Origin: Hyaloraphidium curvatum
Lineage: Eukaryota; Monoblepharomycota; Hyaloraphidiomycetes; Hyaloraphidiales; Hyaloraphidiaceae
DNA length: 64,000 nucleotides
Reading direction: 5' to 3'
Assembly: GCA_025558095.1 (NCBI GenBank)
Contig: JAIVFI010000007.1
Coordinates: 62,001 to 126,000, forward strand
The position numbers were made by a program, and so were the translations under genes. Positions 1-64,000 of this stretch are shown here, in pieces. The notes beneath the pieces were generated by a model. The model saw only the letters and a program-made list of their open reading frames with translations, had not been told where the DNA came from and searched no databases. Position 1 is the stretch's first letter, and the number at the start of each line of letters is the position of its first letter.

Positions 1-524
1 AGTGTGCCGTCGTTCTGCACGCCCCAGTTGAAGTCGATCCCAGCGGAGACGCTGCGCATGTTAACGGCATTGGAAGGAACAACGAGAGCTCTGTTGTCGG
101 AGCAGCAGCCCCACGTCTGGGTGGTGCCTGGCACGGGATCAAAGTCAGCCTCAGCTTCTCAGGCCATGGCAGACCCACCGTCCGACAGGCGGGCGATTCC
201 GTGAGCGGTCCCGAGGGACACCTGCGTCACGCTCGTTCTGAAGCCCGGCAGGCTCGTCTGCCCGCGGTCGCTCGCACCCCACGCGGCGACGCTGCCGTCC
301 GAGAGCACCGCCGCGGCAAAGTTCTGCCCGCACGCGATGTTGGTCGCCGGCAGCGCCGCCGCGGTGCCAACAAAGGCAGCGGCGCCGATCAAGAAAGGGA
401 TCAGCCCCGCGGAGGCGACGCCGCGTCCGCATCGTGCCGGACTTTGTCCGGCGCGAGGGACGGCCGCGCGGCACTCATTCCCTCCGCGCGGCGCCCGCCC
501 GCCCGGCTTCGCGCGCCCGTCCAT
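1..524 (-). CDS. RCC1-like repeat protein, 3' part outside window
   Basis: Secreted or membrane-anchored protein with RCC1-type (regulator of chromosome condensation) beta-propeller repeats. After an N-terminal hydrophobic stretch that could be a signal peptide, the protein shows ACGQNFAAAVLSDGSVAAWG, the classic 'C G..H...L..DG.V..WG' blade signature, then a second blade. Reading stops at 159, but an intron at 128-178 (donor GTGGGT, acceptor CCAG, 51 nt) restores the frame and gives LSDGTTQTWGCCSDN and a further blade (FNWGVQNDGT). The gene therefore continues past base 1. The start is uncertain: the ATG at 524 gives a short basic leader before the hydrophobic segment, and an in-frame ATG at 806 is possible. 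RCC1-fold proteins have many roles, so no function is assigned. Confidence 0.75.
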
Positions 525-908
525 GGCGGCAGGTAGAAGCTTGATGGATCTCTTCGAGCCCCCTCGGAGGGACGGGCGAGGGAACGGCCGGTGCGGGGGT
601 CCGGCGCTCCCCTGAATCGGGGCTTCGACTCGCGCAAAGTGGCTGGGGAGAAGTGTCATAGTTCGCGGTCCCATGCGCGCGGAACTGCCGTCCCCGCAGC
701 AAAAGACCAATCGACGGGTGCGATCAGCCGGCGGCCCGTTTCTGCGGGCGGCCTGGCGTCTGCTGCCCGGCCAGCCGGCGCAGCGCTGCGATGAAGCACG
801 TGCCAACAGGCCGACTCCGCATCCCAGCTCCTCCGGACCACACGGCCATCCCGAAGCAACCTCCCGCCTCCGTCCCGCGCAGATGTCGCGCCCTTTCCCT
901 CCCCCATC
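525..908. other. intergenic, no gene seen
   Basis: The 5' side of the RCC1-like gene and the 3' side of the next gene. Open frames here are basic, Pro/Arg-rich and look like shadows. No RNA gene or repeat was recognised. Confidence 0.5.
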
Positions 909-2147
909 TCATCCCTCCTTCATCCCCATGCTGCTCCCAACTCCCGGCCCCGGCTTGGGCGGCCACGCCTCCCCGTACAACCGCCTGAACCTGATCGCCA
1001 GCGCCGCCTCCCTCCCGTACAGCAGCACGCTCCTCGCATTGATCCACGCCAGCCCGTCGCACTTCCCGAACGGGTGCGGCCGCCGCGCGCCGTAGCCCCC
1101 GTATGCCGGCGCCTGCGCGAGCATCGAGGCGTTGCCGCAGCGGGTGCCCCACCGCCTTTCCGGATCGCGGGGGTCCGCGGTCCACCCCGGCGCAATGCTG
1201 GGGCATGCCCGTCCGAGGTTGGCCCACGCCATGGAGTTCTCGTAGACCCCGGCGAAGATGTAGTCCGGCCCCGTGCGGGCGTCCAGGCAGTCCGCGGGCC
1301 TGAAGTCCGGCAGGGAAGAGACCCACGCTTCGGCCCAGTACCTGCCGAGGCCGACGTAGCTCTCCAGGCATTTGTCGACGCCGTGCTCCCGCGCCGCGGC
1401 CCCGTAGGCCGCCAGCCTCGCGGGGTCGCGCATCATGCGGGGGTCCACGAGGCGCGCAACGTGGTCGCACCGCGCCCAGAAGAAGTTGCCCGTAAAGTGC
1501 GGGTACGGCACCGCCGAGAACCTCAGGCTGCACACGTCGTATTCCTCCATCAGGGTCGCGCAGCGCGGCGTGAGCACCGCGCAGTCCAGCGCCTTCCGGA
1601 AGCGCCCGTTGATCGGGCTGGGGTTCGCCGAGCCCTTGTTGTGCCAGTACAGGACGGCGGCCTCGGGGTCGGCGCGGCAGAAATCCCAGAGGTCGCCGAG
1701 GGTCTCGAGCTCGTCCCCCGCGGGGAGGTGCTTCATCCGCCGGGCCTTGGGCGCCCCCGGGAGCACGATCTCGGCCCCGTCCGGACCAAAGGTGTTGTAA
1801 AACACGCGCTCCAGCATGCTCCACGTGCCCGACGCGTTGAGCACGGCCAGCTGGTCCGCGATGATCTCGGCGTACGGCGCGCGGGTCCGGTCGGCAAATA
1901 TGTTGTAGAAGCCGTACAGCTTCCGCGTCCGCGGGGGCTCCGTCGGCGCCGCGGAAGGGCCCGGAGAGGGGCCGCCCGTCTCGCCCAACGAGGATGGGCG
2001 CGGGGGGAGCGAGGCGCGCGGGACAGCGGTGCGGGCCGGCGGGGGATCCCGCGCCGCCCGCAGCGGGAAGAACAGCGCCGCGGTACACACGGCCGTGGCA
2101 GCGAGCGCGAGAAACCGCCCCCTGTTCAGGGTCTGCGCGCCGCCCAT
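909..2147 (-). CDS. type II membrane glycosyltransferase-like protein
   Basis: Single-exon protein of 412 aa. I chose the ATG at 2147 because it puts a short cytosolic N-terminus directly before a hydrophobic anchor (about residues 11-30), the layout of Golgi type II enzymes; an ATG at 2207 would add 20 residues. A Pro-rich stem follows. The lumenal domain carries VLYWHNKGSANPSPINGRF and later YPHFTGNFFWARCDHVARL. These resemble the 'Y.H.KG' and 'HFSGNFWWA...Y...L' motifs of uncharacterised glycosyltransferase-like proteins seen in bacteria and eukaryotes. Several Cys residues (CAVLTPRC, CDHV, CLES, CLDA, CPS, CG) suggest disulfides. Donor and acceptor sugars are unknown. The membrane layout is seen in sequence; the glycosyltransferase role is inferred from motif memory. 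Confidence 0.65.
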   Translation of the reverse strand: MGGAQTLNRGRFLALAATAVCTAALFFPLRAARDPPPARTAVPRASLPPRPSSLGETGGPSPGPSAAPTEPPRTRKLYGFYNIFADRTRAPYAEIIADQLAVLNASGTWSMLERVFYNTFGPDGAEIVLPGAPKARRMKHLPAGDELETLGDLWDFCRADPEAAVLYWHNKGSANPSPINGRFRKALDCAVLTPRCATLMEEYDVCSLRFSAVPYPHFTGNFFWARCDHVARLVDPRMMRDPARLAAYGAAAREHGVDKCLESYVGLGRYWAEAWVSSLPDFRPADCLDARTGPDYIFAGVYENSMAWANLGRACPSIAPGWTADPRDPERRWGTRCGNASMLAQAPAYGGYGARRPHPFGKCDGLAWINARSVLLYGREAALAIRFRRLYGEAWPPKPGPGVGSSMGMKEG

Positions 2148-2499
2148 GCTCGGGCCCGCGGGGACACCGATGGGGACACCGTGACTCGCCTCACCAGCCA
2201 CGTCCAAGGGATGGTCGGGGCAGGTTCCGACGAAGGGATGCCGAAAAAGCTCAATCCCCCATCGATCCGATCCGACCTCGTACCACCGATTCGAAGCGTG
2301 TGCCCGCTACCGCGGAGGCTACACACGCCCCGCACATCTCCGCATCCCAAAGGGGGGCCAATCACTTTCCCCGCCCTCCGCATCCCGTTCAGCAAAACAC
2401 CACGGCGGCGCCTCACCGCATACTCTGATCCGCGGCACGGTAGAGTGCTATCCACGTCGTCAGCTCCCTTTGTCACGGATAACCGCCCGCCCACCGCGA
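2148..2499. other. intergenic
   Basis: Upstream region of the glycosyltransferase-like gene and downstream region of the pseudogene. No feature recognised. Confidence 0.5.
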
Positions 2500-2830
2500 T
2501 CACGCGGACTGGAATGGACAAACAATGTCCATGGTGACGAAGGTGCCCCCCGCGCGCAGCACCGAGTACAATCCGACCAGCAGGGTCAGGAACGTGAGCA
2601 GGGTCCCCCTGATTGTCGACCCGGTGATCGGGAACCTGAAGAAGGTCGCGCGGTGCTCGTCGGCCTCGAGCCTTTTCGTGGGCTTCGAGCGCCGACAAAA
2701 CCGCAGCGCGGGCCGCAGGATCGAAAGAGGCGACGCCGATCCGTCGCGAAGCAGTTCGGATGCGGGCACGGGCGCGGTGCACGCTCGCCGAGAGCTCAGT
2801 GACCTCGCGGGATGAGTAATGCCGCTGTAG
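2500..2830 (-). pseudogene. 5'-truncated, frameshifted copy of membrane family member R4
   Basis: Read on the minus strand, this stretch matches the last ~110 codons of R4 (17140-18606), from the REVTELS region to the terminal VCPFQSA. Up to 'LSALEAHEKA' the match is in one frame, then it jumps to another frame that starts RLEADEHRATFFRF. Comparison with R4 at 18421 shows why: 14 bases present in R4 between GAAAAG and GCTCGAGG are absent here (near 2672), which shifts the frame. No convincing match to the N-terminal three quarters of R4 was seen upstream, so the copy is 5'-truncated as well. The remaining sequence, including the stop, is still very close to R4, so the duplication is not old. 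Confidence 0.85.
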
Positions 2831-4022
2831 GTCACGCCCGTCTGGGCATTGCCGTCGTGTCGATCGCCCACACGGGCCCAGGCCCCCGCGATCCGTTCCC
2901 GGGACAAGAATTAAACGCCAGCATCGTCCACGGACTTGCCCGCCATATCCACGGTGCACGGCTGGGCGATCCGGCCCATCCGTAGAGAACTGCACGAAGG
3001 ATGCCGAGGCAGCACCGAGGGAGTCGAAGGCGAGAACAAGCAAAGGAGAAAAGCTCGCGTTGAAGATGAAGTTGGCGTTGTGCTTCCTAGTGCGAGCACC
3101 TGCTGGCCCAGGGGCGGTGAAGATGTAGTTCGCGTGGCTCTGGACCAGGGCCCACTGCTCTCTGGATAACAATCCGCAAAGCTCGCCCCGAGGCCCGGAT
3201 AACGGAACCGTCGTGCTTGGCTGGTCCTTTCGGTAGTATCCAGATGAGGCATGCTCCCTGGTGGTGACATGGAGGACCGTTTGCAGCCCTTGCGGCACCG
3301 CAAGGAGGAGAGGGGAATTGGGAGGCGCGCAGGAGTGGACGGCAAAGCTTCCAGCGCGCGAGAAGGAGGAAGGCGGGATTCAGAATGTGGTGGGCCACCA
3401 ACGAGGGCAGCGTCGTCAGGAAGGCCGCGATGGCGCCGTCCCGACCCTTCACAAGCCGTTTCCGGAGGTACCGAGGACGACATGCTGGGACAGCGATAGG
3501 CCTGGAGAACGTAGGGTAGCCGTGCCGGCGCCGTCTTCCGGGACCTTCTACTATTCGACCCGATCAGTAGAAGAGGGGACGCGTTGGTGAGTGCGAGGAT
3601 GGGAGGAAGTGCACTGGGGGAAGAATTCGGCGGTTTGCCGCGAAAGGCGTACGGTGCGGGCGCACGATCCTGCTGAAGTGCACGATGGCAAGTGAGGGGT
3701 GATGGCTTCGGGGCCGGTGGGAGCGCCAGGGGAAGGCGGAGGCCAAGGACGGGTCGGTCGAGTCATCCGTTGGCGGCGAGTCAGCTCAACTTGATGGTCG
3801 TACCGGCCGCGGGGCAAAACGCTCCGAGTGCGCCGGCAAGGCACTTTCTTGGTCGCACCGAGCGTTTCCGAGCACTCCCGTGCGGGATTCGTGTGTCCGC
3901 TGTGGCTTTCGTGCCTGGGTGATTCCGGGGGCTGAGCTCGGTCGGGACGGGGTCGGGGTGAGGTCGGGACGCTGCGCGACGTCACCGCCTCCCAACGACT
4001 CACAATCGCCAGACACTCAAAC
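2831..4022. other. 1.2 kb without a supported gene
   Basis: Lies between the R4-like pseudogene and the Cys/Pro-rich protein. Short minus-strand frames (for example 3087-3452, with a hydrophobic stretch AAFLTTLPSLVAHHILNPAF) could be decayed remains of the missing front of the pseudogene, but I could not align them to R4. Otherwise nothing was recognised. Confidence 0.4.
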
Positions 4023-5285
4023 ATGAAACACACACCATCCGGGACCATCCTCGCACTCGCGGCGCTGCCGCTGGTGGCGGCGCTGCTGCCGCGGGCCGCC
4101 GCGGACGCCTGCGGCGACGAGTGCCGCGCGTGGGCGAAAGACTGCCGCGCGGCGTGGGCGGCGTGGGACGGCGCCGGCTGCGGCACCGAGATCGAGGCGT
4201 GCTTGTGCGCGCCGTCCGTGCGGGGCTGCGCCTACGCTCTCGACAATGACCCGCGGGCCGTGGCCGCGCTCAAGAAGAACGGCATGGACTACCCCACCGT
4301 AGCCGCGGCGTTCGACGACTCCTGCAACTCGGCTCGCAAGGACAAGGCGGACATGGATTCGCCCGACGCCGCCCTCTGGTGCCCGCTTGTCGCGCTCGCC
4401 TTCGCCGAAGGCGTCAACTCCATCTTTGCCGCGCTCAAGTGCACCGTCCGGCTGACCGTGGGCCCCGCGGCGACGGCGACAGCCACAGCCACGGCCACGG
4501 CCACGCCGGCCCGGACCACCTCTCTCGCGACCCCCTCGACCACCGCAATCGGCCCCTCAGACACAACCGCCGTCACCACCACCGCTTCGACCCCCGACGC
4601 CTCCGCGACGCCTTCCCCCGATGCAGCCTCTCCGCCCACCCTCAGCCCCGGTGCCATCACCGGCATAGCTGTGGGCACTGCAGCCGGCGTTGCTGCCCTT
4701 GGCCTCGGCGTCGCCGTCGCAGTCAACCCCACGCACACGCTCACCTGGCACACCATCACGGCCGGCCCCGGGTCCGACATCGAGCCCGGGGTCAAGCCGG
4801 CACCGCCGCAAGGGCCCGCTAACCCCCAGCTTCCTCCCCCTGAGCAAGCTCCCCCGCCCCCTGACTACCCCGGCTCGGGTTCGACGCCGCAGCTTGGCGG
4901 CGACACTGTGCAGCCGGTGCCTCCCTCCCTGGGCAACGCAGCACCGGCTCCGTCACAGCAGCCCGGCGGCGATACGATGCAGCAGGCGCCCGCCCCCCTG
5001 GGGAACCCAGCCCCGGCTCCGTCGCAGCAGACCGCCCCCGCCCCGTCGCAGCAGGCCGGCGGCGAAGCGAGGCTGCCGCCCCCACCACCCCCGGCGCACA
5101 CGGCAGTGACCCCGTCGCAGCAGACCGCCCCTGCCCCGAACCAGCGGGCGGGGAGCGATGCGAAACCGCCGCCGAGGCGCCAGTCCCTGCAGCCTTCCGT
5201 CACGGTGGCCGAGATCATGGACATGATGGGCGCCGACCAGCCGAGCTTCCTGCGCTTCGAGCCCGGCCGGCCCCCGATGCCCTGA
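4023..5285 (+). CDS. secreted/anchored Cys-rich protein with Pro-Gln repeat tail
   Basis: Single-exon 420-aa protein. Residues 1-28 form a good signal peptide (hydrophobic core LALAALPLVAALL, cleavage near AAADA). A compact Cys-rich domain follows (about residues 30-140, roughly ten Cys), then a Thr/Ser/Ala stalk that includes an alternating Ala-Thr run encoded by a GCGACG-type microsatellite near 4470-4505. A Gly/Ala-rich hydrophobic segment (GAITGIAVGTAAGVAALGLG, about residues 210-235) can act as one membrane span. The C-terminal ~180 residues are Pro/Gln-rich with repeated PAPSQQ units, ending in a short folded-looking tail (AEIMDMMG). Signal, Cys domain, O-glycosylated stalk, span and disordered tail recall fungal wall-stress sensor architecture. 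That is analogy only; no family was identified. Confidence 0.7.
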   Translation: MKHTPSGTILALAALPLVAALLPRAAADACGDECRAWAKDCRAAWAAWDGAGCGTEIEACLCAPSVRGCAYALDNDPRAVAALKKNGMDYPTVAAAFDDSCNSARKDKADMDSPDAALWCPLVALAFAEGVNSIFAALKCTVRLTVGPAATATATATATATPARTTSLATPSTTAIGPSDTTAVTTTASTPDASATPSPDAASPPTLSPGAITGIAVGTAAGVAALGLGVAVAVNPTHTLTWHTITAGPGSDIEPGVKPAPPQGPANPQLPPPEQAPPPPDYPGSGSTPQLGGDTVQPVPPSLGNAAPAPSQQPGGDTMQQAPAPLGNPAPAPSQQTAPAPSQQAGGEARLPPPPPPAHTAVTPSQQTAPAPNQRAGSDAKPPPRRQSLQPSVTVAEIMDMMGADQPSFLRFEPGRPPMP

Positions 5286-5453
5286 AGGCGTGGAGCGCCG
5301 GCGAGGGTGCCGACCTCCGGATGTCGGCTGCCCGCTGCCCCGCACCGATCGGATCGGATGCGGCGGCATGTACATAGTTCAAGGGACCCTGCTTTGTACA
5401 AAGCCAATCCATTGTAGTGTGACATGCATGCACGTGAGCCCAATACAACCCTT

Positions 5454-7031
5454 TCAGGATCCGCCCGGGCACACGCTCTCGACAGTGACCCCGATCCCGG
5501 CCCCCCGGAGCACCGACCACAGGCCGACGCCGACGGTGAACGCCGTGACCGCGATCGTGCGCACTGCGCCGAAGGTGATGAGCACCCCGAAGAACCTCGT
5601 CTGGAACTTCTCGATCCCCGCGAGCCCGCCCAGCATCTCGGCGTGAAGGCGCACGGACTCCGCGGCGGCGGGGTCGCCGATAGCCCTGAACGCGAGGGCA
5701 CGGAGGTCGAGAGCGGCATTGGTGTACATCGTCGCGATGCGGGTGGCTTCGAGGTTGGAGGCGGCGACGGTGAAGAGCTCGAGAAATAGCATGCAGCACA
5801 TGATGCCGAAGGTGGCGAGGCGGCCGGCGTTGATGCATCCGGCTCCGAACTGTGTGGATTTCGGACGAGGGGGTTACCACGGGTCATTCACCAGAGGTGC
5901 GATCCAACCCACCATTCCGACGCAGATGGCCGAGGTTTCGGCAGCGACACCCATGACCGAGACCAACCGCGCGCCGACCCCGGCGTAGAACCGCCGCCGC
6001 CACGAAGCGGCGAGCACCGCATGGAGGACGACGTAGGGCTCCTGTTCGATGGTCACCGGGCCGGGCTTGTCCGCATGCTCCCGAGCCGCCGCAAGGTGTT
6101 CCATCCGCGTGATCAGGTCGTCCAGGCAGATGGCGACGGCCCGAACACGGAGGCGCAGCTCCAGCTGGAGCAGCGCGGGGTTGGAAACGGTCGCCCCGTA
6201 GTTCAGGGCGTTGAAGAAGAGGAAGAAGGTGAAGTAGGCGATGGAAACGGCCGTGAGGGTGGCCGACCACGTCGTGCCCCAGGTTTGCTCCCGGAAGGTG
6301 ACGATGCCGGTCCAATAGGTCAGGATGCCGGCGGTGAAGTTAAATGCGAGGAAGACGGTTAGGAACGTCAGGAGGGGTTGGACCGGCAACGACGCTCTGA
6401 TGCTGCCAGCGCAGGTGTCCCTGGGGCATGGGCACGTGTCCACGTCCTCGTCGTCATGGGCGAGCAGCCCAAAGGACGAAGCCGAGGACTTTCCAGGTTC
6501 CTGAGCGTGGTGCGCGGCGGTTCTGACCAGCTGCAGGTACCGGGCAACACCAGCAAATTGGGAGCTGTCCAGGAGCCGCTCGGCGTCCGCAATGAACTTG
6601 GGTGCCTCGCCCCCGACCCTGCCGCGGACAACAGGCACCGCCCAGAACGCATCCGAAACGACGACCTGCACCGTCGCCACAATTAGCTGCCGCGTGCCAA
6701 AACGCCCCCCGTTGAAGATCCACTGCAGCGCCAGTAGGAACCCCAGCGACGCGAAGCCGCCCAAAAGCCTTGCGCCCGCGGTTGCGGAGGAAAAGCGCCG
6801 CAGTCGGAGCTCGAGGCCGACGAAGGCGGCGAGGGCGGGGGACCACGAGAGCGCGGCGATCAGGGATCCCCGGGTGAGCGGGTGCGCGTCACGTGCGGCC
6901 GCCCCGCGGTCCTCGCTGGCGAGGAGGCGCAGCACCTGCGGCGCTTCCTTGGGCAGAGATGGTGGCGGGGCTGCGGGGAAGAGAGCGGCCCATTCGGCTG
7001 CCGTGAATGGCAGCGAAGACGTGAAGGCCAT
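5454..7031 (-). CDS. R1: seven-helix membrane protein of the CPCP/CAG family
   Basis: Two exons, 7031-5892 and 5849-5454, joined across a 42-nt intron (GTGAAT...CACACAG, 5850-5891). The exons are 380 and 132 codons, giving 511 aa. The N-terminus carries LPFTAAEWAALFPAAPPPS. Hydrophobic segments fall near ARLLGGFASLGFLLALQWIF, QLIVATVQVVVSDAFWAV, LLTFLTVFLAFNFTAGILTY, WSATLTAVSIAYFTFFLFF, VMGVAAETSAICVGMVGWI, RLATFGIMCCMLFLELFTVA and TIAVTAFTVGVGLWSVLRG, about seven spans. The Cys motif DTCPCPRDTCAGSIRAS lies before the third. A ~60-residue helical stretch separates the last two spans and the protein ends VESVCPGGS. I know no named family for it. Topology resembles the 7TM ion-channel/gustatory-receptor-like superfamily, which is inference. 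Its 5' side faces the gene at 7272, 240 bp away. Confidence 0.8.
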
Positions 7032-7271
7032 TGGGAGCTCTTGTTTCTTCGACGTTGACCACGGCTTCGGTCGCCAGTCTAGGAGCTACGATGCCAACAA
7101 AATGTGGCCCGATAACTGACACGCCGCACTTGGCGGATTTTGCGGCAGCGCTGCAGGGTGGCCGGAAACAGGACTCCCGCCGCAAATCCCTTGTTGACGC
7201 ATTCGTCAACTCCGTCTTCCGTTTCCCACGCGTCTCTCGCTTGAACCGACAATTTAGCCCACCGCATCCCG
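7032..7271. promoter_or_regulatory. divergent intergenic region between R1 and the 7272 gene
   Basis: A 240-bp gap between two divergent start codons must hold both promoters. Part of it (CCCACGCGTCTCTC just upstream of 7272) is duplicated before the relic at 12915. No specific factor site is claimed. Confidence 0.45.
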
Positions 7272-7943
7272 ATGGGTCTCGCCGTGGAGGTCGGCCTGCT
7301 CGCGCACTTTGCCGGCGGAAGCGATCCGGAAGCCTTGGAACACTACCGCGGGCAGTTCGCCCGCCTCCGCGCCGCGGTCGAAGCTGCCGGCGTTTCCGGG
7401 TACTGCGAGCCCGAGTCGATTCCGCCGAAACCCTCGGGGAACAACCTTGGGCCTTCGGACCGGCTGTCCTCCTCGTTCCCGTACTCCTTCCTGCAATACC
7501 TCCGCCGCGCCTACGCGCTCCTTGTTTCGGAGCTCCCCGTGGTCCCGGCGACCGATCCCGCGGTGCTCAAGCACGATGCCGGTGTCGTCGACGACGCCGC
7601 CTCGATGCTCTCGTCGCACTTGCTCTGCCATTCGGACTGCGAAGGGTACTACGTCCCCGTGGACCTCCCCGACCCGCTCTTCCTGGTTCCGGACTCTGGC
7701 GTCGCGGGGGCCGGGATCGTCGGTTCTTCTCCCCGCTTGCTGCAGGAGCTGCGCGCGCTCGCGCCGTCGCTGGGGATCCGGCTCGGGGAGGGCGGGCAGC
7801 TACCCCCCGCCGAGGAGGACCGGGTTGCCATGCTGGCCGAGGACGACGCGGACCCGTGGCACAGGGAGCTGACGGCTTGGACGGCGCTGTTCCGCGCCGC
7901 GGGGGAGAGCGTGCGGACGGGCGCAGCCATCGTGTTCTGCTGA
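7272..7943 (+). CDS. conserved uncharacterised protein (HSDxEGxYVPVD family)
   Basis: Single-exon 223-aa soluble protein with no signal or membrane span. It contains FPYSFLQYLRRAYA, then SHLLCHSDCEGYYVPVDLPD, then GAGIVGSSPRLLQELRALAP, and ends SVRTGAAIVFC. From memory this set of motifs (H-S-D-x-E-G-x-Y-x-P-V-D followed by G-S-S-x-x-L-L-x-E-x-x-x-L-A, ending in a G-A-A-I-x-F-like tail) belongs to an uncharacterised family seen mainly in bacteria and scattered eukaryotes. I do not know its activity. It is transcribed divergently from R1. A decayed partial copy with the same upstream sequence lies at about 12915-13090, downstream of R2, so the gene has travelled together with members of the membrane family. 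Confidence 0.75.
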   Translation: MGLAVEVGLLAHFAGGSDPEALEHYRGQFARLRAAVEAAGVSGYCEPESIPPKPSGNNLGPSDRLSSSFPYSFLQYLRRAYALLVSELPVVPATDPAVLKHDAGVVDDAASMLSSHLLCHSDCEGYYVPVDLPDPLFLVPDSGVAGAGIVGSSPRLLQELRALAPSLGIRLGEGGQLPPAEEDRVAMLAEDDADPWHRELTAWTALFRAAGESVRTGAAIVFC

Positions 7944-7979
7944 ACCCGAATCCACGTAACGCGCATGGGAAAAAGCCGC

Positions 7980-9663
7980 TCATGCCGCGGCGGGTGCCGC
8001 CGGACTCGCATCCGCCGCCTGCCCCGTAGCCCCGTCCCCCTCCGACTCCCCATCCGTCCCCGCCTCTTCTTTTGCCTTGAGCGCCAGCATCTCGACCAAC
8101 CTGTCGCACATCCACGGCGCCGCGTCCGGATCGTGCGGCTTGGGCGGGTTCTGCTCCGGCGCGTCCACCCGGCCCCAGTACCGCTCGAACAGGAACGCCG
8201 CGGGGTCGAAGCCCCGCGGGGGCACGGGGGTGGTGCCGTCCGGGTTGGTCCCGAGGATGCGGGACCGAGCGGCGGCGGCGCCGGCGAAGCCGACGGCAAA
8301 GTCGCCGGACTGTCGGCCGCGCACCCGTCAGCCCCGCGACCCGGCCCGCACGACGAAAGAGGACCCACCTTCCACGCGTCCCCGTACTCGTACCCGTCGC
8401 CCCAATCCTCGGGCCGCTCCCCGTCCTCGGGCTCCTGCTTGGCCTGCCACTCGACGCACCCGATCTCCTCCGGGCTCGAGCGCAGGCGGACCTGCGGCAC
8501 CACCTGCGCCCGCCCCCACGCCGCGGGGTCCGACTCCAGGAGCGATTCGAGGGCGTCGCGTTCGTCGTGCGCGCCGGTGAGGCGGTAGGCGAGGAGCCGG
8601 GAGAGGAGGGAGAGGGAGGTGGGCGAGCGCCGGACGAGGAGGGCCGAGGGGGACAGGCCGTCGCAGTCCCTCGCAACAATGAAGTCCAGCTCCGGCTTCG
8701 CACCCTTGGTGTCGTTGAAGCGCGCGCCGTGGAGTTCCAGGGCGAGGTCGACGATCACGTCCAGGGGCGCCGAGGTGGTTGTGATGAGCGCGTCGGGGTC
8801 GAGCCAGAGCGCCCATGCCTCCCTTTCCGCATCGGGAGCGGCGTAACCCCGATCGTCCCCGACCTCCACCCCCTGGGCGGGCAGGTACGGCGGCCCCCAA
8901 GACACGTTCTCGGCCCCCGTCTCGCCCCACAGCGCCACCTCGAGCGCCGGGAAGCGGGACCACCCCGGCTCCCCCTTCAGCAGCGGGTCCAGGTGGATGT
9001 GCAGGGGGTACCCGTGCCGCCGGGCGTAGCGCTGCCGGTTGGCGAGCGAGAGGAGGTGCCAGGGTTTGGGGTCATTGACATCGGCGGCGGCGACGAGCGT
9101 GAATGCGCGGCGGGAACGGGGTTGCGCGGCGTCGGGGTCCCGGAGGACGGCGACGCCGACGGCCGGCATGCCCTGCACGCCGGGGACGGAGGCGGGCTCC
9201 CCGTGCGGCTCGGGGAGGTCCAGCACCGCGGGCCCGGCATGCCCCTCGGCGACCACCTCGAGCTTTCTGCGCCCCGAATCACAGAAGTCAGGCACAAGGG
9301 CGCGTTGAAGTCCGTTCAGGCGACCCACATCTTGCCGCCCTCCCCCTCGGCGATCCCCAGCGTGTACGCGTCCCCGCCCACCGCGTCCACCTCGGCCCTC
9401 CCGACGGCCTCCCCCGAATCCCGCCTCCGCACCTCCAGCTCCACCCTGCCCGCCGCAACGGGCGCGTACGCCGACACGGAGAAGAAGGCGAGGTCCGGGA
9501 GCACCGTTTGGCCGTCGGCGGAGATTGAGATGGGCGGGAGGGAGGGCGCGGCGTGCACGGCGCGGAGGCCGGCGAACCGCGGGGGTGAGGCGGCACACGT
9601 GGAGAAGAGGGAGAGGAGGACGAGGCACGAGGCGGCTAGGGCCGCGGCCTTTGGGCGGGGCAT
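7980..9663 (-). CDS. GT34 (GMA12/MNN10)-like glycosyltransferase
   Basis: Three exons: about 9663-9310, about 9260-8369, and 8309-7980. The second intron is clear (8310-8368, donor AAG|GTGGGT, acceptor CGACAG, in phase) and joins EYGDAWK to SGDFAVGFAGAAAARSRIL. The first intron (about 9260-9310) is less certain; its best donor is a weak GTCGCC. The start at 9663 gives a signal or anchor (AALAASCLVLLSLFSTCAA). The catalytic domain has HLLSLANRQRYARRHGY, then a Trp, then WALWLDPDALITT, the 'K..YA..HGY ... W..WLD.DALI' pattern of galactosyl/mannosyltransferases of family GT34, and the GDF.V.FAG motif near the end. The likely role is adding sugar to glycoproteins in the Golgi. Linkage cannot be predicted. 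An in-frame ATG at 9753 is an alternative start. Confidence 0.75.
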
Positions 9664-10048
9664 GTTTGGGCGGGAGGTCTGTTTGGGTCCGCGAGGTTGG
9701 CGGCGTGAGGGCAAGCGGACGACGTTGGACCTCCGCCCAAGCGGAAAAGGCAAGAGTAGCGATCAACGAACGACTTGGATGGATTCTCAATCAACAAGGA
9801 CGGCGTACCTTCATTGGGCGTGGTGGAGCCTTGCCCTCGCAGGACACCGGCACTCCATCCACCCAGGCGGCGTCCGAGGCCCCGGGTCTACAACGATCTA
9901 CTCGCCCGGATCAGATTTACTGTCATTGCTGGCTTCTTGCCGGCCTTCATTCTGATGCCAGCCGTCTAGGCCGAGCACTGACGCGCCGCATCGCCGCAGC
10001 ACTAGCCCGCGCCCCCGCTCCCCAGCGCCCGCAACCGCAGCGGACGCG
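9664..10048. other. divergent intergenic region
   Basis: Separates the GT34-like gene and the low-complexity gene at 10049, which are divergent, so both promoters should lie here. No distinct element recognised. Confidence 0.4.
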
Positions 10049-10672
10049 ATGGGCGCGTTCGAGGACTTTTTCCGCATGCTCACGAGCTGCTTTTCGCCGC
10101 CGAAGCAGGCGGCGGCGGAGCAGAACGGCCACGCGGCGCCGGCGCGGCAGCCAGCGGGGGGCGGATCGCCCGCGGCACCGCCGGCCGCGACGGAGCCATC
10201 GCGGGCGGCCGCGCCCGTTGCCGCTGCCGCCGACGTCGGGACCGCCGGTGCCGAGGGGTCGTCGCCGCCCGCGCCCGCCGAGGCGCCCGAAACGTCCTCC
10301 GATCCCCCACCCGACGACGCCGCCCGCCCGGCCACCCCCCCACCCCTCGTCCCGCCGCCCGTCGCGCTCGCCCCCGTGCCGGCGGTAACCTCCTCCCTCG
10401 GCGTGGTGTGGCCGGCGCCCCCGCGCCCGCCGGAGGAGCCCGAACTGCTGGACCCCGAGCTGCGGGACATTCTCCATCTGGCCGGGCAGACGGACTTTGC
10501 GGCGCTCGAGGTGGGGCCAGATCCGGGGGCGGATGGCAGGGAAAAAGGGATGGATGTCGCCGGGGTGAAGAGCAGGATATTCTTGGGGAGAGAGGCGCAG
10601 GAGATGGCAAAGGTGGTGGATTGGACGGCGCTGGCGGCCGTGCCAACGTCGAGGCCGGCGAACCGGGCCTGA
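10049..10672 (+). CDS. disordered Ala/Pro-rich protein (possible DP1 of a three-member group)
   Basis: Single open frame, 207 aa. N-terminal MGAFEDFFRMLTSCFSPPK looks like an amphipathic helix with Cys. Residues ~20-135 are Ala/Pro/Glu-rich and disordered. The C-terminal ~70 residues look more constrained, with LRDILHLAG and SRIFLGREAQEMAKVVDW. That ending resembles, weakly, the conserved ends of the proteins at 33361-34065 and 47939-48817 (see findings). No known domain. The GC-rich composition makes long chance frames common, so the gene is plausible rather than certain; the clean start, the length and the shared motif favour it. Confidence 0.5.
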   Translation: MGAFEDFFRMLTSCFSPPKQAAAEQNGHAAPARQPAGGGSPAAPPAATEPSRAAAPVAAAADVGTAGAEGSSPPAPAEAPETSSDPPPDDAARPATPPPLVPPPVALAPVPAVTSSLGVVWPAPPRPPEEPELLDPELRDILHLAGQTDFAALEVGPDPGADGREKGMDVAGVKSRIFLGREAQEMAKVVDWTALAAVPTSRPANRA

Positions 10673-10944
10673 ATGAGGGAACGCTGCGGAGGGGCTGTTT
10701 CCAGGTGTGGGCAGCATCGATGAGTCGGACTTGCTTGGGCTGACTTCAAGGAGGGGGCGCGGGGGCGGGGCGAGGACCAAGGCGGGCGACTAGCAGCGGA
10801 AACGGGGCTGGGCGGCAGGGAATGACATGGCGTACGTATGGACCTCAGATGATATACCTGACTCAAATTCGGATCCCTGCATGGACGCCGCCTATCCGCT
10901 CTCCCGCAAGATATCCATCGCCTGCCGGCCGCGCCCTGGGCGAG
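10673..10944. other. intergenic
   Basis: No feature recognised apart from the oxidoreductase relic that begins just downstream. Confidence 0.35.
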
Positions 10945-11064
10945 GGACATCCCGACGATGTCCGCCATCGACCTCGTTCCTCAAGTACGACCTGTGCGAC
11001 ATCGAGTCGACCCAAAAATGCGTCGATGCCGCCCTCGAAGAGCTCGGCGGTCTCGACGTCGGGT
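10945..11064 (+). pseudogene. short-chain dehydrogenase fragment upstream of R2
   Basis: The frame that runs into R2 encodes FLKYDLCDIESTQKCVDAA and EELGGLDV. This matches the 'D.tD..s....v..a....G.lDvlVNNAG' section of classical short-chain dehydrogenases/reductases. The nucleotide-binding front (TGxxxGxG) and the NNAG motif that should follow are absent; the match stops after GLDV. I read it as a relic of an SDR gene fused by chance to the R2 frame. It could instead be a genuine upstream extension of R2, but the other family members have no such region. Confidence 0.45.
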
Positions 11065-11114
11065 TTGCACAGCGGTGGATGAGCCAGGCAGACCGCGACC
11101 TCTTACCCCGCAGA

Positions 11115-12725
11115 ATGCACGCGACCGCCGCGGCTCAAGGCGCCGATTCACCCGCTATCGATGCTGCCTTAGTTGCTCTGGCGGTGCCGATGCCCGGCTC
11201 TTGGCCCGACGGGTTCCCCGGCGCCACCGACGGCCGCGCGCTGCTCTGCCTCCTCCCGGCGCCCGTGCCGCTCGAGCCGCCGATCGTGGACGACGAAAAG
11301 ACGCCGATCGTCGCGCCGCACGAGTCCGACATGGCCGCGGACGCGCGCGCAGCCGAGCCGCTGGTCCCGCGCGCGTTCGACGCCGCCCTCGCCGCGTTCC
11401 CCGTGCACCGCGCGCTGGCCAAGCTGCAGCGGCTCCCCAAAATCAACAGGATGCCGGTGACGCGTACGATCATGGTCGTCCCGGTGTTCGCTGCCATCGG
11501 AGGCACCGTCCGCCCGGCCCTCGCCTCGGGCCTCTTCGACGTGCGCGGCGTCGCTGTCGGAATCGCGGGGCAGCTGCTGCTCCAGATCGCATACCACGTA
11601 GCCGCCCTGTCGCAATCGATTCCCGCATGGCACAGGCCGGCGACCGAAGACGCGTCGCCGTTCGCGGGGCTGGCGCGGTGGAAGCTGCTCTGCGACCACG
11701 AGGCTGGCGGAGGACAGGGCGTCAAAGCCACCGAGCAGATGGGCCTCGTACGGTCCTCGCTGGGATCCGTTCTGGTGCTCCACGATCCAAATGACACGGC
11801 GTGCCCTTGCCCCGCACAGACCTGCGCCGGCGCGCTTCCGGCCCGCAGCGCCACATACCAGCTCCTCAACTTGTTTGTCTTCATTGTGGCGCGTGTCCTT
11901 GCCTACGGATTCTTTTTCCTCTTTACCGCGATGATCGCCCTCGCGGACACGACCTGGACGACGCCCTGGATGGCTCTGTTCTGCGTACTGCAGTTCGTCA
12001 CCGTCATCTTGACGGCTTTTTCGATCGGCCTGGAGGGTATCTATCCGGATCCGTCGCTTTTGGAGCTCGACGCGAGGCTCGAGGCGCGCGCGACGAAGCT
12101 GGTCCTTGCGGACGCGGTCAAGGCGGCGTTCTCCGACTCGACGGCGGACTACGGCGCCTCGCGCAGCGCTGGATCTCACCCAGCCGCGGACCGCGAACCG
12201 GTACCGGCCTACATCTCCCTGTTCCGCATGCTGGCTCCCAAATGGCGCGCCCGCGCCCTCGGCCGCGACGTCATTTTCCGCACCGTCGTTCTCGCCGTCT
12301 TCGGCGCCGACGGCGTCCTCCTCCTCATCTCCCTCCTGGGCGCCGGCTGCGCGACCGCCTACCTCCTCTGCTCGCTGCTCACGAACTTTCTGAACCTCGT
12401 GCTCGTCGTGGGAAGCTATGCGGCCGCCAACGTCGGGATCGACCGCATCGTGCACCTGTACCGCCAAGCGGGTACCGACCTCCGCCTCGGGTTCGCCGCC
12501 GTGCGGGTGCCGGTTCCGCCCAAGGCCGCGACGGACCTCCGCGCCATCTCGCGGCTGGAGCTCGCGGCGGGGGACAACTTGACGAAAATGTTCGGCATCA
12601 CGGTGACATTTGGGGTGGTCCGGGGGACTGTTGCAACGCTGGTTACGGTCGGCGTGGGCCTGTTTGGGATCCTGAGGGGCGCGGGGGCCAGGGCGACGGT
12701 GCAGAGCCTGTGCCCGATTGGATGA
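11115..12725 (+). CDS. R2: seven-helix membrane protein of the CPCP/CAG family
   Basis: Single-exon member, 536 aa from the ATG at 11115. The frame is open to 10827, but the extra 96 codons contain an oxidoreductase fragment, so the downstream ATG was preferred. Family hallmarks: TACPCPAQTCAGALPARS in the middle; hydrophobic segments near TIMVVPVFAAIGGTVRPAL, VAVGIAGQLLLQIAYHVAA, LLNLFVFIVARVLAYGFFF, MALFCVLQFVTVILTAF, VVLAVFGADGVLLLISLL, YLLCSLLTNFLNLVLVVGS and VATLVTVGVGLFGILRGAG; and a C-terminus ATVQSLCPIG. It has no intron at the position where R1 and R3 are split (before GAGC in LLGAGCATAYLL), so intron loss or gain occurred. The AEWAALFP motif is not obvious here. Confidence 0.75.
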   Translation: MHATAAAQGADSPAIDAALVALAVPMPGSWPDGFPGATDGRALLCLLPAPVPLEPPIVDDEKTPIVAPHESDMAADARAAEPLVPRAFDAALAAFPVHRALAKLQRLPKINRMPVTRTIMVVPVFAAIGGTVRPALASGLFDVRGVAVGIAGQLLLQIAYHVAALSQSIPAWHRPATEDASPFAGLARWKLLCDHEAGGGQGVKATEQMGLVRSSLGSVLVLHDPNDTACPCPAQTCAGALPARSATYQLLNLFVFIVARVLAYGFFFLFTAMIALADTTWTTPWMALFCVLQFVTVILTAFSIGLEGIYPDPSLLELDARLEARATKLVLADAVKAAFSDSTADYGASRSAGSHPAADREPVPAYISLFRMLAPKWRARALGRDVIFRTVVLAVFGADGVLLLISLLGAGCATAYLLCSLLTNFLNLVLVVGSYAAANVGIDRIVHLYRQAGTDLRLGFAAVRVPVPPKAATDLRAISRLELAAGDNLTKMFGITVTFGVVRGTVATLVTVGVGLFGILRGAGARATVQSLCPIG

Positions 12726-12914
12726 CCGGCGGTAATAAGCATTCACGGCGTGAGGTGCTATGTGTGGGCTGGCATTTCGGTGGCGTCGGAATCGATGTCG
12801 GTGGCTTCGCTTTCCGCAGCGAGGCAGCGATCAGCGCGGGACTCCAGCATCACTCTCTGTTCACCCGCCGCGCCTTTCGCCTTTGCGCCGCTTGGCAATC
12901 AATGCGTGGACTGA

Positions 12915-13090
12915 CGGCTATTCCCACGCGTCTCTCTCTCGAACGGACACTTGAGGGCCCCGCGCACCGATGTATGGGTCTCGCCGTGTAGGTCGGCGCG
13001 CCGCGCTGGAAGCCATTGGGGTCACAGGTTACATCAGCCCGAGGATCTGCCACCAAAGCCCTTCCGGAACAACGTCAGACCGTCGCACGG
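12915..13090 (+). pseudogene. decayed copy of the 7272 gene (5' end only)
   Basis: The stretch TTCCCACGCGTCTCTC...ATGGGTCTCGCCGTG repeats the sequence just before and at the start of the 7272 gene. Here codon 5 is TAG (GCC GTG TAG GTC). About 70 bases of the functional gene are then missing, after which similarity resumes: AALEAIGVTGY corresponds to AAVEAAGVSGY in the intact gene. A frameshift follows, and another frame reads PEDLPPKPFRNNVRPS, matching PESIPPKPSGNNLGPS. Similarity fades by about 13090. It is therefore a truncated, stopped and frameshifted relic lying just downstream of R2. Confidence 0.8.
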
Positions 13091-13141
13091 TCAGTCCGCG
13101 GTCCTGAAGGCTGACGAGAATCCATCGCTCGCCGGCCGCGC

Positions 13142-15259
13142 CTAGGCGATGGAGATCCTCACGATGTCCGCCATCGCCGGCCTGTCCTGCGCACCCATCC
13201 GCCTCAGCGCCCGGACGGCATCGTCGATCCGCCCTTCGTTGAACTGGAGCCGGGATCAGCCATCGTTCTTCGGCGCAATCCATCTGGCGCGGCCCACCTG
13301 CAGCGCGAGCTCCACGTCCTCCGGCCGCGCGACCACACTCTCCGCGACCGCGCGGAACTGCGACTCCGAAGGAGCGCGGAAAACCCCTCCGACCGGGGCG
13401 TGGAACCGCGGGTACCCCCCGCGCGCGTTGACCAAAGGCAGCCGCCACCACAGCCGCGTCAGCACGCGATGCCGCTCCCCCACGCCCATCTCGCGGTCCA
13501 TGTCGCCGCCCAACCCTGCCTGCTCGATCCACAGCGCCGGCGGGAACCCCGCGCTCCGGGGATCCCACGCCCACGCGAGCCACGGCGCGGGGCCGTCCCC
13601 CACGTGCCCGCCCCTCCCCGCCACGGACCCCACCAGCAGATCGCGCAGCTCCCCCGCGGTCCGGATCCTCTTCCTCGCGCGGGGCTCGCACGCCAGGACA
13701 CGCCGCACGTCCCCTTCCAGCCCGAACCGCCGCCCGAGCATCCCGAGGAACGCGCCGACGCAGAACACCCCGAACGCGGGATCGCTCCGCGCGTCGAACG
13801 CGGCGTCAAAGATCCCCGCCGCCGCATCCCACAGCCCCTTGGTGCGCTCCCCCCGCTGCATCCCCGCGAGACCGGGGAGGAGCAGCTCCCCCGCGCACCG
13901 CGCGGCCTTGCTCAGGTCGGCGTCCCCCGGCCGCGCGGCGGAGCGGGCAAGGAGGTAGCCGATCAGCAGGCCGACGTCCACGGGGGAGGAGTACGAGGCG
14001 CGGGGGAACCAGGCCATGCTGGTGGTGTCCCTCGAAAGCACGATGTTGGCGAGGGACCGCACGGGGAGGTCCGCGGCACGGAGGATGGCTGCGATCCTCG
14101 CGGGCACGCCCCCCGGATCGGTCTTGCCGAACGCGGCGGCGAAGACATGTTCGTCCAAGGGCGTATCCTCGAAGAACTCGGCGAGCCGGTGCATTATGCA
14201 CGGTCGCGGGTCCGAGGCGATCCTGCGCAGGATCGCAGCGTCAACGTGGTCCCCGGGCGCGGCCAAAAAGTCCGAGGACCGGAAATGCAGGTTGGGCGCG
14301 AAGAGCGGGTCGACGAGCATCGCCGCGACGAGGGAAGCGGAGCCGTTCCAGTCCAGCAGCATCCCGGCGACGAACGCGTGGCGGGCGAGGGACGAGACCG
14401 GGAGGCCCGCCTCGACGCAGAAGCGCTGCAGGAAGGCGAGGATGTTCCGGTTGATGTCATCGCGCGTCCCGTACTTGTGGCGGGCGTACCAGGTTACCAT
14501 CGAACCGCGTGTTTCCCAGCTCCACGGGCACAGCTTGACCGCGGCCGCCATGCAGTCGGTCCGCAGGTCGCTCAGCACGTTGGCGGCCGTGCCGGCGGGA
14601 CGGTCCAGGCAGGCGAGCGCCTCGAACATGCCTGCCATGCCTGCCCTTCCCTTCTCGCCCGGGATCTCGAGGGAGCCGGGGGCGAACCCGTCGAGCCAAT
14701 CTTCGAGCTCCGCGACAACGGTCCACTTCCAGTTGAGCGGATAGGTTTCCAGCTTCAGGACCACGGCCTTGAGCCGGTCCTCGGGCAGTCCCGTCGCCCG
14801 GAGCATGTCGGCAACGTCCGAATAGCGCCCCCATTCCTCCTCGGACGTCGTCTCCAAGAACCCGCGCAAAACTGCGGCATTGGCACCCAGACCCGACAGA
14901 AAACGGCCCGCACGTTCGTCGTCCCGCCGCAGGTAGTTTTCGAACACGTGGAACGCGCAGAGGTTGTCCCCCGGGACACCGGACCGCGCGAGCAGCGCGC
15001 CGAACCCGCGCGGAGAAAACCGCTGCCGTCCCGGGAACCCCGCCGCCCTTCGCATCGACGTGTCGGAAAGGTCGTCGGCGAGTTCGCACACCGCGGGGAA
15101 GTCGCGCTCGTCGAGGGCGAGCTTGCGGACGCGTTGGACGAGGGCGGCCGATGCGGGCGGGAAAGCCGGCCGCCAGACGAGGCGGAAGAAGAAGAGGTCC
15201 GCCGCGCCGAGGAAGTCCAGCACGCGCTCCAAAAGCTCGGGAGGGAGCCGGTCGAGCAT
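13142..15259 (-). CDS. F-box protein with large alpha-helical C-terminal region
   Basis: Starts MLDRLPPELLERVLDFLGAADL, a classic F-box, so the protein probably recruits substrates to an SCF ubiquitin ligase. The first exon (15259-13298) runs ~650 codons with no recognised repeat; it is Leu/Ala-rich and helical. The obvious stop (TGA at 13256) lies inside a 54-nt intron (13244-13297, CAG|GTGGGC...CTCCAG). Splicing gives ELALQFNEGRIDDAVRALRR and ends IVRISIA at TAG 13142. The frame is preserved (702/703-codon total with intron length divisible by three). Without splicing the protein would end WIAPKNDG. The 5' side is only ~115 bp from the 3' end of R3. Confidence 0.75.
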
Positions 15260-15375
15260 CGCGGTGTTTGGGTGACTTGTCTGGGGACGAGCGACACCCG
15301 ATTGCTGCATATCGATCCGGATGCCTGTCAGGATTGAGATGCTATGCCACGTACAAGGTATAGAGCTGCCTTCCG

Positions 15376-16928
15376 TCAAGATCCAGGGCACACGCTCTCG
15401 ATGGTGACCCCGATCCCCGCCCCCCGGAGCACCGACCACAGGCCGACGCCGACGGTGAACGCCGTGACCGCGATCGTGCGCACTGCGCCGAACGTGATGA
15501 GCACCCCGAAGAACCTCGTCTGGAACTTCTCGATCCCCGCGAGCCCGCCCAGCATCTCGGCGTGGAGGCGCACGGGCTCTGCGGCGGCGGGGTCGCCGAT
15601 CGCCCTGAACGCGAGGGCTCGGAGGTCGAGAGCGGCATTGGTGTACATCGTCGCGATGCGGGTGGCTTCGAGGTTGGAGGCGGCGACGGTGAAGAGCTCG
15701 AGAAATAGCATGCAGCACATGATGCCGAAGGTCGCGAGGTGGCCGGCGTTGATGCATCCGGCTCCGAACTAAGCGGCATACAGGCAGCACATCATCGCCA
15801 GTCGTTTGCTAGAGAAGCGACCCAACCCACCATTCCGACGCAGATGGCGGCTGTCTCCGCAGCGACCCCCATGACCGTGACAAAGCGCGCCCCGGCCCCG
15901 GCATAGAACCGCTGCCGCCAGGAAGCGGCGAGCGCCGCGTGGAATGCGACGTAGGGCTCTTGCTCTATGGCCACCGGGCCGGCCTTGTTCGCGTCGCGAA
16001 CCGCCACGAGATCCTTCATGCGCCTGACCAGGTCGTCCAGGCAGATGGAGACGGCCCGCACGCGGAGGCGCAGCTCCAGCTGGAGCAACGCTGGGTTGGG
16101 CACGGTCGCGCCGTAGCCCAGCGCGTTGAAGAAGATGAAGAAGCTCAGGTAGGCGATGGAAACGGCCGTGAGCGCGGCCGACCAGGGCGTCCCCCATGTT
16201 TGGTTCCCGAAAGTGACGATGCCGGTCCAATAGTTCAGGATGTAGTTGGTGAAGTTGAACACGAGAACAAAGGCCAGAAACGTCACGAGGGGTTGGACCG
16301 GCAAGGATGCTCGGATGCTGCCCGCACAAGTTTCCCTCGGGCACGGGCATAGATCGCCTGCTTCATCATCATGATCAAGCAATCTCGGCGAAGAATCTCC
16401 ATGTTCTAAAGCGGGCTGTGCGGCGGATTCTGCGAGCTGCAGGTATCGGGCGAGGCCGGCAAGTTGGAAGCCGTCCAGAAGACGTTCCGCGCTGGAGAGG
16501 AACTTGGGCGCCTCGACCCCGAGCCGGCCTCGGAAAATCGGGACCGCCCACAGAATGAAGGCAGCCATGGCCTGCACAGTTGCCACGACCAGCTGCCGCG
16601 TGCCGAAACGCCTTTCGTTGAAGATCCACGGCAGGGCCGTGAGGAAGGCCAGGGGGAAGAACGCGCCGACGAAGCGCGCGCCCGAGGTCGAAGAGGAAAA
16701 TCGCCGCAGCCGCAATTCGAGGCCGACATAGGCGGCGAGGGCCGGCGACCACGAAAGCGAGTCGATCAAACTCCCCTGGGTGAGCGGGTGCGCGTTGCGC
16801 GCGGCCGCCCCGTGGTCCTCCTCCGCAAGAAGGCGCAGCACTTGAGGAGCATCCTTTGGCAAAGATGGCGGTGGCGACATAGGGAAGAGAGCGGCCCATT
16901 CGGCTGCCGTGAACGGCAGCGAAGTCAT
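15376..16928 (-). CDS. R3: seven-helix membrane protein of the CPCP/CAG family
   Basis: Two exons, 16928-15810 and 15768-15376, 503 aa. The intron (15769-15809, 41 nt) ends TTAG but starts GCAAAC, so it is a GC-AG intron at exactly the place where R1 has GTGAAT. The joined exons keep the frame (373 + 131 codons). N-terminus TSLPFTAAEWAALFPMSPPP; Cys motif DLCPCPRETCAGSIRAS; about seven hydrophobic segments; end VESVCP-like (IESVCPGS). Exon 1 is visibly diverged from R1, while exon 2 differs at only about a dozen of ~390 bases. The start is 211 bp from the start of R4 on the other strand. Confidence 0.78.
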
Positions 16929-17139
16929 TGACGCGACTTGTTTCCAACGCCGACCACCCCTTCAATTTCAGTCCCACGGCGCCGAATCACCTCCAGCACG
17001 TGGCCAAGTACTTGATAGAGTCAGGCTTCAGCGAGTTTTCGTTTATCGTGCCAGGCACAACCAGGAGCCCTTTAGTGGGTGGGGGCGGCGGCGAGGGAAC
17101 GGCGGGTTTCGCAGTCCCTTGGCCACCTTCTATCGAAAC
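16929..17139. promoter_or_regulatory. shared divergent promoter region of R3 and R4
   Basis: Two family members are transcribed outward from this 211-bp gap, so their promoters must overlap or abut. The R4 frame is open back to 16909, which overlaps R3; the downstream ATG at 17140 was preferred because the family N-terminal motif follows it at once. Confidence 0.45.
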
Positions 17140-18606
17140 ATGCAGGACGCGGGCGCGAAGGATCTGCTCGGGTTCACGCCCGCCGAGTACGCTGCGCTCT
17201 TTCCGCACAGCGGGCCGGCGCTGGGGGCCGCGGCGGACCCCGACCCGCCGACGTACGCGACCTTCGATGCGGGCCCGCTGCCGCCGCTGCTCCGTGCCGG
17301 AGCGCGTCGGGTGCTATGGTTCAAGACGCATGTGCCTCGCGGCTATATTCTGGGGACCTACGCGGCGTGGTGTGCATCAATGGCCGCCTTGTTGGCCCCT
17401 GCGTGGGCGTTCGGGCGCGAGAGGTTCGGGCTGCGACAGCTTGCGGTGACGACGGTCTTCCGTGGCGGTACTCTCCTTTTGTTCCCGGTGCAGTACCGAC
17501 TAATGATTCCCGGGAGCTGGGGCTGGCAACCGGCTGCACACCCCAGTGACCCCGTCGACCTTGGCGGGATGTCGCTCATCGTGCGGTATCGCCAGCTCGC
17601 GACCTCGGAGGACGGCGGCGGGTCCGTGCTCCTGCGACACATTCCGGGCGACGCAAACTGTCCGTGCTTCCTGCCTGGCTGCGCCGCCCCGCTCGCTGGG
17701 AACCGTGCAGACGCAGCCGCTGCCATCCGTTTCGCGCTCCATTTAGTCAACATTGCCGTGGAGTGGTGCTTCGGCATGTCGTTCACCGCCTTCTACAATT
17801 TGCCCGCAAATTGGACGCAGTGGTGGAGCATCCTGCTCTCCGCGACTTTCCTGGCAACATCTTTTGCATTAAGTTTCAACAACATCTTCCAGGATGCCCT
17901 CTTTGGGACGTCCGTCGCGACGCTGACGCTGCAGCGCCGCCTGCACGTACGTGCGCTGGACATACTGCTGGACCGCACTGTGGAAGGCTGCGAGCGGAGC
18001 GCGGATCAGGTCTGCCGCGCTGCGGCCGGATCCGATCCCGCATCCCAGGTTCCCATAGGCGACGACTACGCCGAGCTCTTTTCCCGCTACGCCATGGGCT
18101 GGAAATATGACACGGCAGCCGCTGACGCCTCCATGCGCTGGCTCTCCTTCACCGCGGTCTCAGAGGCCGTCGTCGGTCTTGCCAACCTAGCCGCCGGCTC
18201 GTGCGTCACCTTCAACACCCTTGCGACCCTCTTCCTCCTTGTTGACGTCTTCTCGCACCTCGTCATGGTCGCCATCGCCAACCGTGAGGTCACTGAGCTC
18301 TCTTGGGGCGTCCGCCGCGCCCGCGCCCGCATCCGAACCGCCTCTCGACGGATCGGCGTCGCCTCTTTCGATCCTGCGGCCCGTGCTGCGGTTTTGTCGG
18401 CGCTCGAAGGCCACGAAAAGGAGCTCTCCACCATGCTCGAGGCCGACGAGCACCGCGCGACCTTCTTCGGCTTCCCGATCACGGGGGCCACCGTCAGGGG
18501 GACCCTGCTCACGTTCCTGACCCTGCTGGTCGGGCTGTACTCGGTGCTGCGCGCGGGAGGGACCTTCGTCACCATGGACATCGTCTGCCCCTTCCAGTCC
18601 GCTTAA
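17140..18606 (+). CDS. R4: seven-helix membrane protein of the CPCP/CAG family
   Basis: Single exon, 488 aa from ATG 17140 (MQDAGAKDLLGFTPAEYAAL). Family hallmarks: GFTPAEYAALFPHSGP at the N-terminus; NCPCFLPGCAAPL in place of CPCPxxxCAG; hydrophobic segments near LGTYAAWCASMAALLAPAW, LAVTTVFRGGTLLLFPV, AIRFALHLVNIAVEWCFGM, WSILLSATFLATSFALSF, FTAVSEAVVGLANLAAGSC, LATLFLLVDVFSHLVMVAI and TLLTFLTLLVGLYSVLRAG; and C-terminus MDIVCPFQSA. A basic, helical loop (RRARARIRTASRR) precedes the last span, as expected for a cytosolic side. It is the closest relative of the pseudogene at 2500-2830. Function unknown. Confidence 0.78.
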   Translation: MQDAGAKDLLGFTPAEYAALFPHSGPALGAAADPDPPTYATFDAGPLPPLLRAGARRVLWFKTHVPRGYILGTYAAWCASMAALLAPAWAFGRERFGLRQLAVTTVFRGGTLLLFPVQYRLMIPGSWGWQPAAHPSDPVDLGGMSLIVRYRQLATSEDGGGSVLLRHIPGDANCPCFLPGCAAPLAGNRADAAAAIRFALHLVNIAVEWCFGMSFTAFYNLPANWTQWWSILLSATFLATSFALSFNNIFQDALFGTSVATLTLQRRLHVRALDILLDRTVEGCERSADQVCRAAAGSDPASQVPIGDDYAELFSRYAMGWKYDTAAADASMRWLSFTAVSEAVVGLANLAAGSCVTFNTLATLFLLVDVFSHLVMVAIANREVTELSWGVRRARARIRTASRRIGVASFDPAARAAVLSALEGHEKELSTMLEADEHRATFFGFPITGATVRGTLLTFLTLLVGLYSVLRAGGTFVTMDIVCPFQSA

Positions 18607-18947
18607 TCGGCCTGGGGTGGGAGGGTCGCCTGGGCAAGGCGGTGTTGGTGTGGTGGATGTCCCTCGAGTACATTCTGGTGTAGTCAACGCCGAGAAGACA
18701 GACAGCTATCTAGCTATGCATGGTATCTACCGTGTCGGAATCCGACCCCTTTGGATGCTCGAGGGCCACGCGTATGTTTCGCGGTCGTGGCGGCTTTTGC
18801 GTAGCCTGTACAATCGCGATTTATTGCCTGCGGCGAGGCCTTTTTCCTTCGCTAGCTAAAGATCTAGATCTACCTTCCCCCTCCGCCTATAAACAGCCCT
18901 CCGGTCGTCGTGCGTATGATACAGTGCGGGCTCTCCATTCCCCGGGC
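18607..18947. other. intergenic between converging genes
   Basis: 3' flanks of R4 and of the lipase. A CCTATAAACAG near 18888 looks TATA-like, but no gene starts downstream on the plus strand. Confidence 0.45.
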
Positions 18948-21710
18948 TCAGATGGCCCCGGGAATGCGCTCCCACTCGTCCTCCTGGGATTCCCACCCCT
19001 CGGGGATCCGCCCCTCGGCCAGCTCCCCCAGCTTCTCCAGCGGCACCTCGCCCATCTCAATCTCGGGTTCCTCCACCTCTTCCTCGTCATCGTCTGCCTC
19101 ACCGAACCCGCCGTAAAACACCTCGACGTCGCCGGCCTCCTTACCCAGCGCCAGCCGGCGCAGCACGTGCGGGTCCTCCTCCATCTCGTGCGGGGCGTCC
19201 GAGAAGAGGTTGCGCACGAAGCGTCCGATGTTGCGGAGCGCGGCGGCGCCGCCGCGCGAGCCGGGGTAGGCGTGGGGAACGTGCGTGAGGTCGTGGAAGA
19301 TCTCGCAGCGGACCTTGGAGGCGCCCGGGTTCTGGAGGGCGTACTTGTGCGCCGTGGCCACGATCTCGTCGACCTGGATGGCAAATATGTCAGCTGTGTG
19401 GCATGGGAACCAGCCAGCGTCGACCCACCAGCAGCTCGCACTCGCCCGCCTGGAACAGCGCCGGCGGCATCCCCTCGAACGATCCGTGGTACGGCGACAC
19501 GCACGGGTGCCTGATGGCGTTGTACACCAGGTCCTCGACCGTCGGCTCCGCCGGCAACGCCATCGAAGGCCTGCGGCGGGGTGACTCGGACCCCGAGTCC
19601 TCGGCCTCGGAGACGATCGACGCGCGGCGCGTGCGCGGTTCCGAGAAGGAGCCCGAGCGCCCCACGCGGCCGCCGTTCTCGCCGCCGTTCACGCCGGCGG
19701 GGAACGACTGGCTGCGCGGGACTCCGATCAGGCTGGCGCGGCGCGACTTGAGCGGCTGGTCCTCGGGGAGCGGCTGCTGCGCCGAGACGGCGGTGCTGGC
19801 CGACGAGACCGACGACGAGGACTCCTTGCGCGAGTGGCCGTTGGCCCCTCCCTGGCTCGAGGGGACGAGCTCCGGCGGCGGCTTGATGTCCTTGGGCTGC
19901 GCGTCCCTGGGCACACGGAGCGACACCCTGCGCGCGGGGTCGGGCGTGCCGCCCCAGACGAGCCCCGAGACGGGGTTGTAGTTGCCGCCGACGGCGTCGG
20001 TCGAGTTGAGGAAGATGTCGACCGAGCCCCACTCCTTCCAGATGGCGGGGCTGGGGAGGTAGTCGAACGGGGCGTTGCGGACGTACGAGTCGTGCCGCAT
20101 GGTTTGGTCGCACGAGGGCGAGAGCAGGCAGATGCCGCGGGGGAGGCCGTACTTGGGCGCGCCGTCCGGTCCGACGAGGAAGTGCTTGAGGTACATGCAC
20201 AGGCTGTGGCCGGAGACACGTCGTTCGTCAGCGCAGGCAAGCGATGACGGTCCATTCCGCCCACCTCAGGGTCAGGTTGCCGCCCGCTGAATCGCCCATG
20301 ACCACGACCTCCTCGGGCCTGTAGCTCCCCGGCGCCGGCCCCTTGCCGCCGCTCTGCATGTGCACGGCCGGGTGGTTGGGCTGGGTGAGGTACAGCCACG
20401 CGGCCAGGGCGTCGTGGATGGCCGCGGGGAAGGGGTTCTCGGGCGCGAGGCGGTAGTCGATGGCGAGCACGGGCAGGCCGGTGAGCTTGGAGATCTTGGA
20501 GGTGATGAAGCGGTGCGTGCGAGGGGAGCCGAGGGCGTAGGCTCCGCCTGTCGGTGAAGTTCCGTCCGTCGTGGTCAGACGAAGCTTGCTGACCGGCAGG
20601 CGCTCGCAACCCACCGTGCAGGTACAGCACCACGCCCCGCTTTCCGCCTCTGTCCTCGACCCTGGTCCCCATGGCCTCGTACCACACCGTCCTCCTCGCC
20701 TCCTCGATCGCCCACTCGACGAGCGACCCCCTCCTCCTCACCGGCCCCTTCTGCGTCGCGAACGGCGGCTCCTCGCCGTACCATGACACCCACTCTCCGG
20801 GCAACTCGTGCACCCTGGGCCTCCTCCGCGGCACGGGCGCCGGCGCGGTGCCCTTCTGCGGCGCCGGCACCGGCCCGTTCTCGTACCGGATCCCCGGCGC
20901 CCCCTCGAGCCACGACCCCTTGCCGTCCGCCAGTGACTCGGGCCGCACGTCGCGGTCCTCGGCGTCGGAGCCCCAGGCCATCTCGGGGGGGATGACGTAG
21001 CCTGGCCTTCCCACGCCAGCGGGGATGTGCGCCCGGGAGGCCTCCTCCGAGGCGACGATGGCCGAGACGTCGACGAAGAAGCGGGCGGGCTCGATGGAGG
21101 TGCGGAGGGGGGCCGGGAGGAGGTAGCTGATGAGGCGCTCACGGGAGCGGCTGATGGCCGGGCCCGAGAAGCGGATGTGCGTGCGGACCACCCTGGGAGC
21201 GGGAAGGAGGTAGTGAGATGCGTGTCCACGGAGCACAGGGAATGAAAGGGAGGAGCGGTAAAATTCATCCGGCCGGTACTCACCTGCAGCCAGGGGTCGA
21301 CCGGGGATTTCGTGGTTGCGTGGACGGTAGTGGCGTCACATGCGTGGCATCGCGGGAAGGGCGCAAAACCGGGTCAGTAGCTGCGTTCAGCGGTGCAAGG
21401 AGGTGCGAAAAATGCCGTTCTGCAGCTCTCTCGCACGGGGTACGCACTTGTTCATCAGGTGGTAGTCGAGCGTCCAGCCGCGGCGGCCGCCCTCGCCCAG
21501 CAGCCACTCGACCAGGCCGGCGAGCACGGTGCTGAGGCCGCCGAGGTTCGCCTTCTCGAGCGACCGCACGACCGCCGCGCCATCGACGCCCAATTTCGTG
21601 GGCACGAGAGACGCCAGCTCGGCGGTCAGCGCGGTCGACAGCTGCGGGTTGCGCGGCGCCGCGGCGTGCGCGTGCGCGGCCGCCGGGTCGACAGGCTGAA
21701 CGGTCTCCAT
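18948..21710 (-). CDS. hormone-sensitive-lipase-like esterase (alpha/beta hydrolase)
   Basis: Five exons: 21710-21448, 21192-20615, 20547-20265, 20203-19429 and 19373-18948, total 775 codons (774 aa), divisible by three. Introns are 255, 67, 61 and 55 nt with GT-AG ends. Splicing rebuilds the oxyanion motif LHGGAYALGS and the nucleophile elbow GDSAGGN (Ser near residue 365), followed by LSLCMYL. A Ser-rich, disordered insert of ~170 residues in exon 4 separates the core from the acid region (ELLVDEIVATAHKYA) and the likely catalytic His (FHDLTHVPHAYP). Such an insert between nucleophile and acid/base is the hallmark of hormone-sensitive lipase. It holds four RRxS sites (RRVS, RRAS, RRAS, RRRPS; Ser ~469, 532, 570, 588), consistent with protein kinase A control. 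Likely acylglycerol or steryl ester hydrolysis at lipid droplets. Confidence 0.85.
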
Positions 21711-22275
21711 TGAGGTCGCAGAGGGCGGGAGGGCCAGCGGGCGACGAGGGGGACCGTTTGCTCGCTAACCTGTCAGTCTTGGGGCGGCACGTGAAATTGA
21801 TGCTTTCTCCGTGGTCCCCCCTTCTCCCCCAAATCCCTGTCCACAGGACGATCGGGCGACTATCCGAGGAATCGAGAGCTCAAGACACGATTGTGATGGG
21901 TCAGTCAAGAGCCTGCTGGCTCTTTCCCGGTGTCCCAGATCTCCCTCAGGCGGGCACTCAACTGTGGCAACTCAGGGTCCCTGGACGGCATCCTCGAAAA
22001 TGCAGCAAAAACATAAATGCCATTCCATCGGGGACCTTCTTTACATAAACGACGTCGCGGAAGCTGTCGAGCTGGCGCGGCGAATGTTGGGGGAGAGCGG
22101 CGAACAATGTCTCCAGCGCCCGAAGTCCCTCATAACGCCAACTCGAGCTGACAAGCGATGCGTCCCTACGCGCCAGCTACCGTCATGAACTGGACCTCCT
22201 AAAAGCCTGCGATCGATTTTCGGGCCGCCGCTGCCGACTTCGGGGGCCACACCGCCCTGACTGTCCCGTCCAACG
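21711..22275. other. divergent intergenic region
   Basis: About 560 bp between the starts of the lipase and the TDT transporter. It is somewhat less GC-rich than its surroundings and should contain both promoters. No specific site recognised. Confidence 0.4.
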
Positions 22276-23625
22276 ATGGGCCTCCGCGGGTTCCTCTCCG
22301 GCCTCCCGACGAAGCGCGAGGCGATCCGGCGCTTCACTCCGTCTTGGTTCACGGTCGTCATGGGCACCGGCTCGCTGGCGCTGAACATCGCCGGCTTCCC
22401 GTGGTCCTTTGGCGCCGCGCAGCGCGGCATCGCCCTTGCCTTCTGGTGCCTTGGTTGCCTCCTCTTCCTCACCTTCGTGACCATGGGCATCGCCCGCGCC
22501 ATAATGTTCACGGACGTGCTCGGGCTCATGATCCGACATCCGGCGCAGTCCTTGTTCCTCGGCTGCATCCCCATGGCATTTTCCACGCTCTGCAACGGGA
22601 TCCTGGCCATCCTCATGCCGTACCTCGCGGACCCTGAGCCGGCGGCGCGCACCGCGCTGGCCCTGTACTGGACCAACCTTCCCGTCGTGGTGTTTGCCAT
22701 CCTGCTCGTGCCCTGGTTCATGTTCACCGAACACGCGCACGCCATCGAAAAGGCCACCGCCATCTGGCTGCTCCCCGTGGTCCCCGCCTGCGTCGCCGCG
22801 GGTTCCGCCGGCGCGCTGCTGTCCAACCGCACCGCGTTCCCGTACCTCTCCCCCGCCGAGATCGAGGGCCTCCTGCTCTCGGGCTACACCCTCGGTGGGG
22901 CTGGCCTGCTGCTGGCCTACTCCATCATCACGATGTACACGCAGCGGCTGCTGGTGCACAAGCTACCCCCCGCCGACCAGGTCGTCTCGGCTTTCATCCC
23001 AACGGGACCGCTGACGATGATCGCGTGGGCGCTCCTCCGCCTCGGCGAGGGCGCGCAGATGGCCCTTCGCTCGGGGGAGCTGCAGGCTGCCACGGGGGAC
23101 ACCGAGATCGCCGCTGCCTGGGCCTCCTTCCTCGCCGCCGCCCACGGCACCGGCCCCGTGCTGGGGCTGCTCCTGTGGGGCTTTGGGACGTGGTGGTGGA
23201 TCGTCGCGCTCGCGACCGTGGGTAGTACCCTGCGCACGCTGCCGTTTTCCATCGGGTGGTGGGGATCTATCTTCCCCACGGGGGTGCTTGCGACCGCCAC
23301 CGCGAGCTACGGCGCCCACTTCGGTTCCGTTGCGTTCAAGGGCATGGCGGCGGCATTCATCGTCGCCCAGGCGCTGCTCTGGGGAACCACGGCCTTCTGG
23401 ACGTTGAGGGGGGCGTGGGTGGGGACCATGTTCGTCGCGCCCTGCCTGACGGAGCCGACGGCCGCCGGGGCCGCGGCAGGGGTGCCGACGGCGGGCGATA
23501 TCGACAAGCCCGGGGAAAGAAAGGGGGCACCGGAGAGTGCGGATTCGTTCAGTTCGACGGATTCGCAGAACGGCGAATCGGGAGCCTTGACGCCGCCGGC
23601 TGATTTAGTCGGCAATGGAGTGTAA
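22276..23625 (+). CDS. TDT-family transporter (SLAC1/Mae1/Ssu1-like)
   Basis: Single-exon membrane protein of 449 aa with about ten hydrophobic spans. It begins RRFTPSWFTVVMGTGSLAL, the highly characteristic first helix of TDT proteins (yeast sulfite pump Ssu1, fission yeast malate permease Mae1, plant SLAC1). Later it has FIPTGPLTMIAWALLRLGEG and WWGSIFPTGVLATATASYG, matching the conserved GP..(Q/M)....LG and WW...FP.G...T motifs. The C-terminal ~50 residues are polar, Ser-rich and probably cytosolic. The start motif and the WWGSIFP segment look more Ssu1-like (sulfite export) than Mae1-like, but substrate cannot be settled from sequence. Start at 22276 puts the N-terminus ~20 residues before helix 1, as usual. 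Confidence 0.88.
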   Translation: MGLRGFLSGLPTKREAIRRFTPSWFTVVMGTGSLALNIAGFPWSFGAAQRGIALAFWCLGCLLFLTFVTMGIARAIMFTDVLGLMIRHPAQSLFLGCIPMAFSTLCNGILAILMPYLADPEPAARTALALYWTNLPVVVFAILLVPWFMFTEHAHAIEKATAIWLLPVVPACVAAGSAGALLSNRTAFPYLSPAEIEGLLLSGYTLGGAGLLLAYSIITMYTQRLLVHKLPPADQVVSAFIPTGPLTMIAWALLRLGEGAQMALRSGELQAATGDTEIAAAWASFLAAAHGTGPVLGLLLWGFGTWWWIVALATVGSTLRTLPFSIGWWGSIFPTGVLATATASYGAHFGSVAFKGMAAAFIVAQALLWGTTAFWTLRGAWVGTMFVAPCLTEPTAAGAAAGVPTAGDIDKPGERKGAPESADSFSSTDSQNGESGALTPPADLVGNGV

Positions 23626-23747
23626 AGAGCGCGTAGATGCGGAGAGCGATCGCGCAAGTCAGACGGCGAGGCGGTCTCGGTCCAACCGCCGCGTGACGTG
23701 ACCGACGTGACCGTTCCATCAGCCCGCGCGCCCACCCGGGACCCACC

Positions 23748-25241
23748 ATGGCTTCCGAGATTCAGGACCGCACATCCGGCGAGACCTCGAAACCGAGCTC
23801 GATTATCCGCTTCGCGGACGCCGAGTGGCTCGCGCTGCTCCCCGTCGCGCCTCCCCCGCCGCCGTTGGACGCGGAAGCCGGCAACGTCGCGGACCCGGCG
23901 GCGGCCCCGCGGGCAGCGGCCCCGCTCGACATCGCGGACACGTACGCCGCGTGCCGCGCGGCCAATCGCCCCTTGCTCGCGCTAATGCTGCGCACGTACT
24001 CCGCCACGTCGTGGCCGGGGAGCATGCGGGTCACTACAGGCCTCGCGGCGCTCCTCGCTGTTCCCGGGAGCGCTGCCGCGATCGTGCTCGCCGGGCCCGC
24101 GGCCTCCTTTCCTGCTCGCAATCTTGCCCTCGGAACCGTCGCCGCTTTAGCCGTGCTGTTCCACAGGCCCCTTGCTCTGTATGTTGCCTGGCCGGCTCTT
24201 CTTCCGACCAGACCACCAACACGCGCCGATGTCGTTTCTTCGATGGCAATCAACGTCTGGATCCGTTGGGATGGGCTGCGCGCCGTACCCGGCTCGCCCC
24301 TTACTGCCCACAGGAAGGAGGACGCAATGGTATCGCTATGCCCCTGTCAGAGCTGCGCCGGCGACGTTGAGCGTGCCGATGTCCTCGAGCGATACCTGCA
24401 ATTCGTGTCGTTCACAGTGCTTGTCTTTCTTGTTCAGCTGTTTCTCATGTGGACCCCAGCCGTGACTTTTGCCACGCCTTTTTGGACCTCTGGATGGGCA
24501 GCCACCTACGCCGTTGGCCTCGTTTCGCCCTGTCTTTTCGCTCTTCAGTTGCTCGACCGCATCTCCACCCTCTACACCTTGCCGCAGGTCCGCCACCAGG
24601 CCAAATTAGCACGGCGGGCGACCGTCCTTTCTCTTTCGAACCTGCTGGATCGTTACCGCCTCGCTGTTGACACCGGCTGCGTACCGGATACCGTCCGCTC
24701 GTCGGAAGAAACCTACATCCGCCTCGGCCGCGCTCTCTGCGGGACCTGGTCGGCTTCAGGCCGGTTCTTCCCTTCCCTTCTCAAAGCCATCTTTGCGGCA
24801 CAAGGTGCCACCATGGTGCTTGTGTTCCTGCTCAACGGTATCGCGGGCTGCATGACGGCATGGCAACTCGCGTCCCTCGCGCACTACGTGTCGTACGTCG
24901 GGTTGTCCCTGCTGCCTCTGGCCGCGCACAACGAGAGCATCGGCATGGTCACGGACCTCTACGTGCACGCGCAGGGCAAGCTGCGGTCCCTCGCGCTGGA
25001 CGCCTCGTCGCGGGCGCCCGCCCTGTCCGCGGAACTAGCCCTGCACGACAGGGTGCTGGGGAACCTTCTGGACGAGAGCAGGCTTTTCCGGGCCAAGTTC
25101 CTGGGTTTCGGGGTGGATTTCGGGATGATGAGGACGCTCGCGGCCACGTGCGTCACGCTCGGCGTAGCGCTTTGGGGGATTCTCAGGGGCGTCGGCTTGA
25201 GGGCGACTTTGGAGACCTTTTGCCCCGTCGTCGCAGATTGA
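23748..25241 (+). CDS. R5: seven-helix membrane protein of the CPCP/CAG family
   Basis: Single exon, 497 aa. N-terminal motif variant IRFADAEWLALLPVAPPPPP; Cys motif LCPCQSCAGDVERAD (one residue shorter than in R1-R3); hydrophobic segments near VTTGLAALLAVPGSAAAIV, LALGTVAALAVLFHRPLAL, YLQFVSFTVLVFLVQLFLM, AATYAVGLVSPCLFALQLL, FAAQGATMVLVFLLNGIAG, SLAHYVSYVGLSLLPLAAH and TCVTLGVALWGILRGVGL; end ATLETFCPVVAD. The segment NGIAGC aligns with the GAGC region that starts exon 2 of R1/R3, but no intron is present. It is the most diverged copy and stands alone, ~5 kb from R4. Function unknown. Confidence 0.75.
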   Translation: MASEIQDRTSGETSKPSSIIRFADAEWLALLPVAPPPPPLDAEAGNVADPAAAPRAAAPLDIADTYAACRAANRPLLALMLRTYSATSWPGSMRVTTGLAALLAVPGSAAAIVLAGPAASFPARNLALGTVAALAVLFHRPLALYVAWPALLPTRPPTRADVVSSMAINVWIRWDGLRAVPGSPLTAHRKEDAMVSLCPCQSCAGDVERADVLERYLQFVSFTVLVFLVQLFLMWTPAVTFATPFWTSGWAATYAVGLVSPCLFALQLLDRISTLYTLPQVRHQAKLARRATVLSLSNLLDRYRLAVDTGCVPDTVRSSEETYIRLGRALCGTWSASGRFFPSLLKAIFAAQGATMVLVFLLNGIAGCMTAWQLASLAHYVSYVGLSLLPLAAHNESIGMVTDLYVHAQGKLRSLALDASSRAPALSAELALHDRVLGNLLDESRLFRAKFLGFGVDFGMMRTLAATCVTLGVALWGILRGVGLRATLETFCPVVAD

Positions 25242-25565
25242 GCAGTTCGCACCTGTCAACGTTCTCCAACGCCCACGTCGTGCTGGTCTGCTTCCGTGCT
25301 CAGAGAAAGGCCGAGAAGGACGCCAAAGCTCGTCTCTTCACCTCGTGACGGACTTTGCCAGGATCAGGCGCTTGATGTGAGCACGCCATCCTGGACGGTG
25401 CCCGCGAAGCAGCAGGCGGCCCGAGTTGCTGTATTTGGCTCCGAGTCAAGTTCAGAGAGTGACGAGGACTCGGAGTCGGAGGCATACTAGAGCTGCGGAC
25501 CCGCTCGAATGTTGCGAATCTAATCCAAATTGAGGAGACGCAACACTGCAATGCGATGACGCTCC
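25242..25565. other. intergenic
   Basis: A small frame (25296-25490) ends in an acidic Ser/Glu/Asp run (SESSSESDEDSESEAY) that might be a terminal exon or chance. It is not called as a gene. Confidence 0.35.
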
Positions 25566-27295
25566 CTACGCCTTCACCCGAGCCTCGTCCGCGACCTTCT
25601 CCATTATCCCCGTGAACAGCTCCACCCACCGCGTGATGTCCCCCCCCGTGGCCTCGTCGATCGACCCGATCCCCTCCCTCCAGTTCAGCGCCCCCGTGAG
25701 CACCCCGTTAACGGTCGTCACGTCCAGGTCCAGCACGGCCCCCGTGATCTCGTTGTCCTGCGAGAACCCCCCAGCGTCCGCGGCCCACCTCCCCCCCGCC
25801 TCGAAAGTGGGCACGCTCCACGTCCGCGCGTTGCTCACCATCACGCTCTCCATCCGCCCGCCGGGGTACCCCTTGCGGTTCCCTTGCTGCATGGCGTACC
25901 AGTCCGACGAATCGCCGATGAACGACATGACGCCGTGGATGTGCACGGCGGTCGAGACGCCGCGGACGAGCTGGTCGGCGTTGGCAGCGACGTCGTCCCA
26001 GAACCCGTCCGGTAGCCCCGCGGTTTCCGGGGGAGGGTACCGGAGCACGTGGTCCGTGTTGGCGATGCCGATGAAGACGCCGATCGGCATCCGCTTGCCG
26101 GTCTCGTCGGGGAGGGAGCAGGCGACGGCGCGGAGGTCCACGGGCGAGTTCACGCGGAGCTTGATGGTCTGCTGCTTCCCCTGGGAGCGGGGGAGGTGCC
26201 GGGCCGCGACGCCGGTCTGTGTCTTGGAGGGGGAGGCCGAGCGTGCCGCTACGCGGGCGAGGATCGAGGCGGTGGCGTGCAGGGAGGCGGTCAGGAGGAC
26301 GGCGTGCAGGCGGCTGCCGCGGGCCTTGCAGGCGGCGAGAATGAGCTTCATGAGCGGGGCGGGGAAGGTGATGAGCCGGACCCGGGCCGGTGTTCGCTTC
26401 ATCTGTCGAGATCCGGTCAGCAGGAGAACCTGCGAGAACAGCGATCAAGCTGTAATCCCACCTCGTCCACGGTCTTCACGTCCGCCCCTTTCTCGCTCCC
26501 ATTGTCGTTGAACCCGACCCAGTAGTCCTCAAGGAAGAACTTCCTCTTGAGCCACGAGGGGATCACGAGCTCCTTGAACGCTTCGGCCACGATCGTCGAC
26601 ACGGGCGGCATCGTCCCCTTGGCCACCGCATCGATCGGTGGCAGGGCATCCGGGTACTTCCCAAAACCCTCCGCGAAGCTCGCCGGGTCGTACTCCGCGT
26701 AGGGAACAAAGTCCGGGTCCACGAGCATCTTGAGGATAGCCGGCCCCGACTTGCCGTCGGCAATGTCGTGCGCATACGCCATGGCCACGTCCGCGCGCGG
26801 GAGGCCGTCTTCCCCCGCGGGGTGGACGAGGAGGATCATGCGCCAGCGGAGCCAGTGGCTCCACTCGGGCTGCCTATCGCGCTCCGGGTGCTTCGGGGCC
26901 GGGCCGATTATGTCCGCCGATGGCCCCAAAACCGGGAATCCCCTCAGCAAAAGCTCCTCCATCGCCTTTTCCAGCTCCGCGTCCCGCGAGCTCTCGTCCC
27001 TCGCAGCCGTCTCCCGCACCTCCAGCGGGAGCGCCGTTTCCGGCAGGCTCTCGAGCACGTAGAACTCCTGCGGCGCCTTGCGCGACCTCTCCTTCAGCAG
27101 CAGCCGCAGATTGGGCAGCTCCTCGGCCAGCGCCGCGACCCGTCGCGCCATGTGTGCGCGCAGGGCCGCGGGGTCCGAGCCGGGGTCGCCGGAGAGGCGG
27201 AGGAACGCGAGGACGTTCGTGTAGAACCCGTTGTCGGCGCGGGTCGCGAGCCACCGCTCCATGCGGCCCAGCGGGCGGTAGAACCGCGGCTTCAT
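25566..27295 (-). CDS. alcohol O-acetyltransferase-like acyltransferase
   Basis: Two exons, 27295-26462 (278 codons) and 26402-25566 (279 codons including stop), joined across a 59-nt intron (26403-26461, GAG|GTGGGA...CGACAG, phase 0), giving 556 aa. The N-terminus RFYRPLGRMERWLATRADNG matches the 'RPLG..E' opening of the AATase family (fungal Atf-type alcohol acetyltransferases and relatives, condensation-domain fold). The catalytic HxxxD is present as YAHDIADGKSG (His and Asp, then Gly). The second exon carries the C-terminal lobe (HGVMSFIGDSSDWY, ending RWVELFTGIMEKVADEA). The reaction is probably transfer of an acetyl or acyl group from CoA to an alcohol or amine. Substrate unknown. Confidence 0.75.
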
Positions 27296-27650
27296 GGCGG
27301 ATACGGCAGCGAAAGAGGGTGGGGGATCGCGAAGGGTGGCCGCTATTTGGCGCGGGGTCCCGCGAAAATGCGAATGACCCGACGCTCCTCCGTTCCGCGT
27401 GCTGAACCGCCGGAAAATCCAGCTGTGCGCCGCACCGCTCTACCATTTCGATGTATCGAACAACCAGGACCGACTTCGATGGTTTTTCTGGGGTATCACC
27501 TCTTGCAGGCCCCACCGATTGCGCCAATCTGCATGTAGACGAAGCTCACTCTCTTTCGGGATCCCAGACACAGCTACAGCTCCCCGTCCAACATCACGGT
27601 CACGAGATCTAACAGCATCCCAAAACGAGTCCACTCCAACGGCCCCCCGA

Positions 27651-30187
27651 TCACCCCCTCCTCGTCGTCTTGCGCCTCCGCGTGCTCGTCTTCCTGCGCC
27701 TGCTTGTCGTCCGCTTCCTGCTCGTGCTCCGCCTCTTGCTCGTGGTGCGCTTGCCGGCCTTGGTCGTCCTGCTCGTGACCTTCTTGGTGGTCGGGGCGGC
27801 AGCGGGGCCGGTGGTCGCCTTGGTAGCGCGGACGGTTGTCGGCACGGGTGGCAGCACGGGCTGCGTGGTCTTTGGAGGCGCCGGCGCTGTGGTCATGGGC
27901 GGCGCGGGGGTCGTGGTGGGAGTCTGCGTGTTGGTCGTCGAGCTCGTCGTCTGCCATCGAGATCGGGTCAGCCTCCGCGGTCACCCGATCGCGCCTCGAG
28001 ATGCTCACCGCCGTCCTCGTCCTCGTCTTGAGCGTCCTCGACGTCGTCGACGTCTCCTTCCCCGGCGGCACGTCCGCCTGTGCATCCGCCGACGCACCCC
28101 CGAACCCCGCCGCGTTGCCCGCCCGCACCCTGCACTTGACCGACCTCCCCGCGCTGCCCGGCAAGCGGACCACGGCCTCCCCCGCCGTCCCGAGAACCAA
28201 AGCCGAGAAATCGGCCGAGTCGAGCGTGCAGCTAGCGCGGAAGGCGTCGGGTTCCGCGCCCGGCGCGGCGTCGAAAGCGAGGCGCACGCGCTCGCCTGCC
28301 AGGCCCGTGGCCGAGCGGAGCAAAGGGGGAAGAGGCTCCGCCTGCCCCGCCGCGACGCCCTTGAGCGGCCCCCCCGGGCTTCCCGCGTCCCCGCCCTCCT
28401 TGAACTCGAGCTTGATCGTGGGCGTGGAGAAGGTCGTGCCGACGTAGAGGTAGATCCCGACCACCCGCATCCCCGTCGCCTCCGCGGGGTCGGCAACGAT
28501 CCTGGCCGACATGCTCAGGAAGCTGAGCTCCCCCGTCCCGCTCCCCGGCAGCCACTCGGGCGCCCCCGCGGCGTCGGACCGCAGGAGCCTCGCCTCGGCG
28601 GGTATGCGCTCCCACGCTTCGCGGGCCGAGGCGAACCCCGAGGCGAGCCAGAACCGCTCGGGGGCGTAGATGAGCATGGTGCCGCGGCAGGGGTCTGAGC
28701 CGGTGGGGGGGAGGTGCGGGTTGCCGAGGGTGAAGAGGAGGGAGGGGACGGGGAAGGCGCCTTTGGGAATGGAGTGAGGGGGTTGACATGTGAGGCGTTG
28801 GAGATGCAGCGGCCACCTGTGGGTGACGACCCACCGTACACGAGGACCGTCGGCCTGTACTGCGCGTTGGTGGACACTTCCATCCCCTCGTAGATGTTGC
28901 GCTCGTCGTCGCTCCACAGGGCCATGTTCTGGGTGTTGCCCGACAAGACGCGGAACTGGATCTCGGCCCTGGTCGTGTTGTCCCCGCACTGCCCCACGAA
29001 GCAGTTCCTGACGGCGTCGTAGTTGAGCCAGTTGGCCACCGTGGGCTGCCCCGAGAACGCGATCCGCGAGGTGCCGTTGCAGGGGTCGCCGGAGATGTCG
29101 GTGACGAGGAACCGCGACAGCGCGGAGGTGTACCGCGGGGCGAGGGAGCCCGTGCGCAGGACCAGCTGGAAGGTGAGGCCCTCGACCGAGGCGGGGAGGG
29201 ATTGGCCGTCGTTGCTCCAGCGGACGGCCCAGTTGACGCTGTTGTCGTCCAGCAGGGCGGCCCAGGCGAAGATGCTGCCGCCCTCGGTGGCGGAGAAGGC
29301 GGTGAACTCGTAGCAGTACTGCTGGTCCGCCGACGTGCATTCCGGCCACGCAACGCCGTTGCCCGGCCGGCCGGTCAAGTCGGGCGGGCACACGGGCACG
29401 GGCGTCGGGGTGCGGTGCGCGGCGGCGGTGACCGTGGACGTCGACGTAGTGGGCACCGGCGCATCGCGGCAGCACAGCACCCCTCCCGCCGTGCCCGACT
29501 CGATGGAGCCGCAGCCCTGGCCGTTGTCCCAGGTCGAGAAGCCGATGCGCGTGGCGCCGGGCCAGAGCATGTCGCGGCACGCAACGCCCGAGTCGAAGCA
29601 GCCGGTGCCGCAGCAGACGGGTTCGCTGCCGTAGCCGCCGGCGTGGCAGAAGGGGCCGGGAGGGGCGCGGGTGTACTGGCACAGGCCGGCGATCGCGTCC
29701 TCCTCGGGCTGCGTTCGAAGGGCAGCGGGTCAGACGCTGTTTTCAACTAGCAACGCAACAGCAACAAGACACTTACCACGATGTCGGCATGCGAAAACGC
29801 TGCGAGGAAGGTCCCAGCTCCCGCGCCGTTGCACGCGGCAACTTGGGAGGCGTCGTCTGCCCCGGCGACGGCGAGGTTGCTCCTCAGCTGCGCGTACGAG
29901 CACACCGAGAACCCCGGCGCGCACGCCGCAGCGGACGGCGAGTACTCCGAGGCGCGCGGCTCGGCGAGCGAGCGGAAGCCGGACCACGCGGAGCCGCCGC
30001 CCGAGCCGAAGGGCGAGACGGCGCAGCCGCACATGTCGGGGAACTGCGCGGCGTCGGCGAACGCCTCGCGGGTGCCGTCGGCGCAGCACTGTGCGGCGGC
30101 GCTGCCGGCGAGGGCGAGGAGGGCGGGGAGGGAGAGGAACAGGCGGGTGGCGAAGCGTGTGGGGGACCGCCGCGGCTGCGGCGCCAT
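27651..30187 (-). CDS. secreted Cys-rich protein with Thr-rich and Arg/Lys-rich tail
   Basis: Four exons: 30187-29777, 29708-28835, 28760-28009 and 27950-27651, total 779 codons (778 aa). Introns are 68 (GTAAGT), 74 (acceptor AAAG), 58 (GTGAGC) and frame is kept. A signal peptide (LFLSLPALLALAGSAAAQ) is followed by a Cys-rich region (QCCADGTR, DMCGCAVS, CQYTRAPPGPFCHAGG, EPVCCGTGCFDSGVACRDM, GVLCCRD). A lectin/hydrolase-like beta region follows (YCYEFTAFSATEGGSIFAWA, CISN, TMLIYAPERFWLASG). The last exon is a Thr/Pro stalk that turns into an extremely basic Ser/Thr/Arg/Lys repeat (TTSRRRKTSTRRRKTTRRG). No known family. Secretion is well supported; the basic tail could bind wall polymers or nucleic acid, which is inference. 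Confidence 0.75.
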
Positions 30188-31218
30188 CGTGCGCTCGGCC
30201 GGGGTTCTGGGTGTTCGTCGGGCGGTCGGGTGCTTGTGGTGCTTGTCCGCACGGTGTCGGTGCGTCCGTTATTGGGAAATGTCCCCGGGGCGGTCGCTGA
30301 GTTGGGGACGCGATGACGCTGTGCCCGTCGAGGGCCCGGTCGGCGGACGGCACCACAGCCAGCCGCCCGTCATCAGTCAGAACCGGCTCCCATGGACACC
30401 GACAAGTCCGAATCGCATGATCCCGGGCGATTCATCTCCATCGAGTCCCGCATCCGCGACCTGGGCGGGTTTCAATGCGCGAACAGAGCCGGGATGGGCA
30501 CCGCCCTGCTGAGGCCGCCCGGCCGATCCCCCGGGGCGCTGTGCCCGCGTCCTGAATGCAGAGGCACAGCGATTGCTCATTCCGCCCTTTGCCACAGTAC
30601 GAGCGGAAGGGAACCGGCTCGATCGAGGTGCCAACAGAGCAGAGCACGCGGGGCCTGTGCCGTGAGCAGGCCGCTCCGCAAACAGCGGCGGAGAGCCCAG
30701 ACGGGGGAAGCGCCGATCGCGGTGGAACCCGTACGCAGGTGGTTCGCGGGGTACCGGAGGTCCGTCGACGCGTTCCCGGAGGTCGGGCCGGATCGCCCAC
30801 CGCCGATCGCGCGGGGAATCGCCCCGTCCCGCCCGCGGCGTCCGGCTCGTCGCTCCGTCCGAATCGTACAGTGCGCGTCGCAGGCTTCGCAGGCGCCTGC
30901 GGCTCGGCCGCGACCTCGGTTTGTGGGTCTTCAGGGCGGCGACACTCGCGCGCCGGTCGACTCACCGTCCGGCCGTGGCAGGATTGGAAGCTCGAAAATT
31001 GACCAGCCGCGCCGCGCAACGTAATCGCTTGCCCAAAAGTCTGCTGTCTGCTGCTAATCCGTCCGTCGTACACGCGTGCGCTCCAGCGAATTCTACATAG
31101 CCATAGCCGGAATCCTCCTGCTCTGCGCCCTGCGTTCTGTGTGGCATCGCCACTCGATATCCTCTCGTGCTCCGTGCTCCATCCACCGTGCTCCGTCTCC
31201 TCCTCCGCCCGAGCAGCA
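30188..31218. other. 1 kb without a supported gene
   Basis: Between the start of the secreted protein and the stop of the bZIP gene, so it holds the promoter of the former. Open frames on both strands are Arg/Pro-rich and lack domain features. Confidence 0.45.
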
Positions 31219-32205
31219 TCACTCGTCCGGCTTGCCGATCCTCTGCGCGGCGCCCTTGTACTCCTTCTCCATCTCCTCCATCCGCCTCGCAAACTCGCTC
31301 TCCAGCCTCGCGGTGGTCTGCGCGATCGCCTCGGCCAGCGCCGGGTCCGCCCCCGCGCCCCCGGGCGGCGGCGACGGCGACCCCCCGGCGGCCTTCCACC
31401 CCTCGGCCTCGCTCGCCTGCCTCGCGCGCGGCGCCATCCCCGGCGGCTGGCCCCCGAGCTGCCTGACCATCCCCTCGAGCTGCCCGACGTAGGCCTCGAG
31501 GTCCGCGATCCGGTTCTCGAGCTTCTCGGTGTAGAGCCTCTTCCTCTCCCTGCTCCGCTGCGCCGCGAGCGCGTTGCGCTCCCTCCTCCGCACGATCCGC
31601 GAGCTCTCGGCGTCCAGGCTGACCCGGACCACGTCCTCCTCCCCGTCGTCGCTGCCGTCCGCCGATCCCCCCGGGGCCGACGCCATGCTCACCGCGCGGC
31701 GCTTGGTGCCCGCCGACGCCGAGCCGCGGGGGCGGTACACGTGCGGGCGGATGCCTTCGGGGTCGGCGGGGGGGGCCGAGGGCGGGGACGGGGGGTCGTC
31801 CGAGGGCTCGCGCCCGCGGGTGCCACGGGATGCGGCGCGGGAGCCGCCGCGCGAGGCCAGGACGGCGGCCATCCCGCGGGGGCGGCGGCGGCCGTCGTTG
31901 GCGCGGTCGACCTCGGCCTTGGCGAAGAGGGGGTTGTCGAGGAGCTCCGTCTCGGGGAGGGGGACCGAGGAGACGGACTTGCCGCGGAAGCCGGTCTTGA
32001 TGTCGGGCTTGCGCGGCTCCGGCGGGGCGGGAGCGGGTTCGGGGGGAGGAGGGGGGCTGGCCATGCTGGCGGCGTTCTTGGTGCCGATCTGCAGGAGCGA
32101 CGAGGCGGCGACGTCGAGGGCGACCTGGCCGGCGGGCGCGTCGCCGGGGCCGGCAAAGACGGTCGGGTCCTGGACCTGCTCTTCCTCCATCTGGAAGACC
32201 TTCAT
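31219..32205 (-). CDS. bZIP transcription factor
   Basis: Single-exon 328-aa protein. The basic region RRRERNALAAQRSRERKR fits the bZIP consensus N-x-x-A-A-x-x-S-R (about residues 205-222). It is followed directly by a heptad leucine zipper (EKLENRIADLEAYVGQLEGM, then VRQL). The N-terminal ~190 residues are Pro/Ser/Gly-rich and disordered, as in activation regions, with a second basic cluster (GTKRRAVSMA) that could be a nuclear signal. A second heptad-like helix near the C-terminus (LESEFARRMEEMEKEYKG) may extend the coiled coil. The protein probably binds DNA as a dimer. Target genes cannot be inferred. Confidence 0.9.
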   Translation of the reverse strand: MKVFQMEEEQVQDPTVFAGPGDAPAGQVALDVAASSLLQIGTKNAASMASPPPPPEPAPAPPEPRKPDIKTGFRGKSVSSVPLPETELLDNPLFAKAEVDRANDGRRRPRGMAAVLASRGGSRAASRGTRGREPSDDPPSPPSAPPADPEGIRPHVYRPRGSASAGTKRRAVSMASAPGGSADGSDDGEEDVVRVSLDAESSRIVRRRERNALAAQRSRERKRLYTEKLENRIADLEAYVGQLEGMVRQLGGQPPGMAPRARQASEAEGWKAAGGSPSPPPGGAGADPALAEAIAQTTARLESEFARRMEEMEKEYKGAAQRIGKPDE

Positions 32206-33360
32206 CTTGTGTTGGGGAAGGGGGGTGACTTGACGGGGTGGGGCTGCTTGCGTTTGCTGGTTTGCCGCGTGGCAGTTGACTGGCTACCGCGTCAGCACTC
32301 GCTGTCGAGAAGTCGTGCGAACGGTGCAGCGGTCCGCCTTCAGCAGATCCGTGGCACTAGATGTGCACGCCGGAGGGTGCCGAGCGCGGTTCCTTGGCCA
32401 GAGGGCTGGCGACCGGGTGGCGCGACTCTGTCCCCCTCGGAGCGGTGCGAAGTTCGCACGCCTGGGAACCCGCGAATTGGAGCCGGAAACGGGCTCAGCG
32501 GGGGTCCAATGGGGCGGCAAGGCGGGTGGCGGGGTGCGAACGCGGCTACGAGCGGCGCGGAGTGTTCAGCGCGCGGGCGGTGCCGGGAGCGTCCGCGGTG
32601 CGCGGGAGCCCCCCTGGCGGGCGCCGGCCGGGCAGACGGGTGCCGCGGCTGCTCAGCGCGCGCGGCGGGCGGCGACGTCTCAGCGGCGCGGCGGCTGCGC
32701 GGTGCGGCGCGGGGGGCGGCGACCGCGGGTGCGGCGGCGCGCGCGAGTCCGGCTGCGGGGCGGCGCGGCTGCTGCGCCGGGCGCTGTCCGACTTCCGCTG
32801 AGAGCGCGCGCGGCGGCGGTGCGGTGCGGGGCGGCGGGCGCGGATGGGGGGCGCGGTCGGGGAAAGACCAGTCAGAACATGGGGCAATGCGTCAACGGGC
32901 GGGCATCGATTCATCGTCGGGTGCCCGTGCCGGTCCCCGCTGCCCCGGCCCGCAGGCACATCCCGCCGCACTCCAAACACTGTCATATGAATTATAATAA
33001 TGGGATTTTGTTCGGACGGGGTCCGGAGGTCGGATTGGCCGGGGAGCCCGGGTCGCCCTCCGAAGCCCCCGCCACAGTCGACTCGACATTCACTCGGAAG
33101 CGGAAAACGCTGCCACACCGACGGCAGAAGGACGGCAGGGCACGCGGATGATGGCAGATGGCCTCGATTCAGAACAAGGATGCCCGCCCGCGCCGTCCTC
33201 TCCCCGTCCCCACATGTCCAGAGACTCAGATCCCACGTCCGCGCACCGCCCGCAACAAACCCAGACAGAGAAAAGCAGATCCACCAGTCCAAAAGAAAGA
33301 GACCGCAGAAGAGGAGAAGATGATGCCGTCCGGCCAGCGGCGGCGGCACCCCCCAACCCA
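32206..33360. other. 1.15 kb upstream region of the bZIP gene
   Basis: No gene supported. A short AT-rich patch (CATATGAATTATAATAATGG, about 32984-33003) stands out in otherwise very GC-rich DNA and could be a core promoter or replication-related element. The rest is GC-rich with long shadow frames. Confidence 0.4.
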
Positions 33361-34065
33361 TCACCCCCGCTCCACACCACCGCCGCCCGGCAGCGGATCC
33401 GCGTCCATCCCCCCCTTCAACCCCTCCGCAAGCACCCCATGCGCATCCTCCCCCTCCAACGCGGCATCCCACCCCACGAAAAGCGCGAAATCCTCGGCCT
33501 CCCCCTTTGCCCAGATCCGCGACGCCACCGCCAGCAGCCCCGTCCCCTCCGGCGCATCGGCGCCCCCGCATGCGTCCTCGGGGGGCGGGAGGTCCTCTGC
33601 GCGGATGCGCAGGCCGAACTCGAGCACCGAGGCCAGCTTGCGCATCTCCCCCCCATCCTCCTCTGCCCGCGGCTCCGGCGGCGCCCCGGAGAAGTGCAGC
33701 GTGGCGTCCGAGTCCCGTGCGGCGCCCGTCGGCAGCCTCGGCGCGGGCACGGGGTCCGACGGGGGGTCGGCCGGGTGCCCGGCAACGAATAAGAGGTCCG
33801 AGAGGTCGATGCCCGCACCGGGGGACAGCAGCGGCGCGAATCCCGGCTGCCACGCGTCCTCCGCATCGTTCTTCTCCGCCTCGGCGTGCCCCGCACCGCT
33901 CCCGCCGGGCTCCCCGCCCGCCGATCCCCCCCCGCCCGGTTCGCCGCCGCCCCTCGGGCCCTCCCCCTTCCCGCCCGCCTCGCGCCTCCGCAGCGCCATC
34001 CGCCCGAGCATCCTCCCCAGCGCGCCCATCTTCCCGCGCGCCGGGCGCGGGGGAGGGTTGGGCAT
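33361..34065 (-). CDS. disordered Gly/Pro-rich protein (DP2)
   Basis: 234 aa from ATG 34065 (MPNPPPRPARGK); an inner ATG at 34029 (MGALGRMLGRMALRR) is equally possible. The frame is open to 34356, but that extension is Pro/Arg/His-rich with no character. The middle is Gly/Pro/Glu-rich. More ordered pieces are DLSDLLFVAG, EMRKLASVLEFGLRI and GLLAVASRIWAKGEAEDFAL followed by FVGWDAALEGEDAHGVL. The last block resembles the end of the protein at 47939-48817 (ESEDFARMIAHWAEDAG) and weakly that at 10049-10672, suggesting a family of disordered proteins with one conserved short module. Function unknown. Confidence 0.55.
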   Translation of the reverse strand: MPNPPPRPARGKMGALGRMLGRMALRRREAGGKGEGPRGGGEPGGGGSAGGEPGGSGAGHAEAEKNDAEDAWQPGFAPLLSPGAGIDLSDLLFVAGHPADPPSDPVPAPRLPTGAARDSDATLHFSGAPPEPRAEEDGGEMRKLASVLEFGLRIRAEDLPPPEDACGGADAPEGTGLLAVASRIWAKGEAEDFALFVGWDAALEGEDAHGVLAEGLKGGMDADPLPGGGGVERG

Positions 34066-34356
34066 CGCTGGCTCGGGTAATCGGCGCCGGGACGCGGGGC
34101 ACGGCCGGGTGATCGGAGGCGGGGCGGGGGTCCGATGGCGGCGGGCGGGAGCGCGGTGTCCGATCGCAATGGCCGCGAGGAAGGGGAAATGATGCCGCGG
34201 TGGTGATGCTCTGGGCGGGGGGTAGTACCGGATGGGCGGGGCGGGGCCGCGGTGCGCCGGGGCTCGGGATGCGGCTGGCGGGCGCCCGTCGGCTGGAGGG
34301 ATGGCGACGGCCGACCCCCCTTCCCGGCACCAAAACCACGCCAGATCCGCAGGCAA

Positions 34357-35028
34357 TCAGCGATAGGTCTCGTAGATCACCTGTCCCGCGAACCAGGCCG
34401 GTTCCGCGGCGCCGTCGATCGCCGCGCGCGCCTCGGCCTCCTCCCTCCGCCCGGGCGGAAGGCATGGAAGCGATAACGCGTCGAGGCGCAGCCCCCCCGC
34501 CGCCGTTCCGATCCTCGTCTTTTCTTCCTCGGTCACGGTAAGGTAGCCGTCCGGAAGCCTGGCTACGTCCGTGTCCTCGTCCTCCAGGTCGTGCACCTTG
34601 GCGAGGTGCTCCCTGTGGCGCTCGAGGGCCAGGAACCACACCGGATCGGAATCGACGCCGAAATGGTGCGAGGTCACGTGGACGACGGAGACGCCGAAGA
34701 GGCGCCGCAGTTCTCCCCGGAGACGCACGGCGATCTGCTGCAACGTCTCGTCGGGCCACGTCACCTCCACCTTCCCCCCCAGGAACGCGAACACGGGGCC
34801 TTCCGGGTCCTGGCGCGGATCAATCGCGTCCCACAGAGCATCTTCGATGAGCCGGAGCACCTCGCCGGGCAGCTCCGCGAACGGGTTATTGGGAGCGCGG
34901 CCGCGCGCGGTGAGGCGGAGCTCCTCGACGGCGGGGCGCCACGCGGAAAAGACCTCGAGGTGGCGGCGGAGCTGCAGGCTCCGCACCGGCTGGCCGTAGA
35001 AGAGGCTGGCGGCGGTGGTGGTGGGCAT
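34357..35028 (-). CDS. F-box-like protein, paralogue of the 39717 gene
   Basis: Single-exon 223-aa protein. It shares with the protein at 39717-40478 the block (K/A)WRP(K/A)VEE(I/L)RL.AR, then NPF..LP.E(I/V)LR(M/L)IE(E/D)ALW, and the same ending AEP.W..(A/G)Q.IYE. The segment LPGEVLRLIEDALWDAI has the Leu-Pro-x-Glu-(I/V)-(L)-x-x-I-(L/E) feel of an F-box helix, so a role as an SCF adaptor is possible but weak. It lies immediately downstream of the carboxylase gene, transcribed the same way; its paralogue lies immediately upstream of that gene. No other domain seen. Confidence 0.65.
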   Translation of the reverse strand: MPTTTAASLFYGQPVRSLQLRRHLEVFSAWRPAVEELRLTARGRAPNNPFAELPGEVLRLIEDALWDAIDPRQDPEGPVFAFLGGKVEVTWPDETLQQIAVRLRGELRRLFGVSVVHVTSHHFGVDSDPVWFLALERHREHLAKVHDLEDEDTDVARLPDGYLTVTEEEKTRIGTAAGGLRLDALSLPCLPPGRREEAEARAAIDGAAEPAWFAGQVIYETYR

Positions 35029-35223
35029 CGCGGGAGGGCGGTTCGGGGTTTCTCTTCGCCGGGAACCCTGCTCTCCCGGGCCTACACATCCCTCCGCCGC
35101 TGGTCACCCCACACCATCTACGTCCATGAGCCGGGTCAGCTCCTCCGATCACACTTGATCTTCGTGCAGCAAGTGCGATTATCTCGTATGTTCTATACAG
35201 GACTCTCCCAAACTGTCTTCCGT

Positions 35224-38200
35224 CTACCACTGCAGACGAAGCACTCCGTCAGATCGCGTCCCGCGGTCGGAGCGCCGCCTCAAACATACCGTATCGATGT
35301 GCGCCCTCTTCTTCCCCTCCCTCCTCCCCCTCGGCGGCTGCGCTTTGAGCCCGCGCACGATCCACGCCCTCGTCTCGGCGGGATCGATCACGTTGTCGAT
35401 CTCGAGCGTGGTGGCCATGTTGAGCGCCTTGCCGCGCGCGTAGGCCGAGGCGACCTGGTGGAAGGCCCAGTGCGTCAACTCAATGTAGACAACTAGATCG
35501 TACTCCCAGTGCATACCATGGACTCGTACTTGGCCTGGCGCTCGTCGGGGTCCGCGATGGCGTTGAGCTCGTTGCGGTAGGCGAGGCGGACCGAGCCCTC
35601 GAGGCCCATCCCTGCGAGCGGAGCGGTCAACACGCGCGCGCCGCGGACGGGCAGCCGACTTGCCTCCAAACTCCCCGTTGGGCCACGAGACCGTGAACGT
35701 CGGCATGTGGAAGCTGCCGCCGGCCATGGCCTGCGCACCCAGCCCGTAGCCTACACGAAGGATCGTCAGCCGCGGCGTCCCACGTCCCCGGCAAACCCCG
35801 TCACCTTTCCGCACGACGACGCAGAAGAAGGGCACGTCGATGTTCCCCCCCACGACAAACATCCTGCACACCCTCCTCACCAGGCTCGTCTTCTCCGCCT
35901 CGGGCCCCACCATGAACCCGGGCGTGTCGCACAGGCTGAGCACGGGCAGGTCGTGCGCGTCGCAGAGCTGCAGGAACCTGGCCGCTTTGTCCGCATCGTC
36001 CCCGTCGATGGCCCCGCCGAGGTGGCGGCTGTCGTTGGCGATCAGGCCCATGGGGCGGCCCTCGACCCGGATCAGGGAGGTGATCATGCCGAGGCCGTAC
36101 TTGGGGCGGAGCTCGAGGACAGAGTCGGTGTCGGCGAGGTGCTTGATCACCTCGCGGATGTCGTAGACGCGGAGGCGGTTCTCGGGGATCAAGTGCCGCA
36201 GGATGCGCTGGTCGTAGCAGGTCCAATCCTTGACCGGCCCTTGGAAGTAACTGAGGTACTTCTTGGCCACCTGGACGGCCTCCTGTTCGTTCTCCACCAG
36301 CACGTCAATCTTTTGGAAGGGCGGAGGTCAGATTACCGTTGAGGGTCGGTGACGACGCCATGAAGAACTCACAACTCCGTTCGGCTCCTGCACAGAAACC
36401 GGGCCGACGTCTTCGGGAGTGAAGACGCCGAGGCCGCCTCCCTCGATCATCGCAGGTCCTCCCTGGAGGCAAGTTGATCAGCAACGAACAGCATCGCGCG
36501 CGAGACGACGACCAACCATTCCGATGTTTGCGTTCCTGGTCGAGATGATCACGTCGCAGCAGCCCAGCAGCGCGGCGTTGCCGGCAAAGCACCGGCCGCT
36601 GACGATGCCGACGAGCGGGACGAGGCCGGACAGCTGGGCAAACTGCAGAGACGTTCAGCGCTGCCCGAGTCACCAAGCAAGAGGACGCTTACCTTGAGGA
36701 ACGTCGTGTTGTCCAGGCCGGCCACGCTCCAAGAGTCGTCCCCGGGCCGTCCGCCTCCTCCCTCTGCGCAAACCGTCAGCACAGAGCCTCACCAACCAAT
36801 TAACGGGTATCGTACCGGCAAACATGACAATGGGAAGCCGGTGCTTGTGGGCAATGTCAAAGACGCGATCGCTCTTCTTGTCTGGAAGTAGGGAAGGAGG
36901 GCAGGCAAAGTCAACGACACGTCAAGAACTCCGAGGAGGCGAAAGCTCACGGTTCATCTTGCCCTGTGTTCCAGCGAGGACGGTGTAGTCGTACGAAAAC
37001 TGTAAACAATCGTCAGCCAAAGAGACAGACGAGCAGTTGAGGCATGGCCAACTCACGATCAGGCACCTCGTGATCTCCTCCGGGAAGCCCAGGTTGCCGT
37101 TGACGCTCGCGATGCCCGTCACCACGCCGTCGCCCGGCGAGTTCTTGAGCAGCCAGTCGAACGTCCGCCTCGATTTCTGGTTCGCCAGCGCCAGCCCGCC
37201 CCACTCGTAGAACGAGCCCGGGTCCACGAGCTCCTCGATATTCTCGCGCACGGTGCGCTGCTTGGTCTTGCGCCGCTTGGCGACCGCCTCGGGCCGGTGG
37301 GCGTCCAGGAGCAGATTCTGCCTGTCGATCATTTCCTGCAGGTCCGGCCGGATCCTCTCGAGGTCCATCACGCTCCCCGACTGCGAGTCCGCCATCCCCA
37401 TCTCCTCGGCGGACCGCGGCTCGACGAACAGCAGCGGCGCCGAGTCAGGCACCGTCATACCCTTCTTGCCCACCACCCGCCGCACGATCCCCGGCGCCGG
37501 CGCGCTGACCACGTGCTCCATCTTCATCGCCTCGACCACGGCGACCTGCTGCCCGCCCAGCACCCGGTCCCCCTCGGCCACGTCCATCGACACCACCGTC
37601 GACTGCATCGGCACCCGCACCGGCTCCGTGCCCGCGGGCCTCTGCGCCTCCAGCCCCTTGAGCACCGCCGCCAGATCGCCGAGCTGCGTGCCCAGCGACC
37701 TGATCCCGGCCTCGTTCGGCCCGTCCTTGCCGCCATCGAGCTTGACCGCGCCCATCTGCGCCGCGAGCTCCGCCGAGGTCCAGTACCGCGGCCTACCGGC
37801 GGCGGCGGCGAGGTCCAGCACCTCCTTCCACCCCCCGGCATCGAGCCACCCCGTCCAGGCCCCATTGGCGCGGACAAGCGGGTGCCGCACAAGGCCCGAG
37901 AGGAAGGCAAGAGTAGTGTCGACGCCCTCGATGCGGAACTCGGCGGCGGCGAGGAACGCGCGGTCCAAGGCGTCCTGGAGGGTGCGGCCGCGGACGACGA
38001 GCTTGGCCAAGAGGGAGTCGAATGAGGGGTTGGTGGGGAGGCCGGAGTAGCCGCAGTGGTCCACGCGGATGTGCGGCGCCGAGGGGGTTTCGAAGGCGAC
38101 GAGGGGCGGGGTGGCGGTGGGGATCCAGAGCGGGGCGTCGGTGGGGTTCTGGGGCGGCATGATCCGTTCCATCTGGGGCCAGGAGTCAGCTGATCCGAAC

Positions 38201-39524
38201 AAGACTTCTCAAGCCTGCCAAACCCACGTTGACCCGCAGCTGGACGGCGAAGCCGCGGCACTCGGGCACCTTGCCGCCGTACTCCTCCAGCAGCTCCGAC
38301 ACCGAATGTCCCATCACGCAGGCGCGAATCTGCATAGCGACGAGGTCCATCCCCGTGACCTCTTCCGTGACAGTGTGCTCGACCTGGAGGCGGGGATTGC
38401 ACTCCATGAAGAAGAAGGCTGGCGTGCCCGACGCGGAAAAGGGGACAAGGTACTCCACGGTCGCCAGGCCGGCGTAGTTGAGCGGCGCCAGGAGGCGCAG
38501 GGAGGCGTCGAGGAGCGCGGCACGGGTGGCCGGGGCCAGACCGGGTGCCGGCGCGATCTCGAGGATCTTCTGGTTCCTGGAGGGCAGCAGATCAGTTGCT
38601 GCCAACTCGCTTCTCGTGACTGGATCACCTCCGCTGGATGGAGCACTCGCGCTCCCAAACATGAACGAGCCCGCCCCTTCCGTCCCCCAATACCTGGACT
38701 TCCACGTGCCTCGCCTTGCCAATCAGCAGCTCCGCGTAGACCTCGCCCCTTCCGAACGCTTTCTCCGCCTCGGAACGGCACCGATCGTAGGCCTGGCGGA
38801 CGTCCGCGGGGCCGGATATTGCGAACGACAAAGCCCGCATGCCGCGACCGCCGCCGCCGAAAAGGGCCTTGATCATGACGCCCGTAAAGGGCGAGCTCGG
38901 TCCGCCGTGCTCCTTCTTTGCCGCCTCGAAAAAGGCAACGACCTCGTCCGCCGAAGCTCCTCCCGTCCCTGCCCCGACACCTCCTACGACGGGCACATCA
39001 CGCGAGGCGGCCCATCCTCGCGCCCGCAGTTTGTCGCCGAACAGCTCCAGGCACTCGGGGGCCGGGCCGATCCACTTCAGGCCCGCGTCAACGACGGCCC
39101 GGGCAAAGTCCGGCACTTCCGAAAGAAACCCGTATCCGGGGTGCACGGCCGTGGCGTTGGCTTCTTTCGCGGCACCAACGATTTGCTGGATGTCCAGGTA
39201 CGCGGCAGCGCCGGAGCCTGCGGACCGGAGTCAGTGGGAGACGACGCGGAGTCTCCGGCGCGCACCTTTCAGCGGCACGGCGTGGTCCGCCCTCCTCGCG
39301 TGCAGCGCGGCCGCATCGTCCTCCGAAAACACCGCGACGCTCTCGCCGCCGAGTTCGCGCACGGCACGCGCGACGCGTATGGCGATTTCGCCCCGGTTCG
39401 CGATGAGGACGCGCAGGCCGGCCGTCCCCGAGGCCAGAAGGTTCGGCGACGAGGCGGGGCCGCTCCCGGGCAAAGCCGGCGCGAGATGGCCCGCGATTAC
39501 GCCCAGCCGTCGCCTTTCTGCCAT
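35224..39524 (-). CDS. single-chain biotin-dependent acyl-CoA carboxylase (BC-BCCP-CT)
   Basis: Fourteen exons: 39524-39266, 39217-38629, 38576-38228, 38172-37057, 36999-36951, 36881-36816, 36763-36693, 36642-36517, 36462-36373, 36309-35805, 35750-35664, 35611-35517, 35454-35290, 35229-35224. Total 1,191 codons. Domains: biotin carboxylase ([49 protein letters not shown]); biotin carrier (VVEAMKMEH, Lys near 616); carboxyltransferase ([60 protein letters not shown]). One chain carrying all three functions is the layout of long-chain acyl-CoA carboxylases and fungal relatives, unlike two-subunit propionyl- or methylcrotonyl-CoA carboxylases. ATP- and bicarbonate-dependent carboxylation of an acyl-CoA is expected, probably mitochondrial or peroxisomal; the substrate is open. 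Intron 11 (35612-35663) is GC-AG (G|GCAAGT). The last exon encodes only Trp-stop. Confidence 0.9.
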
Positions 39525-39716
39525 TCCGTGGGGGGGTTTGAGGGGGTCTTGCCCGGCGGACCTTCGGCCCGAATTGCGTTCCGTGCAGTGCGCCAACCGG
39601 CTCGCCACATGATTCAGCTCTCGCCCTATCACAATCGCACCATCACTGAGGCGATCACCTGCATGAATGTCGTTTCATCGGTCGTGCTCCTTTTATACAA
39701 CGTCTGGCCTGATTTT

Positions 39717-40478
39717 CTAGTAGCTCGCTTCATAGATCGACTGGGCGAGGATCCAGCAAGGCTCCGCATTGTGAAGGATGGAAACGCCTTCGATGATCGA
39801 CCTGAAGCTGCTGTGCGACCCCGGAACCGAGTCCATATCAGTGCTCGACTCGCCGTCGTCCGCTTGGGCCCTCGGAGAAGGCGTGTCGTAGACAGTGAGA
39901 CCCAGCCGCCGCACAACCGCCTCGATCCGCGCGGTCTCTTTGGGTTCGATGATCAAGTAGTCCATCGGGAGCTTGCGGGCGTCCCAATTGCGTGCGATTC
40001 CGCTCCCGACCCCGTCATGCACGTGAGTGATGAACCGCAGGTGGCGTTCCAGCGTGATCCACCACGAATCGCCCATTTCCCTGTCCAGCAACAGAGCGGA
40101 GAGCCCGAACTCGAGCAAAGTCTCGTTCGCTCGCTGCCTATGCCAGTATGCGTTTTCAAACCAGCTCTGCCAGGCTTTCTTCTCGAGGTACGCCTGAAAG
40201 TGCTCGAGCTCCTCCCGCTCCTCTTCGTTCCCCGGCTCCTCCGGCTCCACGCGCCTTTTCGGAGCCGCAATGGAGCGCCACAGCGCCTCCTCGATCATGC
40301 GGAGGATCTCTTGGGGTAGGCGCGTGAACGGGTTCTCGTCGCTGCGCCTCGCGGCCAGCCGGATTTCTTCGACCTTCGGACGCCACTTCTTGAATATCGG
40401 GAGGCGCTCGACGAGCTGCCTGCCGCTAACCCGCAGGCCGTAGACGAGGAACGCGTCCGAGCCCCATTCTGAGTTCAT
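39717..40478 (-). CDS. F-box-like protein, paralogue of the 34357 gene
   Basis: 253 aa from ATG 40478 (MNSEWGSDAFLVYGLRVSG); the frame is open to 40559, adding 27 residues with no counterpart in the paralogue. Shared core with 34357-35028: FKKWRPKVEEIRLAARRSDE, FTRLPQEILRMIEEALWRSI, SWWITLERHLRFITHVHDG (paralogue: PVWFLALERHREHLAKVHDL), LPMDYL(I)I.E, and the ending AEPCWILAQSIYEASY. The LPQEIL segment is F-box-like. The two genes sit on either side of the carboxylase gene in the same orientation, probably from a duplication spanning or flanking it. Confidence 0.65.
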   Translation of the reverse strand: MNSEWGSDAFLVYGLRVSGRQLVERLPIFKKWRPKVEEIRLAARRSDENPFTRLPQEILRMIEEALWRSIAAPKRRVEPEEPGNEEEREELEHFQAYLEKKAWQSWFENAYWHRQRANETLLEFGLSALLLDREMGDSWWITLERHLRFITHVHDGVGSGIARNWDARKLPMDYLIIEPKETARIEAVVRRLGLTVYDTPSPRAQADDGESSTDMDSVPGSHSSFRSIIEGVSILHNAEPCWILAQSIYEASY

Positions 40479-40659
40479 TGTGCCGAAGTTCGAAGGCGTC
40501 AAAAGAACGCCGTCGATGAAGAGAAGAATGCGATGATCGACATTCTCGACGCAACGCAAGATTCAGTCATCATGTATGGTATTGCAGCACTCAAAAATCC
40601 CAAAGATCCAAGCTCTACATACTCTAGATCTTCCCGCCAAATACATGCGCGCCGTGCGC

Positions 40660-42581
40660 TCAGTGCAGGGTCTGGTGGAGCGGGTTCTTGCTCGGGTCGA
40701 CCATGCCGGAGTCGATCGTGTCCGCCGCGGCGAAGGTGACGCCCTCGTCGGCCGAGGTCTTCTCCGCCATGACCTTTGCGGCGTGGTGGGTCGGGTCGGG
40801 GTCGAAGTAGCCATGTTCCCTGTGGAGGCGGAAGTCGATCAGGGGTGCCAATTTGAGGCCGAGCAGGGCTACTCACATGTCGCCCATCTGGGCGTGGTCC
40901 GAGCCGGTAACCTCGGCGTCGGCCGCAAGGCGGACCTTCAGGCCGGGGATCTTGTCGATCACGAAAAGCAGGGCGTACGAGACGATGAAGGACCAGGGGC
41001 CGATGGTCACCACGCCGACGAGTTGCTTGAACGGCTGCACCCTACCGACCACATGGGGTTAGTACGCTGGTCGAGCAGAAGTCGGCGCACAAACTCACCA
41101 GTTGCCGTCGAGCCAGCCGCCCTTGATCGTGTAGCCGCCGAGCTGGGTCACGCCGCTCTGGGCAAAAATGCCCGTGAGGAAGGCGCCGGCGATGCCGCCG
41201 ATGCCGTGCAGGCCGAAGGTGTCAAGGGCATCGTCGATGAAAATGTGCGGGCGGGCAAAGTGGGTCCAGCAGTAGCATGCGACGGCGGTGAGGGCGCCGA
41301 TCGCGAGGGAGGGGGCGGGCCAGACAAAGCCGCAGGCGGGGGTGATGCCGACGAGGCCGGCGATGACGCCGTTGACGATGGCCTCGGCGGTGATCTTCTT
41401 GTGGTGGATGTAACCGATGAGGCAGTAGGTGAGGGCACCGGCGCAGGCGGCAAAGTGGGTGACGACGGCGGCGTTGAGGGCCTGGAAGTTGAGGGCGAGG
41501 GTGGAGCCGGCGTTGAAGAAGTACCAGCCGAACCAGATGAGGCCGGTGCCGAAGAGCACGTCCTTCATCGAAGCGGGGTAGACGTTCTTGTTCTGGCGCG
41601 GGCCGAGGAAGAGGGCGAGGGCGAGACCAGCAGCGCCCGAAGCAACGTGCACGGCGGTGCCGCTGCGGGGAAGCCGCCACAGTTAAGGACCTGAAACACG
41701 AACGACGAGCCAAGCAAAGCTCACCCGGCGAAGTCGAGCTCGCCCATGGTCTTGAGCCAGCCGACGGGGCCCCACATCCACGCGATGAAGAAATCGTAGC
41801 ACAGAGTGCTCCACAGGACAAGGAAGAGCGTCATGGGCCAGATGCGGATGCGCTCAGCACCGCCGCCGATGATGATCACTGGGGTGATGGCAGCGAACCT
41901 GCGGCAGGTGCGATTGAGCAACAGCAGGGCTAGAAGCGAGGCAAGCGGCCACGTACATGCACTGGAAGAGCATGAAAATGCTGGCCGGGATGGCAGGAGC
42001 GACGAGCATGGGCTCGATGCCGACGTTGATCAAGAGGGCGTTGTCTGGTCGGAGATCAGCTGTGGTCTGTGAGGCAATCGGGAACTGCCGCCTCACCGAA
42101 GTTTCCGATGAAGAACGACGCGGTGTTGGAGTACGAAAGCGAGAAGCCGAATAGGAAGTACTGGAGCGAGATAACGACTGCGCTGGGAGTGGGTACCATC
42201 AGCGGCCTGTCCCGTGCCGTACGGCAAAGACGGGGGCGCATACCCGGTGTAGCAGATGGCCATCATCGTCAGGACGCTGCGCTTGCCGCCCCAGCCTCCG
42301 TAGAGCATGCCCAAGCCGCTGGTGAAGTCGGCCGGCGACGTTGGCAATTCGGCGGGGGAGCCCGAGGCGAACGGCGGGGCGACAGTGAGCGCCCGCGCGA
42401 GAAATCCGCGCGCCCGGGTCGCCGCTCACCCCGGGATAAGCAGCATGCACACCGCGGTGCCGACGAAGATGAACATGGAGTCGACCATGGGCATGCAGAG
42501 CGGGTTGTCCTCGGGCGCCGCGCCCGCGGGCGTGTAGCTGAGCGTGCCGATAGGGCACGAGAAGGGTTCCGGCTCGGCCAT
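40660..42581 (-). CDS. ammonium transporter 1 (Amt/Mep family)
   Basis: Eight exons spread over 1.9 kb with ~50-60-nt introns; for example exon 1 ends P-G with donor GTGAGC at 42429, and exon 4 ends QCM with donor GTACGT. About 480 aa and eleven spans. N-terminus MAEPEPFSCPIGTLSYTPAG. Family signatures: LQYFLFGFSLSYSNTASF, PVIIIGGGAERIRIWPM, ELDFAGGTAVHVASGAAG (the conserved Asp and first pore His), GLIWFGWYFFNAGSTLALN, IHHKKITAEAIVNGVIAGLV and DTFGLHGIGGIAGAF (second pore His). Both twin-His residues are present, so it should conduct ammonium. C-terminal cytosolic tail ends DPSKNPLHQTLH. It forms a tandem pair with the gene at 43573. Confidence 0.92.
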
Positions 42582-43572
42582 GGCGAACGGTGCGTGTGAC
42601 TGTGGGGGGTAGGTGCGGAGTGGTGCGCGGGGATGCGGACTATATGGGCTGTGCGAGCGATACCGGTTCCCGATCCCCGACCGATCTTGGGGTCTTGGGC
42701 TTATCGTTCAGGCACATATCTGCGGAAGCCCCTCCTTCATCCATCCACGCTTTAATGCCTCTATGCTCGTGTCGACATCCAGCGGATCAAGGGACGCTAG
42801 ATCAACGGAGGACAGCGCCCGTTGGCGTAGCGCAACCCACTCCCTCCGCTCCCAGGACCCGGCGCAAAGCCGCATCCCACGAGCCAGGCGCGAACGCCGC
42901 TATAGCGCAAACTCGTCAGGACCTTTGCAGGCATTTGATCCGCCCATTTATCTTTCTGACGCAGCTTGGTCGCCACCTCGGGGCATCTTCAAAACCAACC
43001 AGGGCCCGGAGGGCCATCCGGGAACGCCGACGCAACACCACCGCCGTCATCCCGTGCCTTGTGTCTGTTCCGATGCCCGCACTGACGTAGTGGTCGCTGC
43101 GGGAGCCTCGATCCCGCTGCGGAGTTTTGCTTCGCCACACGATTGCAAGGTTTGCCACCGTCCGACCGTTATCTGAAGGAGCACTGCAGCACACATCGGC
43201 CAATGTCCTCCCCTCCGAGCCGTTAGGACGGTCCCTAGTATGCCTGGGTGCCATATTCCAGGTGGCGGTAGGTTCGCCAGGCGCAGCGCCCATCTCGCAT
43301 CCCGGGCCGAGGGTCCCCGACAGTGAAATGAAATCGGATCGCCGTCGTCCCTCGTAACAATCGGTTTGCGGGCGAGGGCAACTGGATTGACCCGCAGCAG
43401 TTCGTAGAGAATGGACTGGAGCGCAATCAAGGAAGAGTTCAGATCCAATCATATCAACAGTCTCGCGCCAATACAAAAGCGCTGTGAAATGTACACATTG
43501 CTTGAGATCACCACTCCCCCGAGTCCATCTAACTCTAAAGGATCTCCAATCCTCGAGCGGCCGGCCAGCGGC
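42582..43572. other. 1 kb upstream region of ammonium transporter 1
   Basis: Separates the two tandem transporters. It is less GC-rich than its flanks. A minus frame at 43047-43448 (133 codons) has no recognisable feature. Nitrogen-control GATA-type sites would be expected here; scattered GATC/GATA strings are seen, but none is claimed. Confidence 0.45.
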
Positions 43573-45472
43573 GATCAGTGCAAGGTCTGGTGGAGCGGGT
43601 TCTTGCTCGGGTCGACCATGCCGGAGTCCATCGTTTCCGCAGGCGCGAAGTCGACGCCCTCCTTGCTCGCCAGCTGCTTGGCGGTGTGCGACGGGTCGGG
43701 GTCGAAGTAGCCGTGCTCCCTGGAAGGCAGAGACAATCAGCAATGTTGAGCCGAGCAGTCGAGTGCGCGGCTCACATGTCGCCCATCTGGGCGTGGTCGG
43801 AGCCGGTGACTTCGGCGTCGGCGGGCAGGCGGACCTTGAGGCCGGGGATTTTGTCGATCGCAAAGAGGAGCGCGTACGAAACGATGAAGGACCAGGGGCC
43901 GATGGTCACCACGCCGACAAGCTGCTTGAAGGGCTGCACCCTGCAGACGAATTACGGGTTGGATGGTGATTGAGAACAGACGCCGGCGCGCGAACTTACC
44001 AGTTGCCGTCCAGCCAGCCGCCGTCAATGGTGTAGCCGCCAATCTCCGTCACGGCCTTCTGGGCAAATATGCCCGTCAGGAAAGCGCCGGCGACGCCGCC
44101 GATGCCGTGCAGGCCGAAGGTGTCGAGGGCGTCGTCGATGAAGATGCGAGGGCGGGCAAAGTGGGTCCAGCAGTAGCAGGCGACGGCGGTCAAAGCGCCG
44201 ATGGCCATCGCAGGAGCGGGCCAGACGAAGCCGCACGCGGGGGTGATGCCGACGAGGCCGGCGATGACGCCGTTGACGATGGCCTCGGCGGTGATCTTCT
44301 TGTGGTGGATGTAGCCGATGACGCAGTAGGTGAGGCAGCCGGCGCAGGCGGCGAAGTGGGTGACCACAGCGGCGTTGAGGGCCTGGAAGTTGAGGGCGAG
44401 GGTGGAACCGGCGTTGAAGAAGAACCAGCCGAACCAGATGAGGCCGGTGCCGAAGAGTACGTCCTTCATCGAGGCGGGGTAGACGTTCTTGTTCTGACGC
44501 GGGCCGAGGAAGAGGGCGAGGGCGAGACCAGCGGCGCCCGAGGCGACGTGCACGGCGGTGCCGCTGCAGAGGGGGTAATATCAACATCAGCTTGGATGGA
44601 GCGAACTGCAGGATAACCCACCCAGCGAAGTCGAGTTCGCCGAACTTCTTGAGCCACCCGTTGTATCCCCACATCCAAGCGATGAAGAAGTCGTAGCAGA
44701 AAGTGCTCCAGAGGACGAGGAAGAGGGTCATGGGCCAGATGCGGATGCGCTCAGCACCGCCGCCGATGATAATGATCGGAGTGATGGCGGCGAACCTGAG
44801 GGGAGCGGAGATCAGCAACAACGTCCGCCATGATGAGGCGACGGCGACCCACATGCACTGGAAAAGCATGAAGATGCTGGCGGGGACGGCCGGGGCCACG
44901 TTCATGGGCTGGATGCCGACGTTAATCAGCAGCGCATTTTCTGATCACCGGGCGCAGGGGATCAGCGCGGTCGGGCCAAGGGGGGCAGGCGCGCGCCGCT
45001 CACCAAAGTTGCCGATGAAGAAGGAGCCCGTGTTGGAGTACGAGAGCGAGAAGCCGAAGAGGAAGTACTGAATCGAGATCACGACGGCGCTGTGAGGCGG
45101 AACCGTGATCAGCATGGCCGGCCACGTGAAAAGCGCTCGGACAAGGCGGCATACCCAGTGTAGCAGATCGCCATCATGGTGAGAACGCTGCGCTTGCCGC
45201 CCCAGCCACCGTAGAGCATGCCGAGACCTCTGATAAGGGGACAATACGGATCGCGGGAGACGTCGCGACGGGGGGAGGATCAACGCCGTTGCCCGAGGCC
45301 TCCGAGCGCAAACAACGTACCCGGGAATCAGGAGGAGGCAGACGGCCGTGCCCACGAAGATGAAGAGCGAATCTACCATCGGCATGCAGAGCGGGTTGTC
45401 CTCGGGAAGCGCGCCCGGAGCAGTGTAGCTGAGGGTGCCAATGGGGCAGGAGAAGGGTTCCGGCTCGGCCAT
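43573..45472 (-). CDS. ammonium transporter 2 (Amt/Mep family)
   Basis: Tandem duplicate of the 40660 gene with the same eight-exon layout, start MAEPEPFSCPIGTLSYTAPG at 45472 and the same end DPSKNPLHQTLH. All key motifs are intact: LQYFLFGFSLSY-like block with IQYFLFGFSLSYSNTGSF, FAAITPIIIIGGGAERIRIW, ELDFAGGTAVHVASG, GLIWFGWFFFNAGSTLALN, DTFGLHGIGGVAGAF. It differs from copy 1 mainly at loop positions (WGYNGWLKKFGELDF against WGPVGWLKTMGELDF; IGGYTIDGG against LGGYTIKGG) and in introns. The central exon (about 43996-44553) is nearly identical to copy 1 over ~180 codons. Two close Mep paralogues often differ in affinity or regulation. Confidence 0.92.
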
Positions 45473-45970
45473 GGCGACGGCGTGGCGGGCTTGCGAGACG
45501 CGAGGCGGGGTTGTAGTCGAGGGAGATGGAGATGGGCGCGGGCGATGCGGCGCGGGACGGCGGGTTTTGACCCGCCGCGCGCTCCAGCCGGTTGCGATTG
45601 CGCCCTTGCGCACCCAGCGCAACGCCAACAAGTCGGCCCGAGGGATCGGTGAAACACGGCCTCACTGCCGTTGCTCTGCATCCCCAAAGACCCGGCGCAA
45701 TGGCCCCGCCGGCGCCGTCCCAAATGTCAATGGTGACTGGCCGATCCCTGCGCCATAATGCTGCGCAACAGCACAGCCTCAAAGCCGCCGAAACCGGCCA
45801 ACGAGCGGCCGATCGATCGGCCGGCCAAGATAACGACGACGAAGGGAGCAGAATAGAGAGAGAGGAGAATCAGTCGGCGGCATTCAACCCGCCAGTCGTC
45901 CGCTTCTTGACCTACTACGCTGATGAGGGATGGTGCTCGTCGGACGAAGACAACCAATACAATAGATCGA
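45473..45970. other. upstream region of ammonium transporter 2
   Basis: 500 bp without a supported gene. It also holds the 3' flank of the F-box/LRR gene to the right. Confidence 0.45.
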
Positions 45971-47758
45971 TCACGACACAACGGCCACCGGATCGGTGTT
46001 CCTGCCGACGACAACCTCCAGCTCCCACCCGGCGACGGCGACGTGGTCCCGCACCCGCGCAAACGCCTGCCTCGTCCCGTCCGCCGGCTGCAGCTCGCTT
46101 CTGAGCACCGCCCGCCTTCCTTCCCGCCCGATCGCCGAGGCGAGGCACTCGAAGTGCCACAGCCGGAACCCGCCGACGCACCACAGCTCGAGCCGGTCGA
46201 GGTCCATGGCCCCCGCGTGCACCAGCGCGGTCCGATCGATGTCCAGGTTGGTCATGACCAGCGTCCGCAGCTGCCGCACGATCGCGGGGTGCGCCGCAAG
46301 CCGCGCGATGGAGCGGCTGTCCAGGCCGACGCTGGATCCCGGGCCGCCGCCCGAAAGGAGCAGCGCCCTGAGCTCCGGGAACGGCAGCGGCGGAAGCGTG
46401 TCCGGCGTCCCCTTCCCGCATGCCGATTCCTGTTCCGCGGGAGACATCCCGGTCAATATGTCCACGACGCCACCGTCCAGTCCAGGCAGCTCGATCTCGA
46501 GAACCTCCAACCTCCCCGCAGCAGCGCGGAGCAACTCGCCCCCCACGTCAACTACCTTGCCCATCCCGCGGCGCTGCCACCACGCCGGCGTCGGGTATGT
46601 GTCCTCGGACCAGCCGCCCCAGGCGCCCTCGGGAACGGGCACATGGCCGAGCATCGAGCGACGCGGAGTCCGGTGCTTCACCCGCAACACTGCGAGGGAG
46701 GGGCAGAGAGCGATGAGAGCCGGGAGATCAATGTGCAGGGGCGCAGATGGATGCGTGCTGTCCGGAATGACGAGAGAGAGGGATGCCAATTGAGGGAAGA
46801 GGACGGTGAGAGACTTGAAAGAAAGCGGGTGGGAAGGCCCGGCCGGGATATCGGGGAGCACGAGCTGGGTGAGCGTTGGGGCAACAAAACACAGCAGTTC
46901 AGGGAGCGCCGAATGAGGGTACCGCCATCCGCCGGAAATGAGCAGGTGAGTTAGCGGAGGAGGGGTCGGCTTGAGGGAGGGATCTGGAAACGCCCTCGAA
47001 GGCAATGGCGTGTCGGAAACGTCATCCTCCACCCCATCCTGCGCGTCCAGATCCATTTCATCGCCCGAATCGCCAGCTTCAAGCAACCACCGGTCGAAAT
47101 CCTCCTCCGTCATCCGTCCGGGCCGCCCCGCGGCCTCGCCGTGTTCGGGTTGCGTGCCCGGCTGCCCGCCGAACACAAGGAGCTCCACAAAAGCCGACGT
47201 GAGCACGGGTACCGCGGAAGGGTCCGGCGACGGGCACATCAGCTTCACCCGGTTCAACCCGGCGCCGTTGGTGGCGGCCGCGGCACCGAGCCGCCCGAAC
47301 AACCCCGCCAGCGCCTCCTCCAGGCACGAAGCGCAGCACCAGTTGTCGTGGACGACGACGGCGATGTTCTTGACGTGGCAAGCATAGTAGCACGCGTCCT
47401 CGGGGCCATTATGGCGCAGGTCCGGGCGGAAGGCCGTCTTTGCGTGCCGTCCGGCCTCGGTCTCGGCTCCCGGGCGCGATTCGAGGACGAAATCCCGGTA
47501 GACGAGGGGCACCGCGAGTCGCATCATGCCCTTGGAAGTTCGCATGACGGCAAACAGGTCGCGCAGGCCCGTCGGACGGCCCGAAAGGGCGCGTGGCGCC
47601 GACGGGACGAGCGCGTCCGCCGAGAATGAATACAGGGGCGGGGGCGGCTCCGCCCCCGGCGCGGAGGAGTTGGCAAAGTGAAGTTCATCTTCCGGGGGTC
47701 GTTGGGGCAGGAGGTGGGATAGAATGGCCGTAATCAGCTCCGAAGGCAGGTCGTCCAT
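45971..47758 (-). CDS. F-box/LRR-like protein
   Basis: Single exon, 595 aa from ATG 47758 (MDDLPSELITAILSHLLPQR), which puts an F-box right at the N-terminus; the frame is open to 47806 but adds only a basic leader. The body contains Cys residues (NWCCASCLEE) and irregular leucine-rich stretches (LTQLVLPDI, LASLSLVIPDS, LEVLEIELPGLDG, LRTLVMTNLDIDR, LDRLELWCVGGFRLWHF) typical of degenerate LRRs in fungal F-box proteins. An acidic linker (GDEMDLDAQDGVEDDVSD) splits the LRR region. Expected role: substrate receptor of an SCF ubiquitin ligase. The target is unknown. Confidence 0.8.
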   Translation of the reverse strand: MDDLPSELITAILSHLLPQRPPEDELHFANSSAPGAEPPPPLYSFSADALVPSAPRALSGRPTGLRDLFAVMRTSKGMMRLAVPLVYRDFVLESRPGAETEAGRHAKTAFRPDLRHNGPEDACYYACHVKNIAVVVHDNWCCASCLEEALAGLFGRLGAAAATNGAGLNRVKLMCPSPDPSAVPVLTSAFVELLVFGGQPGTQPEHGEAAGRPGRMTEEDFDRWLLEAGDSGDEMDLDAQDGVEDDVSDTPLPSRAFPDPSLKPTPPPLTHLLISGGWRYPHSALPELLCFVAPTLTQLVLPDIPAGPSHPLSFKSLTVLFPQLASLSLVIPDSTHPSAPLHIDLPALIALCPSLAVLRVKHRTPRRSMLGHVPVPEGAWGGWSEDTYPTPAWWQRRGMGKVVDVGGELLRAAAGRLEVLEIELPGLDGGVVDILTGMSPAEQESACGKGTPDTLPPLPFPELRALLLSGGGPGSSVGLDSRSIARLAAHPAIVRQLRTLVMTNLDIDRTALVHAGAMDLDRLELWCVGGFRLWHFECLASAIGREGRRAVLRSELQPADGTRQAFARVRDHVAVAGWELEVVVGRNTDPVAVVS

Positions 47759-47938
47759 GTCTTGTTGAGTTGCTTGACGTTCCCGTTGCCCTCTCGCTTC
47801 ATGCATCTGTAGTCGCTTCAGAAGCCGATTGAGTGCTCACAGGATGCTATGTATGTCGTCTACGACGCAGAGGTTACAGACAAAGCAGGCAGAACTAGAA
47901 AACACCCGGCAAATGCCTCTCTCACACGGGGAAACTGG

Positions 47939-48817
47939 TCAGACAGACAGCAAGCTCCCGTGAGACGCCCCCGCATCCTCGGCCCAGTGCGCGATCATCC
48001 GCGCGAAATCCTCCGATTCATCCCCGCGCCACACCATCAGGGAAGGGGCGTGGGAAGGCACGGCCATGACCGACGAGGCGGGCGGCGGCAGGAGTCCCTG
48101 TGCAGGTAGCGCAGCCGGTGATGGGGCCGGGGATTCACCGGGCCGCGATCCGGATTCCGGATCGACATCGGCAGTGTGCTGCGAGGATGCGGTCGAATGT
48201 CCCCGGGAATCCCCGGCGGGATTCGCGGCCTCCGGATCGCGAGAATCGACGGTGGCGCCCAGCAGCATCGCCGCGTCGTCTTCCGACGCCACAATCGTGT
48301 CCGCCGTCGATTCCCGGATGGCATCCCGATTTATCTTTTCCACCGAAGCTAGGATCGGCAGCAGGCCGAGCGGTCCGGGCTCCGGATCGGGCTCGTCGTC
48401 GAGGAGCAGGTGGTCCAGGCCCAGCCCCCGCGGCTCGTCCACGGCGGGCACGACGACCGCCGCCTCGATGACGAATTCCTTCATCTGGGCCGCCGAGCGC
48501 CGCCTCGTGCCGAATTCGGCGTCGGCCGGGAGCGGCGGCAGTGGGGGAAGAGGTTTGTCCATCGGCGAAACCGGCATCGAGTATGGGCGCTGCAGAACGT
48601 CCGACATCCCGGGTGGGCGTCTGGCCGTGGGTGAATCGACCGTAAACGACCGCGATGTCGCCAACAGGGACAGATCGGAGCGGTGCGAGGGCCCCAGGAC
48701 GCCGTCGTCGGCGACGGCCATCGAGTTGCGCACGAGCGTGTCCCTGCCCGAAGCCTCTCGCCGCCGCCCAGAAAAGAGCGACATCATTCGCGTGAGTCCG
48801 CCGCCGCCGAGGGGCAT
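47939..48817 (-). CDS. disordered Ser/Pro-rich protein (DP3)
   Basis: 292 aa, single frame, start MPLGGGGLTRMMSLFSGRRR (an inner Met at residue 11 or 12 is possible). It is mostly disordered, with a Pro cluster (PLPPLPPLP, SH3-ligand-like), a conserved-looking block RRRSAAQMKEFVIEAAVVVP, GLGLDHLLLDDE, and the terminal module MVWRGDESEDFARMIAHWAE. The last resembles RIWAKGEAEDFALFVGWDA in the protein at 33361-34065. It is transcribed divergently from the renalase-like gene. Function unknown. Confidence 0.6.
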   Translation of the reverse strand: MPLGGGGLTRMMSLFSGRRREASGRDTLVRNSMAVADDGVLGPSHRSDLSLLATSRSFTVDSPTARRPPGMSDVLQRPYSMPVSPMDKPLPPLPPLPADAEFGTRRRSAAQMKEFVIEAAVVVPAVDEPRGLGLDHLLLDDEPDPEPGPLGLLPILASVEKINRDAIRESTADTIVASEDDAAMLLGATVDSRDPEAANPAGDSRGHSTASSQHTADVDPESGSRPGESPAPSPAALPAQGLLPPPASSVMAVPSHAPSLMVWRGDESEDFARMIAHWAEDAGASHGSLLSV

Positions 48818-49261
48818 TGTGCCGGCTGGCGCCCGCGATGGCCGGAGTGCGGGCGGTTCGGTATTTCGCCGATGACGGACGGGCGCGGCGAAGCTGGGGA
48901 GCAGGGGACGCCTCGATCACGATCACGAAATCTTGTCGGCTCGGACGCGATGGAGACTCTTGGGGACCGTTAGAGATCATGGGGCGCTGCCATTCAAGCC
49001 TCCTTCTAGCTGGGAGGGCGAGGGGGAGACATCGGGCCGGTGGAAGATGCTGACGGACACAACAGCAAACTTTATGTGCGGCCACCGCGAACGAAGCAGA
49101 CTCGTCTTCCGCAGCTAAAAAGGAGAACTGATGATCGTGGCATCTTGTCCCCGAGCCTCTGGCCGCGGAAAGGTCTTGCCCGCGCGCTTGCCGATCGCCC
49201 TGGCCGCCGCCAAACACGACGACGCGTCGATCCCAGGCGCGCGAATCCACCGCAACCGGAC
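48818..49261. promoter_or_regulatory. divergent intergenic region
   Basis: 444 bp between the start codons of the disordered protein and the renalase-like gene, so both promoters should be here. No specific element recognised. Confidence 0.4.
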
Positions 49262-50720
49262 ATGGCGGCCACTCGGATCCTCATCGTCGGCGCCGGGCTG
49301 TCCGGCCTCAGCGCCGCATCGACGCTCGCGGCGCTGGCGCGGTCCGCGGCGGGGAAGCACCGCCCGTTCGCGGTCACACTCGCGGACAAGGGCCGCTCCG
49401 TCGGCGGCCGTTGTGCCACACGCCGAGTCGGGGAGGCCGTCAGGTTCGACACGGGCGCGCAGCTGTTCCGCATCCGCGACGAGGAGTTCCAGAACGTCGT
49501 CCAGGGATGGGTCGAGGAGGGCACGGTGGACGAGTGGGGCAAGGGCCCGCCGATCGTCGAGGATCTGGCGGGGCTCATGGCGGACTGGGAGGCCGGCAGG
49601 GCACCGCCGGAACCGGGCAGCCAGCCCAAGGAGAGGCTGCCCGACGGGAGCTGCAGGGTCAGCGGGATCGTGGACTCGAACGTCAAGTACTTCGTCAAGG
49701 GGCACGCCGGAATGAACGGCCTCGCCAAGACCTTTGGCGGCTACGCTAGCGAGGGCGGGGCAACGATTTTGACCGGCGTCGAGGTCGGTCCTCCTTTCCC
49801 GGAACGCGCTGGACCAGGATCAGCTGACCGGGCCTCCTGGATCGCTTCTTTGCGTCACCAGATCGACCGATTGGAGGCCTCCGTCGTCGAAACGGGGGCG
49901 AGCGGAAAAACTAAGAAGCCGGCATTCGCGGTCCAGTGGAGCGCGCACGTCAAGTCGAAGCCCGAAGGCGGCGACGTGCCGGACGTGCTTCAGGCGGACG
50001 TGCTCATCGTGACCGCGCCGATGCCGCAGACGATCAGGCTGCTAGACCGCGGCGGCATCACCGAGCACATGGATCAGGTGGCTCGCAGCGCTCCATTCCG
50101 TCGTTTGCTGGGTCTGACTCGGGTTGTCGCAGCGGCTCTTGGAATCCATCAAAGCCGTCACCTACAGCCCGACCCTGGCCTTCCTCCTCCCCTATTCCCC
50201 ATCCTTCCTCTCGTCGCTGGGCCGCACCCCCTTGCCCGCACCGCACTGCTTCGCCGTCCGCGATCCCCGCTCGCCGATCTACTGGGTCGCTTTGCAATCC
50301 CCCCGCCGATCCGGCCATCCGGCCGAGGCCGGCCACCCGGACGGCGCCGTGATCCTGATGAACGCCGACTTTTCGCGGGAGCACTACGAGAAGGACGCCG
50401 GGGAGATCGTGCGCCTCGGGACCGAAGCCCTCGTCGCCGCCGGCATCCCCATCGACTCGGCCGTGGACCTGAAAAAGTGGCGGTACGGTAACATCGCCTC
50501 GGCCGTCGCGGGGAGGAGGTACTCGGTCTCGACGGTCGGGGTGCTGCTGCCCAACGGAACCAAGGCGGGCTTGCCGCTGGTCCTCGCGTCGGACGCCTTC
50601 TCGAGCGATATCAAGGGGTTCGCAGAGCTGGACCCGCAGCTGGGCGTGCAGAGGGCGGTGATGAGCGGGATCGAGGTCGGCAGGTTCATGGCGGGTATGC
50701 TGGGGATCCAGGCACGGTGA
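49262..50720 (+). CDS. renalase-like FAD-dependent oxidoreductase
   Basis: Two exons, 49262-50077 (272 codons) and 50133-50720 (196 codons including stop), joined across a 55-nt intron (CAG|GTGGCT...GTCGCAG, phase 0), giving 467 aa. N-terminal dinucleotide-binding motif RILIVGAGLSGLSAASTLAA (GxGxxG), then LADKGRSVGGRCATRRVGE and FDTGAQLF, the signature of renalase and related NAD(P)/FAD amine-oxidase-fold proteins. The C-terminal exon carries LKKWRYGNIASAVAGRRY and the FAD-closing region LPLVLASDAFSS. Renalases oxidise alternative isomers of NAD(P)H; whether this enzyme does the same is inference. The start at 49262 leaves only four residues before the nucleotide-binding strand. Confidence 0.85.
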
Positions 50721-50767
50721 TGTGACCAACCAAGAAATCTGATTCCTTCGATCCATTCGGGACAGGA

Positions 50768-52915
50768 CTAGAAGTCGTCCTCCGCCCGCCTGCCCACGAT
50801 CGGCCGCCTCACCCTTGCTTCCTCACCGCAATCGGCCGCCCCCGGCCCGCGGCTCCTGTCCACCCTCTTGACCTCGATCCTCTTCCGCACCCCGACCAGG
50901 GTCCCCGCCGCGCTCCGCACCTCGTTCCCGCCCACGTATCCCCTCGCCAGGATCCTCGTGAACCACGAACCCTGGTCCATCGACACGTGCGCGTGGATCA
51001 GGCCCAGCCGGAGGTACAGCACCGCCAGCCCCGCGCGCTCGTCCTCCGACCCGGGCGCCACCACGGGGCACAGCGAATCCAGCGAGCCCTCCTCCCACAG
51101 CAGGTCGCGGCAGTCGAGCAGGTACAGCTTCTCGAGCCCCGGAACCTGGGCGAGCGGGTCGAGGGAGGGCTGCGCGGAGCCTTGGATGACCAGCGTCGAG
51201 GCGCGGGGGAGGGCGGCGAGCGACCAGAGCTTGTCGCCCGGGACGGCCTGCAAGTGGAGGTAGTCCAAGGGGGACAGGCCGGAAAAGAAGGCGGCGAGGT
51301 CGGCGACGGAAATGGTTGCGGAGCAGGTGGCAAGGTCCACGGCGAGGCGCCGCAGGGCGGGGAGGGATTCGGCAGCGAGGAACGGCAGTATCGGGCGGAT
51401 GGGGAAGGAGGCGCTGAGCTGCAAAGATGGGAGGTATGTAGGGGATAAGGCCATGCCGTTGTGGAGGAAGGAAAAGGTGTTGAGGGTCGTAGAGTGAACA
51501 CGGAAGATCGAGGCGAGAAGCTCGGCTGCTTCGTTGGCGCCGGCCAGGGCGCGCTGTGCTGCCGACAGGTTTGCGGGCGGTGCGGGGGCAGCGCTCGCAG
51601 AAATCGCAGTTGAATCTCCATGCGGTGCCGGTTCTGCGGCGAGCTCAGTACCCGCTCCTTCATCCATGGCACTTGCAGACTCGGGGACATAGGGCCCCGG
51701 CGCGTAGGCCTCGTAGAAGAAGGACTCCTCTCCGCTCTGCTCAGCGTCACCGGCCTCCGGGGCAGCCAACGGGTTGAGCTTCCATCTCTTGTCCGCTATG
51801 GCAGGGCCCTCGGCATTCGACCTCCGTCGCTTGGTCAGGCTCGAGCTCCATTTCGGCAACCGGTCCGTCGGCCCCGGCGGGCCGGCAACGTGAGGCGGAG
51901 CACGATCAACGTCAATTGTGCATTCTTCGACGACCAGCTTCTCGAGCCAGGGGGTCTCAGGTTGCCCGGGAGGAGGAGTGAGGAGGTCGACCAGATCTCG
52001 CAGAGCGAACCGCGACGAGATGAGGGTCAGAGCAGCCAACTGCGTCGCTGGCTCGTCAGTCCTTCCCCGGTTTCTCCAGCACCATGCTTTAAGCAGAGCC
52101 AAGCTCGTCCTGTTGGCCGCCTCGAACGAAAAGCCGACTAGCGAAAGCTCCCTCAGCGACGCGCATCCCGCCTGCGCCAGTCCGCCAAGCACGGCGGGCA
52201 GCACGGCCGAAGAATCCGCGTCTCTTCCTCCTTCCGCGTGTCTCTCGCGCGCCCGGCTTCGGGTCTTGCTGTGCCTCACCGCAAGCTTGTTCAGCTGCGG
52301 GAGCGACGAAAGGAGCCGCTTCCACACCGGCCCATAAACCCAATCTTCGCCTGCCCAGCCAATGTCCAGCTCCCTCACAAGCCGGTACGCATCTTGGCGG
52401 TAGCGTGGGACAAGCGGGGATGTCAACTGAAAAGTCAAGTTCGGCAACGAGTCCTGGCTCGAGGAGATAAACGTAGGCACGGACGAGTATAGCAGATCGG
52501 AAGCGTGGACGTGCACGCCCGATGACACAAGAAGAAGGGGGTAGAGCAGAGAAGGTGTCGCTTTGCGGAGCTGCGAGGGATCAAGAGAGTCGACTGTGGG
52601 CGACGGGACCGAAGGCAGATCCCGCGGCGTGTTGGAATAGAGAAGGAAGTCCAGGACGTGCCTGATAACCTCGTTCGGCAGGGAGAGGAAGTCGAAGAAC
52701 GTCTTGCCCGTGTCCCAGGTCTGGGCGCCCTTCTGGCTAGGTCGTCCGTTGGCCCCGACCGCGGGGCCGGGATGGGGCACCGCCGGAGCCGGTGTCCGCG
52801 AGGCAAACGCCTCCTCCAGAAGATCATCGTCCTCCTCGCCCGCAACATAGTTCGGATCGTCCATCGCAGGCCGGCCGGGCCCGCAGGCGGGCTCCGGAGC
52901 AGACGGATCGATCAC
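50768..52915 (-). CDS. F-box protein with leucine-rich C-terminal region
   Basis: Single exon, 715 aa. After an acidic leader (AGEEDDDLLEEAFA) comes FFDFLSLPNEVIRHVLDFLL (about residues 56-75), an F-box. The rest has LRR-like strands (SLRELSLVGFSFE, LAALTLISSRFALRD, LEKLVVEECTIDVD, LRRLAVDLATCSA, LDYLHLQAVPGDK, LEKLYLLDCRDL), split by a disordered, Ala/Pro/Glu-rich insert in the middle. Likely SCF substrate adaptor. Its start faces that of the RNase III gene. An inner Met (MDDPNYVAGE, residue 18) may be the real start. Confidence 0.8.
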   Translation of the reverse strand: MIDPSAPEPACGPGRPAMDDPNYVAGEEDDDLLEEAFASRTPAPAVPHPGPAVGANGRPSQKGAQTWDTGKTFFDFLSLPNEVIRHVLDFLLYSNTPRDLPSVPSPTVDSLDPSQLRKATPSLLYPLLLVSSGVHVHASDLLYSSVPTFISSSQDSLPNLTFQLTSPLVPRYRQDAYRLVRELDIGWAGEDWVYGPVWKRLLSSLPQLNKLAVRHSKTRSRARERHAEGGRDADSSAVLPAVLGGLAQAGCASLRELSLVGFSFEAANRTSLALLKAWCWRNRGRTDEPATQLAALTLISSRFALRDLVDLLTPPPGQPETPWLEKLVVEECTIDVDRAPPHVAGPPGPTDRLPKWSSSLTKRRRSNAEGPAIADKRWKLNPLAAPEAGDAEQSGEESFFYEAYAPGPYVPESASAMDEGAGTELAAEPAPHGDSTAISASAAPAPPANLSAAQRALAGANEAAELLASIFRVHSTTLNTFSFLHNGMALSPTYLPSLQLSASFPIRPILPFLAAESLPALRRLAVDLATCSATISVADLAAFFSGLSPLDYLHLQAVPGDKLWSLAALPRASTLVIQGSAQPSLDPLAQVPGLEKLYLLDCRDLLWEEGSLDSLCPVVAPGSEDERAGLAVLYLRLGLIHAHVSMDQGSWFTRILARGYVGGNEVRSAAGTLVGVRKRIEVKRVDRSRGPGAADCGEEARVRRPIVGRRAEDDF

Positions 52916-53302
52916 CGGCCTGCACCGTGCGGAACCGGCCGCGTCGCTCTATTTACGCGCAATGGGATGGGACCCCCGGGCGGGAGGGAGATCATCGAGC
53001 TGCGCCATTTCCTCGTTTCCGCTCGGCCGCGAAGGAACGTGGTGGCGGCCTTGTCCGGCGGGGTGCCGTGGCGCGGACATCGGGCAGCCGCAACGTCGAC
53101 GCGTTGGAGCAGCCGACCCCGGCTCCATTCCTTCGTCGCGTCGATCTGGAAAGATGCTGTCGCGCATTGTCATTGGCCAGGAACGATACCGACAGCATGG
53201 ACGCGTTCGAGGAACAGATCGGACGACCGGACGCGGAGGTTGTCGTCGTCGACGGCCTCGACGGCCAACGCCAACCTTCCCTTTGCCGGCACGGCACCTA
53301 CC
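52916..53302. other. divergent intergenic region
   Basis: Between the F-box gene and the RNase III gene. An ATG at 53197 opens a different short frame (MDAFEEQIGRPDAEVVVVDG) that could be an upstream exon or an upstream open reading frame of the RNase III gene; I could not find a convincing splice. Confidence 0.35.
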
Positions 53303-54943
53303 ATGCCACTTTCGACCAACACCCGCTTCGTGCCTGTCGAAACGCCGTGGTACGAACCGTGCCGGGTCGCAGCCAAACGACCGGCCAAGCCCCGGCCCTC
53401 GAAGACCGAAGAGAGCCCCTCCGCACCGGCTTCGCAAGAGCTCGAAGGAACTTCTGTCATCATGGAGGATATCTTGTGGCACCTCGACAGCCCAATCAGG
53501 CGGATGCGGGTCCAGGCCATTCGGCGCATCGCCGCCGTCGTCCCATCCGTCGATGAGGCCCTGGTGGATTGGGCTCTCACGGCACCGGGGGACTGGCAGG
53601 TCAGGAATTCGGAGGACAACGAGCGGCTCGAGTTCCTAGGAGATGCGGTCCTGGAGGTGGTCGTCACGGAAACTGTCCACCGCGCCTTCCCTCGCAAGAA
53701 AACCGGATCTCTGCAGCGGGTGGTGGGCCACGTGGTGTCGAACCGGTCTTTGAAAGTGATTTCCCGGGCACTTGAGCTCCATGGGGGTTTGATCTCTGGC
53801 AAGAAGAGGGCCGGAGACGCCGTCGAAGCGCTGGTGGCGGCTGCATACGCCGGTGGGGGTTTCCCGGCAGCGCGGGAGGTCGTCGCTAGGCTCTTTGATC
53901 CGCTCATCGTGGAAGGCGCCGAGATGAAGCTGGTTGGCCTTGACTGGAACGGGATGCTCTTCCGAATTGCGCGTGAACTTGGCGTCGGCGGCATTTCGAT
54001 CGCTGTTCACGATGGCGCCGGCTCCAAGGTCCAGTGCACCATCACCGCCGCCAACGAGAGCCTCCCTTTAGGCGAAGCTATGGCAAAAACGCGTTGGACC
54101 GCCGAGCGGCAGGCGTCCGCGCTCGCCTACCTTGCGCTGTCGAGGAGGAAACCCTGGTGGCCTTGGGAGGCAGCACGTGGTGGTTCCCTTGCCGACCCCC
54201 CGACTCAACCGGCACCAAAGCCGTGGCGCAATGGGAACTCCGCCTTCAGCATCATTTCTCTACTCCAGCGGCTACGCACTGCTCTGGCGCCGATCAACCG
54301 GCAACGTCCGCCTCCGTTCCATCGACGAGATGGATCTAGATGGCCGCAGGCCCGGGGATTGGACTTTGGAAGCATCATGGGCGGCAGTGTGATGCGGTTC
54401 GTTGTCGCCGATACCCTGTTCAGGGCTTTTCCTACGAAAGGACCGGGTTTCATGACCGATGTTCGCCATGATGCCCTTTCAGACTCGTCTATTGAGCGCG
54501 CAGTGCCGCATTTTGCCCGTCTGAAGAGCCGGGGCTTGGAGGTTCTCAATCACAGGGGACTGAAAGTGGCTGTTGCTCAAACCTACGTGTCGGAGGGCAT
54601 TGAAAAGGCGGCCGTTCTTGTCGGACAGGCGTTTGATCCCATGGTTGCCGAAGGGGTGGAAACGAGACTGGTCGTGGACTGGAAAGAGCGTCTTTCGAAG
54701 CTCGAGGCCAGGGACGGTGTGCTGGACCTGGCGATCACCAACGAAGTCTGCAGCGTGTTTGGCGAGACCAGCTTCTTGTGCAGGGTGACGGTGCCGAGCC
54801 GGAACGTTTCGGTGGAAGCCGTGCAGGCCACGCTGGCGGATGCGGAGCGGAGAGCGGCTGCTTTGGCGTACCTGGCCCTGGCGAGGACGGCGAATTGGAA
54901 GTCGGTCTCGATGATTGCTGATCGTGTTGCTAACATCCGCTAA
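53303..54943 (+). CDS. RNase III-type protein with duplicated, degenerate second half
   Basis: Single frame, 546 aa from ATG 53303 (the frame is open far upstream without RNase character). First half: NERLEFLGDAVLEVVV (Glu110, Asp114) and AGDAVEALVAAAYAGGG (Asp172, Glu175), so all four acidic catalytic positions of ribonuclease III are present. This is followed by a double-stranded-RNA-binding-like segment (LDWNGMLFRIARELGVG ... ERQASALAYLALSRR). Second half repeats the plan but is degenerate: GLDFGSIMGGSVMRFVVADT replaces the RLEFLGD helix, LKVAVAQTYVSEGIEKAAVL replaces the D..E helix, and a second RNA-binding-like segment (VVDWKERLSKLEARDG ... ERRAAALAYLALA) ends the protein. The first half should cleave dsRNA; the second probably only supports folding or pairing, a Dicer-like intramolecular arrangement without a helicase. 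Confidence 0.8.
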   Translation: MPLSTNTRFVPVETPWYEPCRVAAKRPAKPRPSKTEESPSAPASQELEGTSVIMEDILWHLDSPIRRMRVQAIRRIAAVVPSVDEALVDWALTAPGDWQVRNSEDNERLEFLGDAVLEVVVTETVHRAFPRKKTGSLQRVVGHVVSNRSLKVISRALELHGGLISGKKRAGDAVEALVAAAYAGGGFPAAREVVARLFDPLIVEGAEMKLVGLDWNGMLFRIARELGVGGISIAVHDGAGSKVQCTITAANESLPLGEAMAKTRWTAERQASALAYLALSRRKPWWPWEAARGGSLADPPTQPAPKPWRNGNSAFSIISLLQRLRTALAPINRQRPPPFHRRDGSRWPQARGLDFGSIMGGSVMRFVVADTLFRAFPTKGPGFMTDVRHDALSDSSIERAVPHFARLKSRGLEVLNHRGLKVAVAQTYVSEGIEKAAVLVGQAFDPMVAEGVETRLVVDWKERLSKLEARDGVLDLAITNEVCSVFGETSFLCRVTVPSRNVSVEAVQATLADAERRAAALAYLALARTANWKSVSMIADRVANIR

Positions 54944-55001
54944 TGGTATTGCGGTTCTCGGCTAGTCCTCGCCGCTGCCCGTCCGGTGATGGGTATTTCT
55001 G

Positions 55002-56690
55002 CTACTCCTCGCCGCTGCTTTCCTCGCTTTCCGATCCGCTCGCCCCCATCCCGGCCCCGGCGCCCGCCAAGAAGTCCAAGAACTGCGGTCCGTGCATTTC
55101 CAGCAGGTTCTGCAGCGCCAGCTGGAAACCGAGCGAGCCCGGGCCGAATTCCCCGTACTCCTCGTCTTCGTCGGATTCCTCGTCAGACTCGTAATCCTCA
55201 TCCGAGTAGTAGCTGTAGCCGCTGTCATCCCCGTACGAGTAATTCTCCGAATCGAGCTCGTCCTCGCATTCGACCACCTCCCACTTGCCGATTCCCGTGC
55301 AGGTGACCGACTCGTCCATCAGAAAGATCCTGACAACCTCCAGGGGCCCGCCGCGGTCCCCGTTCCGCGCCGTCCAGAAGCGCTCCACTGCCGCCCTGAC
55401 CTCGTCGCCGAACTCTTCGTAGTCAATGTCGTACGCCCAGAGGTCGAGGTGCTTGAGTGCGGGCGCCAGCGTCGGGTCGGACATCACCTCGAGCAGCCGG
55501 AACGCCGCCTCGCGGAGCTCCGTTTCGTCGAGCCCGTCAGGGTCTTCCACCCCGGGAACGTGCAGCCTGAGCCTCTCCAGGTTGGTGAACCGGTCGAGCG
55601 CGGCCATGCGGATGCCGTGCGCCAAACGGTGGGCCCAGCGCCAGTCTCCGGCCACACTGAGCTCGACGAGATTGGGGAAGGCGTCGTGGATGCGGCGGAC
55701 GTCGAGGTCCCACACGCGGCCCGTGTAGTACGTGGTCCCGCCGAGGTGCAGGTGCCGCAGCGACGGCAAAGTTACGACCGACGGAGAGCCGATGTCAAAG
55801 AGGTCGCCCATGTTCCACGGGCAGTCCCTCATTCGCAGCGAGAGAGACTGCAAGCGGGGGCAGAGGGTGCCCAGCTTTCGGACCAAGCGGTTGATGTTCT
55901 GCTTCGGAGGTCCGTCCTCGCCGTGCCGCACCATCGAAAATTCAAAGACCAGCTCCTCGAGGTGGGGCATGGGAACAGTCAGGAGGCTGTTGAGCTCGCC
56001 GGCGCGGAGGTCCGAAAGCAGGCTGCCTTCATCCGAAATGATCAGCATCTCAAGGTTGCGCGCGTGCTTGACCGCGGCCCGCAGCAGCTCGGCGCTTCCG
56101 GCAAAGTGGCCGTGCGGGAACACAAGCTTGCAGCTCCTGATGCTCTTGACGCCGAGCGCCTTGGCTTCCTCGTCGACGGCCTTCATCACTGCGATTTGCG
56201 CGCGAAGCGTGCTGGAGCAGCAGAGCGCGAAATGGATGCTGACCCAGAGGGAGGGATTGACCGCCAGCCGGGAAAAGGCGCGCGACACGGAGCGAAGTCG
56301 GGCCAGCTTGCTGCACGGGAGGTGGCCAAGGATCTTGAGCACAAGCTCCGTGGGCAGGTCGCCGAACACGCCGAGGGTCCCGAAAGTAGGCCCCGAGCTC
56401 GTCTTCGGGGCTGCCTTGCCACGTCGTTCCGGCTTGCGTCCCGCGGAAGGACCGGGTTTCGAGCCAGCGGCAGGCCGAGGTTTGCCGAGCGCAGGCACTG
56501 GGGCGGGCACGGCCGGGGCAGGCGGTGCGCCCGAACCCCCGGCAACGGCGTCGACTTCCGCCCGCCCGAGGAGTCCCGGGTTGCTGGAAGATATCCAAGT
56601 CAGCCAAAACTTCGGCCGGGCACGGATCTTCCGCTCGACCTTTCCAGGTGCTCGGTCACGATCCTCGCCATTTCCGCCTCGGATCTCCAC
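55002..56690 (-). CDS. F-box/LRR-like protein with acidic tail
   Basis: The frame gives 562 aa. F-box at about residues 108-150 (VFGDLPTELVLKILGHLPC followed by SKLARLRSVSRAFSRLA). LRR-like strands follow (LEMLIISDEGSLLSDL, LEELVFEFSMV, LQSLSLRMRDC, LRHLHLGGTTYY, LVELSVAGDWRW, LERLRLHVPGVED, LKHLDLWAYDID). The last ~60 residues are an acidic Tyr/Asp/Glu run (YSYYSDEDYESDEESDEDEE), then a short helix. The start is unsure. A splice from AG|GTCGAGCGG (about 56640) to CTTCCAG|C (about 56586) would join a different upstream frame (RNELRSLLKRFRLRGWWRSE ... MARIVTEHLE) to SNPGLLGRAEVDAV. That frame looks more protein-like than the one read through. Expected role: SCF substrate adaptor. Confidence 0.75.
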   Translation of the reverse strand: MEIRGGNGEDRDRAPGKVERKIRARPKFWLTWISSSNPGLLGRAEVDAVAGGSGAPPAPAVPAPVPALGKPRPAAGSKPGPSAGRKPERRGKAAPKTSSGPTFGTLGVFGDLPTELVLKILGHLPCSKLARLRSVSRAFSRLAVNPSLWVSIHFALCCSSTLRAQIAVMKAVDEEAKALGVKSIRSCKLVFPHGHFAGSAELLRAAVKHARNLEMLIISDEGSLLSDLRAGELNSLLTVPMPHLEELVFEFSMVRHGEDGPPKQNINRLVRKLGTLCPRLQSLSLRMRDCPWNMGDLFDIGSPSVVTLPSLRHLHLGGTTYYTGRVWDLDVRRIHDAFPNLVELSVAGDWRWAHRLAHGIRMAALDRFTNLERLRLHVPGVEDPDGLDETELREAAFRLLEVMSDPTLAPALKHLDLWAYDIDYEEFGDEVRAAVERFWTARNGDRGGPLEVVRIFLMDESVTCTGIGKWEVVECEDELDSENYSYGDDSGYSYYSDEDYESDEESDEDEEYGEFGPGSLGFQLALQNLLEMHGPQFLDFLAGAGAGMGASGSESEESSGEE

Positions 56691-56851
56691 CAGCCCCGCA
56701 GCCTGAACCGTTTCAGCAGCGAGCGGAGCTCATTCCGGTTGAGCTTCGGTGTCGTCGTTCGGGAAAAGGCGGCGAAACGTGTCAGGACGCGCGACGGAGT
56801 TCCCCGGTGACGGCGGGCCCCACCTCGGACAGCGGCCTTCCGCCCGCGGAA

Positions 56852-57205
56852 ATGGCTCCCGACTGGACGTCCTGCGCCAATGCAAGGCTGTTTGACGCCT
56901 TTGGCGGCATCTTCGGCTCAGAACGTTCGCGAATCGTCTGTCCCCTTCTGAGACGGACGCGAAATCGCATCCAGTATCCCGGGATCGTCGGCCGCGATGG
57001 GCAGCCCGTGGACCTCGATGGCCTTTACTCTCGTTTTGTGCGGCGCTTCCGCGAACGGATCGCGGTGGCCTGGGCTCTTGGCGTCGCGGCCCAACTCCAA
57101 CACTGGCTTCAGCTGTGCACCGAAGCCGCCGCTGTCAACGCTCCGGCCCCCGCGCCGGTCGCTTTTGGTTTGAATGTAGATGAGGAGCTGATTCTTGGGG
57201 CGTAG
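56852..57205 (+). CDS. hypothetical protein, uncertain
   Basis: 117-codon end of a longer plus frame. From ATG 56852 it reads MAPDWTSCANARLFDAFGG and contains VDLDGLYSRFVRRFRERIAV and ALGVAAQLQHWLQLCTEAA, helical and balanced in composition, unlike the Arg/Pro-rich shadows around it. No domain recognised. It lies between the divergent F-box gene and the MYND-type gene and could be an exon of either neighbour. Confidence 0.35.
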   Translation: MAPDWTSCANARLFDAFGGIFGSERSRIVCPLLRRTRNRIQYPGIVGRDGQPVDLDGLYSRFVRRFRERIAVAWALGVAAQLQHWLQLCTEAAAVNAPAPAPVAFGLNVDEELILGA

Positions 57206-57302
57206 GGGGATTTCTAAGTGTACGGTGGGATTGCTAGCTCCTCATTACGCACTACGCAAATCGTCATTACTACTAAAATCGTCGTCGATTGCATTTCTGG
57301 GA

Positions 57303-58245
57303 ATGTCGAAGAAGGAGGCAGAAGATGCCAGGCGCCGTATGGAGCTCCTTGGCCTTGGGAACCCGGCCGTGGGCCTGCCTGGCGCGTTCCCCGAGGACGA
57401 CGAGGACCCGAGCTTCTCGCGCGTCACGTCGAAGATTCCGAAGGGCTACAAAACATGGTCCATCCCCTCCCGGACTTGGAGGCAAGCTCCATTTTCCTGC
57501 ACCACAGCGTGTACGTCCGTGAAGACGATGGCCACAAGGGTACCAACCTGTACCTTTTCACGCCCAAACCGGCGGCCTCTATCCCCGCGGACGACCAGCT
57601 CACAAAGGCCGCGATCAGGTGCGCGGTCGACGAGGCCAGGAGGCTCAACAAGAAAAGGCGCGTGTGGAGATGTGCCGCGTGCGGCAAGGCCGAGCCACCA
57701 ATGAGCGTCAAGAACACGAAGCAGCAGTACACCAGGCCCGGCGGTGGCTATCCCGACCAATAATTGAACTTGAATGGCCCGTGTGCGACGAATACAAGTG
57801 CTCGCGCGCCGTGGCCAAGATGCAAGAGAGGCAAATTAAGGAGGAAGTTGCGGAGCGAGAGGCCATGGGCGCCAAACCGGTCACGCCCGGTATCCTCTAC
57901 CGGTGCTTGGGCCCGGGGTGCACCAAGATGTTTGCCAGCCGCTCGGAACTGCAGCGCTGCAGCGGCTGCAAGAACGCAGACTACTGTTCGGTCGATTGCC
58001 AACGCGGAGCGTGGCCAGCGGAGTCTGGTCTCACTGATTCCAGGTCGCGCAGCGAATGGTCTCTGATTCCAGGTTGGTTGCTGGAAAGGGACCCGCGGTT
58101 GCCTCTAGGAGCCGACGTTCCCCCGCCGCTGTCCCCCGGGAAGCTTGCCGCGGAGCGGCCCGCGAGCGCTAGCGAGCCCCGCGGCAGCGGGCACGTAGCA
58201 GGCCGCCGCAGGCACGCACGTTCCCCGCCGCTACTTGCCATGTAG
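57303..58245 (+). CDS. MYND-type zinc-finger protein, 3' end abnormal
   Basis: Starts MSKKEAEDARRRMELLGLGN. The first intron is probably 57423-57481 (59 nt, GTCACG...TTGGAG), joining EDPSFSR to ASSIFLHHSVYVREDDG. A second intron near 57705-57790 joins the RVWRCAACGKAEPPMS segment to CSRAVAKMQERQIKEEVAE; its exact ends are not resolved. The MYND finger reads CLGPGCTKMFASRSELQRCS, then GCKNADYCSVDCQRGAWP, giving the first six zinc ligands. The expected last His and Cys do not follow; the frame instead enters repetitive sequence (two copies of a TGGTCTC..TGATTCCAGGT unit at 58026 and 58057) and ends in Pro/Arg-rich residues. Either a final exon was missed or the gene is truncated. MYND fingers bind Pro-rich peptides. 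Confidence 0.6.
58026..58074 (+). repeat. short direct repeat at the MYND break
   Basis: TGGTCTCACTGATTCCAGGT at 58026-58045 is repeated as TGGTCTC-TGATTCCAGGT-like sequence at 58057-58074, with a 2-base deletion. Each copy looks like a branch point plus an acceptor (CTGAT...TTCCAG|GT). Confidence 0.7.
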
Positions 58246-58306
58246 CGCGGAGCGGCTTGGCGAGCGCCAGCGAGCGCGGTGGGTCGGGAGGGGCGGAGCC
58301 CCGACC
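58150..58306. repeat. GC-rich imperfect repeats and hairpin
   Basis: A GCGGAGCGGC...GCGAGCGC(T/C)AGCGAGC unit occurs at about 58150-58184 and again at about 58245-58280. It is followed by an inverted repeat GGTCGGG...CCCCGACC (58282-58306). The nature is unknown; it could be the end of a small non-coding mobile element. Confidence 0.5.
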
Positions 58307-58801
58307 GAGAGGGGAGCAGGCACCAATAACTTTTCGCGGGCAGTTCTTTCCCCCGTGGACGGCCGCCGGCGGCGCGCTGGAAACGGACGTTGAGATGCAC
58401 AAGCATGCTTTTCCTGCAATAGAACCCGTTGGGTAATGCATGGGTAGTGAGATCCCCTTGCGGGGGGCTCGTGGTCCGGTGGTGGGCGGACCCGGGGTGG
58501 AGCGCGCGCCCAACACCCTGCCCAAAACCGGGGCTTCTGACCTCCTCGGCGGCTCCCGGAGGCGGCGGGCACCACCGCGGTGACGGCGCGCGCGTTCCGG
58601 TGGCGGCGGCGGCGCGGCGCGGCACCGGGAGAGGGCGTGGTGGGGGCCGCCCGGCGCGCTCCCCCGTCGGACCTCCCTCACGCCTTGCCCCCTCTGGCGC
58701 CCCTCCCGCTAAGGCACGGTCGACTGCGGTGGACTTGAACATGGCGGACGTGAAGGCGGAGGGCGGCGGGAGGGCTCCGGAGTGGTGGGAGCACGGCGGG
58801 C
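58307..58801. other. gene-free GC-rich region
   Basis: Nearly 500 bp with long Arg/Pro-rich shadow frames and no supported gene. Confidence 0.4.
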
Positions 58802-59116
58802 ATGCCGGGACCGCGGTACCTTCTCACGCCCGACGCTCCCCGCGACAGGTTCGACATGCAGGAGGCATTTGGCGACAAGGAGCGCGAGGAGGACGTGTAC
58901 GACGATCTGCCTTATCTCGAGTACATCTCGGAGGAGGATAAGCAGGAGGGGGAGGCGGACGATGCGGGCGGCGAGGGCCGGGGGCATGACACGGGCGCCA
59001 CTCCCAAGGCCAAGGCCAGCGTTCGCCCCGTGCCCATCAAGGTCGCCATCCTGGCCGCTCTCCTCGGTCGTGTCGGCATCCAGGGCTGCATCTCGGACCC
59101 GCGGGCCGGGGCATGA
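58802..59116 (+). CDS. small acidic protein, uncertain
   Basis: 104 codons starting MPGPRYLLTPDAPRDRFDMQ. The first ~60 residues are acidic and tyrosine-containing (KEREEDVYDDLPYLEYISEE), then a Lys/Pro segment, then a short hydrophobic helix (VAILAALLGRVGIQGC) near the end. The composition differs from that of shadow frames, but there is no homologue I can name. The 3' part overlaps a direct repeat (58981-59161). Confidence 0.35.
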   Translation: MPGPRYLLTPDAPRDRFDMQEAFGDKEREEDVYDDLPYLEYISEEDKQEGEADDAGGEGRGHDTGATPKAKASVRPVPIKVAILAALLGRVGIQGCISDPRAGA

Positions 59117-59161
59117 CACGGACGCCACTCCCAAGGCCGGCGTTCGCCCCGTACCCATCAA
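58981..59161 (+). repeat. direct repeat, two copies of ~55-60 bp
   Basis: 58981-59040 and 59108-59161 share GGGGCATGACACGG(G/A)CGCC, CACTCCCAAGGCC and GTTCGCCCCGT(G/A)CCCATCAA. The second copy lacks six bases. Repeat period 127 bp. Confidence 0.85.
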
Positions 59162-59358
59162 CGACACCGCCGAAATAATGGGCTTGATCGACTGGACATG
59201 ACAGACAATGGGCAGCAAAGACTGTTGAGAATCAGCCACTATGTAATGCTATGCCAAATGACCATGCGTTCACTCAGACCCTCTCGTGCCACGGATCCAC
59301 GCGCAGCCCCATCCCCGCCCTGGTCGACAGCCACTCGCTAATCCCCGCCCGCCGCCGA

Positions 59359-60837
59359 TCAGACCGAGATCGCCGGCAGCTCCACGAACGACTCCCAGTG
59401 CCACAGCAGCACCTCCCTCGCCAGCTCCGGCGGCAGGTTCCCCAGGCTGTTGTTCTCCATCCACCTCGCCCACGCCTTGGCGCTGCGCACGTCCTCCGCG
59501 AACCCCTGGTACGCCAGCGGGCCCCGCGGCGCGCCCTCGGCAGGCGGCGGCCCGCGCACGGCGTCCATGACCGCGGGCACGTGGGGGTCCGCGCCGTAAA
59601 AGAGCGCCAGACGGACCAGGCCGCGCGCGCCGAGCAGAGGGCCCTGCTTCTTGACGGCTTCGACGATGAAGGCGAGGTCCGAGGAGGAGGCGCCCGAGTG
59701 GCCGCAGGCAAACGCCAGGCAGCGGAAGAGCTGCTTGCGCAGGAGCGGGCGCGGGTAGGTGGCCTTCCAGCTGATGTGGGGGCCGATGGAGATGACGTAC
59801 GAGACGAGGTTGGCGTCCTTGCTCAGAAAATCGTTGGCGACGAGGTAGCGGAAGAAGGCCACGTCCTTAAAGTAGAGCTTGGCGCGCGGGAGGTACTTGA
59901 CGACCACGGCGTTACGCTCGGCGGCCGGCACGACGTGATGGAGAAAGCGGAGAAAGGCCATCGAGAACCGGAACTGCAACAGGTTTAGGGGTAGGAAGTC
60001 AGGAAACACATGCGGAAACAAAAGTCCACCACCCACGTTGTTGTCACGGAACGAATTGCGCTCGAAATGCGGAAACAGCGCGTCGAAGAGCGTGCTGGGG
60101 TTGGCAATCTGGGTGCTCTCCAGGATGGTCTCGAAGCAGCCCGGGCTGCCGTACAGCGCGGCGTGCCGCAGCGGCGTCTTGGAGAACACCGGCTGCTTCT
60201 CCGGCACCTGGCGGAACGGGCCCGAACTGCGGCGCATAGCGTCGCGGCAGTAGTCCCTGACCATCCGAATGGCGGCCTCGGCCCTGGCGGCGCGCTCCTC
60301 GCGGCCGGCGGCCACGTACACCTTTGGCGCGTGCTCGATGGCGTCCAGGATGTAGCAGATGCCGCGGGCCACGAGCTTCTTGTGGCGCAGGCATTCTGCC
60401 AGCGTCATTGCCGGCAGCGCGGCCTCGGGCACGCCCTCCATGTCCTGCGCCCGCATGCCGGTGAAGATCGAGTCCGAGTGGTTCTCGAGCAGCCACGACA
60501 GCGTGCGGAGCGACGGGCCCATGCACGCGTGCGTCCACACCGACGCGGAGATCGAGCCGTCCAGCGCCAGCGACTTGTGGACCCAGAACTGCACGAACTC
60601 GAGGTTGTCCAGCAGCGCTGCGACGCCGTCGGGCGGGTGCGCGTCGAGCCGCAGCGTCTTGAGCACCGCCCAGCGGTTCGCGTCGGGCTGCAGCGCCATC
60701 AGCAGCTCGAGCTGCTCGGGCGTGTTGGTCAGCGCCGCCAGCAGCGCGGGGTGCGCCGGCGTCGGCGTCGAGCGCAGCGCGTTCTGGAACACCGCCGCGA
60801 GCTCGCGCACGCGGTGCGGCGCAGGCGGCGGCCCCAT
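59359..60837 (-). CDS. uncharacterised ankyrin-like protein
   Basis: Single exon, 492 aa, start MGPPPAPHRVRELAAVFQNA. The protein is all-helical by composition. One segment, KTPLRHAALYGSPGCFETIL, matches the ankyrin repeat opening (TPLh.AA..G......LL). Others are looser (GLVRLALFYGADPHVPAVMD, LAALTNTPEQLELLMAL), so the whole may be a diverged ankyrin or similar solenoid. The C-terminal WMENNSLGNLPPELAREVLL has an LPPEL motif that could be an F-box helix placed at the end, an unusual position. No signal peptide or span. Function not assigned. Confidence 0.65.
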   Translation of the reverse strand: MGPPPAPHRVRELAAVFQNALRSTPTPAHPALLAALTNTPEQLELLMALQPDANRWAVLKTLRLDAHPPDGVAALLDNLEFVQFWVHKSLALDGSISASVWTHACMGPSLRTLSWLLENHSDSIFTGMRAQDMEGVPEAALPAMTLAECLRHKKLVARGICYILDAIEHAPKVYVAAGREERAARAEAAIRMVRDYCRDAMRRSSGPFRQVPEKQPVFSKTPLRHAALYGSPGCFETILESTQIANPSTLFDALFPHFERNSFRDNNVGGGLLFPHVFPDFLPLNLLQFRFSMAFLRFLHHVVPAAERNAVVVKYLPRAKLYFKDVAFFRYLVANDFLSKDANLVSYVISIGPHISWKATYPRPLLRKQLFRCLAFACGHSGASSSDLAFIVEAVKKQGPLLGARGLVRLALFYGADPHVPAVMDAVRGPPPAEGAPRGPLAYQGFAEDVRSAKAWARWMENNSLGNLPPELAREVLLWHWESFVELPAISV

Positions 60838-61455
60838 GGCCGCGCGCGGATCCGTCCGAGGGACAAAATCGGCGAGATTTCGTGGCCGGGAGCTGCGGAG
60901 GCGGCGCGGGGAGCGGTGCTCGAAGAAAGGGGGATTGAGGTGATGGGACGCCCTCTCAACTTCTAGATCCTGGGATCGTCAAACCCACCAGGCGGACTGA
61001 CAAAGGAAAGGATGAGACCATCATCCGCACTTCATATGGTATTCTAGAAGCTGGATCCGTTGTCGCCGGGATTTCCTATCTTTTGGTCCCCCCCTCCCTT
61101 TTGGGTTTGAAAATGGTCAGTTCGCACGGCCTGCTCAGCGTGCCATCCTCGGAGCAAGGAGCATAGTCTATGAAACGCGGCACGCAGATTGCAATGTTCG
61201 GTTGGCCACTACAAAGCTCTAATTGATGCCCGATGAGGTCAAGCGGCGAAGGTGATAACGTGAGCGGGCTGCCCTCGCAGTCCCCCTTTAAATGGGGAAA
61301 TAGTGGCCGATTCTGGGGAGAAAGCAACATATAACCATGAGAGTCATGGCTAGCCTTGGGCCGCAGTGTTGCTATTGAGGAGCGACACCGTCCGCTGCTT
61401 CCGCAGTCGTTCGGGGACGCCCGCCCCCAACAACCAGCGGATCCCATCAACCGCC
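60838..61455. other. divergent intergenic region
   Basis: About 620 bp between two divergent genes, noticeably richer in A/T than the coding DNA. Promoters of both should be here. No RNA gene or repeat seen. Confidence 0.45.
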
Positions 61456-62957
61456 ATGGCCGCAGCAGAGGGTGTCCCGGGGTACGACCTCACCCGCATC
61501 TTTGCGAGCCTCCCGAAAACCTGCCTGGCGCGCGCCGGACGATGGTTCACGGAGCCGGAGGGCCGCGCGACGCTCGTCCGCCTGTCAAACCGCTACGGGG
61601 GAGCCGAGCTCGTTCACTCCCATCCCAATTGGACCCGCCCGCTTCCGTCGGAGCTCATTGAGACCATATTTTCCGGAAATCTGTTCAACGTCGGGCTTCA
61701 CCGCGTTCCGAAGGCCCTGCGGCGGGCAGTGCTCGCCAAGGTCGCCGACTTCCGCGCGGGCTACGCGGTGTTTCAGTGGCGCCGGAACGGGCTCGTCGTC
61801 GACCAGACCTGCAACCGATGCGGAAAGCGCCGCGAGGCCGCCGCATTCGCCATCGGCCGGGTTGTTTGCAACGAATGCTGGGAGTCAGGAGCTCAAGGAC
61901 CCTCCGGGTGGCACCTCCCGTTCCTCCCTCCGGAAATCTTCGAGGCCATCCTCAAATACGTCGATTTGGACGATTGGGTCACTGTACACACCTCGTTCGG
62001 CTTCGCTTCTCGGTTGTGGCGCAAGCGTGTCGAAGGGGTCGTCGAAGCGGCTCTGTCTGCGGCAAAGTAAGGTCGTCGGTGCTGCTTATGGGACTTACGA
62101 CAAGTTGCTCATTTCACCATTGCAGGTTTAGCCCGGACAGGCTCGCAATGGACCTGATGGTGCTCGAGGGCATGACGGGCAAAGCCGTTTCCGCGCAGCG
62201 CTTTCTCGACCTCGTCGGCATCACGAAGGAGTCGGACTTCCTGGCCTTTCTTACCGTCTACTTCTTCAAGTGCCAGCCCACCTTCAGCTGCCGACGCCTG
62301 GCCGAGTTCATCGCCGCCAACCGCGGCCGCACCTCCGTGGACAACATGCTGCAGCGAACCATCGACAGGGGCAGGAAGTTCGGGTTCATACTGGAAGGCC
62401 TCGCCGCCGTCCGCTTCTACGGGACCCTCATCTTCGAAGGAGCGTTCGAGGGCGACAGGTTCCACGACCCCGTGCGCCGTCTGGCCTACCGCCATCTCCT
62501 CGGTGCCGAAGCCTTCGCCGACAGGTGGTTCCAGCCCGATGGACCCGGCCTCCAGGCAATCATCGAAACCGTAAAGACCTCCTGGAACACCACCTTTGGG
62601 ATCGGCATCGACCTCGCCTACCGGGAAGCATGCTTCGTCAAGCACTGCCTCGTCAACGGGATGCACGCGCTGGCTATCCTGGAACCCGCTTGCGACGTCG
62701 AACGCGCTTTCACCGTGTGGGAGAAGCTCAAGAAGATCGTCAAGACCGCGCTCGAACAGTTTGGGGAGGGGGTGGACGTGGATCTGGTGGCAGTAGCATG
62801 CATGGACGTCCTGGAGGACTTCCTCTCGGGAGATTGGGCCGACTCGGAGTACCCCTACAAGTCGTCGGATTTCAATCAGCGCCCAGCAATGCAGGCCGCC
62901 GTGGCTGCCGGTGTTGGTTCGAAAAAGGCCGTCCCCAGGCCTCTGTGGGCCCGCTGA
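61456..62957 (+). CDS. F-box-like protein with inserted CxxC zinc ribbon
   Basis: Two exons, 61456-62066 and 62126-62957, joined across a 59-nt intron (AA|GTAAGG...TTGCAG), total 481 codons (480 aa). The start at 61456 gives MAAAEGVPGYDLTRIFASLP. Two F-box-like helices are present: RPLPSELIETIFSGNLFNV and LPFLPPEIFEAILKYVDLDD. Between them lies CNRCGKRREAAAFAIGRVVC followed by NEC, a four-cysteine (CxxC...CxxC) zinc ribbon. The rest is helical and uncharacterised (FKCQPTFSCRRLAEFIAANR, CLVNGMHALAILEPACDVER). A ubiquitin-ligase adaptor role is possible. The second LPPE copy may be the true F-box. Confidence 0.7.
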
Positions 62958-63198
62958 ACATCAACAGACGATCGAAAGCGCTTCCTGACCCGAAGCGGTG
63001 ATGGCCACCTCCGCTGCCTTGCCGTTCAAGATCTTTGGCAGCTGCTACACGGACTTGTCGACGAAACGGGGCCAGCCTATGTTCGGATTCAGCCCTGACT
63101 CGATTATGTATCACCGTTCTTGAGCTTGTTGAAGATATTCCTATTCTTTTGCGTAATGGTATGTACAAGAACGCAGCTGCGGCAAATCGATGGTCCGA

Positions 63199-64000
63199 TC
63201 ACTGCTCCTGAGGCTTTATGACCGCGCGACCGACGATCTTGCCGGCCTAGAAGGCAAGCGGAGCGCGAAGTTAACCACCGAAATGCGGCAACTACACAAC
63301 ACGACACGCACCCCGAGCTCCTTGAGGATCTCGTTCGCCTCCTCGAGCTTCCGCTTGCTGATCGGGATCGGGTCCAGCTTCCCGTCGCTGGCCAGCTTCG
63401 CCAGCTCCTGCAGCTCCCCCAGCGTCCCCGTCCCGTGCCCCTGCAGCGTCCATCCCATTACGAGCATGGTGACAGGGATCGTGGCGAGCCCGCCAAAGAG
63501 GCCGACGACGGTGAGGGTGGCCCCGCCGAGGCGGAGCATGGGTGCGGCGGCCTGGACCGAGGCGCCGGCGCCGACAAAGTCGATGATGCGGGCGAAACCG
63601 CCGCCGGGAGCTGCGTGTGCCGCGGCGATCGTTAGCCGGAAACGATGGTGAGGTGTGCATCACTACTCGCTGAAGGATTCGGCGGCGCGCCTTTGGAGCT
63701 CCTCGGGGTTCGATGCGTCGATTACCTCCCCCGCCCCAGCGTCCAGAGCCGCCTGTCTCTTCTTGGGGTCGATGTCCGCGACCGTGGGCTTGTAGTCGGG
63801 GAAGAGCGCCTTGACGATCCTGATGGCCTGCAAGCCCAGACCGCCGGCGCCGAATATGCACAGCCTGTTGTTCTCGTCGAACTTCTCCCCCGGCAGCCCC
63901 ACCAGCGACTTCTTGATGGCCCCGTAGGCAGTGAGCCCCGAGCACGCCAGCGTGCAGGCGAACTCCTCCGTGATCCCCGAGTAGGGCACGAGGTACTTGG
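63199..64000 (-). CDS. zinc-type alcohol dehydrogenase (MDR), 5' part outside window
   Basis: Three exons of the 3' half are visible: 64000-~63663, ~63604-63312, 63246-63199. The first has TLACSGLTAYGAIKKS and the NAD-binding CIFGAGGLGLQAIRIVKALF (GxGGxG). The second has FARIIDFVGAGASVQAA, MLRLGGATLTVVGLFGG and KLEEANEILKELG. The last, after a 65-nt intron (63247-63311, GTGCGT...TTCTAG), gives AGKIVGRAVIKPQEQ, the usual GKIVGRAV ending of medium-chain dehydrogenases. The catalytic-zinc half lies past the right edge. The junction near 63605-63662 is not resolved: the only donor and acceptor I see (GA|GTAGTG and CACGCAG) are out of phase, so a different site or a frameshift is possible. Substrate unknown. 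Confidence 0.82.

Follow-up and report, generated by a model that had tools for sequence, protein, structure and literature searches.

A dispersed, very large family of predicted seven-span membrane proteins in Hyaloraphidium curvatum, possibly a divergent fungal branch of the seven-transmembrane ion channels

Family genes in the analysed window

The DNA analysed here (the window) is a stretch of 64,000 nucleotides of Hyaloraphidium curvatum (C7:62001-126000), from a genome of 31.9 Mb in 55 contigs that is rich in GC (62-73%, in 2-kb steps). Chitin_synth_1 matches at three loci of this genome are indicative of a fungus, and PF06098, a radial-spoke marker of the motile flagellum, gave no genome match, control genomes being equally silent. 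The window holds five homologous family genes, which align over their full length with 43 invariant columns, and one broken copy.

About 2497-2810, minus strand: broken copy, a 3' fragment (about the last 108 codons) related to the gene at 17140-18606
5454-7031, minus strand: gene A, from six-frame translation and alignment; exon 1 at 5892-7031, intron at 5850-5891, exon 2 (TM6, cytoplasmic loop and TM7) at 5454-5849
6406-6434, minus strand: CxC-x4-CAG motif of gene A (pattern match C7:68406-68434)
11115-12725, plus strand: family gene of 536 amino acids, a single ORF, from ORF and alignment; query for AlphaFold model 2
11802-11830, plus strand: CxC-x4-CAG motif of the gene at 11115-12725 (pattern match C7:73802-73830)
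15376-16928, minus strand: gene B, from six-frame translation and alignment; exon 1 at 15810-16928, possible 41-nt GC-AG intron at 15769-15809, exon 2 at 15376-15768
16321-16349, minus strand: CxC-x4-CAG motif of gene B (pattern match C7:78321-78349)
17140-18606, plus strand: family gene of 488 amino acids, a single ORF, from ORF and alignment
23748-25241, plus strand: family gene of 497 amino acids, a single ORF; reference for residue numbering and subject of AlphaFold model 1

Among the members examined, uninterrupted ORFs prevail; in gene A, and possibly in gene B, a phase-0 intron instead separates the coding sequence of TM5 from that of TM6. In gene A this intron is of GT-AG type and ~42 nt long, with boundaries placed by reading frame and homology. 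An initial annotation had counted five intact genes, four of which stand; the fifth, gene B, is doubtful because its frame is open only with a GC-AG intron at the position of gene A's intron, and it may be truncated after TM5 if that intron is unspliced. The broken copy, earlier placed near 2500-2830, was confirmed: it matches 17140-18606 at its 3' end, being 86.6% identical to it in nucleotides across 328 columns (14 gaps) and 88% identical in protein across 60 residues. The shared features reported earlier, namely the CxCxxxxCAG motif, seven hydrophobic segments, an extended loop ahead of the final span and a terminal CP, are all present, while the proposed motif AE(W/Y)xAL(F/L)P is disrupted in 11115-12725 by an insertion at that spot and is clean in the other four genes. 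That the copies are confined to the first 25 kb is true within the window, where they stop at 25.2 kb, but does not extend to the genome, a further motif site (C7:136929) lying ~11 kb past the right edge.

The gene at 23748-25241 adjoins a SLAC1/TDT-type anion transporter gene (22276-23625, plus strand; PF03595, E 8.5e-73). On the minus strand, 35224-39400 encodes biotin carboxylase C-terminal, biotinyl and carboxyltransferase domains, apparently in one intron-containing gene, which would appear to be a fused acyl-CoA carboxylase. F-box-like/leucine-rich genes lie at 13256-15790, 45971-47806, 50768-52915 and 55002-56690 (minus strand), the first with a marginal F-box match (E 0.00094) and the other three judged by eye from their translations, and 52658-54943 (plus strand) encodes an RNase III domain with a possible dsRNA-binding domain. 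Elsewhere in the genome, near-identical DNA-pattern matches at C7:331410, C15:538071 and C21:511964 suggest a dispersed repeat that has nothing to do with the membrane family, and the family copy at C43:321289 has repeated units of ~150-290 bases, direct and inverted, in both flanks.

Size and distribution of the family

When three window members were run against the genome in tblastn, each returned 84-90 matches (more than 600 first-look candidates, 81-88 of them scored); merged, these matches correspond to at least 165 distinct family places on 42 contigs. A DNA pattern for the CxC-x4-CAG motif matched 217 genome sites, compared to 14 for a reversed control pattern, and 62 of the 100 motif sites listed lay away from any tblastn place. 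The family comprises well over 150 copies, and because so many of the listed motif sites fall outside the tblastn places, the actual total very probably exceeds 200. On contigs C1-C16, the 70 tblastn places and 93 motif sites form a union of 127, from which a rough capture-recapture calculation, assuming that both searches are independent, suggests 300-400 copies. The local expansion originally described is thus not borne out, as the family is spread genome-wide. Its copies lie scattered, at a median spacing of 36 kb on C1-C16 and in some cases as close pairs, and are enriched near contig ends, with 79 of 164 within 100 kb of an end compared to an expected 45.5 +/- 5.7. Members are typically ~480-540 amino acids long, mostly have intact ORFs, and are for the most part 25-40% identical to one another.

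Selection and gene conversion

The family is under purifying selection, with a dN/dS of 0.25 between the 5' parts of genes A and B and of 0.27 between 17140-18606 and its paralogue at C10:6134-7597, to which it is 76% identical. A further comparison of 17140-18606, with a copy on C37 that contains an internal stop, gave a dN/dS of 0.35. Divergence between genes A and B is graded along the gene: dS is 0.66 for the 5' part and 0.10 for the 3' exon, and nucleotide identity rises from 66% at residues 164-206 to 98% at residues 368-407. The 3' exons (5454-5849 and 15376-15768) are 97% identical and the remainder of the genes ~77%. Ectopic gene conversion affecting the TM6-TM7 end would explain this pattern most simply. 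In the pair formed by 17140-18606 and its C10 paralogue, identity also goes up, though more mildly, over the last 40 residues.

Protein architecture and predicted topology

An alignment of 45 members (A5), numbered after 23748-25241, places hydrophobic segments near residues 94-113, 127-147, 214-236, 251-271, 342-364, 371-393 and 458-483, and both hydropathy (in a 47-ORF alignment) and the helix pattern of model 1 indicate seven transmembrane segments. Three loops, those that follow TM2, TM4 and TM6, are long (medians of 76, 70 and 63 residues) and contain 8.0-8.7 lysines and arginines each, while the remaining loops are short (medians of 11, 14 and 6 residues) with 0-1.1. Since the positive charge is concentrated in the long loops, on the N-terminal side, the N-terminus is predicted to lie inside, and the predicted inner loops are consequently the longer ones.

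TM7 is clearly the most conserved span, with an entropy of 1.43 bits compared to 2.66-2.97 in TM1-TM6. Nine residues are invariant in all 45 members (C198, C200, C203, R290, C368, N395, R462, T470 and C492), and H188, which lies ahead of C198, C200 and C203 in the first inner loop, is found in 44. Together, H188 and C198/C200/C203 may form a cytoplasmic metal site, while C368 and C492, both outside in the predicted topology, may be joined in an outer disulfide. The TM7 motif of animal GRs and ORs, (T/S)Yhhhhh(Q/K/E)(F/L/M), is reduced to its first position: the threonine is present in 45 of 45 members, the tyrosine and the Q/K/E residue in none, and the last position is I/V. Near the outer end of TM7, R480 is an arginine in 42 of the 45 members, an unusual residue that would count against a cation pore.

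Profile searches and fold comparison

Neither Pfam nor NCBIfam gave a significant match for any member searched. Among the Pfam matches of the 45 members there was no DUF3537 and no GPCR profile, and 7tm_7 and 7tm_6, the insect receptor profiles, were absent up to E 10, where the HMMER filters drop most weak matches. A 45-member profile compared with PDB sequences found chance-level matches only (best KCNQ1, E 0.25). Genome searches with PF08395 (7tm_7) and PF12056 (DUF3537) gave no match, and since the control genomes were silent too, these searches are uninformative. No relative was found in prokaryotic genomes and viral contigs (query 11115-12725) or in phages (query 23748-25241) by a search that sees fairly close relatives only.

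Two AlphaFold models were built from window sequences only, with seven alignment rows. Model 1 (23748-25241) has a mean pLDDT of 63.6 and a pTM of 0.64, and model 2 (11115-12725) a mean pLDDT of 48.7. Confidence in model 1 is uneven, with a block of pLDDT 81-91 over residues 391-450, and its last helices span 371-422 (52 residues, TM6 with a cytoplasmic extension), 424-446 (a separate helix) and 458-481 (TM7), in an order and with lengths that resemble the TM6 extension and the TM7a/TM7b split of 7TMICs, the seven-transmembrane ion channels (PMC9998090).

Insect gustatory and odorant receptors (GRs and ORs), with BmGr9, Gr43a, Gr64a, AgamOR28, AaegOR10 and MhOr5 as reference structures, recur in the fold comparisons of both models. 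In Foldseek against the PDB, no match of either model fell below E 0.001 and no GR or OR below E 0.1, yet insect GR/OR chains occupy 7 of the best 50 rows for model 1 (highest at rank 4, Gr43a) and 6 of the best 50 for model 2, including ranks 1 (BmGr9) and 2 (Gr64a). In VIA-align, the longest alignments of model 1 are to Gr43a (Z 7.5, 263 residues), BmGr9 (Z 7.2, 266 residues) and AaegOR10 (Z 6.9, 304 residues), although shorter helical bundles reach Z 9.4; model 2 has AgamOR28 first (Z 8.0, 252 residues; Z 7.5, 299 residues) and insect ORs or GRs in 12 of its first 22 rows. Orco appears in the fold lists solely within the OR5-Orco complex entry. Insect GRs and ORs are thus the longest natural membrane-protein matches of both models, at Z values (6.2-8.0) in a range common for helical proteins, unrelated ones included. 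What gives this evidence weight is that both models, which are not fully independent because they have alignment rows in common, point to a single uncommon superfamily over nearly their full length.

Relation to known receptor families

Gustatory-receptor-like proteins (GRLs) are recognised by length, seven transmembrane segments, an inner N-terminus, longer inner loops and the lack of a better family (Benton et al. 2020, PMC7746228). The present family agrees with this description as applied here (~350-500 residues, seven spans, N-terminus predicted inside, longer inner loops, no other family), with an N-terminus that is longer than usual. The TM7 motif TYhhhhhQF is regarded as diagnostic but not definitive (PMC7746228), and structural assignment has been based on a DALI Z >10 (Benton and Himmel 2023, PMC9998090), to be set against the VIA Z of 6.2-8.0 obtained here with low-confidence models. 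As the motif is reduced to its threonine and the threshold is not reached with these models, we claim an architecture like that of 7TMICs and, as probable, a divergent branch of the superfamily, but not membership of the animal GR/OR family.

With insect GRs and ORs the family shares seven spans, a predicted inner N-terminus, long inner loops, in model 1 an extended TM6 helix with a further helix between it and TM7, a conserved last helix among variable ones, a large repertoire and the best fold matches of both models. It differs from them in lacking detectable sequence similarity and, except for the invariant threonine, the TYhhhhhQF motif, and in having an arginine after the putative gate, an invariant CxC..C in the first inner loop and mostly intronless fungal genes. 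Fungal GRLs have been described from Spizellomyces punctatus and from S. palustris, with one gene in each (PMC7746228); when other fungi were screened by structure, no 7TMICs came up (PMC9998090). By description, the Spizellomyces GRLs are similar to the present family in being fungal, with seven spans, a predicted inner N-terminus and a largely lost TM7 motif, but consist of one gene per species, compared to the >150 paralogues found here. Plant and algal DUF3537 (PF12056), trypanosome GRL1 and animal PHTF are likewise divergent 7TMICs without a recognisable TM7 motif, placed largely by structure (PMC7746228, PMC9998090). Unlike the present family, these are small families. We know of no CxC..CAG signature in any of the three. 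Himmel et al. 2023 (Curr Biol), cited in PMC11526382 for transfer to prokaryotes, extends the superfamily and could include relatives of the present family. A literature search found no description of a fungal GRL or 7TMIC expansion.

Weighing the explanations

With moderate confidence, we interpret the family as a fungal branch of the 7TMICs that has diverged far and expanded enormously, its members probably being chemosensory channels. The 7TMIC fold itself we regard as likely, and we lean only slightly towards the combination of that fold with a chemosensory channel role. The link to this superfamily, raised in the initial annotation, is favoured by the predicted inner N-terminus, the seven spans, the loop lengths and the preference of two models for insect GRs and ORs, and is weakened by the low confidence of these models, Foldseek E values >0.1, the VIA Z values and the missing sequence or profile match to any GR, OR, GRL or DUF3537; a strong match to another family or a fold other than a seven-helix bundle, which that annotation had named as contrary outcomes, did not appear. 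The same weaknesses speak for an unrelated fungus-specific seven-helix family, such as a transporter or membrane scaffold, resembling 7TMICs in topology and general helix arrangement only, as do the CxC..CAG motif and the TM7 arginine, for which the animal TYhhhhhQF motif has no counterpart. We consider this unlikely, given that the models of two members prefer insect ORs and GRs over other multi-spanning proteins at near-full length and that topology and loop lengths correspond to those of 7TMICs. G-protein-coupled receptors would account for seven spans and a large family, but were rejected with little hesitation, as the charge distribution predicts an inner N-terminus, the opposite of GPCRs, and neither the Pfam matches nor the best 50 fold rows shown for either model contain a GPCR profile or chain.

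Other explanations concern the growth of the family. If the fold is that of the 7TMICs, the proteins might still be non-sensory, forming a diversified surface family (for example in self/non-self recognition) that grew by duplication at contig ends and gene conversion; contig-end bias and conversion of the kind suggested for genes A and B are both typical of variable surface families. However, the same genome dynamics occur in chemoreceptor families, the short predicted outer loops leave scant exposed surface and the diversity sits in the membrane helices, and such a role is in our view rather improbable. High copy number on 42 contigs would also fit copies that travel with a transposable element, as its cargo or as part of its coding sequence. 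In the flanks of 60 fetched loci, however, DNA was common only to neighbouring or related copies or to identical re-fetched loci, and hence there is no sign of a mobile element; on this ground, and in view of the divergent, intact and selected reading frames, transposon-borne spread was rejected as highly implausible.

Proposed mechanism

For a family of 7TMIC chemosensory channels, the conservation of TM7 and the variability of TM1-TM6 are what a common pore and a diversified pocket would lead one to expect, and family size, dispersal, broken copies and the dN/dS of 0.25-0.27 fit with a receptor repertoire. By analogy with the insect receptors, subunits would assemble into a tetramer via a cytoplasmic anchor formed by extended TM4-TM6 and TM7a, TM7b would line the pore, and a ligand bound among TM1-TM6 would open it, so that separate copies may respond to separate external chemicals with one pore design in common. 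In BmGr9 the motif threonine lines the pore and I440 and F444 form the gate (PMC11100771). Mapped on the BmGr9 motif, T470 would be the pore threonine and I/V478 the outer gate, and R480, two residues after this putative gate, might alter ion selectivity. More tentatively, and with some doubt, the genome may hold an insect-sized repertoire (>200, perhaps 300-400) of fungal 7TMIC chemosensory channels, with a Cys/His metal site and an outer-pore arginine of their own.

Significance for fungal sensing

Little is known of the means by which fungi perceive most chemicals in their environment. To our knowledge, a family of >150 copies under purifying selection would be among the largest receptor-like families in a fungus, and, the match in shape being suggestive, its members may serve the fungus as chemical sensors, a very large set that has gone unrecognised. 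If true, this would be a massive 7TMIC expansion outside animals, on a separate branch. If the fold holds, the solution known from insect receptors, a conserved pore, freely varying pocket helices and dispersed duplicates, would have given rise to a large repertoire beyond the animals as well, and natural sequences in the hundreds would be available for testing the rules of pore and gating in the superfamily.
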